Of a stretch of 64,000 bases of DNA, positions 1 to 64,000 are shown one piece after another. Made by a program: the position numbers and the translations under genes. Numbering within the stretch: position 1 is the first letter of the stretch; the number at the start of each line of letters is the position of its first letter. Location of the stretch: NCBI GenBank assembly GCA_017515325.1, contig JAFWGA010000057.1:95491-159490 (forward strand). The letters are read 5' to 3'. Source of the DNA: Blautia sp. (GTDB lineage: Bacteria; Bacillota; Clostridia; Lachnospirales; Lachnospiraceae). The notes under the pieces are model-generated. The model was given only the letters and a program-made list of their open reading frames with translations. It was not told the origin of the DNA and did not search any database.

Positions 1-23
1 CCAAATAGAGGAGGAATGTAGTT

Positions 24-941
24 ATGCCCGAGTCAAACTCAAAAACCGGTTACCTGAAGGAAGCATGCCGCCTCTTTCATCTGTGCGGCCTGCCCGAGCG
101 GTCGGTAGCCTATCATTATCATGATTTCCATAAGCTGCTGTACCTGATGGAGGGGGAAATCGGTTACGAGGTGGAGGGAATCAGTTACCGGCTGGAGCCC
201 GGCGATCTGATGCTGGTTGGCGCAGGCAGTCTTCACCGGCCGATATTTGACCATACCGAATCCTATGAGAGGCTTATTTTCTATCTTTCCCCTTCACTCA
301 TGCTGCGTTCTCCCTGGACTGTGAGCAGAGGAAAGGGCTTCGAGGAGATAATAAACGCGGGTTCCGGGAAGGACTGGGATCCTTTGTCGTGTTTTTCGCA
401 ATGCCGTCGCCCAGGCAGCAATCTATACCGTCCCTCCGGAACAGCTGCCCGCAAGCTGCAAGGGCTGGTGCAAGAACTCGTCCAGAACCATCAGCGGCAG
501 GATCCCTATGCTTTGATCCTGCAGGAACTGAAGAAAGCAGAATTATTACTCTGCCTCAGCCGTCTGATGACAGAGCAGGAGTCAGATCCTGACAGCCTGC
601 CCGGCGGAAACCCCACGGTACAGGCCTGCATCGAATATATCAATTCCCATCTGTCAGAGGATTCTCTTTCCATCGATATCCTGGCCAGTCATGCCTTTAT
701 GAGCCGCTCTCGTCTGATGCATTTATTTAAGGAAGAAACCGGAAGTACGATTAACAGCTTCATCACAGAAAAAAGGCTGTACCTGGCCAGCTCCCTGCTG
801 GATAAAGGGATGGGCGTAACCGATGCCTGTTATCAAAGCGGCTTCGGCAATTATTCTGCCTTTTATTATGCCTACCGCAGGCGGTATCATAGCTCACCGA
901 TGGGTAAAGGCCGAATGCCCGACATAGATAATATAGAATAG
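24..941 (+). CDS. AraC family transcriptional regulator
   Basis: A 305-residue DNA-binding regulator. The N-terminal half (about residues 25-110) is cupin-like, with a YHYHDFHKL stretch and an EPGDL turn typical of AraC ligand-binding domains. The C-terminal 100 residues carry the two AraC helix-turn-helix motifs; the second has the family signature around GFGNYSAFYYAYRRRY. The start is set by AGAGGAGGA at 7-15, about nine bases before the ATG. An earlier ATG at 16 is followed at once by a stop codon. It converges on pgsA and shares a hairpin with it. The controlled gene lies outside the window or is unknown; cupin-type AraC proteins often sense sugars, but the ligand cannot be told here. Confidence 0.93.
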   Translation: MPESNSKTGYLKEACRLFHLCGLPERSVAYHYHDFHKLLYLMEGEIGYEVEGISYRLEPGDLMLVGAGSLHRPIFDHTESYERLIFYLSPSLMLRSPWTVSRGKGFEEIINAGSGKDWDPLSCFSQCRRPGSNLYRPSGTAARKLQGLVQELVQNHQRQDPYALILQELKKAELLLCLSRLMTEQESDPDSLPGGNPTVQACIEYINSHLSEDSLSIDILASHAFMSRSRLMHLFKEETGSTINSFITEKRLYLASSLLDKGMGVTDACYQSGFGNYSAFYYAYRRRYHSSPMGKGRMPDIDNIE

Positions 942-991
942 GGGTGTGCCTGCTGCCATCTATATCAGATAGACGACAGCAGGCGCACCCC
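941..991. terminator. Hairpin between convergent araC-type gene and pgsA
   Basis: A 15-bp inverted repeat, 941-955 with 977-991, has one G-T wobble position and encloses 21 bases. It sits exactly between the 3' ends of two convergent genes. There is no clear run of T on either side, so the terminator role is inferred from position and stem strength. Confidence 0.6.
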
Positions 992-998
992 CTGCCAT

Positions 999-1532
999 TC
1001 AGCTATTGGCCAGCACCTTCCGGTTCTCAAGAATATAGGTCATCAAAGAAATCACCGTCAAGGCCGCAGACAGCCAGATGAAGATCTCTGTCGCCATGCC
1101 AAGAAAAGGCTCATCCAAGAGCAGCAATATCACCATGATCATCTGGGCAACCGTCTTGAACTTTCCCCAATAATTGGCAGCGATCACATCGCCCTTCTCC
1201 GCCGCAATCAGACGGAACCCGCTGATGATAAACTCCCTGCCGATAATCAGAACAACCACCCATGCGGGAAGCCTTCCCTGGGAGGTCAGGCAGATCAGGG
1301 CGGAGCATACCAACAGCTTGTCCGCCAGAGGATCCATGAACTTTCCGTAATTTGAAATCAGATGATATTTGCGGGCAATATAGCCATCCAGCCAGTCTGT
1401 GATACAGGCAGCACAGAAAATCACAAGGCAGATCCAGCGGTTTGCCGTGCCGCCCCATCCTGTCAGCAGAAAAAGGACCAGGAAGGGCACCATAACCATT
1501 CTTCCGGTTGTCAGTTTATTCGGCAGATTCAT
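999..1532 (-). CDS. pgsA: CDP-diacylglycerol--glycerol-3-phosphate 3-phosphatidyltransferase
   Basis: A 177-residue membrane enzyme of the CDP-alcohol phosphatidyltransferase family. It makes phosphatidylglycerol phosphate, the first committed step to phosphatidylglycerol and cardiolipin. It opens with the typical MNLPNKLTTGRM and contains the family motif D-G-x2-A-R-x(8)-G-x3-D-x3-D, seen as DWLDGYIARK followed by GKFMDPLADK. About four hydrophobic membrane segments are visible, and the length is normal. It overlaps the end of rimO by 17 bases and is the last gene of the yicC-pgsA operon, so translational coupling is likely. Confidence 0.95.
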   Translation of the reverse strand: MNLPNKLTTGRMVMVPFLVLFLLTGWGGTANRWICLVIFCAACITDWLDGYIARKYHLISNYGKFMDPLADKLLVCSALICLTSQGRLPAWVVVLIIGREFIISGFRLIAAEKGDVIAANYWGKFKTVAQMIMVILLLLDEPFLGMATEIFIWLSAALTVISLMTYILENRKVLANS

Positions 1533-2853
1533 TTTCCAATTCTCCTATCAGGTCATACTCCAGAGAGCCGGTAATCCGGACTCTGACAAAATCTCCGGTT
1601 GTAAGCTCCTGGGTGGTCTGGATAAAGATATAGCCGTCCACCTTTGGAGCATCGGCATAGCTGCGCCCTACATAGGCAGCTTCCCCTGAGACCTTGCCCT
1701 CGATCAGCACCATCAGGCTCTGGCCAAGCTTCTCTTTCCCCTTTTCCAGGGAGATTTCCTGGGCCAGCTCCATCAGCTCATCCCGCCTCTGCTCCTTTAC
1801 CTCCTGGGGGATCTGATCCGGCATCACCGCCGCAGGGGTATCCTCCTCTGCCGAGTAGGGAAAAACCCCGACCCGGTCAAACTCCATTTCATCCATAAAG
1901 TTGTAGAGCTCCACGAAATCCTCCTGGCTTTCCCCGGGAAAGCCGGTGATCAGAGTCGTGCGCAGTACAATATCCGGTATTTCCTCCCGCAGCCAATCTA
2001 TGGTCTTTACCAGATTTTCCTTAGTCGTACGCCGCCCCATTCTTTTCAGGACTGCATCACTGGCATGCTGGATGGGAATGTCCAGATAATGGCAGATTTT
2101 TTCCTCTCTTTTCATGACCGCCACCAGTTCCGGATACAATTCCTCCGGGTAGCAGTAAAGAATTCTGATCCAGCGCAGCCCTTCAATCCGGGCCAGGCTT
2201 TCCAGCAAAACATGGAGGGATTTTTTCTGGTACAGATCCAGGCCGTAGAGGGTCGTTTCCTGGGCTACCAGCACCAGCTCCTTTACCCCGTCAGCCGCCA
2301 GCCTCTGAGCCTGGGAAACCAGGTCCTCCAGGGGGACAGAGCGGTATTCCCCTCTGAGCTTAGGGATAATGCAGTAGGCACAGTGCTTATTACAGCCCTC
2401 GGCAATTTTCAGATAGGCATAATGACCTCCGGTTGTCAGGATCCGCTTTCCGCTGATCAAAGGAACCGGCGCAGATTCGGAATAGTTCTGGTACTTCTCC
2501 CTGCCAATGGCTTTTTCCAGAGCCTGCAGGATCTGAGGGTATGCGGCTGTTCCAACAACCGCATCTACCTCCGGTATCTCATCCAGGATCTCCTGGCGAT
2601 AACGCTGGGCAAGACATCCTGTCACAATCAGGGCCTTCAGCTTCCCTGTCTTTTTATATTCCGCCATCTCCAGGATCGTATTGACGCTCTCTTCCTTTGC
2701 GTCGCCGATGAAGCAGCAGGTGTTGACAATGATGGCATCTGCTTCCTCTTCATTGTCCGTCAGAATATGGCCGCCATCGCTCAAAAGGCCGATCATCTCT
2801 TCTGAATCAACCAGATTTTTGTCACAGCCCAGCGAAATAAACAATATCTTCAT
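1516..2853 (-). CDS. rimO: Ribosomal protein S12 methylthiotransferase RimO
   Basis: A 445-residue radical-SAM enzyme that methylthiolates an aspartate of ribosomal protein S12. The N-terminal UPF0004 domain (about 1-130) has the three cluster cysteines. The radical-SAM core has the CxxxCxxC motif in GCNKHCAYC, and a TRAM domain closes the protein. The C-terminal sequence and length fit RimO better than MiaB. The ATG follows the rpoZ stop codon directly, with no gap. The pairing rpoZ-rimO-pgsA is common in Clostridia. The RimO versus MiaB or MtaB choice rests on overall similarity and context. Confidence 0.93.
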   Translation of the reverse strand: MKILFISLGCDKNLVDSEEMIGLLSDGGHILTDNEEEADAIIVNTCCFIGDAKEESVNTILEMAEYKKTGKLKALIVTGCLAQRYRQEILDEIPEVDAVVGTAAYPQILQALEKAIGREKYQNYSESAPVPLISGKRILTTGGHYAYLKIAEGCNKHCAYCIIPKLRGEYRSVPLEDLVSQAQRLAADGVKELVLVAQETTLYGLDLYQKKSLHVLLESLARIEGLRWIRILYCYPEELYPELVAVMKREEKICHYLDIPIQHASDAVLKRMGRRTTKENLVKTIDWLREEIPDIVLRTTLITGFPGESQEDFVELYNFMDEMEFDRVGVFPYSAEEDTPAAVMPDQIPQEVKEQRRDELMELAQEISLEKGKEKLGQSLMVLIEGKVSGEAAYVGRSYADAPKVDGYIFIQTTQELTTGDFVRVRITGSLEYDLIGELENESAE

Positions 2854-3162
2854 TTATGAAACCGTTTCCTTTTCCAGTTCAGTACCTGTCCCTGCTCCGA
2901 GCGCAGGAGCTTCTTCCTGGGCAGGTTCCTTCTTGGGCAGTATTTTCACCTTTCCCTGATACAATTCATCAATGGCAACGGACAGTGGTTTTCTGTCCTC
3001 CATCCTGGGGATAAGAGGAGCAGAGCCTGCAATCAGCTGGCGGGCCCTCCGGCTTGTGGCCAGGACAAGAGAATACCGGCTGTTAAGCACTGCATCCTCC
3101 TCCCCTTCGTCCTTGTTGGCGTTGATCGCTTCAATTAATTCTGTATAAGAAGGATGGATCAT
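2854..3162 (-). CDS. rpoZ: RNA polymerase omega subunit
   Basis: A 102-residue protein. The omega family core is visible around NSRYSLVLATSRRARQLI, which matches the conserved helix that latches the beta-prime subunit. The acidic, low-complexity C-terminal 25 residues, rich in E, P and A, are variable in this family. It lies downstream of gmk with an 88-base gap and directly abuts rimO. The gmk-rpoZ order is widespread in Firmicutes and supports the call. Confidence 0.93.
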   Translation of the reverse strand: MIHPSYTELIEAINANKDEGEEDAVLNSRYSLVLATSRRARQLIAGSAPLIPRMEDRKPLSVAIDELYQGKVKILPKKEPAQEEAPALGAGTGTELEKETVS

Positions 3163-3250
3163 ATCAAACTCCTTTTCTTAAAAAACCGGCAATGGTTCAG
3201 TTATACAAGATGATACTGCAAAAATGATTCCCAGGGATTGTTCCCGTATC

Positions 3251-3880
3251 TCAAGAGGGATTACAAAGAAGTGCCGCCTGCTTCTGGATCTCTGCGATCA
3301 GATCCTGTCGCCGGTTTACCCTGGCCTTTTCTGCCTGAATCACTGCATGCAGACGTTCTGTACAAGCCTCTATCTCGTCATTGACCAGAACATAGTCGTA
3401 CTCTTCGATCTCTTCGGCCTCCTTAGCGGCCCGCTGCAGCCTTCTGGCAATGCTCTCGGCGCTGTCTCTGCCTCTTGAGGTCAGCCTTCTCACCAACTCA
3501 TCAATAGAAGGCGGCGTAATGAAAATCAAGGGAGTATCCGGATAAATCTTTCTTACCTGCCTGCCGCCCTGAATATCGATCTCCAAAAGGACATCCTTGC
3601 CCTGGTTCAGCTGCTCTTCTACAAAAGAGCGGGGAGTTCCATAGGAATGGTTCACATAGGAGGCATATTCCAGAAATTCATTTTCACTGACCATATGGTC
3701 GAATTTATCCTGGGTCAGAAAAAAATAATGAACTCCGTCCACCTCTCCTTTTCCTGGTGCCCGTGTCGTTGCCGAGACGGAAACCACATAATTCTCGTGC
3801 GTTTTCAGGATCTGGCTGACAATCGTTCCTTTCCCTGCCCCGGCAAAGCCGGAGATCACTGCCAAAAGGCCTCTTTCCAT
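3251..3880 (-). CDS. gmk: Guanylate kinase
   Basis: A 209-residue enzyme that phosphorylates GMP to GDP with ATP. The P-loop is SGFAGAGKGTI, followed by the GMP-binding region with SATTRAPGKGEVDGVHYFF. The usual form is SGPSGVGKGT, so the loop is slightly divergent but intact. The reading frame is open for 24 codons further upstream, but the ATG at 3880 has GGGAGGTG at an ideal distance and gives the normal N-terminus, so it is chosen. The upstream gap to remA contains a palindromic repeat (3905-3936). Confidence 0.95.
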   Translation of the reverse strand: MERGLLAVISGFAGAGKGTIVSQILKTHENYVVSVSATTRAPGKGEVDGVHYFFLTQDKFDHMVSENEFLEYASYVNHSYGTPRSFVEEQLNQGKDVLLEIDIQGGRQVRKIYPDTPLIFITPPSIDELVRRLTSRGRDSAESIARRLQRAAKEAEEIEEYDYVLVNDEIEACTERLHAVIQAEKARVNRRQDLIAEIQKQAALLCNPS

Positions 3881-3904
3881 GATAAAACACCTCCCACCCA
3901 AAAA

Positions 3905-3936
3905 TTCGACCTGTGCGGTCACTAATGTGACCGATC
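3905..3936. repeat. Copy 1 of the TTCGACCTGTGCGG repeat
   Basis: The sequence TTCGACCTGTGCGGT lies between remA and gmk and runs into a short hairpin, CGGTCAC-taat-GTGACCG (3916-3933). The same 14-base core occurs at 5250 and 14934, always intergenic on this minus-strand gene block. In this copy the right arm differs from the others, so the palindrome is formed with a different partner. Confidence 0.75.
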
Positions 3937-3958
3937 TCAAGGACATTCGCAAAATCCT

Positions 3959-4213
3959 TCATGCTTCCGGAGCATAGGCTTCCGAAAAACGTTTGGCTAT
4001 CGTCTCCGGCACAAGGGCCGACAGAATCAGTATCCCATTGGAGGTAAAAATGACTGATTTTGTTTTGCGCCCCTGTGTGGCATCAACCAGAGAGTTGGTC
4101 CCCCTGACACCCTGAATCATCCTTTTTACCGGAGCAGCGTCCGCATTGACAACCGTTACAATCTTGTCTGTGTTTACCACATTTCCAAATCCGATATTGA
4201 TCAGTCTGGGCAT
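3959..4213 (-). CDS. remA: RemA-like DUF370 protein
   Basis: An 84-residue protein of the DUF370 family. It is strongly similar to Bacillus RemA, with the core INIGFGNVVNTDKIVTVVN, a central SAPIKR-like region (AAPVKRMIQ) and VDATQGRKTKS. In Bacillus RemA is a DNA-binding activator of matrix and osmoprotection genes; here the function is inferred only. The ATG at 4213 has GTGAGG nine bases upstream and gives the standard N-terminus; upstream ATGs at 4231 and 4309 would add non-family residues. It sits between yicC and gmk, the usual order in Clostridia. Confidence 0.88.
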   Translation of the reverse strand: MPRLINIGFGNVVNTDKIVTVVNADAAPVKRMIQGVRGTNSLVDATQGRKTKSVIFTSNGILILSALVPETIAKRFSEAYAPEA

Positions 4214-4271
4214 ATCCTGTATCCTCACCATGCGTAACGAGCCGGCACTTCGCGCTTCGCAGCGACCACCA

Positions 4272-5150
4272 TTATTCAATATTCTGAATCTGCTCACGGA
4301 TTTTTTCAATTTCAGTTTTGATATCGATGGCGAGATTGGAAACCTCTATGTCATTCGATTTGGAAAGGATCGTATTGGCCTCCCGGTTCATCTCCTGAGC
4401 CATGAAGTCCAGTTTCCTCCCGATTCCTTCCTGTTCCGTCAGCATTTTCTCCATTCCCTGGATATGACTGAGCAACCGCACTGTCTCTTCGTCATTACAG
4501 ATCTTGTCGGAATAAATAACCACCTCCGCCGCAATCCGTGATTCTTCTATGGAGGAATCCGCCATCAGCTCCTTCACCTTGGCCGTCAGCTTCTCCCGAT
4601 ACGCATCTACCACCATGGGAGACCTTTCCTGAACCTGAATCACCTTTTTCTGAAGGTAGGACAGCTTTTCCTGAAGATCCATCTTCAGCTGCTCTCCCTC
4701 CCTGGCCCGTGCCTCTACAAATCTTCGGCAAGCCGTTCTGGCCACGTCTTCTATAAGCGCCCAGTAGGTATCCTCATCAATAGAGGGCTCCTCCACAGTA
4801 AAAATATCGGGCAGCCTCGCCAAGGTCGAGGTTGTAATGTCATTCTCGATGCCAAAACGCTCACTCATCCCGGCCAGATATGTCAGATATTGCCCAGCCA
4901 GGGCTTCATTATATTTCAGTCCTCCGTTCAGGGCAGAATAGTCCTCAAGGGTGACATAGATATCGACCTTGCCTCTTTGAATATACTCCTTCGCAAGGCT
5001 TCGAAACCTCCCTTCCAGAAAGGCCAGCTTGCGAGGCATCCTGAAGGAAAGATCCAGGTATCGGTGATTCACGGACTTCAGTTCAATGCAGATTCGCTGC
5101 GAATCAGTCACGGCCTCCGCTCTGCCGAAGCCGGTCATCGATTTCATCAT
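4272..5150 (-). CDS. yicC: YicC family endoribonuclease-like protein
   Basis: A 292-residue protein of the YicC/YloC family. Members are endoribonucleases in E. coli and Bacillus. The N-terminus MKSMTGFGRAE is the family hallmark, and the C-terminal DUF1732 part contains the conserved GRKLDFMAQEMNREANTILSKS (written here as one motif region, residues about 253-275). Two consecutive ATG codons at 5150 and 5147 follow AGGAG at 8 bases; the first is annotated. It heads the operon running through remA, gmk, rpoZ, rimO and pgsA. Confidence 0.93.
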   Translation of the reverse strand: MMKSMTGFGRAEAVTDSQRICIELKSVNHRYLDLSFRMPRKLAFLEGRFRSLAKEYIQRGKVDIYVTLEDYSALNGGLKYNEALAGQYLTYLAGMSERFGIENDITTSTLARLPDIFTVEEPSIDEDTYWALIEDVARTACRRFVEARAREGEQLKMDLQEKLSYLQKKVIQVQERSPMVVDAYREKLTAKVKELMADSSIEESRIAAEVVIYSDKICNDEETVRLLSHIQGMEKMLTEQEGIGRKLDFMAQEMNREANTILSKSNDIEVSNLAIDIKTEIEKIREQIQNIE

Positions 5151-5249
5151 AGCATCTTCTCCTCTTATCGTAAACGAACAAAATGCCAGCATAATAGGTT
5201 AGAGTACATGTTCCGGTCTGACAGGTTTTCTCCGGATCACGAATGCTTT

Positions 5250-5280
5250 TTCGACCTGTGCGGTGACCGCACAGGTCGAA
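5250..5280. repeat. Copy 2 of the TTCGACCTGTGCGG repeat: 31-bp perfect palindrome
   Basis: TTCGACCTGTGCGGT (5250-5264) and its exact reverse complement (5266-5280) flank a single base. It lies between the tRNA-Leu terminator and the start of yicC. As DNA it could be a dimeric protein site; as RNA the absence of a loop makes a simple hairpin strained, so about two base pairs would open. Confidence 0.85.
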
Positions 5281-5293
5281 TTCTTTCACTGCG

Positions 5294-5326
5294 AAAAAAG
5301 GAGACAGGGAAGCCTCCCCTGTCTCC
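5294..5326 (-). terminator. Intrinsic terminator of tRNA-Leu
   Basis: A 10-bp GC-rich stem pairs 5300-5309 with 5317-5326 around a 7-base loop. On the minus strand it is followed by six T residues (5294-5299). It lies 8 bases after the tRNA 3' end, a classic Rho-independent terminator. Confidence 0.88.
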
Positions 5327-5333
5327 TGAAAAA

Positions 5334-5416
5334 TGCCGGCAGTGGGACTTGAACCCACACGTAGTTGCCTACAACAGATTTTGAGTCTGCCTCGTCTGCC
5401 ATTCCGACATGCCGGC
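5334..5416 (-). tRNA. tRNA-Leu (anticodon CAA)
   Basis: An 83-base class II tRNA. The acceptor stem GCCGGCA pairs with TGCCGGC at the 3' end, with discriminator base A. The T arm reads GTGGGTTCAAGTCCCAC. The anticodon loop CTCAAAA gives anticodon CAA, reading UUG, and a long variable arm is present as expected for leucine. The 3' CCA is not encoded and would be added enzymatically. It is a single-gene unit with its own promoter and terminator. Confidence 0.95.
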
Positions 5417-5455
5417 AAATGGTATGAATAATCTGTTTCTTCAACAGACATAGCA

Positions 5456-5484
5456 ATATTAACACATCTGCCCTTCAATTGCAA
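5456..5484 (-). promoter_or_regulatory. Predicted promoter of tRNA-Leu
   Basis: On the minus strand TTGCAA (-35, 5479-5484) and TAATAT (-10, 5456-5461) are separated by exactly 17 bases. Transcription would begin near 5449, about 33 bases before the tRNA. Confidence 0.65.
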
Positions 5485-5570
5485 GCATATATGAATTTTT
5501 TTTGTAACCGGGTTCGGTCAGGCCTTGAAGGGAAGACTTGTAAAAAGGAAGTGACATTTTGGAACTCCCC

Positions 5571-5599
5571 TTGACGAAAATCGGAATAGATAAGATAAT
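5571..5599 (+). promoter_or_regulatory. Predicted promoter of the GGDEF gene
   Basis: TTGACG (5571-5576) and GATAAT (5594-5599) are spaced by 17 bases and point toward the GGDEF gene, which starts at 5689. The leader would be about 80 bases. The rest of the 5417-5688 interval shows nothing else I can identify. Confidence 0.6.
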
Positions 5600-5688
5600 A
5601 ACAGTAGGGTATTTTGGTTTGATGATAGCTATTGAACAGATAGTACCCAGCATACCCAGCATGATCAGCCAAGGAGTAAAACAGATTT

Positions 5689-6765
5689 ATGCCAAGTATT
5701 CACAAATTATGGGATTTATTTCTTTACGCAGGAGTAGGGAAAGAGGAGTATCATAAGCTGCTCCCCGATATCCGCAAAGAAAACTGCATGCTGCTGAAGG
5801 TTTTCTCTCGGATTGCTGCGACTATGTTTTTTCTGCTGTTCGTTGCGAGCATACATTCCAACGGTTTTGCTGCTAAGAACAGTACGACATATTTGATTTG
5901 CGCAATAGCCATGCTGATGATCCTGTTTTTTTCTTACTTTATCCTGCTGAAGCACCAGGCACTCGTCACATTGTTCGTCTATCTTTTTGAGATCCTGCTA
6001 TATCTGTTTGGTATCCATATTTCGATGCTTCATACAGAAAAACCTGCTGTATCGGCTGTAGCCTTCTTACTGGTAAGCCCCTTGCTGTTTTATGATCGTC
6101 CTGTCAGACTGTCAGCTCTGATCGCGGTCGTTGTTGCGATATTCTGCAGGATCGTTGTCTCTTTCAAGGTGCCTGATGTAGCGGAAACCGATGTCTGGAA
6201 TATGATCACCTTCGGCATTGTGGCCGTAGCCACCACCGTATTCATCATGAGCATAAAGATTCGGACACTTTCCCAATCCCTACAGATTGTTTATTTGAGC
6301 CAGACCGATCTGCTGACCGGGGTTAAAAACAGGAACCATTATGAGAATCAGTTAAAGGAATACCCTAAGCTGTGCACATCAAACCTGACCTGTGTTTATG
6401 CTGATGTGAATGGCCTCCATGAGATGAATAACAGAGACGGACACCATGCAGGAGACAAAATGCTGTGCGAGGTTGCCGATACCATGAAGCAGAGTTTTGG
6501 TCCAGAGCATACCTATCGCATTGGTGGTGACGAGTTTGTTGCTTTCCGTGTGGATGGACGGCCGGATAACCTGCCTTACGAGATTGATCAGATGAAGCGG
6601 GCTCTGGACAAAAAAGGCTACCACGTGTCTTTCGGATTCGCCGTGCGTGAAAAGGCGCAGGGCAGCATGAACATAAATGAGCTCGTCAACGAAGCGGAAG
6701 GCAGCATGTTTGCTGATAAACGCGAATTCTACAGCCAGTCTAAGTACGATCGCAGAAACAGATAA
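5689..6765 (+). CDS. Membrane GGDEF-domain protein (putative diguanylate cyclase)
   Basis: A 358-residue protein. Residues about 35-195 form roughly six hydrophobic membrane helices with no recognised sensor domain. A linker leads to a GGDEF domain (about 205-350) with DLLTGVKNRNHY, ADVNGLHEMNNRDGHHAGDKML and an intact RIGGDEFVAF signature, so synthesis of cyclic di-GMP is plausible. No RxxD inhibitory site is seen just before GGDEF. The start ATG has AAGGAG 12 bases upstream, which is slightly long. A promoter lies at 5571 and a terminator at 6795, so it is probably a single-gene unit. Confidence 0.88.
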   Translation: MPSIHKLWDLFLYAGVGKEEYHKLLPDIRKENCMLLKVFSRIAATMFFLLFVASIHSNGFAAKNSTTYLICAIAMLMILFFSYFILLKHQALVTLFVYLFEILLYLFGIHISMLHTEKPAVSAVAFLLVSPLLFYDRPVRLSALIAVVVAIFCRIVVSFKVPDVAETDVWNMITFGIVAVATTVFIMSIKIRTLSQSLQIVYLSQTDLLTGVKNRNHYENQLKEYPKLCTSNLTCVYADVNGLHEMNNRDGHHAGDKMLCEVADTMKQSFGPEHTYRIGGDEFVAFRVDGRPDNLPYEIDQMKRALDKKGYHVSFGFAVREKAQGSMNINELVNEAEGSMFADKREFYSQSKYDRRNR

Positions 6766-6794
6766 GATAAAGATATGGTGAAAACCATTCCGTC

Positions 6795-6822
6795 AACACC
6801 TCGCACTAAAGTGCGAGGTGTT
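6795..6822 (+). terminator. Terminator after the GGDEF gene
   Basis: A 13-bp perfect stem (6795-6807 with 6810-6822) closes on two A residues; the RNA would open one or two pairs to form the loop. It is followed by TTGTTG. It lies 30 bases after the stop codon. Confidence 0.75.
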
Positions 6823-6904
6823 TGTTGCCAAAGCCAAACAATCATGGCAGCTTTGATGGAACCCGTGACTGAAACTCACCAAGCATGATAAGGAGCCCGA
6901 CCGC

Positions 6905-7489
6905 ATGAACATGCTATTTGCAAAAACCCTGAAAAAGCTTAGAGCTGAGAGAGGACTTTCACAGAAAGAAATGGCGGAACAGGTATTTGTCACCCGTCCT
7001 ACCGTTGCCCGATGGGAAAGCGGCAGCCGACTGCCGGATGCCGCAATGATTTCCCGCCTCTCCAGATGTCTGAACGTGGATGCCGGCACATTGTTTTCCG
7101 CCGCGGCAGAAAGCGATGAATCTCCCAATGTCATCATGGTGGATGACAGGAAAATCATCCTCACCGGTGGTCTTCCCGTTCTGGAAGCGGTAATGCCGAA
7201 TGCCACTGTCACGGGCTTTACCCGGCCATCGGAAGCCATTGATTACGCCAGGGCAAACCGGGTTGCCCTGGCTTTTGTGGATATCGAGTTAGGAAAAATG
7301 AGCGGACTGCAGCTTTGCCAGACGCTGCTTGAGGTCAATCCCCGTACAAACGTCGTGTATCTTACCGCTTACAGCGATTATGCCGTTGATGCCTGGAGTA
7401 CCGGAGCCAGCGGATTCATGCTCAAGCCGATCACGCCGAAGGGCGTTCAGGATCAGCTTCAAAAGCTGCGTTACCCGTTCTTTTGGTGA
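6905..7489 (+). CDS. Response regulator with N-terminal XRE-type HTH and C-terminal receiver domain
   Basis: A 194-residue protein with reversed domain order. Residues 5-62 are a Cro/C1-type helix-turn-helix (LRAERGLSQKEMAEQVFVTR). Residues 74-190 are a receiver domain with acidic pair D80-D81, phosphoacceptor D126 in FVDIELG, T154 in YLTAYSDYA and K174 in LKPI, so all phosphorylation residues are present. It overlaps no gene but ends 14 bases before the start of the histidine kinase, its likely partner. The receiver sequence resembles the LytR/AgrR-type group, but no LytTR domain exists. Targets are unknown. Confidence 0.9.
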   Translation: MNMLFAKTLKKLRAERGLSQKEMAEQVFVTRPTVARWESGSRLPDAAMISRLSRCLNVDAGTLFSAAAESDESPNVIMVDDRKIILTGGLPVLEAVMPNATVTGFTRPSEAIDYARANRVALAFVDIELGKMSGLQLCQTLLEVNPRTNVVYLTAYSDYAVDAWSTGASGFMLKPITPKGVQDQLQKLRYPFFW

Positions 7490-7503
7490 GGAGGCGCATG
7501 AGA

Positions 7504-8772
7504 ATGAGTGAACTGATGAGCCAAATCGGGTTTTTACTTCTCGGTGCCGCAGAAATGCTGGTTCTGCTGGGTTTTGGATTCGCTGTCATCATGCCCAGCA
7601 TTGACCGGTGGAGCAAGCGCTTCTTTATCGCCTTTTTTGCGGTTCTCGTGCTATACGGTGGTTTAGGCATTCTTGAAGAGATCATCAACATCCTTGCAGA
7701 CCTGCAATCGGCAAAGGCGATTGTTTACTATTTTGAGACCCTGCTCGTCTCTGTTCTGATGCCCATGATGACAGCTTATCTGCTTCACTGCTGCAGAGAA
7801 GACTGGCTGCACAGCGCACTTTTTCGCCTTGTGACGGTTCTATGGATTGTCTTCTTCCTTATGCTGGATATCTCTCCATTCGTAACCTGGTTTTACTCTC
7901 TCTCGCCGGACCATCAGTTTTACAGAGGCCCTCTGTATTCGGTGATAATTACTCCTTTGATTGTCATCCAGGTTATCAACCTGACCAGTGTGATCCGTTG
8001 GCGGAGCAAGCTGTCCAAAAGATACTTCTGCGCCTTCCTCATCGGTCTGCTCCCCATGACTGTCGCCATGTTCATCCTTTTTTACATCTCCGCTTTCACG
8101 TTCTTTGCCTTTAGCTTGGCCCTCTGCGCGCTGTCGATGTTCGCCATCATCCTGTTCAGCCAGATCGAACAGTATGTGCGTCAGCAAAAGGAAATCGCCC
8201 ATCAGCGCGCCAGTATCATGATTCTGCAAATGCGGCCTCATTTCATCTACAACACCATGATGACGATCTACTATCTCTGCAAACAAAACCCCGATCTGGC
8301 CCAACAGGTTACGCTGGACTTCACCACCTATCTGCGAAAAAACTTCACAGCCATAGCCAGCGAGGAACTCATCCCTTTCTCCGTGGAATTGGAACACACC
8401 CGTGCTTACCTTGCCGTGGAGCAGGCCCAGTTTGAGGACAGCCTTCTCGTCGACTTCGACACGCCTCATCTTGATTTTCGCCTGCCGCCATTGACGCTGC
8501 AGCCAATCGTGGAGAACGCCATCAAGCATGGCATGGATCCCGATTCCGAGCCTCTCCACATCTTAATCCGGTCAAGACGGGCAAATTCCGGCAATATCAT
8601 TATAGTGGAAAACAATGGTACTGATTTCAAGCCTGCCGATGAAAACGAGCCGCATATCGCCCTGAATAACATTCAGCAGCGCCTTGAAATAATGTGTCGG
8701 GGAAAAATGACAATTGCCCCCCGCAGGGGAGGTGGGACTCTGGTAAAGCTGACAATCCCTTGGCAATACTGA
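7504..8772 (+). CDS. LytS/YesM-type sensor histidine kinase
   Basis: A 422-residue membrane kinase. The first 215 residues hold about six transmembrane helices without a large extracellular domain. A His_kinase domain follows with the phosphoacceptor in MRPHFIYNTM, then a HATPase domain with PIVENAIKHG (N box) and a glycine-rich end. The ATG at 7504 is nine bases after AGGAGG; an ATG at 7498 and a TTG at 7483 are in frame but poorly spaced. It follows the XRE-receiver regulator and probably phosphorylates it. The signal is unknown; short loops suggest membrane or small-molecule sensing. Confidence 0.92.
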   Translation: MSELMSQIGFLLLGAAEMLVLLGFGFAVIMPSIDRWSKRFFIAFFAVLVLYGGLGILEEIINILADLQSAKAIVYYFETLLVSVLMPMMTAYLLHCCREDWLHSALFRLVTVLWIVFFLMLDISPFVTWFYSLSPDHQFYRGPLYSVIITPLIVIQVINLTSVIRWRSKLSKRYFCAFLIGLLPMTVAMFILFYISAFTFFAFSLALCALSMFAIILFSQIEQYVRQQKEIAHQRASIMILQMRPHFIYNTMMTIYYLCKQNPDLAQQVTLDFTTYLRKNFTAIASEELIPFSVELEHTRAYLAVEQAQFEDSLLVDFDTPHLDFRLPPLTLQPIVENAIKHGMDPDSEPLHILIRSRRANSGNIIIVENNGTDFKPADENEPHIALNNIQQRLEIMCRGKMTIAPRRGGGTLVKLTIPWQY

Positions 8773-8799
8773 TATGATAATTGACAATCATATTTCCTT
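8772..8799 (+). terminator. Weak AT-rich hairpin after the kinase gene
   Basis: ATATGAT (8772-8778) pairs with ATCATAT (8787-8793) and is followed by a T-rich stretch. It lies in the 30-base gap between the convergent kinase and hemL genes. The stem is weak, so this is a tentative call. Confidence 0.35.
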
Positions 8800-8802
8800 T
8801 TC

Positions 8803-10095
8803 CTAGAGTGCCTCCCTCATCGCCTCAAGCGTCTCGTTCAATACTGTCGTCGTATGGGCTGTGCTCAAAAAGATCGCCTCAAACTGCGAAGGCGCCAGAT
8901 AAAAGCCCTTTTCCAGCATTTTTCTGTAATAAACCGCAAAGCTTTCGGTATCTGACCGCTTTGCCGTCTCATAATCCTTTACCGGATGCTCGGTAAAGAA
9001 GAGACAGCCCAGCGAGGAAATCGAATTGACCTGATAAGGCAGACCCTTTTCCCTGACAATGGTACGGATCCCTTCAAAGAGCATGCTTCCTCTTTCCTCC
9101 AGTTCCTCATAGACCCTGGAGTTGTTCTTTAAGATATGCAGCATCGCCAGGCCTGCTGCCATGGCGATGGGATTACCGCTCAGGGTTCCCGCCTGGTAAA
9201 CCGATCCTAGCGGTGCGACACACTCCATGATATCGCGTCGGCCACCATAGGCTCCTACCGGCATGCCACCTCCGATGATCTTACCATAGGTCACCAGATC
9301 CGGCGTCACCGAGAAACGCTCGGCAGCCCCGCCAAAAGCCAGACGGAAGCCTGTGATCACCTCATCAAAAATCAGCATGGCCCCATGCTCCGTACAAAGC
9401 CTGCGAAGACCCTGCAGGAAGCCCGGCTCCGGAAGAACCACACCCATGTTGGCCGCCACCGGCTCCACGATAACGGCAGCGATTTTATCCTCCTCGCCTT
9501 TCGCCTGGGCTTCACTTTCCTCAAAAAGTGCAGTCAGGCCCTGCAGATCATTATAGGCCGCGATCAAGGTATCCGCCACACATCCGGCGGGAACTCCGGC
9601 ACTGTCGGAGATGTGGGCTGTCATCACCCCGCTCCCGGCGCTGATGAGCATGGCATCCGTATGGCCATGATAGCAGCCGGAAAACTTCACCACCTTGTTG
9701 CGGCCGGTAAAGCCCCTCGCTGCCCTTATGGCACTCATAACCGCCTCCGTACCGGAATTGACCATCCGGATCATTTCCACATGGGGAATATTCTGGGTGA
9801 TCAGCTCTGCCATCTGTACCTCCCGCTCTGTGGCACAGCCAAAGCTCAGGCCATCCTCGCAGGCGCGCAGGACAGCCTCCCTTACCTCCGGGAAATTATG
9901 TCCCAGGATCATGGGTCCCCAGGAACCGATATAATCCACATAACGCTTTTTGTCCACATCATACAGGAAACAACCGTCGGCCCGTGAGATCATCCTGGGT
10001 GTCAATCTTACGCTTCTGAAGGCGCGGACCGGACTGTTAACACCGCCAGGCATAACCCTTTTGGCACGCTCAAACAGCTCTTCAGATCTTCCCAT
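8803..10095 (-). CDS. hemL: Glutamate-1-semialdehyde 2,1-aminomutase
   Basis: A 430-residue PLP enzyme that converts glutamate-1-semialdehyde to 5-aminolevulinate in the C5 tetrapyrrole pathway. The PLP lysine is K272 in TYGKIIGGGMPVGAYGG, and the substrate region SGTEAVMSAIRAARG is conserved. Length is normal. It overlaps hemB by one base (TGATG). It is the last gene of the long B12 operon, so it probably feeds precursor to cobalamin. hemA, hemC and hemD are not in the window. Confidence 0.96.
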   Translation of the reverse strand: MGRSEELFERAKRVMPGGVNSPVRAFRSVRLTPRMISRADGCFLYDVDKKRYVDYIGSWGPMILGHNFPEVREAVLRACEDGLSFGCATEREVQMAELITQNIPHVEMIRMVNSGTEAVMSAIRAARGFTGRNKVVKFSGCYHGHTDAMLISAGSGVMTAHISDSAGVPAGCVADTLIAAYNDLQGLTALFEESEAQAKGEEDKIAAVIVEPVAANMGVVLPEPGFLQGLRRLCTEHGAMLIFDEVITGFRLAFGGAAERFSVTPDLVTYGKIIGGGMPVGAYGGRRDIMECVAPLGSVYQAGTLSGNPIAMAAGLAMLHILKNNSRVYEELEERGSMLFEGIRTIVREKGLPYQVNSISSLGCLFFTEHPVKDYETAKRSDTESFAVYYRKMLEKGFYLAPSQFEAIFLSTAHTTTVLNETLEAMREAL

Positions 10096-11078
10096 CAGCC
10101 GATCCTCCCATCATCCATCATAGCTGCCAGCTCCTTTGCCGCATAGGTAATATAGATCTGGGCTCCCGCACGGAAGGCCGCGACAGCCATTTCCCCGAAG
10201 ATCCTTTCCTCATCGATCCAGCCCTTCATAGCCGCAGCCTTGACCATGGCATATTCCCCACTCACACTGTAGGTCGCAACGGGAATCGACACTGCATCGG
10301 TGATCTCTCTTACCAGATCGAGATAAGACATAGCAGGCTTAACCATCAGGATATCTGCCCCCTCCTCCAGGTCAAGCAATGCTTCCTTCATTCCCTCCCT
10401 GCGATTGTGGAAATCCATCTGATAGGTCTTTCTGTCTCCAAAGGCAGGGGCAGAATCCGCCGCCTCCCGAAAGGGACCGTAGAAAGCAGAGGCATATTTC
10501 ACGGCATAGGACATGATCGGTGTCTCGGTATGGCCGTTTTCATCAAGCAGTTCCCGGATCGCGGCAACCCTGCCGTCCATCATGTCTGAGGGAGCTACCA
10601 TATCAGCTCCTGCCTCCACATGGGAAAGGGCTGTCTGGGCCAAAAGCCGGAGGGTCGCGTCATTTTCCACATCATGATCATGGAGAATTCCGCAGTGGCC
10701 ATGGGAGGTATACTCACACATACACACGTCCGTAATATAATACAGGTTCGGGAAACCCTTTTTTGCTTCCCGTAAAGCCTTTTGGACAATACCGTCCCTG
10801 GCATAGGCACCGCTTCCCACCTCATCCTTTTCGGCGGGGATTCCGAAAAGAAGGACAGAATGAAGACCTGCGCGGCTTACCTCCTCCAGGGCATAAGGAA
10901 GCCGGTCCAGGCTGTATCTGTATTGTCCCGGCATAGAAGGAATCTCCTCCTTGATCCCACTTCCCTCTGCCACAAACATGGGATAAATCAGGGAGGACTT
11001 ATCCATTCTCGTCTCCCGCACCATCCGGCGTAACGTTTCACTGCCGCGCAGACGGCGCGGACGATATACCATATCCAT
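10095..11078 (-). CDS. hemB: Porphobilinogen synthase (5-aminolevulinate dehydratase)
   Basis: A 327-residue enzyme that condenses two 5-aminolevulinates to porphobilinogen. The zinc-binding cysteines C119, C121 and C129 are present in DVCMCEYTSHGHCG, so it is a zinc-type enzyme. The two active-site lysines are seen in SYAVKYASAFYGPF and in LMVKPAMSYLD. Length is normal. It couples to hemL by overlap of stop and start codons. Confidence 0.97.
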   Translation of the reverse strand: MDMVYRPRRLRGSETLRRMVRETRMDKSSLIYPMFVAEGSGIKEEIPSMPGQYRYSLDRLPYALEEVSRAGLHSVLLFGIPAEKDEVGSGAYARDGIVQKALREAKKGFPNLYYITDVCMCEYTSHGHCGILHDHDVENDATLRLLAQTALSHVEAGADMVAPSDMMDGRVAAIRELLDENGHTETPIMSYAVKYASAFYGPFREAADSAPAFGDRKTYQMDFHNRREGMKEALLDLEEGADILMVKPAMSYLDLVREITDAVSIPVATYSVSGEYAMVKAAAMKGWIDEERIFGEMAVAAFRAGAQIYITYAAKELAAMMDDGRIG

Positions 11079-11131
11079 ATTGCGCTCCTTTACTGATCTG
11101 ATCTTATCGGTACCGTACCCATACAGTAAGC

Positions 11132-11614
11132 CTAATCCTCTTCCATAGTCGAAGGAAGCTGTTCCATCATCTTCTGTATCGCTATGCGCAGAAGCTTCGC
11201 CCTCTTATGATCCTCCCCGCTGGCCGTTACGCCGACCACCATGCTGTCCTGGATACAGATACCCGGAAAGTAGAAATCACATTCGTCCCGGTCGTTCACC
11301 ACGTTGACAAAAATGCCCTCCTCCTTACAGATGTTATATATCGCATCGTTCAGTTTCCAGTCATTCGTCGCTGCAAGCACCATAAAGGCATTGGTCAGAT
11401 CGGAGCGTTTCACCTGTCTGGGGGTTAACCGGATATGACCGGCCATCGAAAATACCTGCAGTTCATTGGAGATGACCGGGGCAATCACCGTGATATTTCG
11501 GGTAAAGGCAAGAAGGGATTTCACACGACGTGTGGCTATCGTTCCTCCCCCCACCACTACAATGTTCTTGTCTGAAAGATCTATGAACAAGGGAAAAAAA
11601 CGTTTATCACTCAT
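11132..11614 (-). CDS. Precorrin-2 dehydrogenase (SirC/Met8-like)
   Basis: A 160-residue protein with an NAD-binding fold: FIDLSDKNIVVVGGGTIATRRV is the CysG N-terminal Rossmann motif, followed by VNVVNDRDECDFYFPGI, the family core. It oxidises precorrin-2 to sirohydrochlorin, needed before early cobalt insertion in the anaerobic B12 route. It is short compared with full CysG; no methyltransferase domain is attached, and whether it also chelates metal cannot be told. It lies between cbiC and hemB. Confidence 0.9.
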   Translation of the reverse strand: MSDKRFFPLFIDLSDKNIVVVGGGTIATRRVKSLLAFTRNITVIAPVISNELQVFSMAGHIRLTPRQVKRSDLTNAFMVLAATNDWKLNDAIYNICKEEGIFVNVVNDRDECDFYFPGICIQDSMVVGVTASGEDHKRAKLLRIAIQKMMEQLPSTMEED

Positions 11615-11663
11615 ATGTTATTCTCACATCTCTACATCGACAGACGGCAGCGGCATTCATCCG

Positions 11664-12314
11664 TTAATCACCATAACCCCTGTCCTCGGAAAGCATATAC
11701 AAGAGGGCATTGACGATGCATGCCGCGATATTGCTACCGCCTTTTCTTCCTTTTGCGACAATATAGGGTGCCTGTGCCTGCATGATCAGTTCTTTGGACT
11801 GGACAACATTGACAAAGCCCACCGGAACCCCAATGATCAGCTCCGGCCTGATCCTGTTTTCCTTCATCAGGTCGTAAAGCCGGACCAAGGCGGTAGGGGC
11901 ATTCCCAATGGCGAAGATCACAGGCCGGGACAATGCTGCCGCTTTGTCCATACAGGCAGCTGCCCTGGTACTTCCATTCTTTCTTGCCTGCTCGGCAACA
12001 TCAGCATCTGACATAAAGCAGGCAGCCTCCCCGCCATAGCGGGAAAGGATGGTCTTATTGATTCCTGCTCTGGCCATCTGGGTATCCGTCACAATGACCG
12101 CTCCCTTTTGGATGGCATCAAGGCCCTTTTCCACAGCATGATCCGAAAAACAAAGGTTCCTGGCATAGTCAAAGTCAGCGCTGGTATGGATACAGCGCTT
12201 CACAATCGCCTCAGTCCCTGGAATCAGGGGAAAATCCCCCAGTTCCTTCGTAATGATCTCAAAACTCCTGGCTTCTATCTCAAGAGGTTTTACCTTTTCC
12301 AATTCTATCGTCAT
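11664..12314 (-). CDS. cbiC: Cobalt-precorrin-8 methylmutase
   Basis: A 216-residue protein of the CobH/CbiC family, moving a methyl group from C11 to C12 to give cobyrinate. Conserved regions include [15 protein letters not shown] with the catalytic histidine, and [11 protein letters not shown] and [15 protein letters not shown]. Its start overlaps the cbiP stop codon as ATGA, a sign of translational coupling. Length is normal. Confidence 0.96.
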
Positions 12315-13831
12315 ATCCCCTCCTCCAGTATCCGGTAGATTGCCTTCAAGTCCAGGTTTTCCCGCAGGCCTGCCGCCAGGATGTCATACTGGGATTCCTT
12401 GAAGGCAGCAAAATCCACACCGGAAAAGCTGCCGATATCGATCCCCTTTTTTTCCGCAACCAGACGGATGAATCCCTCTGCTGCCTCCTGACGTTCAAAC
12501 AGGCCGTGGACATAGGTTCCCAGTACCTGGCCGGCACTGATCCCATCCTGCCTATTTTGCCCGCTTACCATATCCGTAAGTGAAAAAACAGGAGCCTGAG
12601 CCGCTGTGTTTCCTTCGGTCATGATACTCTCACCCATATGGATTTCGTAACCCTCTACAGGAATACCGGCAAGAGGGGCAAAAAATCCACCCATGGGACA
12701 GATCCTTCCCTCCACCCTGGTTCTGGTCTTAGACCGGGAAAATACCGTTTTCATCGGCAGAAGGCCAATCCCGTGCATGCTGCCGCCTTCCTCCACCCCA
12801 TAGGGATCAGACAGGCTCTCTCCCAGCATCTGAAACCCGCCGCAGACGCCTAAGATCATTGTCCCTTTATTCGCTTCCTTGCAGATCGCTGTCTCTAACC
12901 CACTCTGTCTGAGCCATTTCAGGTCTCCCATGGTGTTCTTTGTTCCCGGCAAAGCAATCAGATCCGGGTGCCCCAGCTCTCTGACGCTTCCCACATACCT
13001 TACCGTGACTCCGGGAATGCTTTCCAGGGGATTAAAATCAGTGAAATTTGAGATCCGCGGCGTGCGGATCACAGCCACATCGATCAGTCCTGTTTCCCCA
13101 TGTGCCTCAAAACGGGTAGTCAGGCTATCTTCATCCTCCACCTGGATATCCAGGTAGGGCGCCACTCCCACGACAGGAATCCCACAAAGCTGTTCCAGCA
13201 TCTTTACGCCCGGATCCAGGATAGTCTTATCTCCACGGAATTTGTTGACGATCAATCCTTTTACGATTTCCTTCTCCTCAGGCGGCAAGAGGGCAACAGT
13301 TCCGTAGAGCTGGGCAAAAACGCCTCCCCGGTCGATATCTCCTACCAGGAGAACCGGGGCATGAGCCATTTTCGCCATCCCCATATTCACAATATCCTCC
13401 GTCTTCAGATTGATCTCGGCCGGGGAACCGGCTCCTTCCAGAACAATAATATCATATTCCTGGTCCAGTCTGTTATAGGCTTCCATGACAGCAGGAATCA
13501 GATTTTTTTTATAGGCAAAGTATTCCCTTGCCGACATTGTCCCCAGAACCTCCCCATTGACAATGACCTGGGAACCGGTATCATTGGTGGGTTTTAGCAG
13601 GATCGGATTCATCAGGACCGACGGCTGAATCCCGGCAGCCTCGGCCTGCATAACCTGGGCTCTGCCCATCTCCAGCCCTTCCTTCGTGATAAAGGAATTC
13701 AGCGCCATATTCTGGGATTTAAACGGAGCCACCCGATAACCGTCCTGGGCAAAGATCCGGCAAAGACCAGCTGTCAAAAGACTCTTGCCGGCATTGGACA
13801 TGGTTCCCTGGATCATGATCGACCTTGCCAT
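12311..13831 (-). CDS. cbiP: Cobyric acid synthase
   Basis: A 506-residue glutamine-dependent amidotransferase (CobQ/CbiP) that amidates four side chains of adenosylcobyrinate a,c-diamide. The N-terminal ATP-binding domain begins [21 protein letters not shown]. The C-terminal GATase domain has the nucleophile cysteine in [10 protein letters not shown] and a late histidine in TYVHGLFE. It overlaps cobD by 19 bases and cbiC by 4. Confidence 0.97.
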
Positions 13832-14910
13832 GCCTTATCCTCCTCCCCAAATACTGTTCGATGCATTGAAACAGCCATCACTTCGTCCAGAGCCTTCAGC
13901 AGGGAACTGTTCTCCTCGTGGGTTCTGACCGCAATACGGAAAAATCCTGATCCGAGTCCTTCATAATTCCCGCAGTCCCGGATCAGGAATCCCTTTTGCA
14001 CCATGTCCTGAAACAGGGAAGCAGGTCCTTTAAAGAGGATATAATTCGCATCCGTAGGATAGACGACAAAGCCAAGCCTGGATAGTCCTTCCATCAGGAA
14101 GGGCTTCTCCTCAAACACCAGCTTCCGTCCCTTTTCCAGAAACTCCCTTTCCCTTAAGGCTGCCCTCCCGGCCTCCTGGGCAATCACAGAGACATTCCAG
14201 GGTTGAGTAACCCGGCTCATGGCTGCAAGCAGCTCCTGATCTGAACTCAGGCCGTAGCCGAGCCTCAGCCCGGCCATGCCATAGCCCTTGGTAAAAGCCT
14301 TGAATAGGAAAAGTCTTTTTTGATCCGCCAGCAGCTTTTTCAGAGTATGGGAGGCCGGATCCTCGACAAAATCCAGGAAGCACTCATCCACCGCCAAAAA
14401 AATACCCTTTTCCCCACAGATTGAGGCAATCCTTGCCAAAAGACCGCCCTCGATCAGCCTGCCATCCGGATTATTGGGATTACAAAGAAAAACAATGTCC
14501 GGCTTTGGCTCCAGCCTTTCCAGAAAGCCTTCATCCAGCCTGAATTCCTTCTCCTCCTTCAGGAAATAGTAAGCCAGTTCACAGCCGACACTCTCGAGTG
14601 CCGCCCCATACTCCGCAAAGCTAGGAGCAGTCAGAAGGGCCTTCTTAGGCTTCAGGGCCAATACCAGAGAGAAGATCAGCTCAGCAGCCCCATTCCCGCA
14701 GATCACCCAGGAATCCGGCACTTCCTCTGCCCTGGCGATATCACGCCTTAACCTGGAGCAGTTAACCTCAGGATAATTCTTTACGGAAGGAATGCTGTCT
14801 ATGATGGCATCCTTAACCCCCTTAGGCGTACCCAGAGGATTACAGCTGGCGGAAAAGTCAATGCATGTATCGTAGCGGTAGATATCTCCTCCATGAACAT
14901 GTCCAGCCAT
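13813..14910 (-). CDS. cobD: L-threonine-O-3-phosphate decarboxylase-type aminotransferase
   Basis: A 365-residue fold-type I PLP enzyme. It supplies (R)-1-amino-2-propanol O-2-phosphate for the nucleotide loop by decarboxylating threonine phosphate. Features include HGGDIYRY near the start, [18 protein letters not shown] and the PLP lysine region [17 protein letters not shown]. The ATG at 14910 has GGGAGGAG upstream and gives the normal N-terminus; an in-frame TTG at 14925 overlaps that site and is rejected. Related HisC-type aminotransferases look alike, but the cbi context decides. Confidence 0.93.
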
Positions 14911-14933
14911 ATTTTCTCCTCCCAAATATCGTT

Positions 14934-14960
14934 TTCGACCTGTGCGGTGCGCAGGTCGAA
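14934..14960. repeat. Copy 3 of the TTCGACCTGTGCGG repeat
   Basis: TTCGACCTGTGC (14934-14945), three bases, then GCGCAGGTCGAA (14949-14960) form a 12-bp hairpin with one G-T pair. It fills the gap between cbiB and cobD, four bases from the cbiB stop codon. It may be an intra-operon stem affecting mRNA ends. Confidence 0.8.
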
Positions 14961-14964
14961 CGTT

Positions 14965-16587
14965 TTAATGGATCAGCACATACAATAAAGTAAACACCAG
15001 CAAGGCAAGGAAGGCTGTGACAAAAAGCAAACGGTTTGCCAGCGGTATATCGTTTTTGCTGATATTGCGCAAAGGATCCCCAATGGTCGGCTTCTCGTAC
15101 AGCTCACCGAAGTAATAGGCGTTTCCTGCCAGCTGAATGCCCAGAGCACCGGCCATAGCTGCCTCAGACTGGGCAGAATTTGGGCTGGCGTGTTTATATC
15201 TGTCCCGACGGAAAATCTTCCATGCATTCTTCCCGTCAAAGCCGGATATCAAAGCTGCCAGTACCATGAGAAGGCCGGTAAGACGGGAGGGCAGGAAATT
15301 GGCCGCATCATCCACTTTGGCGGCACAGCGTCCATAATACAGATATTTCTCGTTCTTGTAGCCCAGCATGGAATCCATGGTATTGATTCCTTTATATAGG
15401 AACATCAGCGGAATGCCACCGATCGCCATGAAAAACATGGGCGCAACCACTCCGTCCGCCGCATTTTCCGCGATTGTTTCCACGGTGGCCTTGATCACAC
15501 CCTCCTCATCCAGGCGCTCCGTATCCCTGCCGACTATCATGGAAACGGCCTTCCGGGCATGCCGCAGGGAACCGCTCTTTAAGAAGCGGTAAACTCTCAT
15601 GCTTTCCGAGGAAAGAGACTTTGTCGCAATCAGCTGATAGCACCAGAAAACCTCAAGCGCCAATCCGGCCCATACATTAAGCTGATACAAAAACCTGAGA
15701 AGGAAAAAGGGCAGACATAAGCATACCGCACAGACAAGAATCACCTCAAGGATTCCTCCTGCCAACTCGCGGCGGTGGAAGCTTTCCAGGAATCTCTCGT
15801 CCTCCGGTTTCTTCTCCTTTCGCTTCGGCCGGACAGGGTCAGGCTTGTTTTCCTCTTCCTCCGACTGAGATCCGGCAGAAGACTGATTCTTCCGGCCATT
15901 CCTCTCCGCCTTGCTCCGAGGCTGGCGTCCGAGGCTGAAAGAGCCTTTTCCCGGCAAGGAAGGTATTTTCGATGCTTCCTCCATGGACAGATCCGGCTCT
16001 TCCTCCCCTTCCTCGTCCTCCACGGGCGAGACAAGAAAAGCGCCCGCCCAGCGGGAGGATTTTTTTCCGCTCTTTTTACTGTCCTTTACCTCACCCAGGA
16101 CGTCATCGATCTCGATTCTTCCGATCTCGATGGGTTCATCATCCTCATCATCCCAGAACAAGGCCTGCCGGGGATCAGAAGCTGCCTTTGCCTTCTTCAT
16201 CCCCGCTTCTGCTGCCCCCTCCTGGGCAGCCTCCTTTGCCGGGGCAGCCTTTGAACTGTCAAAGACCCTGTCGGCCATCACCGCTTCTTGCTCTGCCGGC
16301 GGGTCTGACTGCCATCGCATCCCCAAGAGCTCTTCTGTGGCAGGGCTTTTTTCCTCAACGTCATTTTCCCTGTCCTTTGTTGCTTCAGCCTCCGAAACCT
16401 GCTTTTTTGAAGCAGAACCCGCTTTATCTTTATCGGGTATCAGAACCCAAAACAGGCGGCGGAGAATGCTCTCAAGGACCTGGATCAGCTTTCCGATCAA
16501 AACGACAGGATGAGGCAGCCACTTGGGATCTCCTAACAGCATATCAAGAGCAAAGCCCACAGGCAAAACCAGAAATCGCCAAATCAT
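14965..16587 (-). CDS. cbiB: Adenosylcobinamide-phosphate synthase CbiB with a ~220-residue inserted low-complexity region
   Basis: A 540-residue membrane enzyme that attaches aminopropanol phosphate to adenosylcobyric acid; family members are usually about 310-330 residues. Residues 1-50 match the normal start (LLGDPKWLPHPVVLIGKLI). Residues 271-540 match the rest, including SLRHARKAVSMIVGRDTERLDEEGV, ETIAENAADGVVAPMFF and a clear C-terminal transmembrane set. Between them, about residues 52-270 are a hydrophilic, disordered-looking stretch rich in E, D, K, S and A. The frame stays open, so it is not a frameshift. The ATG follows GGAGG, and cbiA ends three bases upstream. Confidence 0.92.
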   Translation of the reverse strand: MIWRFLVLPVGFALDMLLGDPKWLPHPVVLIGKLIQVLESILRRLFWVLIPDKDKAGSASKKQVSEAEATKDRENDVEEKSPATEELLGMRWQSDPPAEQEAVMADRVFDSSKAAPAKEAAQEGAAEAGMKKAKAASDPRQALFWDDEDDEPIEIGRIEIDDVLGEVKDSKKSGKKSSRWAGAFLVSPVEDEEGEEEPDLSMEEASKIPSLPGKGSFSLGRQPRSKAERNGRKNQSSAGSQSEEEENKPDPVRPKRKEKKPEDERFLESFHRRELAGGILEVILVCAVCLCLPFFLLRFLYQLNVWAGLALEVFWCYQLIATKSLSSESMRVYRFLKSGSLRHARKAVSMIVGRDTERLDEEGVIKATVETIAENAADGVVAPMFFMAIGGIPLMFLYKGINTMDSMLGYKNEKYLYYGRCAAKVDDAANFLPSRLTGLLMVLAALISGFDGKNAWKIFRRDRYKHASPNSAQSEAAMAGALGIQLAGNAYYFGELYEKPTIGDPLRNISKNDIPLANRLLFVTAFLALLVFTLLYVLIH

Positions 16588-16590
16588 GAT

Positions 16591-18009
16591 CTATTTCCCT
16601 CCTTTCGCATATTCTCCACATGCACGCAAAAATGCCCGGGGTACCTGCGGATTCGCGTAATAATACAGGTGTGGAAAACCTGCCAGCATCGTTTCCGAGG
16701 CATGCATGCAATCCCAGCTTCTCTCTGACAGTGGTTTGCAGGCAGTAAAACTACTCCCACAATTGGTGGAATCAAAATAATGGAATTCATGGGCTCGTAT
16801 CTCTCCCCATGCATTCTCCGAAAAGGCAGGCACTTTTTGCTGCAAGGTAATATACCCGAACCGGGACAAACGAGGTGTCCGAAATACCTTTCCTTCGATC
16901 ACCCCGGCCATGGGATAGAATATGCCGTCCATCCCCTCCATCTCCTGGTGCAGGTACATAAAGCCTCCACACTCTGCCAGACAAGGCATTCCCCCTCTCA
17001 GAGCCTGTCTGATGGCAGAACGCATCCCTTCATTTTCCGCCAGACTCGCTGCATGCAGCTCCGGATATCCCCCGTATAACAAGAGACCGTCCAGGTTTTC
17101 CGGCAGGCTGTTGTCGTGGATGGGACTGAAGGAGACAAGCTCCGCCCCCATCTGTCGAAGGAGAGACAGATTATCCTCGTAAAAAAAGCAGAAGGCCTCA
17201 TCCTCTGCCAGACCGATCCGCAAGGGACCATCCTGGGAAAAAGGCTTTTGAGAAAACTCTGCCCTATCTGGGGTTACCCTAAGCGGAGGGGTATCGGAGG
17301 CCATCCTGAGGATACCGTCCAGATCCAAGGTCTTTTCCAGGATCCGGGCAAAATCCTCCAGTCTCTTCTGCAGCCGGGGAATCTCACCCGGTAGCACCAG
17401 GCCCAGATGCCGGCTTTCCAGGACCGCGTCATCTGTCTGAGGCACGTAGCCTAAGACCTTTACCTGCGTCTCCTCTTCGATTGTTGTCCTGAAGCGGTCA
17501 TAAAGGGAGGGCGAAAGGCGATTGAGGATCACGCCCCTGATCCGGCTGTCTGGCCTGAAGGTGGAAAAACCCTTGATCAGGGCAGCCAGGGAAAGGCTCA
17601 TTCCTCTGGCATTCACGATCAGAATCGACGGGGTATCCGTCACTCTGGCAAGATCATAGGCACTTGCCTTCGGTGAGATGCCCCCCAGACCGTCATAATA
17701 CCCCATAACACCTTCCATCACAGCAATGTCACAGCCGGAAAGGTTCTTTGCCAACAGATAGCGGGTCGTGTCAGGATCTGTAAAAAAGGTATCCAGATTT
17801 CTGGATTTCGTCCCCAGCACCTGGCTGTGAAACATAGGATCAATGTAATCCGGCCCGCATTTAAAGGAGGCCGGTGAAAGCCCTCTAAAGAGCAAGGCCT
17901 GCAGAAGCCCGCTTGTGATAAGGGTCTTGCCTGTTCCGCTGGATCCTGCCGTTATCAGAATCCGAGGGAGCTCGATCGTTTTTTCTTCTTCGGTCCTTGA
18001 TGTTTGCAT
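16591..18009 (-). CDS. cbiA: Cobyrinate a,c-diamide synthase
   Basis: A 472-residue glutamine-dependent amidotransferase that amidates side chains a and c of cobyrinate. The N-terminus has the DTB-synthetase-like P-loop region ILITAGSSGTGKTLITSGLL. The GATase part has the cysteine in CLAECGGFMYLHQEM and a histidine in RAHEFHYFDS. Length is normal. A 121-base gap separates it from the upstream cbiJET gene, the largest gap in the B12 block. Confidence 0.96.
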   Translation of the reverse strand: MQTSRTEEEKTIELPRILITAGSSGTGKTLITSGLLQALLFRGLSPASFKCGPDYIDPMFHSQVLGTKSRNLDTFFTDPDTTRYLLAKNLSGCDIAVMEGVMGYYDGLGGISPKASAYDLARVTDTPSILIVNARGMSLSLAALIKGFSTFRPDSRIRGVILNRLSPSLYDRFRTTIEEETQVKVLGYVPQTDDAVLESRHLGLVLPGEIPRLQKRLEDFARILEKTLDLDGILRMASDTPPLRVTPDRAEFSQKPFSQDGPLRIGLAEDEAFCFFYEDNLSLLRQMGAELVSFSPIHDNSLPENLDGLLLYGGYPELHAASLAENEGMRSAIRQALRGGMPCLAECGGFMYLHQEMEGMDGIFYPMAGVIEGKVFRTPRLSRFGYITLQQKVPAFSENAWGEIRAHEFHYFDSTNCGSSFTACKPLSERSWDCMHASETMLAGFPHLYYYANPQVPRAFLRACGEYAKGGK

Positions 18010-18130
18010 TCCTTATTCTCCAGACAACAGATGACATGTCAGTAACTGCTCCGTCAGCACCTCGCACTCCGCTACATGCTGCGTCTTTCCCGTAACTGTG
18101 AAGGAATACAGGACTGAACCGTTACACAGG

Positions 18131-20113
18131 TCATTGACAGGTGACAATGTAGATGGGGTTTTCTCCCATCATCATGTGATAGCTTCCTACCGATTTCGAA
18201 CGGGCGGTGGTAACGCTCACGATCTCTTCCTTCTCAAAACCAAGGCTTTTCAGCACTGCCAGGGTTTCTGTAAGGGTCTCCAAAGTAATGCAGTTGATCA
18301 CAAGCCTGACCTCAGGATTTTTTTCCCTGAGAAGCGCCACGATCCGACCCAGATTTCCGGAGGAGCCTCCGATAAAGGCGTGGGTGGGAGCCGGCAGATT
18401 CTCGAGAACCTCAGGAGCCTGGCCTGGAATGATCTCGAGATTGTCCACCGCGAACTTTCTCTTATTCTTTTCGATCAGCTCCAGCGCTTCCGGCTTTTTT
18501 TCGATGGCATAGACACAGCCCTGGTCACAGCGCAGTGCCATCTCGACGGACACTGAGCCGGTACCTGCCCCCACGTCATAACAGATACTGTCCTGATACA
18601 AACGCAGCTTGGACAAGGACACCGCACGGATCTCCTCCTTGGTCATGGGTGCCTTTCCTCTTTCAAAGACTCCGTCCGGCAAACCATGCGTAGCACGAAG
18701 AGGAATATAGTATTGGTTCAGGGAACAAACCACGCTCAGGGGATCTGACTGATACTCCGTCAGCTCAAAAGCAGGTGCGTGGAAAATCTTTTCATCCTCA
18801 TAGCTAAGCTTTTCCCCTACATACAGGACGATATTCCCCCAACCATACTCCGTCAGCCTCCTGGCCAGGCTGCTGACCCCATCCTGCGTTCCGAGAATGG
18901 CAAATACCTTTTCATGGTGTACCATCAGAGAAACCAGATTGCTGTTTCTGCCGTGAACGCTGGTAATGACAGCATCATCCCAGGACAAGCCCGCTTTCGC
19001 CATAAAATAATTCACCGAAGATACGCCGCACAGGACCTCCAAGGTGCAGGGAAACCCACATAAGGCTTCCCGCAGCTTCCTTGCCCCGCTGTAAAAGCCG
19101 ATATCCCCGGAGAGAACAACGGCAATCCTTTCGCATTCCGGATGAGCCTTAATCTGTTTCATGATTTCCTCGGAACGGTACTCATAGACCAGAGCCTGGC
19201 CGACAGTGGCCACTGCGTCTGCCATCCTTCTGGCACCGATCACAAGCTCCGCCCTTTTCAGTTCCTCCCTGGCCGCTTCGGTTAGCGTACCGCCGCTTCC
19301 CATACCGATTCCTATCAGGGCAATCCTGGGGATAACCTTCAGGGAAAAACGTCGGATCAATTCCTTTTTGCACTCGGCCAGACTGATCCCTTCCACCTGG
19401 AAAGGTCTGCCAATCACTACTGCCGTCACCTGACAGGCTATGGCAGCCTCTATTTTTTCCTCAAAGCCGCCTTCTCTGCCGGTATCCTTTGTAACCAGAT
19501 AACGGCAATCGTACTGGCGAAGCATGGCCTCGTTCAGCTCCCGGGAAAAAGGCCCCTGCATTCCGATCAGATGCTTTCCCTCGATTCCCAGTTCCCGGCA
19601 GGTTTCCAGAACCTGGGGCAGAGAAAGAACCCTGGCATACACCCTCTCCTTAAACCCGGTAAGCTGGGTATAGCTGGCCAGCTCCTTACTTCCGGTGGTA
19701 AGAAAAATATTCCCTTGGGTATGCTCCAGGAAGGAGATCGCCTCCTGCGTATCCGCGACACAGACCACACCCTGCCTATGGGAATCCATAGTCTCCTCGT
19801 CCAGGCCTTCTCTCAGGACCCGCAGATAATCCACCTTCTGGTGCAGACAGGCAGACTTCAGATTCCCGGTAACCAATGGAGCATAGGGATGGGTGGCGTC
19901 CAGCACAAGCTCTGGTTTTTCCCTGTCAAGAAGCTTTTCCATGGCTTCCTGGTCCAGCCTCCCGTAGCTGATCTTCAGATATTCGTTTTCGGAAAGGGAT
20001 TTGGCACCGTACTCTGTAGCGACACAGCACAGAACCGCTGTCTCATGATCCGCCAGATAACGACTCAGCTCATACCCTTCTGTCGTTCCTGCAAAGACGA
20101 TCACCTTAAACAT
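18131..20113 (-). CDS. cbiJET: Fused CbiJ-CbiE-CbiT (precorrin-6A reductase / C5,C15-methyltransferase)
   Basis: A 660-residue trifunctional protein. Residues 1-255 are a CbiJ/CobK reductase (VIVFAGTTEGYELSRYL, LDATHPYAPLVT). Residues 262-460 are a CbiE C5-methyltransferase (IALIGIGMGSGGTLT, LSGDIGFYSGARKL, SVHGRNSNL). Residues 475-660 are a CbiT methyltransferase/decarboxylase with the SAM motif YDVGAGTGSVSVEMAL. CbiE-CbiT fusions (CobL) are common, but the added CbiJ is less so. No internal start with a good ribosome binding site stands out. It overlaps cbiH by 8 bases. Confidence 0.94.
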   Translation of the reverse strand: MFKVIVFAGTTEGYELSRYLADHETAVLCCVATEYGAKSLSENEYLKISYGRLDQEAMEKLLDREKPELVLDATHPYAPLVTGNLKSACLHQKVDYLRVLREGLDEETMDSHRQGVVCVADTQEAISFLEHTQGNIFLTTGSKELASYTQLTGFKERVYARVLSLPQVLETCRELGIEGKHLIGMQGPFSRELNEAMLRQYDCRYLVTKDTGREGGFEEKIEAAIACQVTAVVIGRPFQVEGISLAECKKELIRRFSLKVIPRIALIGIGMGSGGTLTEAAREELKRAELVIGARRMADAVATVGQALVYEYRSEEIMKQIKAHPECERIAVVLSGDIGFYSGARKLREALCGFPCTLEVLCGVSSVNYFMAKAGLSWDDAVITSVHGRNSNLVSLMVHHEKVFAILGTQDGVSSLARRLTEYGWGNIVLYVGEKLSYEDEKIFHAPAFELTEYQSDPLSVVCSLNQYYIPLRATHGLPDGVFERGKAPMTKEEIRAVSLSKLRLYQDSICYDVGAGTGSVSVEMALRCDQGCVYAIEKKPEALELIEKNKRKFAVDNLEIIPGQAPEVLENLPAPTHAFIGGSSGNLGRIVALLREKNPEVRLVINCITLETLTETLAVLKSLGFEKEEIVSVTTARSKSVGSYHMMMGENPIYIVTCQ

Positions 20114-20843
20114 CTTTATACCCTCTGGGAGTTACCATTTTTCCATGAAGGTTCACAGTCTGGGAATTCCCGATAAAAACAGTGGTAAACATATCCACAC
20201 TGGTCGTTCTGAGCTGATCTAAGGTCAAGACCCTGGCACTTTCCCCTTCCCGATGGATATTGGATACGATCCCACAGACGGTTTCAGGGGACTTATGCCT
20301 GAGCATGAGATCGCAGGCCTTCTGAAGGTAATCCTTCCTCTTATGGCTGGAGGGATTGTACAAAACAATGGCAAAATCTGCCTCCGAAGCGAGAAGCAGT
20401 CGTTTCTCAATTTTGTCCCATGGGGTGAGAAGGTCACTCAGGCTGATCAGACAAAAATCATGGATCAGAGGCGCTCCCAGAACAGCTGCCCCGCCCAGGG
20501 CTGCCGTCACGCCCGGATATACCGTAATCTCAATATCCGGATAATCCTCCCCCACCTGGTAGATCAGACCTGCCATCCCATAAACGCCGGCATCTCCGCT
20601 GCAGATCATGGCGACGAGCTTTCCCTGGCGAGCCTGGGAAAAGGCCAGGACACAGCGATCTACCTCCCTTGTCATGGGAGTCGTCAGGAATTCCTTCCCC
20701 GGAAAGGTCTCCTTCACCAGATCCACATATACCGTGTAGCCTACGATAACATCACATTCACTCAATGCCTGGTAGGCCTCCCGGGTCATACCGTCTGCTG
20801 TGCCCGGTCCGATTCCCACCACAAGAATTCCCTTACGGTCCAA
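20106..20843 (-). CDS. cbiH: Cobalt-precorrin-3 C17-methyltransferase
   Basis: A 245-residue tetrapyrrole methylase that methylates C17 and contracts the ring. The N-terminal GILVVGIGPGTADGMT and SGDAGVYGMAGLIYQ loops are typical, as is ALGGAAVLGAPLIHDFCLISLSD (positions about 115-137). The start is taken as TTG at 20843, preceded by GGAGGGGGAG; an ATG at 20876 would add 11 residues lacking family similarity. It overlaps the cbiG end by 11 bases and cbiJET by 8. Confidence 0.93.
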   Translation of the reverse strand: MDRKGILVVGIGPGTADGMTREAYQALSECDVIVGYTVYVDLVKETFPGKEFLTTPMTREVDRCVLAFSQARQGKLVAMICSGDAGVYGMAGLIYQVGEDYPDIEITVYPGVTAALGGAAVLGAPLIHDFCLISLSDLLTPWDKIEKRLLLASEADFAIVLYNPSSHKRKDYLQKACDLMLRHKSPETVCGIVSNIHREGESARVLTLDQLRTTSVDMFTTVFIGNSQTVNLHGKMVTPRGYKDV

Positions 20844-21897
20844 ATCTCCCCCTCCATTCTCTGACAGCCAGGGCAAAGGTCATTCCTGCCCCCGCGCTCT
20901 TTCCCATGAGCAGCCTGCCGCCCTGACAGGCCAGGACAGCGCTTCTCTCACATACATTATCTACACCCACCTTGCCGGCGACAAAGGAAGAAGCGGAAAA
21001 AGCTCCCTCTGCCCGACTCAGCTGATCGGCAGAATACGTGTAAAGAGGAAGGCTCCATTCCCGTGACAGGTTAAGAAAAGCCGGCTCCTCCTTTTTTATA
21101 TCGATACTTGCCAGACCGAACAGGGCTTCTCTACAGATATTGTCAAGAAAGTCTTCTGCCCCCCTTAGAACAGCCTGGCTTTCTTTTCCCTTCCGGCATC
21201 CCATTCCCAGAGCTGCGACCCGAGGAATCACCACTACCGTCTCCTCAAAAGGACGGCAATCCCTGTGTATGGTGACAGCTATGCCTATACGGAGGCGATG
21301 CTCTTTTGATGCTTCCTCAAGGCTCATTCCCTTTTCGTCACATAAGAAAAGCCCCTCCGGTAAGTCCCCATCCATGGGAAACTCACTGAAAAAGCCGACT
21401 CTTTCTCCGGCCAGCAGAGCAGCCGATGCTTCCTTGGCCGCTTTCATATTACGGATCCCACAGCCATTGGCCTTGGCAAACACATCCACCGCAAAACGAT
21501 GATGCAGATCCGTGGCGGTCGTGATCACGGGCATGGCTTTCAGGATATCCGCTGCCAGAAGCGCCAGCTCATTGGCCCCTCCCAGATGGCCGGAAAGCAG
21601 GGATATCACAAACCTTCCCTCTTCGTCGATCACCAGGACGGCGGGATCGGTCTTTTTGCCTGCCACCATAGGCGCTATGCTCCGCACCGCTATCCCACAA
21701 GCTCCCAGAAAAATAAGGGCTTCGCAGACCGGGAACTGCTCCCGGGTCCATTCGCTCGCAGAGCACAAAACAGAGTCCGCCAGATACCTGCTCTTCTTAT
21801 AGAGAACAGCCTCCTTTCCCGCCTCCTTCAGTCCCTGAAGCAGTTTTTCCCCGGTTCTTTGTCCTGTCATGCTGAAACAGATCATGGAAATGCCCAT
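20833..21897 (-). CDS. cbiG: Cobalt-precorrin-5A hydrolase
   Basis: A 354-residue protein that opens the lactone ring of cobalt-precorrin-5A and releases acetaldehyde. It has the three CbiG parts: an N-terminal domain with LIFLGACGIAVRSIAPMV, a middle region with SGHLGGANELA, and a C-terminal domain with VAALGMGCRKGKE and GKVGVDNVCERSAV. Length is normal. It sits three bases after cbiF. Confidence 0.94.
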   Translation of the reverse strand: MGISMICFSMTGQRTGEKLLQGLKEAGKEAVLYKKSRYLADSVLCSASEWTREQFPVCEALIFLGACGIAVRSIAPMVAGKKTDPAVLVIDEEGRFVISLLSGHLGGANELALLAADILKAMPVITTATDLHHRFAVDVFAKANGCGIRNMKAAKEASAALLAGERVGFFSEFPMDGDLPEGLFLCDEKGMSLEEASKEHRLRIGIAVTIHRDCRPFEETVVVIPRVAALGMGCRKGKESQAVLRGAEDFLDNICREALFGLASIDIKKEEPAFLNLSREWSLPLYTYSADQLSRAEGAFSASSFVAGKVGVDNVCERSAVLACQGGRLLMGKSAGAGMTFALAVREWRGRFGP

Positions 21898-21900
21898 ATG

Positions 21901-22665
21901 CTATTCCTCGTTCACAGCCTTCCGGTAACCTGTCGTAAAGCCGGGATCATACAGCTTTGACCTGTCGTAATCTGAGGTGCTTACGACATCCCCCACAATG
22001 ATCAGGGCAGTGCGTGAAATCCGGTTTTCCCTGGCGGTTTCCGCCAGGGTGGATACTGTGCAGATAAATTTCTTTTCATCCTCCCAGGTCGCCTTATAGA
22101 CAATGGCCGCCGGGGTATCCGGCTCATATCCTCCCTCGATCAGTCTCCTGCTCAGCTCCTCAAGCATCCCGGAACTCAGAAAAAGAACCATGGTCGCGTG
22201 ATGAGCGGCAAAGGACTGAATGCTCTCCCTTTCCGGAACCGGGGTTCTTCCCTCCATCCGGGTGATAATGACGCTCTGGGAAATATTCGGCAGGGTATAC
22301 TCAAGATTGAGGGCGCTGGCTGCCCCGCAGAAGGCGCTTACTCCCGGACAATAGTCATAGCGGATCTCCTTCTCATCCAGGATATCCATCTGCTCCCGGA
22401 TGGCACCGTATATACAGGGATCACCCGTATGAAGGCGTACCGTTGTCAGAGACCTTCTCTCGGCCTCCTCCATCACGCCTATGACATCCTCCAGCGTCAT
22501 ATTGGCACTGTCATGGATCTGAGCCCCTGCCTTCGCATAGGACAAAAGCTGCGGATTTACGAGTGATCCGGCATAGATGATCACATCCGCCGTCTCCAAA
22601 AGCTCTTTTCCTCTCACCGTAATGAGATCCGGTGCACCGGATCCGGCTCCAACAAAATGTACCAT
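21901..22665 (-). CDS. cbiF: Cobalt-precorrin-4 C11-methyltransferase
   Basis: A 254-residue SAM-dependent tetrapyrrole methylase. Typical motifs are HFVGAGSGAPDLITVRG at the start, YAGSLVNPQLL, and RLHTGDPCIYGAIREQMD. The ATG at 22665 follows a GGGGGG ribosome binding site; an in-frame TTG at 22689 would consume that site and is rejected. The 68-base gap to cbiD holds a small hairpin. Confidence 0.95.
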   Translation of the reverse strand: MVHFVGAGSGAPDLITVRGKELLETADVIIYAGSLVNPQLLSYAKAGAQIHDSANMTLEDVIGVMEEAERRSLTTVRLHTGDPCIYGAIREQMDILDEKEIRYDYCPGVSAFCGAASALNLEYTLPNISQSVIITRMEGRTPVPERESIQSFAAHHATMVLFLSSGMLEELSRRLIEGGYEPDTPAAIVYKATWEDEKKFICTVSTLAETARENRISRTALIIVGDVVSTSDYDRSKLYDPGFTTGYRKAVNEE

Positions 22666-22701
22666 ATGCGGTTTGCCCCCCTTTTCCAATAGAGTCTCGT
22701 T

Positions 22702-22734
22702 TTCGTAACTACCGGACGCAAAGTGCCGGGCAGT
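22702..22734. repeat. Hairpin in the cbiD-cbiF gap
   Basis: GTAACT (22702-22707) pairs with AGTTAC (22729-22734), and inside these CCGG pairs with CCGG, leaving small bulges. The hairpin overlaps the cbiD stop codon. On the minus strand it is flanked by two copies of GAAAACGAG. It may act as an mRNA processing or stability element; that is inference. Confidence 0.5.
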
Positions 22735-23927
22735 TACTCGTTTTCACCAGAAAGAATGCGGATCAGACGGGCTGCATCCTGCGTTTGGCCCAGATATCCA
22801 TAGACCTGCGAAAAAATAACCGCTCCCAGTGTAATCTGGGAATAAGAATGGTGATCCAGATAAAACTGTATCCGTTCGCATACCAGCGTCATCGTCTTTT
22901 CCAGAAGCCCCGACTGTCTGAGTAAGTCCAGTGCTTCATCCGTTGTCATACAGGCAAGGATCCTTCTGGCCAGGTCAAGCTCTGCCCCCGCCCGAATGGC
23001 ATTGGCGCATAAAAGCTCCATCCTGGAATCCGCCTGATGGGAATGCGTATTCATGATTCCGCCTGCGACCTTGATAAATTTGCCGATATGGGCGATAAAA
23101 AGAATCCCCTTTACGCCAAGATCGATGGCCTGATCTATGGTTTCTCCCACATAATTACTGCATTTGATATTATTTTCAAACGGAAGCTTCATATGCTCCC
23201 GTAAATAGTCTTCTCCATAATTGCCGGGAGTGACGATCAGGTATTGCTCTCCCTGAGCAACATGCTGCTTCATCTCAACCCCAATGCTCTCTATGAGCGC
23301 CTTTTCACTCATAGGCTCCACAATCCCTGTCGTGCCCAGGATCGAGATCCCCCCTACGATTCCCAGCCTGGGATTGAAGGTTTTCCGGGCGATCCTTTCC
23401 CCATCGGGAACAAAGATGATAACCCGGAATCCTCCTTCATAGGAAAAGGCGGAGGCAGCCTCCCGGACGGCGGTCCGGATCATTTGGGCCGGAACCGGGT
23501 TGATTGCCGCCTCTCCAACCTTCTGAGAAAGACCGGGCAGAGTAACACGTCCCACTCCCTCTCCCCCATCCACTACTATTTCACTGCCCGGGATCTTCTC
23601 GACCCGGGCATAGATCAGAAGCTGATCCGTCGTGTCAGGATCATCGCCTGCGTCCTTACGGACCGCACAGACAACGCTGCACAGCCGGCCGTCCTGTCTT
23701 TCCGGCCGGATATCCTCCAGATACAGATGCAGACAGATCCCCTTGGGGGTCATCAGCTCTACGGTTTCCATTGCCCTTCCGGATAAAAGGATCCAGGCTG
23801 CCCCCTTTGCCGCAGCGGCGGCACAGGTTCCCGTCGTATAGCCGAAACGAAGCCTTTTGTTTCCTTTATAGACGTAATAGTCTTCTATCCCTGTTTTTCT
23901 GGACATATTATACTCGATTTCTTTCAT
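22734..23927 (-). CDS. cbiD: Cobalt-precorrin-5B C1-methyltransferase
   Basis: A 397-residue CbiD protein, methylating C1 in the anaerobic pathway. The family start LRFGYTTGTCAAAAAKGA is clear, as are GGEGVGRVT, IVGGISILGTTGIVEPMS and ITPGNYGED. Presence of cbiD together with cbiG fixes the route as the early-cobalt anaerobic one. The ATG at 23927 lies inside the end of coaX (20-base overlap) and has no strong ribosome binding site, so translation may be coupled; an ATG at 23906 is the alternative. Confidence 0.95.
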   Translation of the reverse strand: MKEIEYNMSRKTGIEDYYVYKGNKRLRFGYTTGTCAAAAAKGAAWILLSGRAMETVELMTPKGICLHLYLEDIRPERQDGRLCSVVCAVRKDAGDDPDTTDQLLIYARVEKIPGSEIVVDGGEGVGRVTLPGLSQKVGEAAINPVPAQMIRTAVREAASAFSYEGGFRVIIFVPDGERIARKTFNPRLGIVGGISILGTTGIVEPMSEKALIESIGVEMKQHVAQGEQYLIVTPGNYGEDYLREHMKLPFENNIKCSNYVGETIDQAIDLGVKGILFIAHIGKFIKVAGGIMNTHSHQADSRMELLCANAIRAGAELDLARRILACMTTDEALDLLRQSGLLEKTMTLVCERIQFYLDHHSYSQITLGAVIFSQVYGYLGQTQDAARLIRILSGENE

Positions 23928-24675
23928 AGATGATAAACAAACCCTTCAGGATCAGTTCCTCATCCAGTATGATTTCCTTCCGGCAAAGGGAAACCACCTT
24001 CTTTGCCAATCCTCCGGTAGCCACCCGACAGGCTTCGACGCCCAGTTCGCCTTCGATCCGGTCTATGATCCCGTCTAAGGCGGCGGCATTGCTGTAAAGA
24101 ATTCCGTTTCTCATACTGTCGGCTGTATTTTTGCCGATCACTCTCCGGGGAGCTTCCAGGCTGATACCCGCCAGCTGAGCCGCGTGAGAGGTCAGGGCAT
24201 CCAGGGAGATCCCGATGCCCGGATAAATCAGGCCTCCAATATAGCGCTTCTTCTCATCCACCACTGTCACTGTGGTAGCTGTCCCCATATCAATCAGGAT
24301 CAGCGGCACCGTGTACAGAGCTATCCCTGCCACTGCGGCAGCGACCAGGTCTGCTCCGACAGTGGCAGGATTATCCATGAGGATATTCAGTCCTGTTTTC
24401 AGCCCTGGTCCAAGTACCAAAGGCATTTTTTTCAGCACCTTTTCCACCGCCAGCTTCAGGCTTCCTGTAATCTGGGGTACAACCGAGGAAATGATGCTTC
24501 CCTCTATTCCGTCCAGATCCACGCTGTACAGATCCAATACCGTCTTGATATCCACAGCGTATTCCAGCTCCGTCTTCGTCCGGACGGTGGACAGCCTCTC
24601 CACGAACCAGGCTTTGTTCTGATCTATACAGCCTATGACAATATTTGTATTTCCTACATCAATAGCAAGTATCAT
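23908..24675 (-). CDS. coaX: Type III pantothenate kinase
   Basis: A 255-residue enzyme for the first step of coenzyme A synthesis. The ASKHA-fold motifs are clear: MILAIDVGNTNIVIGC, GPGLKTGLNI, GADLVAAAVAG and IDMGTATTVTVVD. It runs into cbiD with a 20-base overlap, so CoA and cobalamin genes are probably on one transcript. The ECF S-component gene lies 29 bases upstream. Confidence 0.95.
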   Translation of the reverse strand: MILAIDVGNTNIVIGCIDQNKAWFVERLSTVRTKTELEYAVDIKTVLDLYSVDLDGIEGSIISSVVPQITGSLKLAVEKVLKKMPLVLGPGLKTGLNILMDNPATVGADLVAAAVAGIALYTVPLILIDMGTATTVTVVDEKKRYIGGLIYPGIGISLDALTSHAAQLAGISLEAPRRVIGKNTADSMRNGILYSNAAALDGIIDRIEGELGVEACRVATGGLAKKVVSLCRKEIILDEELILKGLFIIYERNRV

Positions 24676-24704
24676 AACAGCTTATTCTCTCGGTTTAATC
24701 GGCT

Positions 24705-25334
24705 TCATTGCTGCTCGACTTTTATCGCAGGCAGCACCTTGGCCTTTGCCAGGGCACTTACGATGGCGGCAGTGAGTACAGTGGATGAAAGCATCTCGCA
24801 GACTGCGTTCACCCCTACAAAGGTGCAGATAAAGACAAGAACATTTCTACCGCCTATCAATCCCTTTACATACTCTGTATTTCCAAATAGAAGGATCAGA
24901 AGTCCCATAAAGAAAACCGTGTTCAGAAAAGCGGAAAAGAAACCTGTGACAGCGCTGGAAAGCGAAAGCCTGCCTGTTCTTTTGTGCAGGAACCTGAAAA
25001 TATATCCTAAGAGGATACCGTCTGCCAGACGGGGAATAAATCTCTGGATAAAAGCAAGCAAAGGATGAATGGCAAACAGAGTGGCTCCCATGGCGCTGGT
25101 TCCGCCGATCCCGATGCACTGTCCAAAGCTGGTCAGCCCGAAAACAGCGCCGGCCACCGCCCCTCCTACAGGACCAAGTATGATGGCACAGACTGCAACA
25201 GGTATGACATTGAAGGTTATGGCCAGGGGGCCGATGTTCAGATACCCCAGCGGCGTGTAGGCCATCAAAAGCAGAATACCGGTCATCAGTCCCAGGATAG
25301 TGAGCTGGGCAGTCGTAAATGTTCCTTTTTTCAT
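24705..25334 (-). CDS. ECF transporter S component, probably for pantothenate
   Basis: A 209-residue integral membrane protein with about six hydrophobic helices. It has the features of energy-coupling-factor substrate-binding subunits (LGYLNIGPLAITFNVIPVAV near the N-terminus, then GAVFGLTSF). No ATPase or T subunit is nearby, so it would share a common ECF module. Its position between coaBC and coaX suggests pantothenate (PanT-like); since cobalamin genes follow, a cobalamin precursor is a less likely alternative. Function by family is known, substrate is inferred. The start has AAGGAG upstream. Confidence 0.85.
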   Translation of the reverse strand: MKKGTFTTAQLTILGLMTGILLLMAYTPLGYLNIGPLAITFNVIPVAVCAIILGPVGGAVAGAVFGLTSFGQCIGIGGTSAMGATLFAIHPLLAFIQRFIPRLADGILLGYIFRFLHKRTGRLSLSSAVTGFFSAFLNTVFFMGLLILLFGNTEYVKGLIGGRNVLVFICTFVGVNAVCEMLSSTVLTAAIVSALAKAKVLPAIKVEQQ

Positions 25335-25406
25335 TTTTGATTCTCCTTGTTATTATTCTGCGTATGCAGATACAATACGGTGTGATGAATGCGTGGCCTT
25401 GAAATA

Positions 25407-26597
25407 CTACAAAAGCTCCCGGAGCGCGTCAAGCAGACGCCAGGCCGCTTCCTCCTTGCTCATGAGCGGAAGACTTTGATCTCTGTCCTTCGTGATCAGA
25501 GTCAAAACATTGGTGTCCCCCGCAAAACCCGCCCCTTCTACTTTCAGGTTATTGGCGGCTATCATATCCAGGTTTTTGGATTCAAGCTTCTTCCGGGAAT
25601 TGACCAGCAGATCCTTTGTCTCCATGGAAAAGCCGCACAGAATCTGTCCCGGCTTTTTGTGTTCTCCCAGATACTTCAGGATATCGTCTGTCGCCTCCAA
25701 AGTCAGGGTAAGGCCGGCCCCCTTCTTTTTGATCTTGTCTGTCGCCTGGCTCTCGGGACGAAAATCCGCCACAGCCGCTGCCTTGATGATGATGTCAGCT
25801 TCCTCCTGCCTTTGCGTAACCGCGTCGAACATCTCGCGGGCTGTCGTCACCCGAACCACATTGACAAAGGCAGGGGGAACGATACTGACCGGCCCGCTCA
25901 CCAAGGTCACGTCTGCCCCCCTTAGCATGGCAGCATGAGCAATGGCATATCCCATTTTCCCGGAGGAATGATTGGTGATGTAGCGAACCGGATCGATGCT
26001 TTCCTGCGTCGGACCGGCAGTGACCAAAAGACGTTTCCCCTTCAGATCCTTGGGTCCTGCCAGCTCACGTTCCAGCCACCGGAACAGTTCTTCGGGCTCC
26101 GGCATTTTCCCGGGTCCGATGTCCCTGCAGGCCAGATATCCCACACGGGGAGCGATAATCCGGTAACCCCTGGCTTCAAGCCTTTTCAGATTGTCCTGAA
26201 CTACCGGGTTCTCATACATTCGGGTATTCATGGCAGGTGAGACCAGAATGGGACAAGTGCAGGCCAAGGCCGTTGTCGTCAGCATATCGTCGGCAATCCC
26301 ATAGGAGAGCTTTCCGATCACATTGGCTGTCGCCGGCGCAATCATGAGCACAGACGCCTTTTTCGCCAGCGAGATGTGGCCGACCTCAAATTCAAAATTC
26401 CTGTCAAAGGTATCCGATATACACTTATTGCCCGTCAAGGTCTCAAAGGTGATGGGATGGATGAAGTTCATGGCATTTTTTGTCATGAGAACATGGACTT
26501 CCGCGCCCTGCTTTACCAGCATACTGGCAAGTGATGCCGTCTTATAGGCTGCTATGCTGCCGGTTACTCCAAGGATAATTGTTTTTCCCTTAAACAT
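25407..26597 (-). CDS. coaBC: Bifunctional phosphopantothenoylcysteine decarboxylase / phosphopantothenate-cysteine ligase
   Basis: A 396-residue two-domain CoA enzyme. The N-terminal flavoprotein decarboxylase (CoaC) has GVTGSIAAYKTASLA and the substrate loop SPAMNTRMYENP. The C-terminal CTP-dependent ligase (CoaB) has AGPTQESIDPVRYITNHSSGKMG. The ATG at 26597 gives the usual N-terminus MFKGKTIILGV; the frame is open upstream but overlaps the cyclophilin gene. The ribosome binding site is weak, and the gap to the upstream gene is only 13 bases. Confidence 0.95.
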   Translation of the reverse strand: MFKGKTIILGVTGSIAAYKTASLASMLVKQGAEVHVLMTKNAMNFIHPITFETLTGNKCISDTFDRNFEFEVGHISLAKKASVLMIAPATANVIGKLSYGIADDMLTTTALACTCPILVSPAMNTRMYENPVVQDNLKRLEARGYRIIAPRVGYLACRDIGPGKMPEPEELFRWLERELAGPKDLKGKRLLVTAGPTQESIDPVRYITNHSSGKMGYAIAHAAMLRGADVTLVSGPVSIVPPAFVNVVRVTTAREMFDAVTQRQEEADIIIKAAAVADFRPESQATDKIKKKGAGLTLTLEATDDILKYLGEHKKPGQILCGFSMETKDLLVNSRKKLESKNLDMIAANNLKVEGAGFAGDTNVLTLITKDRDQSLPLMSKEEAAWRLLDALRELL

Positions 26598-26610
26598 CTG
26601 TTTGGCTTTC

Positions 26611-27360
26611 TTAATCCAGGATAAGGATACTGTCGATGATGGGCTGCTTCTCGCGCTCAATTGTCCCGTTCTGGTCTATGGGTGCAGCATCGGCAGCAAT
26701 CTTGTCAACGACATCCATACCTGCCGTTACATGGCCAAAGGCAGCATATTCCCCGTCCAGATAGGAAGCATCCGCATGCATGATAAAGAACTGGCTGCTG
26801 GCGCTGTCAGGATCTTTGCTTCTTGCCATAGAGATCACGCCTCTTTCATGGGAAATATTGTTCTCATGCCCATTGCTGGCAAATTCGCCCGTAATATTCT
26901 CCTCGGCGCCTCCGGTACCGTTTCCGTTGGGGTCTCCCCCCTGAATCATGAAACCGGAGATGATCCGGTGGAAGGTCAGGCCGTCATAAAAATGATCCTG
27001 GGCAAGCTTGACAAAGTTCGTCACCGTGATCGGAGCGGTGTCGGCATCCAGCTCCAGGTCGATGGTACCGTAGTCCGCCACATTGATCTGGGCATGATGG
27101 ATACCGGTAAGCTCACCGGACGACAGATCAAGGCTTTGTGCGGCAGCCTCTTCATCCCCAGCCACAAAAATGTCTGTCTGGTCAGAGGCTTCCGTCTCAT
27201 TGTCTCCACCGGTAAAGAGATCGGCATTTTCCTCTGCCGTTTCCGTCTGAGTCTCCTCCTTGACCGGCTCCCGATCCGGCTTGGAATCGGCGCAGCCTGC
27301 CAGCACAAAGGTCAATACCAAAACACAGGACAAAACAGCGATCAGTTTTCTCAACTTCAA
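26611..27360 (-). CDS. Cyclophilin-type peptidyl-prolyl isomerase lipoprotein
   Basis: A 249-residue secreted lipoprotein. The signal peptide ends in the lipobox VLAGC, followed by an acidic linker (residues about 25-80). The cyclophilin domain has FHRIISGFMIQGGDP, the core active-site motif, and GVISMARSKDPDSASSQFFI. It probably folds exported proteins at the outer membrane face. The start is a TTG at 27360, eight bases after AGGAGG; upstream ATGs in the same frame lack such a site. It lies between engB and coaBC. Confidence 0.92.
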   Translation of the reverse strand: MKLRKLIAVLSCVLVLTFVLAGCADSKPDREPVKEETQTETAEENADLFTGGDNETEASDQTDIFVAGDEEAAAQSLDLSSGELTGIHHAQINVADYGTIDLELDADTAPITVTNFVKLAQDHFYDGLTFHRIISGFMIQGGDPNGNGTGGAEENITGEFASNGHENNISHERGVISMARSKDPDSASSQFFIMHADASYLDGEYAAFGHVTAGMDVVDKIAADAAPIDQNGTIEREKQPIIDSILILD

Positions 27361-27408
27361 GTGATTTTCCTCCTTTAACATAATAAAAAAGCACGATAAA
27401 ATACAATA

Positions 27409-27472
27409 ACTCAGCGCCATGCGCCTCGTAATCAGAACAGAAAGCACAGCCCCTGTCATCCGGCAGGAGCAC
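27409..27472. repeat. Diverged copy of the 57.4-kb intergenic repeat
   Basis: This segment, between engB and the cyclophilin gene, aligns without large gaps to 57379-57445: both have CTCAGC, then a TGNGCNTCGTA block, CAGAA, GC(G/A)CAGC, CCT, TC and a GGA. About two thirds of positions agree by eye. It suggests a dispersed, degenerating intergenic element family. Confidence 0.5.
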
Positions 27473-27495
27473 GCCTCACAGTTACAGGCCGACAG

Positions 27496-28077
27496 TTACA
27501 GAAAGCTCTCGATCAGTTTCCATATTTCATCCCTTCCCTGCTTTGTCTGGGCAGAAAAAGAGATCAAAATATCCTCCGGCTGCATCCCCAGCCCGGTGCG
27601 CAGAAGGGAAAGAGCCTTCGAGACCTGGCTGCGTTTGAGCTTGTCCAGCTTCGTTGCAATGATGACCGGGCGGAACCCCTTCTGAATAATCCAGTCGTAC
27701 ATCAGTCTGTCATTTTCTCCCGGCTCATGCCGGATATCGACAAGCAGAAATACGACCTTCAACTGTTGGGATGAAAGCAGATACCTCTCGATCATCTTTC
27801 CCCATTTTTCCTTTTCGGACTGAGGAACCTTGGCATAGCCATATCCTGGCAAATCCACCAGATACAGCTCTTCATTGATATGGTAGTAATTAATGGTCTG
27901 AGTCTTGCCGGGCTGGGAACTGGTCCTGGCGAGAGACTTCCGGTTCATCAGAGCATTGATCAAAGAAGATTTCCCCACGTTGGACTTTCCGGCAAAAGCA
28001 ATCTCCGGCTGTGCCGTCTGCGGCAGCCGGCTGGTAACCCCGCACACAATGTCAAGACTGGCCTGTCTGATGACCAT
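27496..28077 (-). CDS. engB: Ribosome biogenesis GTP-binding protein EngB (YsxC)
   Basis: A 193-residue essential GTPase for 50S subunit assembly. The G motifs are [14 protein letters not shown] (G1), TSQPGKTQT (G2), [10 protein letters not shown] (G3) and ATKLDKLKR (G4). Length is normal. It follows lon by 15 bases; the lon-engB pair is widespread in Firmicutes. Confidence 0.97.
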
Positions 28078-28092
28078 CCGTTCTTCCTCCTC

Positions 28093-30408
28093 TTATGAAA
28101 CCAAAGCCCTGGCCAGAACCTCCTCCATCGAAGAGACAAAACGGATATCCAGGTCTGCGATAATCTCCTGCTCCATTTCATCGATATCCGGCTTATTCTC
28201 CTTGGGGATGAGAACCTCCTTCAGCTTTGCGTACCTGGCCGCCAGAAGTTTTTCCTTTAACCCTCCGATCGGAAGCACCCTTCCCCGGAGAGTGATCTCT
28301 CCTGTCATAGCCAGGTCCGCCCGTACCGGTTTTTTAATGATGGCCGAAAGCATAGCCGTAGCCATGGTAATCCCTGCAGAAGGGCCGTCTTTTGGAACTG
28401 CTCCCTCCGGAATATGGATATGAATATCATTCTCCCGGAAAAAATCCTGATTCACACCGTACCTGTCAGATACAGAACGAATATAGGATATCCCCGTCTT
28501 GGCCGATTCCTTCATGACATCCCCCAGGCGCCCTGTCATCTGGATCTCGCCCTTGCCTGGCATAACGTTGACCTCGATCTCCAGTGTGTCACCTCCGACC
28601 TGGGTCCAGGCCAACCCTCTGGCAATGCCTATCTCGTCCTTTTTGTTTGCCATCAGATAATTATAACGCATTTTTCCCAGATAATCGGTAATATTCCTTG
28701 ACGTTACCTTTACCTTTTCCTCCCCGTCCTCCAGAACCAGACGAGCTGTCTTTCGGCAGAGTCTGCCGATCATCCGCTCCAGGTTTCTCACCCCTGCTTC
28801 CTTGGTATAATTGTTGATAATCTTTCTCACAGCAGAGTCGTGGATGGTGAGCATGGAAGCCTCAATTCCGTTTTCCTTCATCTGTTTTGGAATCAGATGC
28901 TCCCTGGCGATGTGCAGCTTTTCATTCTCTGAATATCCGGGGATCTCCAATACCTCCATGCGGTCCAGGAGGGGTCTTGGTATTCCCTGGATGTCATTTG
29001 CTGTGGCGATAAATAGAACGTCAGACAGATCCTGAGGAATCTCCACGTAGTGGTCACTGAAATGACTGTTCTGCTCCGGGTCAAGAACCTCAAGGAGTGC
29101 CGAAGAAACATCACCCTTATAGTCGCTGCCTGTCTTATCGATCTCATCGAGGAGCATCAGAGGATTGGAAACGCCCGCCTGTCTGAGTGCTGTAGTCAGA
29201 TCCCCCGGCAGTGCGCCTACATAGGTCCTCCTGTGTCCGCGGATCTGTGCTTCATCCCTTACTCCTCCCAGGCATATCCTGACATATTTTTTATCCAGGG
29301 CTTCTGCGACAGATTTCGCGATAGAAGTTTTTCCTGTTCCCGGCGGCCCAACAAGACACAGGATAGGGCTTTTCCCATGTTGAGTCAGATGTCGTACGGC
29401 AAGGAACTCCATAATCCGCTCCTTGACATCCTTTAATCCGTAATGCCCCTTTTGCAGGATAGTCCATGCACGCTTCAGGTCCTGGGAATCCTCGGATTTT
29501 TTGTCCCAGGGCAGTTCAAATATCGTCTCCAGGTAGGCTCTCTGGATCGTGCTTTCCGCGGAACTGACATTCATTCTCTTGAAACGGTCGATTTCTCTGG
29601 AGATTTTTTCCTTGACAGAAAGGGAGGCATTAAGAGAGGCAAGCTTCTCTCGGAAATCCTCGGCGTCGTCACCGATATTGTCCTCCCCAAGCTCCTCCCG
29701 TATCACCTTAAGCTGCTCTCTCAGAATATATTCTCTCTGATTTTTGTCAACCTTTATTTTGACCTTGGCCTGCAGTTCCCGGTGAACCTTCAGGACAGCA
29801 ATCTCATTGGAGAGAATGGCACCGAGAACCTCATATTGTTCCTCTAAAGAGATTGCCTCCAGAAGTCTCTGACGGCGCTGCCAGGGCATAGGCATATGGA
29901 CACCGATCTGCTCGATCAAACGATCGGCCTTTGTCTCTGAAGCGATCTGGCGGGCCAATTCCCTCCCTATCTTTCCGCCGCAGGCAACATACTCGCCGAA
30001 AAGCTCACTGATTCCACGGAACATTGCCTCCTCCATTGTCGGGTCTGTCGCTGTCTCTTCAGAATCCAGCAGCTCTATGCGGGCACTAAGATAAGGGGTT
30101 TCCATAACAAGATCCATCAGCTCAGCTCTTTGCCTTCCTTCCGCCAGAACACGCTCCATATCCTGGGAAAGCTTTGCCACCTGACGTATCACCACAAGGG
30201 TTCCAACCTGATACAGATCCGAAAAGCCGGGATCCTCCGTGTCCATATTTCTCTGCGTGATGACAAACAAAGTGTGATCCTTCAGCAAAGCATTTTCCAC
30301 CGCCTGTTTTGATTTTGCCCTGCTGATATCAAAATGGACAACCATCCCAGGAAGAATGGTTGTCCCTCTGAGGGCGACAGTCGGCATTATCATGATCTGA
30401 TTATCCAT
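28093..30408 (-). CDS. lon: ATP-dependent protease Lon
   Basis: A 771-residue LonA protease. The N-terminal substrate-binding domain starts [21 protein letters not shown]. The AAA+ domain has Walker [19 protein letters not shown] and DEIDKTG. The C-terminal S16 protease domain has the catalytic serine in [15 protein letters not shown] and a lysine about 40 residues later. It degrades misfolded and regulatory proteins in the cytoplasm. It is part of the tig-clpP-clpX-lon-engB block. Confidence 0.97.
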
Positions 30409-30473
30409 GCAAACTCCTGTCCTTTATTCGGAACAACGTATGGAAACAACTATCTGTCCCGGCCAGCCACTGT

Positions 30474-31793
30474 TCAGGCTGTCTCTGTATTCCCTTTTTT
30501 GCGAACCCTGGACTGTTTTCTGGTGACCGGAGCCGGCTCGCCGTGAATCACAAGCGCCTCTCCCACCCCATCCACAAGGTCCTTTGTAATTGTCACTTCA
30601 CGTATCGTGTTGTCTGAGGGAACCCGGTACATCAGATCCATCAGGATATCCTCCATGATGGCGCGCAGTCCACGAGCCCCGGTTTTCCTCTGAATGGCCT
30701 TTTTAGCCATAGCCGTCAGGGCGTCATCTTCAAAGTTCAGTTGTACATCATCCATCTCAAACAGCTTCCGATACTGCTTTGTCAGAGCATTCTTTGGCTC
30801 CTGAAGAATGCGCACGAGGGTAGCCTCGTCAAGGCCGTCCAGTGTCACCACCACAGGGACACGCCCCACAAATTCCGGGATCAGGCCAAAACGGATCAAA
30901 TCCTCCGGCATGACATCCTTGAAGATTTCCCCTACATTTCTTGCTTCCTTCGCCGTGATTTCAGCTCCAAAACCTATGGCCTTCGTATCCTGACGACTCT
31001 CTATAATCTTTTCCAATCCATCAAAAGCACCGCCGCAGATAAACAGAATATTGGTCGTGTCAATCTGCAAAAATTCCTGATGCGGATGTTTGCGCCCGCC
31101 CTGAGGCGGAACATTGGCCACAGTCCCTTCCAGAATCTTTAACAGAGCCTGCTGCACACCTTCGCCCGAAACGTCCCTGGTGATGGATACGTTTTCCGAT
31201 TTCCTGGTGATCTTATCAATCTCATCAATATAGACGATGCCATACTGAGCCCGTTCAATATCATAATCCGCAGCCTGAATGATCTTCAGGAGGATATTCT
31301 CCACATCCTCGCCGACATAACCGGCTTCTGTCAGGGTTGTGGCATCAGCAATGGCAAAGGGTACATTGAGAAGCCTTGCCAGAGTCTGGGCCAGAAGCGT
31401 TTTCCCACAGCCGGTAGGCCCCAGCATCAGAATATTGCTCTTCTGAAGCTCAACATCAAGATTCTTCGAAGCCATGACACGCTTATAATGGTTATAGACC
31501 GCTACCGCCAGAGCCTTTTTGGCCTGATCCTGACCGATCACATAATCATCCAGTATCGCATGGATATCCTCGGGCCGCATCAGATTGATATCTGTATCAG
31601 ATTTCAGCTTGGGATAGCCGTTCAGCTCTTCATCCAGGATTTCATTGCAAACGCTGACACAGCCGTCGCAAATATAGATACCCTCCGGCCCTGAGATCAG
31701 TTTTTCTACCTGATCCTCTGTCTTATTACAAAATGAGCATCGTATCCTCATATCCCGAACTTTTCCCTTTCCCTTGCCACCTTTTTCCGCCAT
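30474..31793 (-). CDS. clpX: ClpXP protease ATPase subunit ClpX
   Basis: A 439-residue AAA+ unfoldase. The N-terminal zinc-binding domain has RCSFCNK and CDGCVSVC. Walker A is [15 protein letters not shown] and Walker B is VYIDEIDKI; the pore and sensor regions are normal. It hands substrates to ClpP, encoded 34 bases upstream. The ATG at 31793 gives the family start; an ATG at 31853 would overlap clpP and is less likely, and one at 31751 (MRIRCSF) is a possible alternative. Confidence 0.95.
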
Positions 31794-31827
31794 TCGCTTT
31801 AACCTGTTCCTCTCGTCTGGGTTTATC

Positions 31828-32409
31828 TCATTTATGAACGACAACCCCATCAATCAGGCCGTATTCCTTCGCTTCCCCGGCAGACATATAATTATCCCTC
31901 TCTGTGTCCCGCGCAATCACGTCATAAGGCTGGCCTGTATTTTCGGCCAGAATCTCATTCAAAGTTTTTTTCGTACGAAGGATATGCTCTGCAGCGATCT
32001 GAATCTCTGTAGCCTGTCCCTGGGCTCCTCCTGACGGCTGATGGATCATGATGGTGGCATTGGGAAGAGCAAACCTCTTTCCCTTGCTGCCTCCGGCCAG
32101 AAGAAATGCTCCCATGGACGCAGCCAGACCCAGGCAGATCGTAGAAACATCACATTTTATATACTGCATCGTATCATAAATGGCCATTCCTGCCGTAACC
32201 GATCCACCGGGGCTGTTGATATACAGCTGGATATCCTTTCCCGGGTCCTCTGCCTCCAGGAAAAGCAGCTGGGCGACAGTCAGAGAGGCAGTCACATCGT
32301 TGACCTCCTCTCCCAGGAAAATAATCCGATCCTTTAACAGCCTGGAATAAATATCATAAGTGCGTTCGCCCCTGCTTGTCTGCTCTAAGACATATGGCAC
32401 TAAGCTCAT
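31828..32409 (-). CDS. clpP: ATP-dependent Clp protease proteolytic subunit
   Basis: A 193-residue serine protease forming the double heptameric chamber. The catalytic serine is in [11 protein letters not shown], and the histidine in [16 protein letters not shown]. The ATG at 32409 follows GAGGAGGAG at a good distance and gives [16 protein letters not shown], the standard N-terminus. It lies between tig and clpX. Confidence 0.97.
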
Positions 32410-32494
32410 GTATCTTATCTCCTCCTCTAATAGTAAACGAACCAAATTTTTCAAGATCGTTACGATTGAGCCCTTCCGAAACAGAAACCAGGGA

Positions 32495-33772
32495 TCAGAC
32501 AGCGGAATCCGCAAGCATCTGAATTACCTTCTGGGCAGAGAGCTCCTGCCTCATCTGGTCCTCGGAGCCCTTCATGTACTCACGAACCTTATCAATCTCC
32601 ATACCGCTCTCCTGGGCGATACGGGCATACTCTGCCTCAAGCTCCTCGTCTGTCACTGTAATGCCTTCTGTCTGCGCGATCTTCTCCAGTACCAGGGAAG
32701 TACGGATCCGGCGGGTCGCATTGGGTTTCATGCCCTCGACAAAGCTTTCGATGGTCTGACCGCTGTACTGAAGATACTGATCCAGATTCATACCCTGCAT
32801 CTCCAGATTGTGGGCATATTCCTCGGCGATATTCCTGGCCTGGGTATCGATCATGGCATCAGGGATGTCCATGACTGCATTCTCCACTGCCTTTTCGACA
32901 GCGGCGTTCTCCAGTGCCTGTCTGGCGGCCTTCTCCTGGCGCTCCAGCAGGGAAGCCTTCACACTTTCCCGGTATTCAGAGAAGGTATTAAAGTCGGAGA
33001 CATCCTGCGCAAACTCATCATTCAGCTCCGGAAGCTCCTTTGTCTCAACCTTCTTGATATTGCAGACAAAAACGGCAGCCTTTCCGGCAAGAGAGGCTTC
33101 ATGGTAGTCCTCGGGGAAGGTTACATAAACCTTGGCCTCATCGCCGGCATAAACCCCCTCCAGCTGGTCTTCAAAACCGGGGATAAAGCTGTTGGAGCCC
33201 AAAACAAGGGGAAAACCGTTCCCGGATCCGCCATCAAAGGCTGCTCCATCGATCGTGCCATTAAAGTCCATCGTGACAGTGTCACCCTTTTCAGCGCCTC
33301 TGCCCTCTACCAATACCTTACGGGAATTTTTGTCCTGTTCGCGGGCAATCTCCTGATCCACCTGTTCGTCGGTAACATTCACTTCCTGACGCGGAATCTC
33401 GAAGCCCTTATATTGTCCCAGCTCCACATCGGGCTTAAGGGCAACCTCGGCAGTAAAAACCATGGGTTTCCCTGGCTCAAGTGTCACAATCTCTATCTTA
33501 GGCCGTGAAACGATATCAAGACCGCAGTCCTTAATGGCGAGACTATACTGTTCCGGAATCAGATCATTGGCCGCATCCTCCAGAAAGATTTCAGCACCAT
33601 ATATTCTCTCGACCATCCTGCGGGGGGCTTTCCCTTTTCTGAAGCCAGGAACGCTGATCCGGTTCTTCATCCGCTGATAAACCTTCTGTATCGCTTTCTC
33701 CAGATCTTCTACGGCCACATCAATGGTAAGCTTGGCCATATTCTTCTCCAGTGTCTCAACCTGTAAACTCAT
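32495..33772 (-). CDS. tig: Trigger factor
   Basis: A 425-residue ribosome-bound chaperone and prolyl isomerase. The N-terminal ribosome-binding domain has [15 protein letters not shown], the signature loop. An FKBP domain with [14 protein letters not shown] follows, then a helical C-terminal domain. The ATG at 33772 follows AGGAGG by 11 bases; the frame is open further upstream but runs through the promoter region. It is the first gene of the tig-clpP-clpX-lon-engB block. Confidence 0.96.
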
Positions 33773-33824
33773 ATGCTTATGTTCCTCCTGTATCCTATAC
33801 TTGCTTTTCTGCAATCGATTCAAT

Positions 33825-33833
33825 AGTATAACA
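33825..33833 (-). promoter_or_regulatory. Predicted extended -10 promoter of tig
   Basis: On the minus strand TGTTATACT is an extended -10 element (TGn plus TATACT). It lies 53 bases before the tig start. No convincing -35 hexamer is seen 17 bases upstream, which extended -10 promoters can do without. The same TGTTATACT element precedes the SH3b gene. Confidence 0.5.
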
Positions 33834-33879
33834 TAGAGGAAAGAAAAAAGAAACCGTTTTTTTGTATACTTTTGTTTAC

Positions 33880-33908
33880 TTGACGAATCTCCATCAAATG
33901 TGTAAAAT
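33880..33908 (+). promoter_or_regulatory. Predicted promoter of the DJ-1 gene and downstream cluster
   Basis: TTGACG (33880-33885) and TAAAAT (33903-33908) are separated by 17 bases. It points toward the DJ-1/PfpI gene at 33966 and faces away from the divergent tig promoter. It could drive the SGNH-MBOAT genes that follow closely. Confidence 0.65.
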
Positions 33909-33965
33909 ACCTTCAAATATTTAGTATGATATGAGTATAAAAATGATAAATGAAGGAGGAAAATA

Positions 33966-34523
33966 ATGAAAAAAAAGGGTTATATTTTTCTCGCCGACGG
34001 TTTTGAGGATATCGAAGGACTGACTGTCGTGGATCTGATGCGCAGAGCCGGAATCGATATCGTGACGGTTTCCATAAAAGAAGAAACCTCCGTTATCACC
34101 AGCCACGGGATCAAAATGCAAACGGACACGGTTTTTTCCTCTGTTGATTTTGACGATGCAGACCTTTTGGTGCTCCCGGGAGGGAAAGCAGGGACCCAGA
34201 ACCTAAAGGCTTTTCCCCCTCTTGCCGATCTTTTGAAATCCTTCGACGCACAAGGCCGCAGGATCGCTGCGATCTGTGCCGCTCCCACCATCCTCTCCGA
34301 TCTTGGCTTGCTGAGGGGAAAACAGGCGACCTCTTATCCTTCCTGTCAGCCTCAGATCAACTGTGCCTCCTATTCGGAAAATAAAGTCGTCACAGACGGA
34401 CATATCACTACCAGCCGGGGAATGGGAACCTCCATCGATTTTGGACTGGCCCTGATATCCTTGCTCCTTGGTGAAGAAAAGGCCACCGAGATAGCTGACT
34501 CTATTGTTTACCGGCCTGAATAA
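33966..34523 (+). CDS. DJ-1/PfpI family protein
   Basis: A 185-residue DJ-1/PfpI-fold protein. The start GYIFLADGFEDIEGLTVVDLMRRAGI and the nucleophile-elbow cysteine in AAICAAPTILSDLGLL match YajL/DJ-1 type members. LVLPGGKAGTQNL is also typical. Members act as glyoxalases, deglycases or stress chaperones; the exact reaction here is unknown. GAAGGAGG precedes the start. The SGNH-type gene begins three bases after its stop codon, so the two are probably cotranscribed. Confidence 0.93.
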   Translation: MKKKGYIFLADGFEDIEGLTVVDLMRRAGIDIVTVSIKEETSVITSHGIKMQTDTVFSSVDFDDADLLVLPGGKAGTQNLKAFPPLADLLKSFDAQGRRIAAICAAPTILSDLGLLRGKQATSYPSCQPQINCASYSENKVVTDGHITTSRGMGTSIDFGLALISLLLGEEKATEIADSIVYRPE

Positions 34524-34526
34524 AAT

Positions 34527-35999
34527 ATGAAAAAGCAGGTTTTTCGCGCAACAGTTTTTCTCCTGTTGCTGTGTTTTCTTGTCAGATACCTCAGCCAGGT
34601 GACTGTCCGTAAAGATTCCTATTATAAGTTACATTCTTTTTTTGAAAGAAAGGATGATTTCGACGTACTGTTTTTCGGGATCAGCCATACTCAGGCAGGG
34701 ATCTCCCCCATGGTTCTATGGCAGCAATATGGAATCACTTCCTTCAATTTCGCTGAATCAAGGTGTGAAATTCCCTTCAGCTATTGGCTGCTGAAAAATG
34801 CCCTGGAGTATTCTTCTCCGTCCTTGGTGGTGATGGATATCAGAAGGGCCGACCGACAGGAAATCATAGCCTTGGATGGCTATTCCACCGTTTTTGACGA
34901 ATTTCCTCTTTCCCTTGTCAAAATAGAAGCTGCCCTGGATCTGTTGCCCACCTGGGATCAGCGTCTGGAGCTTATCCTCCCTCTTTTCAGATTCCATGGT
35001 CGATGGAAAGAATTAAATCGGTTTGATTTTTATCATGAACCATCCCGGGAAAGAATCGATATGGGAGGATCAGCCTACAATAACGCGCATCTTTCTGTGG
35101 CTGTTCCTGCTGATTTCGAGCTTCTTCCGGTTTCTGAAAAGCATTCTCCCGAAAAGGCTTCAGAAGAATACCTGCGCAGAATTATCGAACTGTGTCAGGA
35201 AAAAAACATAGATGTCCTCCTGGTCGAATTGCCCTACCCGGCCGATGCCGAAAGCCAAAAATACGCCAACGGTATCACGGACCTGGCGGCTGAATATGGC
35301 ATTGATTACCTGAATATGCACCAGATACCAGGGATCGTTGACTTTACCGTAGATATGAATGATGCCGACTCTCACCTGAACGATTCGGGTGCCTACAAAT
35401 TGACCTGCTTTATCGGGCAATATCTCAGAAACAGGTACCAAATCCCCAGTCATCGCTACGACAACCAGTATAAATGGTGGCATCAAAGATACACCTGGTA
35501 TTTGTCTCATCGCAACCGCAGAATCAGTCAGCAAAATTCCCTGGAAAACTTCCTGATGTTATCCTCTCATGGCAGTATCGGCAGTCTGATCTATATTCCT
35601 GCCCAGGCTGCAGAAAAAATGGATGAGAGAATGCGAAGAATCCTGATGAATCTGTCTGAAGATACGACTGCCATTGATCTTTCCGGGATAAAGGGAGAAG
35701 ACCTTCTTCTCATCACAGGCTGGCAAAAACAGGTGCTCTATTGCGGGAAGCCGGATCATGTCCCATCCGATCTGTCCGATGAAATATGGGAAAGCCTAAA
35801 GCTTTTTCCCGGACAGGGCTCAATCCGTATCCGTATTTCTTCAGAACAAAGCAAACAAACCCAGACCTTCGAGCTGACACCTAAGCAGGAAGATGAAATC
35901 TGTTGTCTGACAAAGATTTGGCATTACGGCCAGGTTTACCCTTCTGTTTTTTGTTTCTCGCATGGTGCCTTTTCTCGGTTTAGCGGTCATGACTTATAA
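34527..35999 (+). CDS. SGNH-type membrane-anchored protein (DltD/AlgX-like), copy 1
   Basis: A 490-residue protein with one N-terminal membrane anchor (residues 5-24) and the rest probably outside. It has an SGNH-like active site: the serine in FFGISHTQAG (S53) and an Asp-His pair in DADSHLNDSGAY (about 279-283). It precedes an MBOAT O-acyltransferase with overlap, as DltD follows DltB and AlgX follows AlgI in alanylation or acetylation systems. It likely moves an acyl group onto a surface polymer. No ribosome binding site is seen; translation is probably coupled to DJ-1. A paralogue lies at 46107. Confidence 0.8.
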   Translation: MKKQVFRATVFLLLLCFLVRYLSQVTVRKDSYYKLHSFFERKDDFDVLFFGISHTQAGISPMVLWQQYGITSFNFAESRCEIPFSYWLLKNALEYSSPSLVVMDIRRADRQEIIALDGYSTVFDEFPLSLVKIEAALDLLPTWDQRLELILPLFRFHGRWKELNRFDFYHEPSRERIDMGGSAYNNAHLSVAVPADFELLPVSEKHSPEKASEEYLRRIIELCQEKNIDVLLVELPYPADAESQKYANGITDLAAEYGIDYLNMHQIPGIVDFTVDMNDADSHLNDSGAYKLTCFIGQYLRNRYQIPSHRYDNQYKWWHQRYTWYLSHRNRRISQQNSLENFLMLSSHGSIGSLIYIPAQAAEKMDERMRRILMNLSEDTTAIDLSGIKGEDLLLITGWQKQVLYCGKPDHVPSDLSDEIWESLKLFPGQGSIRIRISSEQSKQTQTFELTPKQEDEICCLTKIWHYGQVYPSVFCFSHGAFSRFSGHDL

Positions 36000-37539
36000 T
36001 TCTGTTTATTTTCTTTTTTTCTTTTTCACATTTGCCCTGTTCTATTTTGTCCTGCCGGGTTCTCTCATAAAAAGAATCGTGATTCTGACGGGAAACCTTT
36101 CTTTTTATTTACTGGCTGCAGGATTCAGACCATTGGTGTTCATCACCGGCAGCTATTTTCTTACCTGCTTTGTCGCCCATCGGATCCGATCCGTCTACAG
36201 GCTCTGGGAACAGGAAAGCCAAAGCCTTTCATCCAAGGAAAAACGTCTGGGTTTTTCCCAGTGCAAAAAAAAGGTTTTTCCCCTCCTCCTTGTCGGCATT
36301 ATTCTGATCCTGGGCTCACTTATTTTGACCAAGGCCGTAAGACTGGCAGGAGGCAGTGCAGTAAAGCTGATTGTTCCCCTCGGTCTTTCCTACTATACCC
36401 TGTCCTGTACCGGATATTTGCTGGATATATACTGGGGAAAAATAAAGACTGATCCGGATCCCTTTGGCCTGCTGATCTGTATCACCTACTTCCCCATCAT
36501 CGTTCAGGGACCGATCAGCCGATACGAAAAGCTTCTGAAGCAATTCGAAAACCCACCTGGTTTTGACTATAGCCGTGTCTGCTTTGGCCTACAGCGTATG
36601 CTCTGGGGACTCATTAAAAAGAGCGTGATCTCAGACAGAATAAGCCTGTATACCACATCCGTCTTTTCCCATCTCAGTGAGAACGCAGGCCTGGAAATAC
36701 TCCTCGCTGTGCTGGGAAATGTTGCCCAGCTCTACACGGATTTTTCAGGTTGCATGGATATTGTCATCGGGGCATCCCAAGTGATCGGCATCTCGCTTGA
36801 TGAAAATTTCAGGGAACCTTTTTTGGCTCTGAGTTCCCAGGAATTCTGGAGACGCTGGCATATTACACTGGGACAATGGTTCCGCGATTATGTCTATATG
36901 CCCATTGCCATGCACCCTGGTCATATGAAGAGAGTGGCTGCTGTCAGGAAAAAGTTTGGCAGCAGAGCCGGGCAGGCTGCCGCAAGCGCTGTTCCCATTC
37001 TTACCGTATGGATCCTGACGGGTTTATGGCACGGAACGGGTTGGGGATATCTGGCCTGGGGAATCTATTGGGGTCTTTTGATCCTCCTGGAAACGGTTTT
37101 TCCGGAAAGCTTTCTCCGTTTTTTTAAAAGAATCGGGTTCGATACTGATTCCAAAGGCTTTCACTGGCTTCTCAGACTCAGGACTCTGATCTGTTTTTCT
37201 ATCGGCAGAATGCTTACCGCACTGGGTTCTCCCTGGGGGCTTTTCCGCATTCTTGGCAGACTCTTTCATCAGGCCAGACTGAATGTTCTTTTTAACGGCA
37301 GCCTTTTTTCCCATGGTCTTGACGGCAAGGATTTCCTTCTTGTTTTGGCAGGACTTTTTCTGGTTTTTTTTACCGATCTCTTTCATGACATAAAGCATAC
37401 CGATCTCAGAACTGCCCTGGCCCGGAAGCCTCTTCCGATTCGATGGGTCATTTACTTTGGAGGGATTATCTTACTGATTCTGACCGGGATTTACGGATCC
37501 AACTATGATCCAGGCAGTTTTATTTACGGTGGTTTCTAA
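35989..37539 (+). CDS. MBOAT family membrane O-acyltransferase (DltB/AlgI-like)
   Basis: A 516-residue polytopic membrane protein. MBOAT landmarks are clear: YFPIIVQGPISRYEKL, LYTDFSGCMDI, FWRRWHITLGQWFRDYVYMPI and the conserved histidine in LTGLWHGTGWGYLAWG. Such proteins carry activated acyl groups across the membrane for O-acylation of alginate, peptidoglycan or teichoic acids. The start is uncertain: ATG at 35989 (used) overlaps the SGNH gene by 11 bases, and ATG at 35962 overlaps by 38; neither has a strong ribosome binding site. Confidence 0.93.
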   Translation: MTYNSVYFLFFFFTFALFYFVLPGSLIKRIVILTGNLSFYLLAAGFRPLVFITGSYFLTCFVAHRIRSVYRLWEQESQSLSSKEKRLGFSQCKKKVFPLLLVGIILILGSLILTKAVRLAGGSAVKLIVPLGLSYYTLSCTGYLLDIYWGKIKTDPDPFGLLICITYFPIIVQGPISRYEKLLKQFENPPGFDYSRVCFGLQRMLWGLIKKSVISDRISLYTTSVFSHLSENAGLEILLAVLGNVAQLYTDFSGCMDIVIGASQVIGISLDENFREPFLALSSQEFWRRWHITLGQWFRDYVYMPIAMHPGHMKRVAAVRKKFGSRAGQAAASAVPILTVWILTGLWHGTGWGYLAWGIYWGLLILLETVFPESFLRFFKRIGFDTDSKGFHWLLRLRTLICFSIGRMLTALGSPWGLFRILGRLFHQARLNVLFNGSLFSHGLDGKDFLLVLAGLFLVFFTDLFHDIKHTDLRTALARKPLPIRWVIYFGGIILLILTGIYGSNYDPGSFIYGGF

Positions 37540-37671
37540 GAACCGGAATTGCCGTCCCCTATGGTTCCCCCCATATACGCCGACCCGCCATACCCGACAG
37601 GGTTTTCCGCAGTGCCAGCCGGTAACACACGAAGGCGCCTGGATTATCAATGATAAAAGGATCTTACCCAT

Positions 37672-40350
37672 ATGAAACACATTAACCCCTTCAAAAGCCG
37701 TGATCTCTCCCGGAGGTTTTCTCCTGTCCTTTGGTCTTTTGCCGCAGCAGTGATAACAGCATTTCTCTTTGCCCTTGTCATGTATCGGCTCGGTCTGTCT
37801 CCTTTTGGGGACAGGAGCCTTGCCACTGCCGATGCCGACATCCAGTACCTGGATCTGTTTTCTTATCTTAAGGATGTCCTGGAGGGAAAAAACAAGATAA
37901 CCTATACCATGGGAAAATCCCTCGGTGGATCAGCCATAGCTGTCTTTTCCTACTATCTTTCCTCTCCCGTTTCCCTGCTGGTCTTCTTTTTTGATAAGTC
38001 GGATTTTGCCGCCCTGTTCAATATCATGGTAATGGTTAAGCTTTCGCTTTCTGCCCTTACCTTCGGACTGTTTATCTTTCACCGCTTGGGAAGAGCTGTC
38101 AGGGAAAATCCGGCCGGCAGATATCTGCTTCTCCTTCTGTGTATCAGCTATGGCTTCTCCTATTATCATCTGATGCAGTCCAGCAATATCATGTGGCTAG
38201 ATGGGGCTGTTTTTCTTCCCCTGATCCTGCTCTGCATAAATCGGCTCTGCCAGGGGAAAGGCTCCCTTGGCTTATCCCTTGTCATCGGAGCCGGTATCCT
38301 TAGTAATTGGTACAGTGCCGGTATGAACTGCCTGTTCAGCTTTTTCTGGCTGCTTTTCGAAATACTGCTGCGTTTTTCCGGTAAGCTTTTCCGCAAAAAG
38401 CATGAATTATGCCGGATCTTATGCCAGTATTTCCTGCATATGCTGCTTGGGGTGGGACTGAGTGCCGTTCTCTTTCTGCCCACCATAGCTGCCTTCCAGG
38501 GCAATGAAGAGGGTTCCCTGCAGTGGAACCTCTTTTCGGATCCCGGTTTTTGCGGCAACCCACTTACCGCAGCAGCCAATTACTGTTACGGCCTTGTCAG
38601 CAGCTATGGAAGCCCTGTCCTCTATGCCGGTATGCTTCCTCTCATCGCCTGCATCTGTTTTTTCCTTTCACGGCACCAGAGCAGAAGAAAAAAAGGAATC
38701 TATGGCGGCTTACTGGCCTTTTCGGTGATTCTGATGCTGTACTGGAAGCCTTTATGCCTCGCGTTCTCTCTTTTTAAGCCGGTCTATAGCTATTGGTACC
38801 GTTATTCCTACATGAGCATCCTGGTCATCCTTGTCATCGGGGCGGATTTCCTGGTACATTCCAGGCAGGAGCCTGCATGGCTTCCCATTCTCGCAAGCCT
38901 GCTTTTCGGACTTGCCCTTCTTTCCCTGCATCATCTGCTGAAACCGGCGACAAGAAGAGTTCCCGGCAGCAGCCTTGGCCTGTCTTTGACGGTTCTTTTG
39001 GGTATGGGGCTACTGCTTTGTTTTTTCCTGCTTTCTTCCCGGACTCCCCACGCCCCAAAGACAAAAATCATCCTTTTGTTTGCTCTGTGTATCGCTTCCT
39101 GTGGGGATCTTAACCACCAATGTTTTCTCATGCTGAACGTACTGAATCATGAGAACGCACAGTCCCTTAAAGCTTATACGACGGATACCAATGCTTTGCT
39201 GACTGCCCTGAAGGAATATCGTGCCGCCGACACAACCATGAGAATTTCCCAGACCTCCACCCGCATCATGAAAAAAAACCGTCTGACGGCAAATTATAAT
39301 GAGGCACTTGCCTATGGATACTGGTCTCTCAGTGGATATACCTCTTGTCCTGATGATGCCCAACGCCTCTTCCTTGACAAAATCGGTTACAGAAGCAACG
39401 GCACAACCTTTAATATCGTTAACACCTCACTTGCTGCCTGCGATTCTCTGATGGGAGTAAAGTATGTTCTGTCTGATTATCCACTGGAAGGCTATATCAG
39501 GATGGATAAGCTTTCTACCGGTGGCAGCAGATCAATCTATCAGAACCCTTATGCTCTGCCCATGGCCTTTGTCGTCCCGGCTTCCCACCAGACAGCCGTC
39601 AGGGAATCAGATTTTAATACGGCTTCCCCCTTTGGCTATGTCAACTATCTCTACAGCTGTCTTCTTGGAAAAAAAACGCTGCTTTATCAGCCATTGTCCG
39701 GAAAAATCGTGCAGAAAGGGAGCATTGTCCAGGAAGAAAATCATCCGATGGCCTTGAAAGTAAAGCTGCCGGAGGGAAATTTCATCAGCTATGGTCTTTT
39801 GCCCTGGTCCAGTCAGATGAACGCCATCCTCGAGGTGGATCATCTGTATCGGATCGGTTACGGCGGATGGCTCTCCTCCTCGGTTTTTCCTATCCCTGCC
39901 AGCAAAGTCCCCGGTCATGAAGCTCTGCTTACGGTAAATTCCACCACTCCCTATTCCTTTGAATATGACAACTTTGAGTTTAGTGCTCTTGACCTGAATC
40001 AACTGAAAGAGATCAGCTCCTTTTTCACCCGCAGGCAGCCGGATCTGCTTGACTGGAAAAACGGAGAGGTTTTTGTGGAGGTATCCGATGCCAGGGAAGG
40101 AGACTCCCTCTTTGTCTCCCTTCCCTACGACAAAGGTTGGACGATCAGCTGCAATGGAGAGACTATCGAAGCCAAACAGCTGGGTATCTTTTATCTTCTT
40201 CCCCTACAGAAAGGGGAAAACCGCGTACAGTTGGTATATCACCTTCCCTGGCTGAAGCAGGGGGCTCTTGTTTCTTTTCTTTCTCTTACCATTTTGCTGA
40301 TCCTTCTATGGAACAAACACAGCCAGTCTCATTCAGACTTTGGGTCCTGA
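37672..40350 (+). CDS. YfhO family polytopic membrane protein
   Basis: An 892-residue protein with a dozen or more transmembrane helices in the first 520 residues and a large C-terminal outer domain, closed by a last helix. The YfhO region is recognisable by DADIQYLDLFSYLKDVLEGK and SLGGSAIAVFSYYLSSPVSLL, followed by the QSSNIMWLDGAVFLPLILL segment. YfhO is a GT-C-like fold; the Bacillus homologue is needed for glycosylation of lipoteichoic acid. A similar role on the local polymer is inferred. AAAGGA precedes the ATG. Confidence 0.88.
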   Translation: MKHINPFKSRDLSRRFSPVLWSFAAAVITAFLFALVMYRLGLSPFGDRSLATADADIQYLDLFSYLKDVLEGKNKITYTMGKSLGGSAIAVFSYYLSSPVSLLVFFFDKSDFAALFNIMVMVKLSLSALTFGLFIFHRLGRAVRENPAGRYLLLLLCISYGFSYYHLMQSSNIMWLDGAVFLPLILLCINRLCQGKGSLGLSLVIGAGILSNWYSAGMNCLFSFFWLLFEILLRFSGKLFRKKHELCRILCQYFLHMLLGVGLSAVLFLPTIAAFQGNEEGSLQWNLFSDPGFCGNPLTAAANYCYGLVSSYGSPVLYAGMLPLIACICFFLSRHQSRRKKGIYGGLLAFSVILMLYWKPLCLAFSLFKPVYSYWYRYSYMSILVILVIGADFLVHSRQEPAWLPILASLLFGLALLSLHHLLKPATRRVPGSSLGLSLTVLLGMGLLLCFFLLSSRTPHAPKTKIILLFALCIASCGDLNHQCFLMLNVLNHENAQSLKAYTTDTNALLTALKEYRAADTTMRISQTSTRIMKKNRLTANYNEALAYGYWSLSGYTSCPDDAQRLFLDKIGYRSNGTTFNIVNTSLAACDSLMGVKYVLSDYPLEGYIRMDKLSTGGSRSIYQNPYALPMAFVVPASHQTAVRESDFNTASPFGYVNYLYSCLLGKKTLLYQPLSGKIVQKGSIVQEENHPMALKVKLPEGNFISYGLLPWSSQMNAILEVDHLYRIGYGGWLSSSVFPIPASKVPGHEALLTVNSTTPYSFEYDNFEFSALDLNQLKEISSFFTRRQPDLLDWKNGEVFVEVSDAREGDSLFVSLPYDKGWTISCNGETIEAKQLGIFYLLPLQKGENRVQLVYHLPWLKQGALVSFLSLTILLILLWNKHSQSHSDFGS

Positions 40351-40365
40351 TCAAAGGAGATATTT

Positions 40366-40827
40366 ATGGAAATAGAACGCAAATTTCTCATCTCAAAAGA
40401 TTGTCTGCCCGCAGATTACACCTCCTATCCCTGCCATCGGATCGAACAGGGGTATCTATGCACCAACCCTGTTGTGAGGGTCCGCCGTTCAGACGACGAC
40501 TATTATCTTACCTACAAAGCCTCCGGCCTGTTAGCCAGAGAAGAGTATAACCTTCCCCTGACAGCAGAGGCCTATGCCCACCTCAGCCAAAAGACAGACG
40601 GAATCCTGATCATCAAGGACCGTTATGTCATTCCCTATGAGAATGGTCTTTTTATCGAGCTGGACGTTTTTCACGATACCTATGAAGGACTTTTTCTGGC
40701 AGAGGTTGAGTTTCGCACGGAAGAGGAGGCACTTGCCTTCACCCCACCCTCCTGGTTCGGCGAGGACGTTACTTACTCCAGCCTTTACCAGAACAGCCGC
40801 TTAAGCAATGGTAAAGTCTCCATTTGA
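40366..40827 (+). CDS. CYTH-domain protein (triphosphate tunnel metalloenzyme)
   Basis: A 153-residue protein with the CYTH signature EIERKFLI at the N-terminus, the RVRRSDDDYYLTYKA strand pair and FIELDVFHDTYEGLFLAEVEF, all lining the triphosphate tunnel. Bacterial relatives hydrolyse inorganic tripolyphosphate or similar substrates; real substrate unknown. AAAGGAG precedes the ATG. It follows the YfhO gene by 15 bases and ends just before a strong terminator, so it closes the first transcription unit of this block. Confidence 0.92.
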   Translation: MEIERKFLISKDCLPADYTSYPCHRIEQGYLCTNPVVRVRRSDDDYYLTYKASGLLAREEYNLPLTAEAYAHLSQKTDGILIIKDRYVIPYENGLFIELDVFHDTYEGLFLAEVEFRTEEEALAFTPPSWFGEDVTYSSLYQNSRLSNGKVSI

Positions 40828-40834
40828 CAACCCT

Positions 40835-40870
40835 GACAAAAAAGAAGTCCTTAGGGACTTCTTTTTTGTC
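40835..40870. terminator. Strong bidirectional-type terminator
   Basis: A 16-bp perfect stem (40835-40850 with 40855-40870) closes on a TTAG loop. The right arm carries six T residues, and the left arm six A residues. It ends the DJ-1 to CYTH unit. Confidence 0.88.
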
Positions 40871-40898
40871 GTTTCTCCCTTGCTTTGCCGAATCCTGG

Positions 40899-40927
40899 TT
40901 GAATCAAAGAAAGCCTTCTGTTATAAT
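40899..40927 (+). promoter_or_regulatory. Predicted promoter of malQ
   Basis: TTGAAT (40899-40904) and a consensus TATAAT (40922-40927) are 17 bases apart. Transcription would start near 40934, inside the tandem repeat that follows. Confidence 0.75.
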
Positions 40928-40931
40928 AACG

Positions 40932-40971
40932 GACATGATTTTATAGTAAACGACATGGTTTTGCCGTAAAT
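40932..40971 (+). repeat. Tandem 20-bp direct repeat in the malQ leader
   Basis: GACATGATTTTATAGTAAAC and GACATGGTTTTGCCGTAAAT follow head to tail, matching at 15 of 20 positions. They cover the predicted start of transcription, a likely place for a regulator site. The 37 bases left to the malQ start carry GGAGG. Confidence 0.6.
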
Positions 40972-41008
40972 TCGTGCGCATTCGATAATATAACGATGGA
41001 GGTCCGCT

Positions 41009-42514
41009 ATGGATAAAAAAAGACAGAGTGGTATCCTGCTGCCCATCAGCAGTCTGCCCTCCAAATACGGAATCGGCTGCTTCTCCAAAGAAGCCTACGC
41101 TTTCGTCGACGCCCTGAAAGAAGCCGGTCAGGCCTTCTGGCAGATTCTTCCCCTCGGTCCCACAAGCTATGGAGATTCCCCTTATCAGTCCTTCTCCACC
41201 TTTGCCGGTAATCCATACTTCATCAGCCTGGAGGATCTGATCGAAGAGGGAGTTCTTACCAAAGAGGATTGCAGCAGGGTCAATCTTGGAACAAATCCTG
41301 CCTATGTAGACTATGGAAAATTATTTGAAGGCCGCTATGAGCTTCTAAAGAAGGCTTTCGCCAATACGGATCTGTCCGAAGATGAAGAGTATACGCGTTT
41401 TGTGGAGGAGGAAGCCTTTTGGCTGGACGATTACGCCCTGTATATGGCCATCAAAACAGAACGCTTTGACAACAAATCCTGGATCGAATGGGCAGAAGAT
41501 ATCCGCCGTCGCTGGGATTACTCCCTGGATTACTACAAGGGAGAGCTGAAGGAGGAGATCGGGTTCTGGAAATACCTCCAATACAAATTCCTCCAGCAAT
41601 GGAAAAAACTCAAGGCTTATGCCAATGAAAAAGGCATCCACATCATCGGCGATATCCCCATCTATGTCGCTATGGACAGTGCCGACACCTGGGCCAGCCC
41701 CTGGCTGTTCAAGCTTCAGGATTCCGGCGAGCCTACCCTGGTGGCCGGATGCCCGCCGGATGGTTTTTCCGCTACCGGTCAGCTCTGGGGCAATCCCATC
41801 TACAACTGGGAGGTTCACAAAAAGAGCGGCTATGACTGGTGGGTCAAACGGGTAGAACATTGCTTTACCCTCTACGATGTCCTGAGAATCGACCACTTCC
41901 GCGGCTTTGACGAATTCTATGAAATTCCCTATGGGGATGAAAGCGCGGTAAACGGCTGGTGGACAAAGGGACCCGGCATTGACCTTTTCCGCGTACTGAA
42001 GGAAAGGCTGGGAGAGAAAGCCATTATCGCTGAGGATCTTGGCTACATGACGGACTCCGTCAAAGAACTGGTAAAGGAGAGTGGCTATCCCAACATGAAG
42101 GTTCTCGAATTCGCCTTCGATGAGAGGGATACCGGAAACGCCAACGATTATCTCCCCCATAACTATGACCGTAACTGTGTCGTCTATACCGGTACGCATG
42201 ATAACGAAACCCTGGCAGGCTGGCTCAAGAGTATCACCCCCGCGGAGAAAAGAAAGCTTTTGGCCTATTTCCAGCTTCCTTCCTATGCCACCGACGAACG
42301 GATCTGTAAGGAGCTGATCCGTGCGGCAGTCAGCTCCGTTGCCTGGCTTGCCATAATCCCGATACAGGATTACCTCGGCCTGGACAATAAAGCCCGTATG
42401 AATCATCCCTCCACCCTCGGCGGAAACTGGGAATGGCGTCTGTTGCCAGGGCAGTTCTCCAAAAAAGTGCGCACAGAGATAAAAAATCTGTCCCAACTCT
42501 ATGGCAGGCTGTAA
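41009..42514 (+). CDS. malQ: 4-alpha-glucanotransferase
   Basis: A 501-residue GH77 enzyme that transfers alpha-1,4-glucan segments. Motifs include GILLPISSLPSKYGIGCFS, GDIPIYVAMDSADTWA, LRIDHFRGFDEFYEIP (nucleophile Asp) and IIAEDLGYMTD (acid-base Glu). Length is normal. GGAGG precedes the ATG. It has its own promoter and lies inside a surface-polymer block, to which it may be unrelated or supply glucan. The next gene begins 49 bases later. Confidence 0.96.
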   Translation: MDKKRQSGILLPISSLPSKYGIGCFSKEAYAFVDALKEAGQAFWQILPLGPTSYGDSPYQSFSTFAGNPYFISLEDLIEEGVLTKEDCSRVNLGTNPAYVDYGKLFEGRYELLKKAFANTDLSEDEEYTRFVEEEAFWLDDYALYMAIKTERFDNKSWIEWAEDIRRRWDYSLDYYKGELKEEIGFWKYLQYKFLQQWKKLKAYANEKGIHIIGDIPIYVAMDSADTWASPWLFKLQDSGEPTLVAGCPPDGFSATGQLWGNPIYNWEVHKKSGYDWWVKRVEHCFTLYDVLRIDHFRGFDEFYEIPYGDESAVNGWWTKGPGIDLFRVLKERLGEKAIIAEDLGYMTDSVKELVKESGYPNMKVLEFAFDERDTGNANDYLPHNYDRNCVVYTGTHDNETLAGWLKSITPAEKRKLLAYFQLPSYATDERICKELIRAAVSSVAWLAIIPIQDYLGLDNKARMNHPSTLGGNWEWRLLPGQFSKKVRTEIKNLSQLYGRL

Positions 42515-42563
42515 CATCCGATTTCCCTCCCCTTTTCAGACGATAGAAAGGAGGCCATCGACT

Positions 42564-45500
42564 TTGAAAAAGACCGCAGACCAGGATTCGGCTCCTCAGA
42601 TCAGTGTGATCATGCCGGTTTACAATACAGAAGAATTCATGGAGGAAAGCCTCGCTTCCCTGCTTGCCCAGACCTTCCAGGACTATGAGCTGATCATGGT
42701 GGACGATGAATCCACCGATGCCAGCGGTAAGATAGCCGATCTGTATGCCGGACGATATGAGAATTTTTCCGCTTATCACGTCCCCAACGGAGGACCGGGC
42801 CGGGCCCGTAATTTCGGCATATCCAAAGCCAGGGGGAAATATCTGGCTTTCATGGATTCTGACGATCTCCTCTTGCCCGGCACCTACGAGACCATGTACC
42901 GGTTGGCTGAGCATGACGGCAGTGATCTGACCATTTGTAATGCCAGAAGATGCAATTCCACCAAAAGATGGAATGCCTCTTTGTATGTAACGGTTTTTCA
43001 GGATGCAGCTTCCATTTCCCACATCAGGAAGAATTACCACTTCCTCTACGATACGACCTCCTGGAACAAGCTGATCCGCAGAGACTACTGGGAACGTCAC
43101 GGCTTTCTCTATCCGGAAAAAATATATTATCAGGATATTCCCGTCATGGTTCCCGTCCATTATCACGCCAATCAGGTTAGCGTAGTGCGAAGCTATGGCT
43201 ATCTCTGGCGGGAAAGAGATTTCACTTCCCGTTCGATTACCCAGCATAAGCGCACCCTGCGCAACCTGCAGGACCGCTTTACCAGCATGGGTTTACTGGA
43301 TCGTTTTTTCGAAGAGGAGGTAACCGAACCGGAGCTGTTCTTCGAAAAAAACCGAAAGTACCTCACGGTCGATCTGATGATCTTCGTGGACAGCCTGACG
43401 ACACTTCCGGAGGAGGAAGCCTACCAGATGCTCGACCTCATCCGCGGGCATCTTGAGGAGGCAGGCTACGGTGAGGATCTGTATGCTTCCATCCCCGTTA
43501 TAGACCAGGTCAAATACCAGTGTGTGAGCAGAAGAGACCTTGCCGGCCTGAAAAACGCGGTGAAACTGCAGCAGGAATCCTACTCCCGGCTTCCTGTCAC
43601 AGAAGAGGACGGCCGCTTTTATATCGATATCGTCAGTGGGGAAACCCGGCTTCCCCATCAGGATATCACCAGGGAGTTAACCTCCCTTCTTCCCCAGACG
43701 GGAATAAAGGAAATCCTATGTACAGAAGAGAAAATTGAAATCCATGGCTTCTGCCTGATCCCCAGAGTGAATATATCGTCCCCGGAAGAACAAGAGGTGA
43801 ATGCCTGTCTTTGCAATGAGTTCACCGGAAACCGTCTCGGCCTGGTGGTGAAAGCCATTCAAGATCCTGAGCTTACCAAAGAAAAGGGAACTGTCATCGA
43901 TCCTGTTTCCGGGAAATCCTGCAGCTATTGCTATGACGGCTGCTCCTTCTGCATCCTGATCCATCCTGGCGAACTGGCCGCGGAAAGCCTGAAGGGCTCC
44001 AATCTGATCGAGCTGGAAGTCACCAACCGCACTGCCAGGAAAAGAGTCATCCTACGCGGGATCCCGGATGCTCTGAAAAATCAGAAAAAGGGATTCGCTC
44101 TGCTGACGCAAAATCTTCAGGCAAGGCTCGATTTCCTGGAGGGAGACCTCTTTTCCCTTCACATCGAAGAGGTCAGGAATACCTTGAAGGATTGTCAGCA
44201 AAGAACCTCCCCCTTTGAAGCTCTTTGTCTGAGTCTTGACGCTCCCGCCCAGAAAATGACAGCCCGCCCTGAGCAGAGGGGGCTCACGGACATTACCCTT
44301 GACAGGGTCAATGATACTTCTTTCAGCCTCCCCTTACAGGAAATCTCTCCAGGGACAGAATACCTGCTCTATGTCTGTGACGGGGAAAATGAATCCCCTC
44401 TGTTTGGCCGAAGGAAAGAGCTTCTTTTTTTCTCCGGCTCAGGCAAAACCTGGATCGTCCGTTCCAATGCGGACCAAATGGTAAGAATCGCCCTGCAAGA
44501 CCAAATCACCCTTGTTTCCGACAGGATTCAAAGCTTCGGCACTTTGAAGGCTCAGTTCAAAATCCATACCCTTACTCCAGGCCTTCCCACCGCCCCTGTT
44601 TCCTGCCAGCTTTGCGTCTTTGACCCCCGGACATGGAAGGATCTTGTTCTGGCCAGGTGTGCACCGGATCCTGAGGGGGGGAATGAATGCATCCGGTCTG
44701 CCTTCCAGCTTGATTTTGAGGACAAGGATATCCTCTCCAATCTGTATGAAAGCTATCGGGAGCTTTATGTCCGATATCTGGGACCGGATGGGGAACTGAT
44801 TTCCCGCCAGCCTCTTTACAGTAAAGATTATTTTTCCTCTCTTGTCGAATTTCCGACCCTGCAGCTGCGCCTCTATCGTCATGGGGCAGGCTTTATGCGG
44901 CTTTATATCAGAAAGCTTTGGGCAAGCGCGGAAAATACCAGGGAAAAAAGAGAATTCCTGTATCGTCAGAATTACCCCAAATACCAGGAACTGCCTCTGG
45001 ATGAAAGGCTGATCCTTTTCGAGTCCTCAAAGGGCAGCTCCTGCAGCGGAAATCCCCTTGCTCTATATCAGTACATTGACAGCCATCTTCCCGATTTTCA
45101 GTGTGTCTGGTCTCTGACAGATCCCAGAAGTCCCATTCCGGGAAAGGGAAGGCGGATCCGCAGAGCTTCCCAAGGCTATTATAAAATACTTGCCACTGCA
45201 AAGTACATTTTTACGGACTCTGAAGTCCTTGAAGGATTCAGCAAAAGAACCGGTCAGATTCTGGTACAGACCTTACATGGCATGCCCGTGAGAAAGCTGG
45301 GTCTGGATCTCTTGCGCTACAACCCGGATGCCAGCGGGGACGACTTTCTTTCCCTGCAGAAGCAGTATCGGGACTGGGATTATCTGATCGTTCAAAGCCG
45401 ATTTATGGCTCATCAGGCTTCCTCCTGCTTCGGAAGGGATATCCCCATGCTTAAGTGGGGAGAACCCCGGACAGATTTCTATTTTGGAGACAAGGTCGGC

Positions 45501-46094
45501 CAAAAGGAGGCTCTGCGGCAGAAATTTGGCTTTCCAAATGGAAAAAAGATTCTGATTTATGTTCCTGCTACCCGGATCAAAGGAAAATGGAATTCCGATC
45601 TGGATCTTTGTCTTTTGAAACAGATGCTGGGAAAGGAATACATAATTCTCTTATGCCCTGAAGACGGTGGCGGCAGACCTTCCCTTGAGCCTTATCTGGA
45701 GGGCTTTGCCTATGATTTCTCCCAGTACCAATGCCGGGAGGAGCTCTTCCTTCTATCCGACATCCTGATCACGGACTATTCCGCCTCTGTTTTTGACTTC
45801 TGCCTCATGAATAAGCCTGTCATCTTTTACGGTTTTGATGCCGCTTTCTTCGTTGAGCGTTACGGAGGATTGTATTTTGACCCGGAGAAGCAGCTTCCCG
45901 GCCCCCATACCTACTCGACAAGGGAATTAGCCGAAACCATTTCTTCACTTCCGGCATTCTCCAGGCGGCAGTTTGCTTCCCTGATCAAAGAATTTGCATC
46001 CTACGAAATTTCCGCTTCAAGTGATAAGATAATAAAGAGGATCATAAAAAAAAGAAAAGGTCTTTTCCATAAAGACTTTTTCAAACGGAAATAG
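42564..46094 (+). CDS. Fusion of GT2 glycosyltransferase and CDP-glycerol:poly(glycerophosphate) transferase-like domain
   Basis: A 1176-residue cytoplasmic polymerase-like protein. Residues 12-240 are a GT2 domain (ISVIMPVYNTEEFMEESL, DDESTDASG, MDSDDLLLPGTYE). Residues about 350-780 are unassigned and look beta-rich. Residues about 830-1160 are a TagB/TagF-type glycerophosphotransferase domain (LVQTLHGMPVRKLG, ILITDYSASVFDF, KPVIFYGFD). It may extend a teichoic-acid-like polymer by adding both a sugar and a glycerol or ribitol phosphate. The start is a TTG at 42564, nine bases after AAAGGAGG; an earlier in-frame ATG overlaps malQ. Confidence 0.88.
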   Translation: MKKTADQDSAPQISVIMPVYNTEEFMEESLASLLAQTFQDYELIMVDDESTDASGKIADLYAGRYENFSAYHVPNGGPGRARNFGISKARGKYLAFMDSDDLLLPGTYETMYRLAEHDGSDLTICNARRCNSTKRWNASLYVTVFQDAASISHIRKNYHFLYDTTSWNKLIRRDYWERHGFLYPEKIYYQDIPVMVPVHYHANQVSVVRSYGYLWRERDFTSRSITQHKRTLRNLQDRFTSMGLLDRFFEEEVTEPELFFEKNRKYLTVDLMIFVDSLTTLPEEEAYQMLDLIRGHLEEAGYGEDLYASIPVIDQVKYQCVSRRDLAGLKNAVKLQQESYSRLPVTEEDGRFYIDIVSGETRLPHQDITRELTSLLPQTGIKEILCTEEKIEIHGFCLIPRVNISSPEEQEVNACLCNEFTGNRLGLVVKAIQDPELTKEKGTVIDPVSGKSCSYCYDGCSFCILIHPGELAAESLKGSNLIELEVTNRTARKRVILRGIPDALKNQKKGFALLTQNLQARLDFLEGDLFSLHIEEVRNTLKDCQQRTSPFEALCLSLDAPAQKMTARPEQRGLTDITLDRVNDTSFSLPLQEISPGTEYLLYVCDGENESPLFGRRKELLFFSGSGKTWIVRSNADQMVRIALQDQITLVSDRIQSFGTLKAQFKIHTLTPGLPTAPVSCQLCVFDPRTWKDLVLARCAPDPEGGNECIRSAFQLDFEDKDILSNLYESYRELYVRYLGPDGELISRQPLYSKDYFSSLVEFPTLQLRLYRHGAGFMRLYIRKLWASAENTREKREFLYRQNYPKYQELPLDERLILFESSKGSSCSGNPLALYQYIDSHLPDFQCVWSLTDPRSPIPGKGRRIRRASQGYYKILATAKYIFTDSEVLEGFSKRTGQILVQTLHGMPVRKLGLDLLRYNPDASGDDFLSLQKQYRDWDYLIVQSRFMAHQASSCFGRDIPMLKWGEPRTDFYFGDKVGQKEALRQKFGFPNGKKILIYVPATRIKGKWNSDLDLCLLKQMLGKEYIILLCPEDGGGRPSLEPYLEGFAYDFSQYQCREELFLLSDILITDYSASVFDFCLMNKPVIFYGFDAAFFVERYGGLYFDPEKQLPGPHTYSTRELAETISSLPAFSRRQFASLIKEFASYEISASSDKIIKRIIKKRKGLFHKDFFKRK

Positions 46095-46106
46095 AAAAGG
46101 ATTATC

Positions 46107-47654
46107 ATGAAAAAAAGGACAAAACAGATCATCGGCACTTTCATGACTCTTCTGCTTACTGTTCTTCTTCTCAGTGTTCTTACTTCTGTCACTGAAAGGA
46201 AAGCAAGCCGGGAAAAATATCGGGATTTTTTTACTCAGAAAGAAGATTTTGACGTCCTGTTTCTGGGAACCAGTCACGTTATCAATGCCATATATCCCAT
46301 GGAGCTGTGGAAGGACTATGGCATCGTTTCCTATAATTTCGGGGGACACGGCAGTCAGATTGCCACCACCTACTGGACCCTGAAGAATGCCCTCGATTAT
46401 ACCAAACCTAAGCTGGTTGTGATGGATTGTCTCAGCCTGTCCTCAGCCAAAAAGGGAAATGATGTTTTTTCCTTTTTCCATCAGGCCTTTGACAGTTTTC
46501 CTCTGACCTACAATAAACTCTCAGCCATCTGGGACCTGCTCGATGACCCCGGCCTTGACGAAACCATTGCCAACGGAACTGCCCGGGAGTCAGATGAACC
46601 CCGGACAAAAATAGGTCTTTTATGGAATTTTACGGTCTTCCATTCCCGTTGGAACGAACTGACAGAAGAGGACTTTCATGTCCCCAGGGAAAAGGAAAAG
46701 GGAGCGGAATCCCGAATCCATGTCTATTCTACCTCCCTCCGAAAGATTCCCTCGGACCAGAAATCTGAGGGAGACAGTGTCGGTTACCGGTATCTGCTCA
46801 AGATTATCAAGCTGTGCAAGGAAAAAGGGATAGATCTGCTGCTGACCTTCTATCCCTTCCCCGCCAGCATGGGACAGCAGATGGATGCCAACAGAACCTA
46901 TGATATAGCCGCCGAGTATGGCCTGAACTACATCAATTTCCTGGATCTGGATATCGTGGATTACAAAACGGACTGTTTTGATGAGAGCTCCCACCTGAAT
47001 CCTTCCGGGGCGAGAAAGGTCACGGACTATATCGGAAGCTACATTATGTCCCATTATCCTGCTGTTGCGGATCAGCGGAATAATCCTGACTATGCCGGTT
47101 GGTTTGATGATTACAAAGAATATGAAGCTCTGAAAAAAGAAAACCTCCAGTCACAGACAAAGCTGGATAATTACCTGATGCTGCTTCGTGACAAAAATAT
47201 CGATATCATCATGGAGGTCAACACACCGGAGCTCTGGAAAACCAACCTTTACGGGGCTCTTCTTGAGAATCTGGGTGTCGATCTGAATACACTTCCCCAA
47301 GACCAGGATATCTATGTTCTGACAAAGGGCGGAGCCGGCGCAGAGTTTTACGGGAGGAAGGCGCTTTTTGACAGCACAGTGAATGTCCCCGGTCTCGGCT
47401 CCCTCAGTGTCAGATCGCCTGAGGCGAAGGACAATGATTCTGCCGACGAAAATAAAACGGAAGATACCTACGGCTTTTGGCTCGATGACAAGCTTTTATA
47501 TGAAGCCCAGAAGAGCCATAACGATGTAGAGGATCTCCGCGTTACCGTGCTGGACTCTAAAACCCATGAGATTCTTGACCATGTCACCTTTATTCTTGCC
47601 CTGCATGAGACCAATGGCAGCTACAATGTCAGAGTCGCCCAGACCAATCGGTAA
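46107..47654 (+). CDS. SGNH-type membrane-anchored protein (DltD/AlgX-like), copy 2
   Basis: A 515-residue paralogue of the protein at 34527. Both share the N-terminal anchor, the serine motif (FLGTSHVINA, S56), the stretch ending YWTLKNALDYTKPKLVVMD, and a late Asp-His motif (DESSHLNPSGA). No MBOAT gene lies beside this copy, so it may share the one at 35989 or act alone. It starts 12 bases after the GT2-phosphotransferase gene, suggesting one transcript and action on the same polymer. The C-terminal 130 residues are charged and unassigned. Confidence 0.78.
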   Translation: MKKRTKQIIGTFMTLLLTVLLLSVLTSVTERKASREKYRDFFTQKEDFDVLFLGTSHVINAIYPMELWKDYGIVSYNFGGHGSQIATTYWTLKNALDYTKPKLVVMDCLSLSSAKKGNDVFSFFHQAFDSFPLTYNKLSAIWDLLDDPGLDETIANGTARESDEPRTKIGLLWNFTVFHSRWNELTEEDFHVPREKEKGAESRIHVYSTSLRKIPSDQKSEGDSVGYRYLLKIIKLCKEKGIDLLLTFYPFPASMGQQMDANRTYDIAAEYGLNYINFLDLDIVDYKTDCFDESSHLNPSGARKVTDYIGSYIMSHYPAVADQRNNPDYAGWFDDYKEYEALKKENLQSQTKLDNYLMLLRDKNIDIIMEVNTPELWKTNLYGALLENLGVDLNTLPQDQDIYVLTKGGAGAEFYGRKALFDSTVNVPGLGSLSVRSPEAKDNDSADENKTEDTYGFWLDDKLLYEAQKSHNDVEDLRVTVLDSKTHEILDHVTFILALHETNGSYNVRVAQTNR

Positions 47655-47686
47655 TGAATTCGAAGCCGAACAGAGGATAAACGATT

Positions 47687-49993
47687 ATGTCCGAACAATT
47701 ACCTCCAGCTGTAAATATCGACAGTATATTTCACTCACATGTGCAGAATGGTTTTTTTTTCCTGGATTCTGACCATTTGGAGTCGGTTACTTCCCACCTT
47801 TATGGTTTTTCCATTCTGGATGACAGAATCGTGACTGAGGATACCTACCCTGAAGGCGGTTCCCCTTCTTTTTCCGGTGGTTTGGGAACCTATGTACTGG
47901 TCGAAAGAAGCGGAAGAAAGATTAGCATAACCCAGGATTACAACGGCTCTTTCGGCCTCTACCTTTTCCAGGAAGGAGATTACTTTGCCCTTAGCAATTC
48001 TTTTCTTCTTCTGGTAGATAAACTGAAAAGGTCCCATTTCCTGTCCTTGAATCAGGAATATGCCTATCTGCTCCTCGCGGAGGGCTTCTGTTCTCTTTCC
48101 GTGACGGAAACCCTGGTATCCCAGATCCGGCTTCTCAGGCGAAACGCTGCTGTACATATTGACCTGGATCAGAGCAGCCTGACTCTCACCTATACGGATC
48201 ACGGGGAAAACACGGTTGACGTCACCTCCCATGAAGGGATCGCTTTGCTGGACCGTTGGTTCGAGCGCTGGCAGAGAATCCTGAAATCCCTGGAGAATAC
48301 TGATTCCCCTATCCACATTGCCCTGTCCGGAGGCTTTGACAGCCGGCTTACCTTTATGCTGGCTCTTAAATCCGGGATAGACCTTAGCCGGGTCAAGGTA
48401 AGTTCTTTCCACGACGAGCATCATACCCATAAGGAAGATTACGAAATTGCCTCGCAGATTGCCGACTATTATCATTTTCAGCTTAACAAGGGCAAAAAGA
48501 ATGCCAGATGCTCTCCCATCTCTGCAGAGGAAACGCTTTTCATCAATCTGTACATCAAACTGGCCTTTCACAGCCAGATGTACTACCACTCCAGTTATCA
48601 GGATGACCGTCTGTTCATCATTTCCGGATCAGGAGGAGAATGTCTGAGGGATTACTGGCATGATACAAAGGAAGATTTCATCACCCGAATCCTGAACCGG
48701 GCAGCTAAAAATTTCCCGGAAACTGCCCCTCTGTTCCAGGGGCATATCCGGAATGCGCTGGAGCGATCCTTCCGGGAGATTGACAAAACACACCATTTTG
48801 ATGATCCCAATTCAAAGGATTATTCCCTCTTTCTGTACAGGGAAACCCGTTGCCGCAATCACTTCGGCAAGACAGCCGCCTGCGATTACCTCTTGAACCG
48901 CTTTACCCTTTCTCCGCTGCTGGATCCGGATCTGCATCGCCTTAAGCTGACGACAGCAGGCTGTGAAGACAGGAATCTTCTGCTTGCGGTTATTTACAGC
49001 CGCTTTTGTCCTGATCTGCTTTCTTTCCGCTTTGACAGCGGGAAAAAAATAAAGGAAGAAACCATTGCCTTTGCCAGGCGGATGCTTTCCGATTTTCCTT
49101 ATCACGAAAAGAAGGTTGTTCCTTTCACGCTACCGGCTCCCCGGCAGAAGGATGATTCAGCTTTGTCCGTTGACACAAGGTCTTCGGAAAAGGCTTTTGC
49201 CGCTTCGGACGTGAAGCTGCCAGAGGCTGATTCTCTCTCCCTTCTCCGAAATCTGGAGCAGGAAACGGGCAGTGCGGAGACAGCCGCGGAGCAATATATG
49301 TTCCATATTTTCTCCGGTGGCGGTGTCAGGAATCTGTTTACTCTTCTTTTCCCCGATGAGATTTATTCCTATGCAGCCTGCTATCCCAGCATACAGAATC
49401 ACTATCCCTACCGTTATGGCTACCTTGTTCTTGGCATTACCAAGTTCCTGGAGGATACCATTGCCAGCCGGAATATGACCGCCGCTTCCCTTACGGATGC
49501 TTTTTTCAAACTGGCAGCTTCTCCTGAGGCTGTCAGAGATGAGGATCCTTCGGAGATCCTGAAAAAAATAAAGAATCATATCACAGCCAGGATTGATGTC
49601 AATATTCAAGGGTCATCCTATACCCAGCTGGAGCTTCTGCATTGCTCTGACGCCAAGGCCAGAATCACCAATCCTGACTGGTTTCAGAAAAACGGCATCG
49701 GCTATCAGATTGAATCCTTTGCCCTGCAGCTTCGCCTCAGGTTTCACTGTCAAAGCGACGGTTCCCTAAGAGTAAAGCTGAGAGGAAAAAGCGTCTTTGA
49801 CAAGAATAACAAGCGGATTCCCTACTGGATCGACTATACCTCTCTGACCGTGAACGAAAAAACTCAGTTTAAGGGCAGGCGATCTGCCTGCCACGATGCC
49901 TCCCTGACTTTCACTTTTCCTGTGAAGGAGGGTGACAACATAGAGCTTAACATGGAATGGGACGCTCATCTGGGGCAATCTCCCACAGAGTAG
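47687..49993 (+). CDS. Asparagine-synthetase-like protein with degenerate glutaminase domain
   Basis: A 768-residue protein. Residues about 60-110 resemble the end of an Ntn glutaminase domain (ITQDYNGSFGLYLF, YFALSNSFLLLV), but there is no cysteine at position 2, so glutamine hydrolysis is unlikely. Residues 210-480 are a PP-loop ATP-pyrophosphatase domain with SGGFDSR (214-220) and GSGGECLRDYW. Residues 650-768 form an unassigned beta-strand-rich end. AsnB-like proteins occur in polysaccharide loci, where some amidate uronic acids; this role is inferred. GAGGA precedes the ATG at 9 bases. Confidence 0.78.
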   Translation: MSEQLPPAVNIDSIFHSHVQNGFFFLDSDHLESVTSHLYGFSILDDRIVTEDTYPEGGSPSFSGGLGTYVLVERSGRKISITQDYNGSFGLYLFQEGDYFALSNSFLLLVDKLKRSHFLSLNQEYAYLLLAEGFCSLSVTETLVSQIRLLRRNAAVHIDLDQSSLTLTYTDHGENTVDVTSHEGIALLDRWFERWQRILKSLENTDSPIHIALSGGFDSRLTFMLALKSGIDLSRVKVSSFHDEHHTHKEDYEIASQIADYYHFQLNKGKKNARCSPISAEETLFINLYIKLAFHSQMYYHSSYQDDRLFIISGSGGECLRDYWHDTKEDFITRILNRAAKNFPETAPLFQGHIRNALERSFREIDKTHHFDDPNSKDYSLFLYRETRCRNHFGKTAACDYLLNRFTLSPLLDPDLHRLKLTTAGCEDRNLLLAVIYSRFCPDLLSFRFDSGKKIKEETIAFARRMLSDFPYHEKKVVPFTLPAPRQKDDSALSVDTRSSEKAFAASDVKLPEADSLSLLRNLEQETGSAETAAEQYMFHIFSGGGVRNLFTLLFPDEIYSYAACYPSIQNHYPYRYGYLVLGITKFLEDTIASRNMTAASLTDAFFKLAASPEAVRDEDPSEILKKIKNHITARIDVNIQGSSYTQLELLHCSDAKARITNPDWFQKNGIGYQIESFALQLRLRFHCQSDGSLRVKLRGKSVFDKNNKRIPYWIDYTSLTVNEKTQFKGRRSACHDASLTFTFPVKEGDNIELNMEWDAHLGQSPTE

Positions 49994-50040
49994 AGGGCGA
50001 GGCGCCGGTAACCGTCAGTTGCCTTCTTCCTTTCGGCGCG

Positions 50041-50191
50041 CCCCTCCCCGCGCTGCATTCCAACGTCAGTCGAAAAAACTCATAACGCGGCTCTGAGATA
50101 GGGTAGAGGAAGACGCAGCCGCACCTCTACCCCCTCCCCGAGCCGCGTTCCGACGTTAGTCGGAATAATTTCATTACGCGGCTCTGGGATA
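50041..50191. repeat. Tandem 60-bp imperfect repeat with nested palindromes
   Basis: Copy A (50041-50100) and copy B (50131-50191) start with CCCCTCCCCG and end with ACGCGGCTCTG(A/G)GATA. In copy B the outer arms GAGCCGCGT and ACGCGGCTC (50140-50148, 50176-50184) enclose TCCGAC-gtta-GTCGGA. The spacer holds GGGTAGAGG / CCTCTACCC. It lies between convergent genes, and no coding potential is evident. Confidence 0.75.
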
Positions 50192-50194
50192 ATA

Positions 50195-50234
50195 AAAGAC
50201 AGGCGCACTTCCCTTGGGAAGTGCGCCTGTCTTT
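50195..50234. terminator. Bidirectional terminator between convergent genes
   Basis: A 19-bp perfect inverted repeat (50195-50213 with 50216-50234) is centred on TT. Its base has AAA on the left and TTT on the right, so it can work for the AsnB-like gene on the plus strand and the triple GT2 gene on the minus strand. Confidence 0.85.
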
Positions 50235-50264
50235 GACTTGACTCTACCACACTTTGCAAAAGCG

Positions 50265-53200
50265 TTATTTCTTTTTCTTTAAGAGTCCCTGCAGCATCCA
50301 TACCGGTGCGCCAACTACTTTGGAAAACTTATATGTACTCGACCTGTTGATGGAATTCAACTGCCTCTTAAGCGCCGCCTCTCTCTTTTTGGAGCTCTCC
50401 AGCTGATTTTTCAGGCTGCGGATCTCCCTGTCCTTATCCGGCAGTAAGGCGGCACGGTTATTTGCCCCATCCAAACGGAAGAAGAGATACTCTTCTGCTT
50501 CCATTGTCAGAACAGCCTGAAGAAGACTGTAATTATCCGGAGAATAGAAATCCAGCTCTTTCATATCCAGGATATCAAGTTCTCTGAACCACTCTTCCTT
50601 TAGCTTTTCATATAGGTTATAGTAGGCCTTTCCTTTGAGGGTGTTCAGATTCCACAGGGAAAAATGTAAAGCATAATTTACAAAATCCTTTTTATACCTT
50701 TCATATTTTCCCCAGGCAATCAACTGATCCTTCAGGGCAGTCAAAGCATCGTAGAAGCATCGCCAGCTGCTTTCGCGGCTGACGGAAAGGCTTTCTCCTG
50801 CATCCAGCCTGCGGTGATGAGCCAGCACCAGATCAGAAACCGTAATCCGCTCAGCCTTTACCAGGGCAGAAAAAACAAAAAGCATATCGTTGGTTGTACG
50901 CTGCTCCTGGAAATACAGGCCGTTTTCCCTCACAAAATCTGCGCGGAACAGCTTGTCCCAGGGCCAGCCCATAAAAGCATTGAATATATTATCTTCGATC
51001 TCTTCTCCGGCAAATACCTGCTTCTTGGGAAGAAGATCTTTTTTTATGGTATACTCCGCGCTCTTATAGGTATGCAATGCCTCAATATACTGGTCACTCC
51101 TGAAAACAACCATATCTGCCTCTTCCAGATAGGCCTGTTCATAAGAACGACGGATCATATCCGCATCAAAGAAATCATCGGCATCCAGGAAGGCCAGGTA
51201 TTGGCCTTTGGCCAGCTTCATCCCATTATTTCTGGCCGCTCCTGCTCCGGCATTGGCTTGTGTGACAGCCCGGACCCGGCTATCCTTTTTTTCATATTCC
51301 TGCAGGATTTGGTAGGTATCATCTGTTGATCCATCGTCTACACAGATCACCTCCATCCGGATTGCGTCCCGGGCCAGAATAGAATCAAGGCAGCTTCGGA
51401 TATAGGATGATACATTATAAGCGGGAATGATAACAGAGACCCGAAGCTTGTCATAGAAGGCGTCAGGATCTTTCAGGATGTCCATCAGCATCTTCCACCA
51501 CTTCGGCTCAAACAGCTCCTCTTTCAGCTTGCCCTGCTCCATCGGCTCCCTGAACTCTTCACAGATATGATGCAGGTATTCTCTCTTCAGCTCCGGGGCG
51601 AGCCTGTAATAGGCTATTATACTGTTGCTGAATTTTTTGGAAAAATAAATCCCCTCAAAGCGGGAAAGCAGAACCCGGTCCTGAGATAAAAAATCCCAGA
51701 TAAACTGATATTCCCTGGTGATGGCGGAAAATTTACCTCGGTCAAACATAGAGGAATTAGGATTGTCCCTCCGGTTCAGATAATAGGCGGCAGGAACAAA
51801 CCATGCTCTTTCGCAGCGGCAGAAAGTCTGAAACCAGAAGCCATTGTCCTGATAGGAGGCTCCCGGCGTCTCGTTGTGGCGTATCTTCCATTTGTTCAGG
51901 AAAGACCGCTGATAGATCCCGCTCCAGGTATTCATGGTCAGCTGAAAGGCATTGACATCCTCAGAAGGATTGACCAGCCTGTTATAATAAGTGGGGTCTG
52001 AGCTAAGCCGGAAAACCTTTTTCACCGTGCTGCCATCGTCCTCAACCCGAAAACGGTAAAAATCGGCCTTCACAATCTCCAGCTTTTCTTTGCTTGCTAT
52101 GGCATACAGCTTTCGATACATATCCATGGGGACAAAATCGTCCGGCTCCAGGATACCGATATATTCCCCTCGGGCTGCATCCAATCCAACATTCATGGAA
52201 TTTCCATAGCCAGTGTTTTCCTTATCAATGATCCTGAATCGCTTATCCACATTGGCGTATTCTTTGAGGATGGCCATGGACGCATCTGTAGAGCCGTCAT
52301 TGACACAGATGAATTCCATCTCCTTCAGGGATTGTCTCTTCAGACTGTGAAGGGCCTGGTTGAGATATTCCTCCTGGTTATAGACAGGAACGATGACCGA
52401 AACCTTCACAGAAGGGCACTCCTCCATGAAAAACTCGATGGGACGGACCGTCAGTCCGTTGATCTGGGAAACCTTTCCGATCTCTGTCTCGCCTTTTGTC
52501 TCCCCTTCTTCTTTTGTTTCGCTCTCTTCCTCTTTCTCCGACTCCTGTTCTTCCTCGATGCTCTTCTTTTCCTGAATATCTCTGAGCATCTTCCTGAACT
52601 CTCTCATGAAACGGTAATCCCAGGAATACAGGAATTCTTCCGTGTCTGCCAGGATCTTCCTGCCGTATTTTTTGTCCCCGGCGTAGGTTCTGCACCAGAA
52701 AAGAAGATCCTTGAGCTCTCTCTGCAAGGTTCTCTCAAACAACTCTGTCGGAACCTGATCCTCAAGCAGCTGCTTTTCTATGATGCGGACAGATTCAATC
52801 TGGCAGTCATAGTGTTCTGCTCTCTTGCCTACAAGGGACTGGCTGTTGTTGATCCGGTGAACCACCAGAATATCCCTGGAAGCCATCACTCTCGGAGCAA
52901 TCGTAAACATGCGCACGGAGAAGGATCTGTCGTTGACGCAGAAAAGATGGTTAAAGCGGACGTTATGCTCCATCAAAAAAGAACGGCGGTAAATCCCAGA
53001 CCATGGGGTAAAGCCAAGTTCGTAGCGGGGACTGTCTGTTGCGATCGGAAGAATACGGTTAAAGTCTCCCACCCTCAGCTTATCAAGGGAATAGGTGGAA
53101 TGCTTTGTCGTGGTTCCAATCCCCTCATCAAAAGCCACAGCACAGAATTTCAGGCAATCCAGGTCGTATTTTTTCGCCTTTGCGTAAATCGCTTCATAGG

Positions 53201-53495
53201 CATAGTCCAGAACATAGTCATCCGCGTCCATAAAATGAAGGTATTCCCCAGTGGCTATTTCCAACCCATTGTTCCGTGCTGCTCCGGCAAATCTGTTTTC
53301 CTGGCAGCGGAGGATTACCCTCTTGTCCTTCTGGGCATATTGCCTGACGATATCCCGGGAGGAATCGGTAGACCCGTCGTCCACACAGATCACTTCTATT
53401 TCCTTTAAAGACTGCCCCAGAATCGTATCCAATGTATGGCTTAAATACTGTTCAGCATTATAAACCGGAATGATAATTGATATTTTGGCGGCCAT
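50265..53495 (-). CDS. Protein with three GT2 glycosyltransferase domains
   Basis: A 1076-residue protein with three family 2 GT-A domains. They start near residues 4 (ISIIIPVYNAEQYL), 364 (VSVIVPVYNQEEYL) and 684 (VSVIIPAYNVSSYI); each has a DDGSTD or NDGSTD motif and a later D-A-D-D-like metal motif (MDADDY, LEPDDF, LDADDF). The second has EPDD in place of DADD. Between domains one and two lies a linker of about 30 E, K and S residues (311-345). The C-terminus is coiled-coil-like and basic. The ATG at 53495 follows AAAGGAGG; it may build a multi-sugar repeat. Confidence 0.9.
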   Translation of the reverse strand: MAAKISIIIPVYNAEQYLSHTLDTILGQSLKEIEVICVDDGSTDSSRDIVRQYAQKDKRVILRCQENRFAGAARNNGLEIATGEYLHFMDADDYVLDYAYEAIYAKAKKYDLDCLKFCAVAFDEGIGTTTKHSTYSLDKLRVGDFNRILPIATDSPRYELGFTPWSGIYRRSFLMEHNVRFNHLFCVNDRSFSVRMFTIAPRVMASRDILVVHRINNSQSLVGKRAEHYDCQIESVRIIEKQLLEDQVPTELFERTLQRELKDLLFWCRTYAGDKKYGRKILADTEEFLYSWDYRFMREFRKMLRDIQEKKSIEEEQESEKEEESETKEEGETKGETEIGKVSQINGLTVRPIEFFMEECPSVKVSVIVPVYNQEEYLNQALHSLKRQSLKEMEFICVNDGSTDASMAILKEYANVDKRFRIIDKENTGYGNSMNVGLDAARGEYIGILEPDDFVPMDMYRKLYAIASKEKLEIVKADFYRFRVEDDGSTVKKVFRLSSDPTYYNRLVNPSEDVNAFQLTMNTWSGIYQRSFLNKWKIRHNETPGASYQDNGFWFQTFCRCERAWFVPAAYYLNRRDNPNSSMFDRGKFSAITREYQFIWDFLSQDRVLLSRFEGIYFSKKFSNSIIAYYRLAPELKREYLHHICEEFREPMEQGKLKEELFEPKWWKMLMDILKDPDAFYDKLRVSVIIPAYNVSSYIRSCLDSILARDAIRMEVICVDDGSTDDTYQILQEYEKKDSRVRAVTQANAGAGAARNNGMKLAKGQYLAFLDADDFFDADMIRRSYEQAYLEEADMVVFRSDQYIEALHTYKSAEYTIKKDLLPKKQVFAGEEIEDNIFNAFMGWPWDKLFRADFVRENGLYFQEQRTTNDMLFVFSALVKAERITVSDLVLAHHRRLDAGESLSVSRESSWRCFYDALTALKDQLIAWGKYERYKKDFVNYALHFSLWNLNTLKGKAYYNLYEKLKEEWFRELDILDMKELDFYSPDNYSLLQAVLTMEAEEYLFFRLDGANNRAALLPDKDREIRSLKNQLESSKKREAALKRQLNSINRSSTYKFSKVVGAPVWMLQGLLKKKK

Positions 53496-53518
53496 AATTC
53501 CCTGCCTCCTTTCCAAAA

Positions 53519-54379
53519 TCATGCTTTCTCCCAGCGGGCGCTTGAGCCGCAGGGAAGGATCAGACCTGTTGAGGACACGGTAAGTCCAATATCCTGCGCT
53601 TCAGTTGTCCCCTTGTATCTTTTCATTTCCAAATCCAGCATATAGGACAGGACTGCAGGGGATAACCCTGTCGTATAGGAATTGATAAGGAAAAACAGGG
53701 GCTCTTCAGAAAGAATCCGAATGCAGGAACGGATCAGGCCATGGATCATCTCCTCGATCTTCCAGATTTCTCCTTTGGGTCCTCTGCCATAGGAGGGCGG
53801 ATCCATAATGATCGCATCATATCGGTTTCCCCGACGAATCTCCCGTTCCACAAACCTGACACAGTCATCCACCAGCCAGCGGATGGGAGCATTGGCAAGA
53901 CCCGAGGCCAGAGCGTTTTCCCTGGCCCAGGTAACCATCCCCTTCGAAGCATCAACATGGGTGACAGCTGCTCCTGCCTTGGCTGCTGCCAGTGTGGCGC
54001 CTCCTGTATAGGCAAACAGATTGAGAACCTTTAAGGGACGATGGGCATGACGGATTATTTCTGAAAACCAATCCCAGTTGACTGCCTGTTCAGGAAAGAG
54101 GCCGGTATGCTTAAAGGAAAAAGGCTTTAACTGGAAGGTCAGGTCATTGTAATGAATATTCCACTGCTCCGGAAGAGAAAAAAATTCCCATTCTCCTCCC
54201 CCCCGACTGCTGCGGTGATAGTGGGCGTCAGGATGCTTCCAACCCTCCAAGCTGCGTTTCGTCTTCCAGATCACCTGAGGGTCAGGACGGATCAGAATAT
54301 AGTTTCCCCATCGTTCCAGCTTTTCCCCTTTGGATGTATCCAGAACTTCATATTCTTTCCATCGATCGGCTACCCACAT
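53519..54379 (-). CDS. Class I SAM-dependent methyltransferase, RlmI-like
   Basis: A 286-residue methyltransferase of the COG1092 group. It has VLNLFAYTGGATLAAAKAGA (SAM motif I), HVDASKGMVTWARENA (motif II) and MDPPSYGRG, the substrate-side DPP motif. Relatives methylate 23S rRNA cytosines, but this protein lacks the N-terminal PUA domain of RlmI. The ATG at 54379 has GGAGG eight bases upstream. It lies between the C11 protein and the triple GT2 protein with gaps of about 20 bases, so the three form an operon. Confidence 0.87.
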   Translation of the reverse strand: MWVADRWKEYEVLDTSKGEKLERWGNYILIRPDPQVIWKTKRSLEGWKHPDAHYHRSSRGGGEWEFFSLPEQWNIHYNDLTFQLKPFSFKHTGLFPEQAVNWDWFSEIIRHAHRPLKVLNLFAYTGGATLAAAKAGAAVTHVDASKGMVTWARENALASGLANAPIRWLVDDCVRFVEREIRRGNRYDAIIMDPPSYGRGPKGEIWKIEEMIHGLIRSCIRILSEEPLFFLINSYTTGLSPAVLSYMLDLEMKRYKGTTEAQDIGLTVSSTGLILPCGSSARWEKA

Positions 54380-54398
54380 ACCTTTTGCCTCCGCTTCT

Positions 54399-57218
54399 TC
54401 AGAAGGACAGTACATCAGTCCAGTAATGCTGCTGGTACATATCCGTAAAACGATAGAGTAAAAGTGCTCCCGCATCATCCAGATACGTATCACTGATGAT
54501 CATATCCTCTGTCACTTCCATCTGCTCTCCTAATAAATAGCTGTCCTGACATTCCCCGTCATAGCTATAGTAATCACACAAAAAATCAAGCTTGTCCCCG
54601 ACTTCAAGCTCCGTCAGGCCTCTGGCGACTGTCTGTGTCTGCGATTGCCCGTAATTGGTCTGGGCACCCAGGATATAACCGTTGGGATTTTCGTTGTCAA
54701 AAACCAGAATCAGGTTTACCCGGATCGTCTCAGAGCCATCAGCCTTTGTCAGCATGGCGGGAACCTTTCCCGTAATGGTATAGCTGTCGTCCTCACCATA
54801 TTCCGTATGGAGATGATAGTAGGCTACCGGCTGGTCATTGATGGAAATCCAGGTCAGTTCCGTATCGCCTACCAGATTTCCATCATCGTCCCAACTGTAG
54901 GTGTCATCAAGTCCTAATTCCACATAGCCCGTCCCCGTATCCACGAAAAGGTTGCGGGCCACATCCTCTACCAAATCCCACTGGTCGTCAGCCAGGGCAA
55001 TGACCGGCTCTCCCTGGCTGTTCTCCTGCCAGGTCAGCTGAGAATAATCAAAGCGGTTCTGCGCCAGATAGTCCGCGGCAGCATCAATATCGAAGGATCG
55101 TCCGCCGAAAAAGCTGGTATCCAGACCTGCCAGACTGGCCAGTCCCCCCAGCAAAGAGGAGCCTAGATCCGGGGCAGAGCTGCCGTAGCTGCTTCCATAC
55201 CCATTTGAGCCCAGATATCCGTAACCGGAATTGTTATAGCCATAGCTTCCGCTGCCGCTTGTGCCGGTGCTGCCACTGCCCAGCAGGGCGGAAAGAAGAT
55301 CCGCGATGTCAGAGCCGGATACTGTCTGACTGTAGCCTCCTGAGGAGCTGCCGGAAGTTCCTGTTCCCAAACCTCCTCCCAAAAGACTGCCGAGAAGCGA
55401 ATCCAGCGGAATACCGGAGCTGCCCGAGGAAACCTGACCACCCAGCTCCAGACTGGCAAATTCACGGATACTGGCTGTAAAATCCGCGTCTATATCCAGA
55501 GCGTCATAGGTCTGCACCGCCGTATTCACAGAAGACATCTTCTTGTAGGGGAAATATACAGAAAGCCCGTAAGCACGGCTCATGCCGCTGGAATACCTGT
55601 TATATTTCACCGCATTCAGCAGGATGTCCGCCAGATTGCCGGCAGAAGCCGTTCCGATCTTTTTGGCGAAGTCCACAAAGTCAATCTGATCAATGGATGT
55701 TGACTGGGCAAACTCTCTGGCATTGTTACGGGCTGTAGCGATAGCCTTGTACTGTCCTCCCCGGATATTGCCAAGAAGCTCCTGAGAAAAAGCAGACATG
55801 CCGCTTCCCAGAGTCTGGGAAAGCTCTGCCAGGTCAACAACGGAAAGGGTCGCCGTCTGGCCCCGGCACTGCCTGGCGCAGGTTTGGACAAAATCATCTA
55901 CGATATTTTTACCGGTATCCAGGGTAGGCTGTGAGGTATTCTGGGAAAGGCTGGTCAGCCAATTGGTATAATACCAGCCGATGCCAGGTTCTGTTTCTTC
56001 TGAGGCGATCAGGTAATCCGCATAGCTGCCCAGCATCTGAGCTGTTTCAACTGTTGCCATCAGACAGGCGTCAAACCCCACAAAATCATAGGTAAGACCG
56101 GCATCCTTCAGAGCCTTATTTAAGGAGGCGAGCCCCATGGAACCGCTCCTGGCATTCTTTTCATCATATCCGTAGCCGCTTAAGGAGCCGCCGCCATGAT
56201 CCCAGAGAATCAGATCATAACGGTCTGCGGGATAATTCCTGGCAGACCATCTGATAAAATCTGTCAGAGTGGCAGGATCGGTCATGGCGCCCGTACCGGC
56301 ATTATCCTTTACGCAGGCCAGACCACCGTCCTTGATCTGATAGATCTGATTGACATTGCTCTTGACGATATTATTCTGCCATCTTTTACAGCCCCCGGTG
56401 TAGACCAGAAGATTGATCTTGCCGGACAGAGAAGCCTTGGTCATCTCGGCCAGATCCTTGGTTCCCATAGCACTGCGGGATTCCAGGTCGGTTCCGCACA
56501 TAAAGACCATAATCGTAATCGTATCTTTCCCGTTCCCCTTGATCTGAGTAAACCTCTCTCTGGCTCTTGAGGAGACGGTCGTATTCAGAAAACCGTTGTT
56601 CTCCCCGCTCGGATTTAAAGAAGCATAGGAAATATCAGAGGTGGAAAGAGTCGTCGCGGTCTGAGAGGAAGCCGTGGAAGTACCTGCTGTGCCGGACGTA
56701 GTCGTACCCGAAGAGGAAGAATATGAGCTCTGGGTACCGGCCGGGCTGGTGGAGCTGAATGTTCCTGATGCACTGCCTGAGGATGAGCCGCCACCGGAAC
56801 CACCGCCTAATAATCCGCTCAGACCTCCTCCTCCTCCCAGGAAAAGAACGGCGAGAATGATGATCAGCACCAATGGATTCATCCCTGAATTTCTGCCGCT
56901 TCGTGTTCCGCTCCCTGAACTGCCGCTGCCGGAATTTCCGAAGGAAGAGCCGCTATGAGGCCGGGGTACACTGCCGGAAGGTCTGGAACCACCCTGGGGA
57001 CGATGCGCCCCCCCCTGTGATCCCTGGGAGCCGCCCTGCGATCCTGGAGCCTGATGGGGAGCAGAGCCTTGCGCTGACCCGTTCGAATCTTTCCTGCCAA
57101 AGGGATTTGAACCGGTTCCCACCGGTCCCTGTCCGGTACCTTCCCCCCTCAGAGAAACCCCCTTTCCTTTACCGGTTATATTTTTCTTTCTGCCTGACGG
57201 CCTGTTGTTTTGTTCCAT
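54399..57218 (-). CDS. Membrane-anchored clostripain-family (C11) protein
   Basis: A 939-residue protein. Residues 1-112 are a basic, G/S/Q-rich cytoplasmic-type tail, 113-127 a single transmembrane helix, and 130-200 a Gly/Ser/Thr linker. A C11 peptidase domain follows (about 233-570) with the catalytic histidine H341 in LILWDHGGGS and cysteine C385 in GFDACLMATVE. The region 590-700 is G/S-rich and repetitive; the rest (700-939) is unassigned, mostly acidic. C11 enzymes cleave after Arg or Lys. The ATG at 57218 has GGGGG upstream. It would act on the outer surface. Confidence 0.88.
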   Translation of the reverse strand: MEQNNRPSGRKKNITGKGKGVSLRGEGTGQGPVGTGSNPFGRKDSNGSAQGSAPHQAPGSQGGSQGSQGGAHRPQGGSRPSGSVPRPHSGSSFGNSGSGSSGSGTRSGRNSGMNPLVLIIILAVLFLGGGGGLSGLLGGGSGGGSSSGSASGTFSSTSPAGTQSSYSSSSGTTTSGTAGTSTASSQTATTLSTSDISYASLNPSGENNGFLNTTVSSRARERFTQIKGNGKDTITIMVFMCGTDLESRSAMGTKDLAEMTKASLSGKINLLVYTGGCKRWQNNIVKSNVNQIYQIKDGGLACVKDNAGTGAMTDPATLTDFIRWSARNYPADRYDLILWDHGGGSLSGYGYDEKNARSGSMGLASLNKALKDAGLTYDFVGFDACLMATVETAQMLGSYADYLIASEETEPGIGWYYTNWLTSLSQNTSQPTLDTGKNIVDDFVQTCARQCRGQTATLSVVDLAELSQTLGSGMSAFSQELLGNIRGGQYKAIATARNNAREFAQSTSIDQIDFVDFAKKIGTASAGNLADILLNAVKYNRYSSGMSRAYGLSVYFPYKKMSSVNTAVQTYDALDIDADFTASIREFASLELGGQVSSGSSGIPLDSLLGSLLGGGLGTGTSGSSSGGYSQTVSGSDIADLLSALLGSGSTGTSGSGSYGYNNSGYGYLGSNGYGSSYGSSAPDLGSSLLGGLASLAGLDTSFFGGRSFDIDAAADYLAQNRFDYSQLTWQENSQGEPVIALADDQWDLVEDVARNLFVDTGTGYVELGLDDTYSWDDDGNLVGDTELTWISINDQPVAYYHLHTEYGEDDSYTITGKVPAMLTKADGSETIRVNLILVFDNENPNGYILGAQTNYGQSQTQTVARGLTELEVGDKLDFLCDYYSYDGECQDSYLLGEQMEVTEDMIISDTYLDDAGALLLYRFTDMYQQHYWTDVLSF

Positions 57219-57328
57219 TTTGATACCCCCTTCTTCCTGCCTTTGCGGAACATCCACTCATGGGAATCGCAATGATCGTATGCACATATAAGGTTACTAT
57301 AACATACTGAAATTTCAAAGACAAGTAA

Positions 57329-57372
57329 AGCTCGCAGCGGGTGCGAGCTGCTGAGCTGAGTAGTTACAGCAA
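57329..57372. repeat. Exact 44-bp repeat, copy 1
   Basis: It begins AGCTCGCAGCGGGTGCGAGC and ends GTAGTTACAGCAA. Internally, AGCTCGCA pairs with TGCGAGCT. An identical copy lies at 57481. Just downstream, GCTGAGTAGTTAC (57355-57367) pairs with GTAACTACTCAGC (57376-57388), a 13-bp stem. Confidence 0.85.
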
Positions 57373-57404
57373 TGGGTAACTACTCAGCACTTTGTGCTTC
57401 GTAG

Positions 57405-57454
57405 TTACGGCAGAAGGCGCAGCTCCTATCGTCGCAATGGAAGTGCGCCTTCTG
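57405..57454. repeat. Inverted repeat between the two 44-bp copies
   Basis: GCAGAAGGCGCA pairs with TGCGCCTTCTGC (12 bp) around about 24 bases. It is the part of this interval that is also seen, diverged, at 27409. Together with the flanking repeats it fills the 297-base gap (57219-57515), in which I see no gene. Confidence 0.7.
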
Positions 57455-57480
57455 CTCTCTGACCATTCTGACACATACGC

Positions 57481-57524
57481 AGCTCGCAGCGGGTGCGAGC
57501 TGCTGAGCTGAGTAGTTACAGCAA
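57481..57524. repeat. Exact 44-bp repeat, copy 2
   Basis: Identical to 57329-57372 and in the same orientation. Its last nine bases (TTACAGCAA) are the stop codon and last two codons of the metallophosphoesterase gene, so one end of the repeat is in coding sequence. Confidence 0.85.
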
Positions 57525-58211
57525 GGGTTCCTTTTGCATTCTGGTATACAGATCATATAGAGGGGAGCCCGTTTTTCCCCGGGCAGGAAACTGTCCTTTT
57601 TCAACCATAATAGAATGGGCTCCGCAGGTGTTGATCAGGCGGGTGCCGCTGGGGTGAAGTCTTTCCCTCTGAAAATGGCCATAGGCTTTATGCACATGGC
57701 CATGAATCATGTACAATGGTTTATACCGCTTCACCAGATGATCGAAGCAGGCGAAGCCCCTGTGGGGAAGATCCTCCTGATCCCCATAGCCCAGCATCGG
57801 CGAATGGGTGAGAAGAATGTCGAAGCCGTTTGTCAGCATCAGATTCGCTGAAAGCCTGGCGATCCTCCGCTTCATTTGGATTTCTGTATACATATAGGGA
57901 GGAGTAACCTCCTTATATTTCATACTCCCCCCCAAGCCCAGAATGCGAAGTCCATGGAAGTTAAAAACTGTGTCCTCGATACATTCACAGCCAAATGGGG
58001 GATTCCGTTCATAGCCTGTATCATGGTTTCCGTGAACATAGAGCAGAGGAACACCTGCCATTGTCACCAGAAACTGCAGGTAATCCGGATGCAAGTCCCC
58101 TGAAGAAAGGATGAGATCATACCCCTTCAGCTTATCAGGCGTATAAAAATCCCATAAGCCTTTATCTTCCTCGTCAGCCACACATAATATTCTCAGACTC
58201 TCCTGCTCCAT
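57516..58211 (-). CDS. Metallophosphoesterase
   Basis: A 231-residue calcineurin-like phosphoesterase. It has SSGDLHPDYLQ, the VHGNHDTGYE metal motif, LLTHSPMLG and the GHVHKAYG motif. It begins LRILCVADEEDKGLWDFY, so the usual first Asp-x-His is replaced by ADEED, which is a little divergent. Substrate is unknown. The ATG at 58211 follows AGGGGAAGGG. It lies 61 bases after the BMP-fusion gene and may be cotranscribed with it. Confidence 0.88.
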   Translation of the reverse strand: MEQESLRILCVADEEDKGLWDFYTPDKLKGYDLILSSGDLHPDYLQFLVTMAGVPLLYVHGNHDTGYERNPPFGCECIEDTVFNFHGLRILGLGGSMKYKEVTPPYMYTEIQMKRRIARLSANLMLTNGFDILLTHSPMLGYGDQEDLPHRGFACFDHLVKRYKPLYMIHGHVHKAYGHFQRERLHPSGTRLINTCGAHSIMVEKGQFPARGKTGSPLYDLYTRMQKEPLL

Positions 58212-58272
58212 TTTATTACCCTTCCCCTGTATCTGACCCATGATGAGTAACGGTTCAGTCTTGCATTTACTC

Positions 58273-60201
58273 TTATTCTTCCATTACGCCGCTGACCTTC
58301 AGTATATTTTTTGTACTGTCATAGAGTTTCCATGTTTCCGGGATCTCCCCAATGATATTGTCATTCAGCCAATCCATGCGGATAATCTCCTCCGAAGTAA
58401 GGATTGTCCCTTCCTCTGCCCGGATCACACCGTCCTGGCTCCTTAAGGAGCCTTCAAAGGGAACCAGTTCTCCCTTGATCAACAGGCTTCGGAGCATTTT
58501 CATCAGTCTGCTGGAATAAGGAGAAAGCTTCTGGGAGAGAATCACATCTATGACACCGGCTGACATCCCATACCAGTAATTGATGGATTGTCCCCCCTTG
58601 GGAAGGGTTGCCTGAAAGCTTCCGTCCAATACCATACCGACGATAAGATCGTAGTATTTTCCCCACTGCCAGATAGGAGCAGCCAGCCTGATCAGATTTC
58701 CGTCCTTGTTCTGATACAGACCGTATTCCCGTTCCGGCAAATCGGGCCGGATAAAGTCAGGGCCGGAAATGGTGGAAATATTCTCCCAGGTGAAATCCTG
58801 CTTCCAGTCCACTCCTTTTTGCGTAGACCATTTCAGCAGGATCTTTGCTTTCGGACGGACAAGGGCGGCTCCGATAGCGAAAGCATTGATATTGGCAATC
58901 AGGCCGTAGGCCGGCATATCTGCCACATAACCGATCACATCCGAATCACTGATGGTTGCCCCCAAAGCCCCCATCAGAAATTTTGCCTCATACATCCGGC
59001 TGTGGTAGGTCCGGACTGCGTTATGAGAAAGATTGACCGAACAGTTCAGGACACTCACCGATGGATTTCTGATCGCAAAGCGGAGGGTTGGAGCCATCAT
59101 GGAGGCGGAAGTCGTAAAGATCAGCTGGCATCCCGCCTTCTTGGCATCCTCCAGAGCTTTCTCGACCACATCATCCGTCATACAGTCCACATAGGTCCGG
59201 GTTTTTACCACTCCATCGTATTTATCCTCAAGCTCAAGCCTGCCCAGCTCATGACCGTAAACCCAGCGGGAGTCCTCCGGACTGCGCTCATAGAGGAAGG
59301 CAATGTTCAGTGGTTTGTTTTCCGTATAAGTCAATGCCCCGGAAAAAAGCTTTCTGACTCCGGATTTCACGGCATCGACCTGTGCATCCTCAGGAACCTC
59401 CAAAAGCTCTATACTGTCCTGACTGGTCTGTGTCAGAAGCTCCTTCCAGATCCGGGACAGTCTCTTGCTGATGGTATCCTTTGATTCATAGAGAAGACTT
59501 TCCAGGGAATAGATCTCCAGGTAGAGAAGGAAAGCATCCCCTCCTGTCATGGAAAGCCGGTTTCCTCCTTTTGCCTCAAAGATATCGGAAAAGGTAAGAA
59601 AGGCAGATTTCAGCTTCTCCACTGCCTCATCCGGCCAGGGATTCTTCAGATCAAAGCCGACAATCTTTGCCAGGGCGGCATATCTTCCTTTTTCGGAAAA
59701 TGTGATCTCAAACAGATGTGTCACCTGATAAAAATCCACGAATTCATAGTAGAGTTCCACCTCCGGATCACCGTTTTTTTCAGGCAGAATCCTGGTAACA
59801 CTGGCGGAAATCGAATAAGCTCCTACATATTTCAGAACGGAAACCCTCTTGTTTCCCTCCTGAACATAAAAACGATTCATATACTCATAGGCCAGAATAG
59901 GATCCCGCAGACCCTCGTTCAGCTGTGCGTTACAAAGATTGGACCATTTACTGGCAAATTCCGATTTTTCCGCCAAAAGCGGCATAAAGCCCGGAGAAAA
60001 GGCAGTCTGCCTGCCGGCGGTCTTCGTGCCGGCCACCATCCAAAGCGGAATCTCCGTCACCCCCAGACTGATCTCATTTTTCTGACTGCCGGTATCCAAA
60101 AAGTCATCCAAAGCCGGCAGATAGGGATAACGCCCCTCCGAAACGGCCTTCTTGTATTCTTTTTTTGCTGTCTGGTGTGCTTTTACATAATCTTCTGACA
60201 T
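58273..60201 (-). CDS. Cytoplasmic protein with ParB-like N-terminus and BMP/PnrA-like substrate-binding domain
   Basis: A 642-residue protein without signal peptide, lipobox or membrane segment. Residues about 44-140 resemble a ParB/sulfiredoxin-type fold: the pattern GLRDPILAYEYMNRFYVQEGNKRVSVLKYVGA fits the conserved I-x-V-x-x-G-x-R region (seen across 98-129). Residues about 295-545 match the BMP family of nucleoside-binding proteins (LNIAFLYERSPEDSRWVYGHELG, FTTSASMMAPTLRFA, VIGYVADMPAYG). It could be a cytoplasmic nucleoside sensor rather than a transporter part; that is inference. The ATG follows AGGAGG by four bases. Confidence 0.82.
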   Translation of the reverse strand: MSEDYVKAHQTAKKEYKKAVSEGRYPYLPALDDFLDTGSQKNEISLGVTEIPLWMVAGTKTAGRQTAFSPGFMPLLAEKSEFASKWSNLCNAQLNEGLRDPILAYEYMNRFYVQEGNKRVSVLKYVGAYSISASVTRILPEKNGDPEVELYYEFVDFYQVTHLFEITFSEKGRYAALAKIVGFDLKNPWPDEAVEKLKSAFLTFSDIFEAKGGNRLSMTGGDAFLLYLEIYSLESLLYESKDTISKRLSRIWKELLTQTSQDSIELLEVPEDAQVDAVKSGVRKLFSGALTYTENKPLNIAFLYERSPEDSRWVYGHELGRLELEDKYDGVVKTRTYVDCMTDDVVEKALEDAKKAGCQLIFTTSASMMAPTLRFAIRNPSVSVLNCSVNLSHNAVRTYHSRMYEAKFLMGALGATISDSDVIGYVADMPAYGLIANINAFAIGAALVRPKAKILLKWSTQKGVDWKQDFTWENISTISGPDFIRPDLPEREYGLYQNKDGNLIRLAAPIWQWGKYYDLIVGMVLDGSFQATLPKGGQSINYWYGMSAGVIDVILSQKLSPYSSRLMKMLRSLLIKGELVPFEGSLRSQDGVIRAEEGTILTSEEIIRMDWLNDNIIGEIPETWKLYDSTKNILKVSGVMEE

Positions 60202-60279
60202 ACAGCCTCCTGCTCACTGTACAAGCTGTCCTTCATGGAAGAGTGGCTCCATCCTTCTGACAGCTCTTCGATCATAAAA

Positions 60280-60390
60280 AAATCACTTGCCTTATCCGTG
60301 CGCATCCTGCCGAAAGGGTATCGGTAACAGCAAATTGCATTTGCTGTTACCGATAAGCCTGCAGCGGCATAGATATAAAGCAAGTGATTC
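60280..60390. repeat. Nested inverted repeats between SH3b and BMP-fusion genes
   Basis: A 17-bp perfect stem, TATCGGTAACAGCAAAT (60319-60335) with its complement (60339-60355), has a three-base centre. It is enclosed by AATCACTTGC and GCAAGTGATT (about 60280 and 60381). There is no clear T run, so it is not a standard terminator. The TCCGTGCGCATCCTGCCG motif at 60296 recurs at about 63767. Confidence 0.7.
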
Positions 60391-60418
60391 GTCCTTGTCT
60401 GTTTGACCTTAACCTTTT

Positions 60419-61492
60419 TTAGTAATGCAGATACACTCTGTTGACATAGCCCTTTGCTTTCAGCTTCGGAGAGTAGACATACCAGTATGTTCCATTCCCG
60501 TCACTGAGGAATTCAACTGTATCACCGGAATAAAGCTTTCCTATCACATTGCTGGGTTTATATTCCATGGTAGAGCGAAGAGCCAGATACCCCTCCGGTA
60601 CAGAGATAGTATAGTAGGTGCCGACAGAACCGCTGGCATAGTCATTTCGCAGATAGCTAAGGTAATCCTTATTGACATAGCCGTATGCATCATGCTTGGG
60701 TGAGTAGACATACCAATAGGTGGAATTTCCGTTCTTCATGAAGTTGACGGTGTCGCCGGTATACAGCTTACCGATCTCATTGGAAGCATCAAAGGACATC
60801 GCACTGCGCAGGGCCAGATAGTTTCTGTCAACAGAAACCCTGTAGGTAGCTCCTGTGATCCCGGTACTGCCAGTTGACGGCTTGGTTCCTGTCGATCCTG
60901 TCGCTGGGTTTTCTTTAAAATAAAGATAGGAACAATTCACATATCCGTATTTTACCAGCCTGGGAGAATAAACATACCAGTAATCTGCGTTGCCGGCGCT
61001 CATGTACTGAACGGTATCGGTATTGTAGAGCTCCCCTATGATATTGGCATCATTATATTCCATACTGGTGCGAAGAGCCAGATAGCCGGAAGCCACATTG
61101 ACCCCATATATGCCGTTTGTCACCGGCGCCGGCTTGCCGGAAGAAGAGGAAGAGGAAGAAGTGTATGTTGGGCCTGAACTGCCGGCATACACCAGATAGG
61201 AGCTGTTGACATAGCCGTTTCTTCCGTACTTTGGAGAATAAACATACCAGTAAGTACCGCTGTAATCCAGGACATCCACCGTGTCGCTGTTATAGAGCTC
61301 ACCGATCTCGTTCTCATACGCATAGGCAGGAGCCGTACGCAGAGCCAGATAACCGGAAGCTACATTGACCCGGTAGGTATTCGTCCCGGCATTTACGCTG
61401 ACTGCTCCGGCCAGGGGCAGGAACCCTGCCGCCAAAAGAGAAAATGTCAGGGCCAAGGCAACCAGAATAGATGCGAATCTGTTTTTTTTCAT
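60419..61492 (-). CDS. Secreted protein with four SH3b repeats
   Basis: A 357-residue exported protein. A signal peptide covers about residues 1-36 (positively charged start, hydrophobic core ALALTFSLLAAGFLPLAG). Four bacterial SH3 repeats of about 75-80 residues follow; each has a GYLALR motif, a D-T-V strand, a YWYVYSP motif and a GYVN end. Short Ser/Gly/Thr linkers separate them. SH3b domains often bind cell wall. No catalytic domain is present, so it may be an adaptor or wall-coating protein. The ATG follows AAGGAGG. Confidence 0.92.
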   Translation of the reverse strand: MKKNRFASILVALALTFSLLAAGFLPLAGAVSVNAGTNTYRVNVASGYLALRTAPAYAYENEIGELYNSDTVDVLDYSGTYWYVYSPKYGRNGYVNSSYLVYAGSSGPTYTSSSSSSSGKPAPVTNGIYGVNVASGYLALRTSMEYNDANIIGELYNTDTVQYMSAGNADYWYVYSPRLVKYGYVNCSYLYFKENPATGSTGTKPSTGSTGITGATYRVSVDRNYLALRSAMSFDASNEIGKLYTGDTVNFMKNGNSTYWYVYSPKHDAYGYVNKDYLSYLRNDYASGSVGTYYTISVPEGYLALRSTMEYKPSNVIGKLYSGDTVEFLSDGNGTYWYVYSPKLKAKGYVNRVYLHY

Positions 61493-61516
61493 AATAGCAA
61501 CCTCCTTCTTTCCTGA

Positions 61517-61525
61517 AGTATAACA
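61517..61525 (-). promoter_or_regulatory. Predicted extended -10 promoter of the SH3b gene
   Basis: On the minus strand TGTTATACT lies 25 bases before the start codon, with the ribosome binding site downstream. No good -35 hexamer is seen at the normal spacing. The same element precedes tig. Confidence 0.45.
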
Positions 61526-61624
61526 TGTCACTAGTGTTTTTTTCAGCCTCTGACAATATAGTACAATATCATGGCAATCAGGCTGTAATAATCAGTTATT
61601 TTACCCAATGAACTGTTGTTCCTC

Positions 61625-62554
61625 TCAGGTCTGATTGACATCCAGACCAAATTCCTCAGGAAGAAAGCGTGGAGTGACATTCTCACGTGTCATGATCACT
61701 GCCGTAGCCAGCCTGGTTCCGATCTGACAGGCCTCTGCCAGTGATTTGTGATAGGTAAGGCCAATGGCAATCCCGGAAAAAAAGGCGTCCCCTGCCCCTG
61801 TGGTATCGATGACATGCACATTCTGGGCAGGACAATACCCACTCACTCCCGGCATCTGGGCATATACTGCCCCTCGCTCCCCCAATGTCACAACCATACG
61901 GGGGATCTGTGCGTGCCGGATATGCCACAGAATAGACCGGCTCAGCTCCTGGGGATCCATACCGGAAAAATCATCCGAAAAGAGAATACCGGCTTCCTGC
62001 TCATTGCATACCATACAGCTTGTCCTTCTAAAAAGATCCCTTCTTTCCATGGCCAGGGAAATATTGGAAACCACGGCATAGACTTCCTTATGGTATTTTT
62101 CCGCCAATCGAAAGATTATTTTCAGGATATGGGGTTCCATGTCAATCTCTACGACCACGGAATCGGCCTGGGAAATGATATCATCTCCTTCCTCCTCCAT
62201 GATACGGGTAATCTCCTCCAGATCCGGTCTCTTGGAGATGGAAGCGACCACATCCCCGTTATTGTCAAAAACAGCCAGCCAGGTCCCCAATCCATCCTTG
62301 GTTCTTCTGATATGAGAGACATCGACCTTATGCTGAACCAGCTTATCCAACACATCCGAACCAATACCGCTTTCGTCCACCAGGCTGACAAAAACCGGTT
62401 TCAGCTCAACATTTGCGATATCCTCTGCCACATTTCGGGAAACACCTCCATGAACCTGTACCACCTTTCCGGCGTTTCTTCCCTTGGGGATATACTGTGC
62501 CAACGGATAACCCTTGATGTCCACAAATACCGCGCCTATCACTGCTATGCCCAT
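61625..62554 (-). CDS. PfkB family carbohydrate or nucleoside kinase
   Basis: A 309-residue ribokinase-family enzyme. It has GAVFVDIKGYP at the start, GGVSRNVAEDIA (substrate glycine pair) and the C-terminal signature DTTGAGDAFFSGIAIGL with the catalytic aspartate. The overall pattern is close to pseudouridine or other nucleoside kinases, but the substrate is not resolved. It follows the serine hydrolase gene by 18 bases and shares its operon. It could link to the nucleoside-binding BMP fusion nearby; that is inference. Confidence 0.9.
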   Translation of the reverse strand: MGIAVIGAVFVDIKGYPLAQYIPKGRNAGKVVQVHGGVSRNVAEDIANVELKPVFVSLVDESGIGSDVLDKLVQHKVDVSHIRRTKDGLGTWLAVFDNNGDVVASISKRPDLEEITRIMEEEGDDIISQADSVVVEIDMEPHILKIIFRLAEKYHKEVYAVVSNISLAMERRDLFRRTSCMVCNEQEAGILFSDDFSGMDPQELSRSILWHIRHAQIPRMVVTLGERGAVYAQMPGVSGYCPAQNVHVIDTTGAGDAFFSGIAIGLTYHKSLAEACQIGTRLATAVIMTRENVTPRFLPEEFGLDVNQT

Positions 62555-62572
62555 CCGACCCTCCTATTACAG

Positions 62573-63742
62573 TTATCCCAAATCCCAATTGAAATGATCA
62601 TAAAGCCGTCTGCTTGCCTGAGCGATCACTGTCTGTGCCAGCCCTGTGGCCGGAAGCTCTTCTGAGAGAAATACAAGAATGAGATCATTTTCACATGAAT
62701 AGAGAATTCCGGCGTCATTCTCCACATCCGCCAGCTCTCCTGTCTTGTTTGCGGTCTGAACCTGCCCGGGAAGCTGCGCAGGGATCTTGTTTCGTCTTGT
62801 CTGACCGGCCAGAAGGCGGAACATGGCAGCCTCCTTCTGAGATATTTCTTTTCCTTCTCCCTGTCCGACATACCCCCTCCGGTACAGGCGATATAGAAAT
62901 TTGCCGCAGTCCAGGGCAGAAGTATAATTATCCCCATTCTCCCGACCCTGCAAAAGAAGTCTTCCCATAGAGGTATCCTGGTAGCCATGATCTGCGCAAT
63001 AATCATTCACTCTTTGCATACCAGCTTGGGAATCCCCTTCTCCCAGCCATGTAACCAGCTGGTTTGCGGCTTCATTATCACTGATCGTAATCATAGAAGT
63101 AAGAAGCTGGTCCAGCGCTTCCCTGCCATAGACCGCTTCCAGGCTCTCATAATCCTCATAGACTGCTCCCATGATAAAAAGCTTGATGAGACTGGCAGCC
63201 TGCATGGCATGGTTGTTAAGAACCGAATAAGCGGAACCATTAAGGTCACAGACAAAGACGGACCAGACCCCACCTGCCGTCGTTACAGTTTGGTATGCCA
63301 TCGCTGCTGCCTGGGATGCATCAGGCCTTCCTTCCCTGGTATTAGCCGGGTCAATCTGACCGGTATCTGCCGAATGAATTTCGGCGGGCTTTTCCGACAT
63401 CAAGCCTTCAATCTCCTGAACCCCGACAGCGTTTACTTCTATCTCTTCAACGGCTTTTTCCCCTTCCTGGGAATCTTCTTCTGTGGTTTGCCCTTCTAAG
63501 CTTTCCTCTTTCCGGTTTTTATGATCTGTTTGGGGCAGAAGCTTCTCCCCCTCCGAAAGCTCACCCTCCCCTGCTGGGGCAGGGGTCTTCTGCCTCATTT
63601 TCTCCTGCCCGGTCAAAGCCTGATCTTTCTGCCTCGCGCCAGGAAGCACGAGGGCAAATACCGTATAGGCCAAAATACCTGCCAGGCATAGGATCAGGAA
63701 ATAGGGCAGACGGATTCTCTTTTTTTTCAGATTTTTCACCAT
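62573..63742 (-). CDS. Membrane-anchored serine hydrolase of the class A beta-lactamase fold
   Basis: A 389-residue protein, numbered from the ATG at 63742. Residues 13-33 are a membrane anchor and 36-150 an acidic, low-complexity linker. The hydrolase domain has S184-x-x-K187 (SLIK), S221-D-N, and K333-T-G, the three motifs of penicillin-recognising enzymes. The Glu-x-x-Leu-Asn omega-loop motif of true class A beta-lactamases is not seen. It is more likely a peptidoglycan-related hydrolase than a resistance enzyme. The exact start is uncertain: ATG 63751, ATG 63742 and GTG 63739 all lie near GGAGG. Confidence 0.87.
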   Translation of the reverse strand: MVKNLKKKRIRLPYFLILCLAGILAYTVFALVLPGARQKDQALTGQEKMRQKTPAPAGEGELSEGEKLLPQTDHKNRKEESLEGQTTEEDSQEGEKAVEEIEVNAVGVQEIEGLMSEKPAEIHSADTGQIDPANTREGRPDASQAAAMAYQTVTTAGGVWSVFVCDLNGSAYSVLNNHAMQAASLIKLFIMGAVYEDYESLEAVYGREALDQLLTSMITISDNEAANQLVTWLGEGDSQAGMQRVNDYCADHGYQDTSMGRLLLQGRENGDNYTSALDCGKFLYRLYRRGYVGQGEGKEISQKEAAMFRLLAGQTRRNKIPAQLPGQVQTANKTGELADVENDAGILYSCENDLILVFLSEELPATGLAQTVIAQASRRLYDHFNWDLG

Positions 63743-63750
63743 TCCCTCCA

Positions 63751-64000
63751 TAAGGCACTGTAATCCGTGCGCATCCTGCCGCATGGGCCTCGTCTTCCGA
63801 CTCGGCCGGCGCGAAACGAGTGCCACACCGGCACTCAGCGCCGTCAATTGGCGATGCTAAGGCACTGTAATTAAATAACTTAGCCATATGACGCAGTATT
63901 CGTGAGCATATGCAAGGCGGAGGAAGGCGGCGATGCGGGCATCGCCAACTGACGACAACGCGGCAGATGCTTGCGAAGACAAGTCAGAGGGCGGAGGAAT
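63751..64000. repeat. Repeat-rich end of the window
   Basis: TAAGGCACTGTAAT occurs at about 63753 and again near 63860; TCCGTGCGCATCCTGCCG (about 63767) also occurs near 60296. A hairpin, GGCGATG-cggg-CATCGCC, lies near 63929. No credible gene is seen in this stretch on either strand, though a gene could begin beyond the edge. Confidence 0.55.

Follow-up and report, generated by a model that had tools for sequence, protein, structure and literature searches.

Two candidate accessory cassettes for surface-glycopolymer tailoring, with an AsnB-like protein, in a core gene block of Blautia

O-acylation by an MBOAT acting together with an SGNH protein is the principle of the DltB/DltD system as well as of the acyl-CoA-type MBOAT-SGNH pairs, which include alginate AlgI/J/X. 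In the acyl-CoA-type pairs, such as PatA/PatB, FXYXXF is described as the acyl-shuttle motif (PMC12148441). A YfhO domain is part of the multi-component YfhO/GtcA/CsbB glycosylation systems (PMC8035078), a PF04464 domain is found in TagF and TagF-like polymerases (PDB 3l7i and 8qoy), and a PP-loop is common to AsnB, WbpS and the lasso/macrolactam cyclases. Amides on uronic acids have precedents in WbpS/PGN_1234 (PMC7468200) and in the C-terminal amidoligase domain of Cj1438 from the C. jejuni capsule (PMC11800397). No account of the locus described here or of its AsnB-like family was found in the open-licence PMC papers that were searched. A paper on a Rubrivivax exopolysaccharide (PMC3684757) contains both terms, 'asparagine synthase' and 'MBOAT'.

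The locus occupies positions 33966 to 49993 of the window, that is, the whole stretch of 64,000 nucleotides of Blautia sp. DNA that was analysed, and nine open reading frames on the forward strand were confirmed at the coordinates given in Table 1. Three of the nine, encoding a DJ-1-like protein, a CYTH-domain protein and a 4-alpha-glucanotransferase, are not glycan-assembly genes according to Pfam and NCBIfam, and their synteny makes them part of a block that is core to the genus (tig, dj1, cyth, malQ): DJ-1/PfpI was matched in 56 of 60 genus genomes, malQ at E 1e-150 in 41 of 41, and the distance from cyth to dj1 is at most about 1.5 kb at 23 of the 29 other loci of the genus. Their membership in the glycan system is disfavoured, given that this synteny exists in the genus without glycan genes. 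Additionally, dj1 and tig are co-oriented in each of the 26 other loci with a call for both genes, whereas they lie on opposite strands here, dj1 being inverted relative to tig. A first cassette (sgnhA-MBOAT-yfhO) stands between dj1 and cyth, and a second (GT2/TagF-like fusion-sgnhB-AsnB-like gene) stands 3' of malQ. On balance, and with modest confidence, we favour the reading that two accessory cassettes of surface-glycan genes were inserted in the core block and rearranged it, and that they tailor, and perhaps extend, a surface glycopolymer built elsewhere, with its ABC export, and presumably its carrier-lipid priming, encoded elsewhere in the genome. As to traces of insertion, no repeats of at least 25 bp were found within 33500-50600. 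Promoter-like signals (22 versus a shuffled mean of 16.3) and terminator-like signals (24 versus 19.4) were near background.

Table 1. Features of the locus and its convergent neighbour, in window coordinates
Feature	Position	Strand	Evidence
DJ-1/PfpI gene (dj1)	33966..34523	+	PF01965 E 5.5e-43; TIGR01383 177 bits, above cut-off
sgnhA, SGNH-like, hydrophobic N-terminus	34527..35999	+	FFGISH and NDADSHLN motifs
MBOAT O-acyltransferase	35989..37539	+	PF03062 E 2.2e-12, above cut-off
YfhO-type GT-C glycosyltransferase (yfhO)	37672..40350	+	PF09586 E 5.3e-112, 376 bits (cut-off 28.5)
CYTH-domain protein (cyth), core block	40366..40827	+	PF01928 29.5 bits (cut-off 23.2)
MalQ 4-alpha-glucanotransferase (malQ), core gene	41009..42514	+	PF02446 616 bits
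GT2 + TagF-like (PF04464) fusion	42501..46094	+	GT2 118.7 bits; PF04464 227.6 bits (cut-off 22.1)
sgnhB, second SGNH-like protein	46107..47654	+	Ser, Asp...His columns; 39% identity to sgnhA
AsnB-like protein	47687..49993	+	Ntn-type domain, second half, without Cys; PP-loop SGGFDSR; C-terminal domain
Triple-GT2 glycosyltransferase	50265..53522	-	three GT2 stretches (Pfam); convergent with the AsnB-like gene

The sequence-only reading had noted that export genes and a priming transferase are missing from the window, and this holds for the 48 open reading frames scanned with Pfam among the 110 of at least 100 aa, many of them overlapping frames. In the same genome, an ABC exporter pair (Pfam ABC_tran and ABC2_membrane) on contig C49 shares 71% and 57% identity with the pair next to an SGNH-MBOAT in a genome of the same genus (G048, locus L041), where the membrane subunit has no Pfam match at 1e-5. 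A CDP-glycerol synthase model is also matched above its cut-off on C43, together with two UDP-sugar dehydrogenases above cut-off in the genome. The assembly is 87.7% complete and, therefore, the absence of a gene cannot be argued from.

It is a serious possibility, falling somewhat short of probable, that the genes are chance neighbours, namely tailoring genes for different polymers acquired independently at a common insertion hot spot. This explanation draws on homologues that stand apart elsewhere, some singly among core-type genes (the fusion in G254 and L101; the AsnB-like gene in L070, L076, L088 and L090, with neighbours named by eye), and on the second SGNH gene: the MBOATs beside SGNHs close to sgnhB are 59% identical to an MBOAT on contig C23 of the same genome and at most 33% identical to that of the window. 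The C23 protein may be the partner of sgnhB, while sgnhA is, from adjacency, the likely partner of the window MBOAT. Nevertheless, the nearest relatives of sgnhA (G032, G047, G049, G027 and G003) overlap with those of sgnhB, and the SGNH adjoining the nearest relative of the window MBOAT (G036) is close to neither; similarity does not separate the two SGNHs well for pairing, and which of them serves which MBOAT is among the least certain points.

Chance association is opposed by linkage in other genomes. Locus L067 brings together, as direct neighbours, an MBOAT-like open reading frame, an AsnB-like gene and a GT2-TagF-like fusion, and a homologue of the triple GT2 (at least 500 aa aligned) accompanies the AsnB-like gene in 7 of 30 loci (L073 and L075 being near duplicates), as it does here, with the same convergent arrangement in L072. 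The triple-GT2 gene sits just outside the interval 33966..49993, and as a recurrent, though not the commonest, neighbour it should be considered with the AsnB-like gene. The 30 loci came from an alignment-based contig scan, a single-protein query having given no relative. GT2 genes are near the AsnB-like gene in 16 of them and UDP-sugar dehydrogenases in 8, compared with neither in 13 malQ control loci of the genus, which are not genome-matched. On the other hand, 11 of the 30 have no glycan reference gene (10 are empty, and in L085 the sole reference match falls on the other half of the AsnB-like gene itself, which is split there). The sequence-only reading was to be refuted by homologues scattered across genomes without linkage, and on this point the outcome is mixed: MBOAT-SGNH adjacency recurs in 9 of 11 fetched SGNH loci and three parts are joined in L067, but AsnB-like neighbourhoods are otherwise varied.

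It is rather doubtful that all these genes form one dedicated operon that builds and decorates a single new polymer, in which dj1, cyth and malQ would either take part or be passengers. The nine open reading frames do lie on the same strand, and most gaps between them are short (3 bp between dj1 and sgnhA, 15 bp between yfhO and cyth, an overlap between malQ and the fusion, and 12 and 32 bp within the second cassette), dj1 is inverted into the shared direction and L067 joins three of the components; but wider gaps follow the MBOAT (132 bp to yfhO) and cyth (181 bp to malQ), the core genes occur in the genus without their glycan neighbours, and of all the fetched stretches the window alone has the whole set. 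The single dedicated assembly locus proposed beforehand is weakened, and the locus is composite because core genes are interleaved with two inserted cassettes.

Several parts named in that proposal were confirmed, including the YfhO-type protein, the single MBOAT and both domains of the GT2-glycerophosphotransferase-type fusion (Table 1). The YfhO-type protein scores 162 bits against the PgfM2 model, under its cut-off of 1500, and, in contrast to the YfhO/GtcA/CsbB systems, there is no CsbB- or GtcA-type gene among its scanned neighbours. The fusion matches TagF among PDB sequences at E 8.6e-51, from which it differs by an additional N-terminal GT2 and an unassigned middle region. Its GT2 domain retains MDSDD. 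In TagF, H444 and H584 are the active-site histidines; the equivalent of the former is retained in QTLHG, whereas that of the latter is replaced (LLCPED, against RLH in the homologues of G254 and G140). A local frameshift was rejected as the origin of this loss, no alternative frame of the 150 bases restoring it. The loss of one of the two histidines weakens the case for a TagF-type activity, which for this putative enzyme is among the least certain points of the explanation. In G140, the GT2-TagF-like homologue, which retains both histidines, adjoins genes for a cytidylyltransferase and an ABC exporter as well as LicD genes.

The family of the AsnB-like protein, with 34 aligned members of which four are archaeal, has no Pfam model of its own, and its hosts, by record titles, are mostly gut and rumen Bacillota in addition to a Spirochaetales, a Kiritimatiellae, Ruminobacter and the methanogenic archaea Methanobrevibacter and Methanosphaera. 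The four archaeal rows cluster in the tree (93/92 support), which leaves 9 of its 31 inner branches open and does not show a transfer of the gene between bacteria and archaea. All 34 members have the PP-loop [ST]GGxD[ST]R, in most of them as SGG[FM]D[ST]R, and the family also has the motifs HTHxEDYEIA and HFGK. Fifteen members match a macrolactam cyclase model at E 0.01 or better, ten match the AsnB model TIGR01536 at that threshold (best 1.1e-8; the window protein is not matched) and two match Pfam Asn_synthase. The window protein itself had no Pfam match at E 0.01 and no match among PDB sequences, its NCBIfam matches being weak (E 0.0012-0.0013). Searched against the PDB, the family profile retrieved no AsnB (best E 0.35, MnmA-type PP-loop enzymes at E 0.51-0.55), and its hhalign alignment to seven AsnB-type proteins was collinear and not significant (probability 4.7%, E 0.0086). 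Taken together, the motifs and the weak profile matches suggest a placement in the AsnB superfamily, from which the family differs by the weakness of these matches, the lack of an N-terminal Cys and an additional C-terminal domain that glycan enzymes have as well, being found also on GT2 proteins (L074 and L080).

At the N-terminus, the second half alone of an Ntn-type domain is recognisable, and a Met-Cys start is absent from all 31 of the 34 members in which this end was aligned, with starts called by script. Ordinary glutamine-dependent amidation is weakened because the family has no N-terminal Cys, and the protein would rather be a glutaminase-less amide ligase. With considerable reserve, we suggest that it founds an uncharacterised and patchily spread family of glutaminase-less ATP-dependent ligases, which would form amides between the uronic acids of surface polymers and amino acids or amino alcohols; the likeness to the Cj1438 domain concerns the proposed chemistry, an ATP-dependent amide on a chain uronic acid. 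It is unlikely that the product is a plain uronic-acid carboxamide of the WbpS kind, formed with ammonia that is either free in solution or supplied by a separate glutaminase: the WbpS precedent and the UDP-sugar dehydrogenases of the eight loci mentioned above speak for it, but the missing Met-Cys start and the half domain speak against it, as does the loss of the glutaminase, which is typical of ligases using other amines, e.g., beta-lactam synthetase and lasso cyclase.

The O-acylation part of the locus is well supported, and the surface-glycan decoration anticipated by the sequence-only reading is sustained by the MBOAT His, the FIYGGF motif and the adjoining SGNH-like protein. Although the MBOAT reading frame is open from 35962, translation more likely starts at the Met codon at 35989, and the conserved His in LWHG is residue 357 of the longer frame; WHG is present in 12 of 12 aligned MBOATs, that of the window included. 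The C-terminal FIYGGF is an instance of FXYXXF, which was also found in all nine same-genus MBOATs adjoining an SGNH gene. The two SGNH-type proteins are upheld by their block-I Ser and Asp...His columns, conserved in 13 of 13 aligned SGNH-like sequences including both, although neither reaches a Pfam cut-off: sgnhA is below every Pfam and curated SGNH cut-off, with a weak GDSL match (E 0.011), and sgnhB gave no match in Pfam or in a PDB sequence search. The MBOAT His, FXYXXF and the SGNH gene alongside are as in PatA/PatB and other acyl-CoA-type pairs and the mechanism is ordinary; here, instead, the host is a Gram-positive anaerobe, and within the sample of 11 no other MBOAT exceeds 39% identity to this one. 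A duplicate Dlt-type D-alanylation of lipoteichoic acid is very improbable and was disfavoured, for even though DltB provides the nearest solved structures (E 1.8e-22 in the PDB sequence search) and the DltB model TIGR04091 matches at 158.4 bits, this score is under the cut-off of 375, neither dltA nor dltC is next to the MBOAT (its neighbours are dj1, sgnhA and yfhO), and a DltB-like identity is weakened by FXYXXF, which the genome's DltB-like protein does not have, and by the separate DltA-like/DltB-like pair on contig C28 (named by eye and by a PF03062 match).

Returning to the reading of two tailoring cassettes, we infer every reaction step from family knowledge, starting from the genes, motifs, synteny and linkage frequencies observed here; the identity of the polymer and the amide-ligase step are among the least certain points. 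The second cassette and the convergent triple GT2 would build the chain in the cytoplasm, and the glutaminase-less AsnB-type enzyme would adenylate a carboxylate, most simply that of a chain uronic acid, and join it to an amine. With acyl-CoA as donor, the MBOAT would load its acyl group, which is probably acetyl, on the tyrosine of FIYGGF, and the SGNH protein would then accept it on its serine and transfer it to the polymer outside the membrane; YfhO would add a lipid-carried sugar outside, and sgnhB may act with the MBOAT of contig C23. The charge and acylation of surface polymers govern recognition by host and phage as well as resistance to cationic peptides. If the explanation is true, gut commensals and gut archaea would share an unrecognised amide-forming family, recognisable by its motif, that alters the charge of surface polymers beside O-acylation.

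The window is the right end of contig C3 (genome of 3.3 Mb in 68 contigs, completeness 87.7%). Nine forward genes run through the interval, in the order DJ-1/PfpI (dj1), SGNH-like A (sgnhA), MBOAT, YfhO (yfhO), CYTH (cyth), MalQ (malQ), a GT2 + TagF-like (PF04464) fusion, SGNH-like B (sgnhB) and an AsnB-like gene; the sequence-only reading had named six of them and the other three were absent from its list. To the left lies tig-clpP-clpX-lon on the opposite strand, and to the right a convergent triple-GT2 protein followed by a methyltransferase and a clostripain-type protein. MalQ is matched in 41/41 genus genomes and DJ-1 in 56/60. In 13 of the 41 malQ regions, fetched mainly from the best matches (5-20 kb each), cyth was found near malQ in seven, no match to SGNH, MBOAT, YfhO, GT2, TagF-like or AsnB-like genes was found in any, and BLAST with the reference set matched generic ABC ATPases alone. 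Similarly, among dj1 loci from the best 30 of the 56 matching genomes (~1.5 kb either side), 29 of them from other genomes, cyth is present in 23/29, tig and dj1 share a strand in all 26 loci having both called, and none of the 29 carries glycan genes. In the window, sgnhA-MBOAT-yfhO sits between dj1 and cyth, the fusion, sgnhB and the AsnB-like gene follow malQ, and dj1 is inverted relative to tig. Because the core genes lie together without glycan genes in the other genus loci sampled, the interval is not the single-purpose assembly locus first proposed but a core block carrying two accessory insertions. No repeats of ≥25 bp marking it were found. In two Selenomonadaceae loci (L076, L090) the AsnB-like gene lies a few genes from lon-clpX-clpP, core genes that are also found left of the window cassettes, a placement that could reflect a common area of insertion or be coincidental; in Pseudoflavonifractor it adjoins a MalQ gene (50% identity), and the window gene is also near malQ.

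Positions of the features discussed or of the stretches that contain them (window or fetched locus)
Feature	Sequence	Positions	Strand
Window	contig C3	95491-159490	forward
CDP-alcohol phosphatidyltransferase	window	999-1532	
Cobalamin cluster	window	8803-22689; 22734-23927	-
Fused 660 aa ORF	window	18131-20113	-
Interval	window	33966-49993	
AsnB-like gene	window	47687-49993	+
Methyltransferase	window	53519-54493	
MBOAT-SGNH pair and methyltransferase homologue (G025)	L043	2535-3617; 8739-11756	
GT2 protein with C-terminal domain	L074	16946-18502	
GT2 protein with C-terminal domain	L080	1185-3707	
DUF6270 protein with C-terminal domain	L083	9008-15761	
Capsule enzyme-like protein with C-terminal domain	L064	9242-11059	
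Tandem AsnB-like genes	L084	8124-13584	
AsnB-like gene near lon-clpX-clpP	L076	10085-18130	
AsnB-like gene near lon-clpX-clpP	L090	9935-18209	
AsnB-like gene adjoining malQ	L068	8002-12130	
Fusion homologue (G254)	L101	2271-5939	

Matches to the AsnB-like family come from 2/31 genus genomes and, at E 0.001, from at least six of 397 family genomes (two partial; own genome counted in both), with 30 loci in the GTDB collection, in Bacillota of several families, Spirochaetales, Kiritimatiellae, Ruminobacter, four Methanobacteriaceae and, very distantly, Salinicola. The window protein was aligned with 33 others from 29 loci, short or partial matches and Salinicola being excluded. All 34 members keep the PP-loop. 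In each of the 31 with an aligned N-terminus a Met-Cys start is absent, and what persists of an Ntn-type domain is its second half. At E ≤0.01, NCBIfam models for macrolactam cyclase, AsnB (best E 1.1e-8), amidotransferase and the PP-loop enzyme MnmA were matched by 15, 10, 7 and 4 of the 34 members respectively, and Pfam Asn_synthase by 2/34. Placement in the AsnB superfamily is weakened by the family profile, which is collinear with seven AsnB-type proteins without significance and did not find AsnB in a PDB search. The C-terminal domain also occurs on other proteins of glycan clusters, namely two GT2 proteins, a DUF6270 protein and a protein weakly like a capsule enzyme; no Pfam hit seen in L083, L074 or L080 covers it. 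Methanogen members from Methanobrevibacter (L074, L077) and Methanosphaera (L078, L081) group together (support 93/92), and Butyrivibrio sp. WCD3002 carries three tandem genes that form one clade (100/100), with a GT2 gene and a pair of ABC exporter genes nearby.

Neighbourhoods of the 30 loci were counted by BLAST at 1e-10 against a small reference set, which misses other glycan gene kinds, and contig ends truncate several of the loci. GT2 genes were near in 16/30, UDP-sugar dehydrogenases in 8/30 (all six checked with Pfam confirmed), triple-GT2-like genes in 7/30 (L073 and L075 being near duplicates), LicD-like genes in 4/30, an exporter membrane subunit in 3/30, TagF-like genes in 2/30, and MBOAT, YfhO and TagD-like genes in one each; reference-set glycan genes were absent from 11/30, among them L085, whose sole match is its own split gene. 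By these counts, 16 to 19 of the 30 loci connect the family with surface glycans, and no fixed operon accompanies it.

The acylation arm is ordinary in kind. The window MBOAT keeps the WHG histidine and ends in FIYGGF, a form of FXYXXF, the acyl-shuttle motif known from MBOAT-SGNH pairs of the acyl-CoA type (PMC12148441). sgnhB is matched in 29/60 genus genomes (own included); in 11 such loci fetched from nine genomes, mostly stronger matches, an MBOAT adjoins the SGNH in nine, and all nine MBOATs end in the motif. Two further MBOATs occur in the same genome: that on contig C28 lacks the motif, adjoins a DltA-like gene and is DltB-like by eye, and that on C23 has FIYYQF and no SGNH match in the surrounding 20 kb. 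Since the latter is 59% identical to MBOATs of G003, G027 and G049 that adjoin SGNHs near sgnhB, sequence suggests, as a lead, that it pairs with sgnhB, and adjacency that sgnhA pairs with the window MBOAT, which is at most 39% identical to any sampled MBOAT (top, G036). However, the SGNHs nearest sgnhA come largely from the same genomes as those near sgnhB, and the SGNH adjoining the MBOAT of G036 closely resembles neither sgnhA nor sgnhB. Genome G025 has a homologue of the window methyltransferase (71%) ~5 kb away from an MBOAT-SGNH pair.

As first read, a scan of 48 window ORFs found neither export genes nor a priming transferase; a CDP-alcohol phosphatidyltransferase looks like a phospholipid enzyme. 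The window also holds a cobalamin (B12) biosynthesis cluster (ALAD, CbiC, CbiA/CobB-type, CobD/CbiB, CbiG, CbiD and others), in which one ORF fuses a CbiJ-type reductase, a tetrapyrrole methylase and a methyltransferase-like domain. At the Rfam gathering score, the window has no cobalamin riboswitch. An ABC exporter pair lies on contig C49 amid three PF04464 proteins, its subunits sharing 71% and 57% identity with those of a pair directly adjoining SGNH-MBOAT in G048, where Pfam gives no hit for the membrane subunit and a choline-binding-repeat cell-wall hydrolase lies beyond the MBOAT. A CDP-glycerol synthase model passes its cut-off on C43. The fusion is matched at E 1e-60 in 4/299 family genomes (own included, only two candidates per genome being scored), and its G140 homologue neighbours cytidylyltransferase, ABC exporter and LicD genes. 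Taken together, these suggest a wall polymer that bears phosphate and leaves the cell through an ABC exporter, and on which the window genes might act. The G254 homologue stands by itself, surrounded by core genes of translation type (by eye), one more insertion of a single gene. Of the two TagF histidines, the window TagF-like domain retains a counterpart to H444; with none for H584, its activity is doubtful or altered. Both histidines are kept in the G254 and G140 homologues, and the L067 homologue lacks the H444 equivalent.

Their PP-loop, lack of a glutaminase and UDP-sugar dehydrogenase neighbours suggest that AsnB-like proteins would couple an amine to a uronic acid at the expense of ATP, a reaction for which passages on P. 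gingivalis WbpS (PMC7468200) and C. jejuni Cj1438 (PMC11800397) offer precedents. Surface glycopolymer tailoring is the best reading of the window genes, and the AsnB-like family is its new element.
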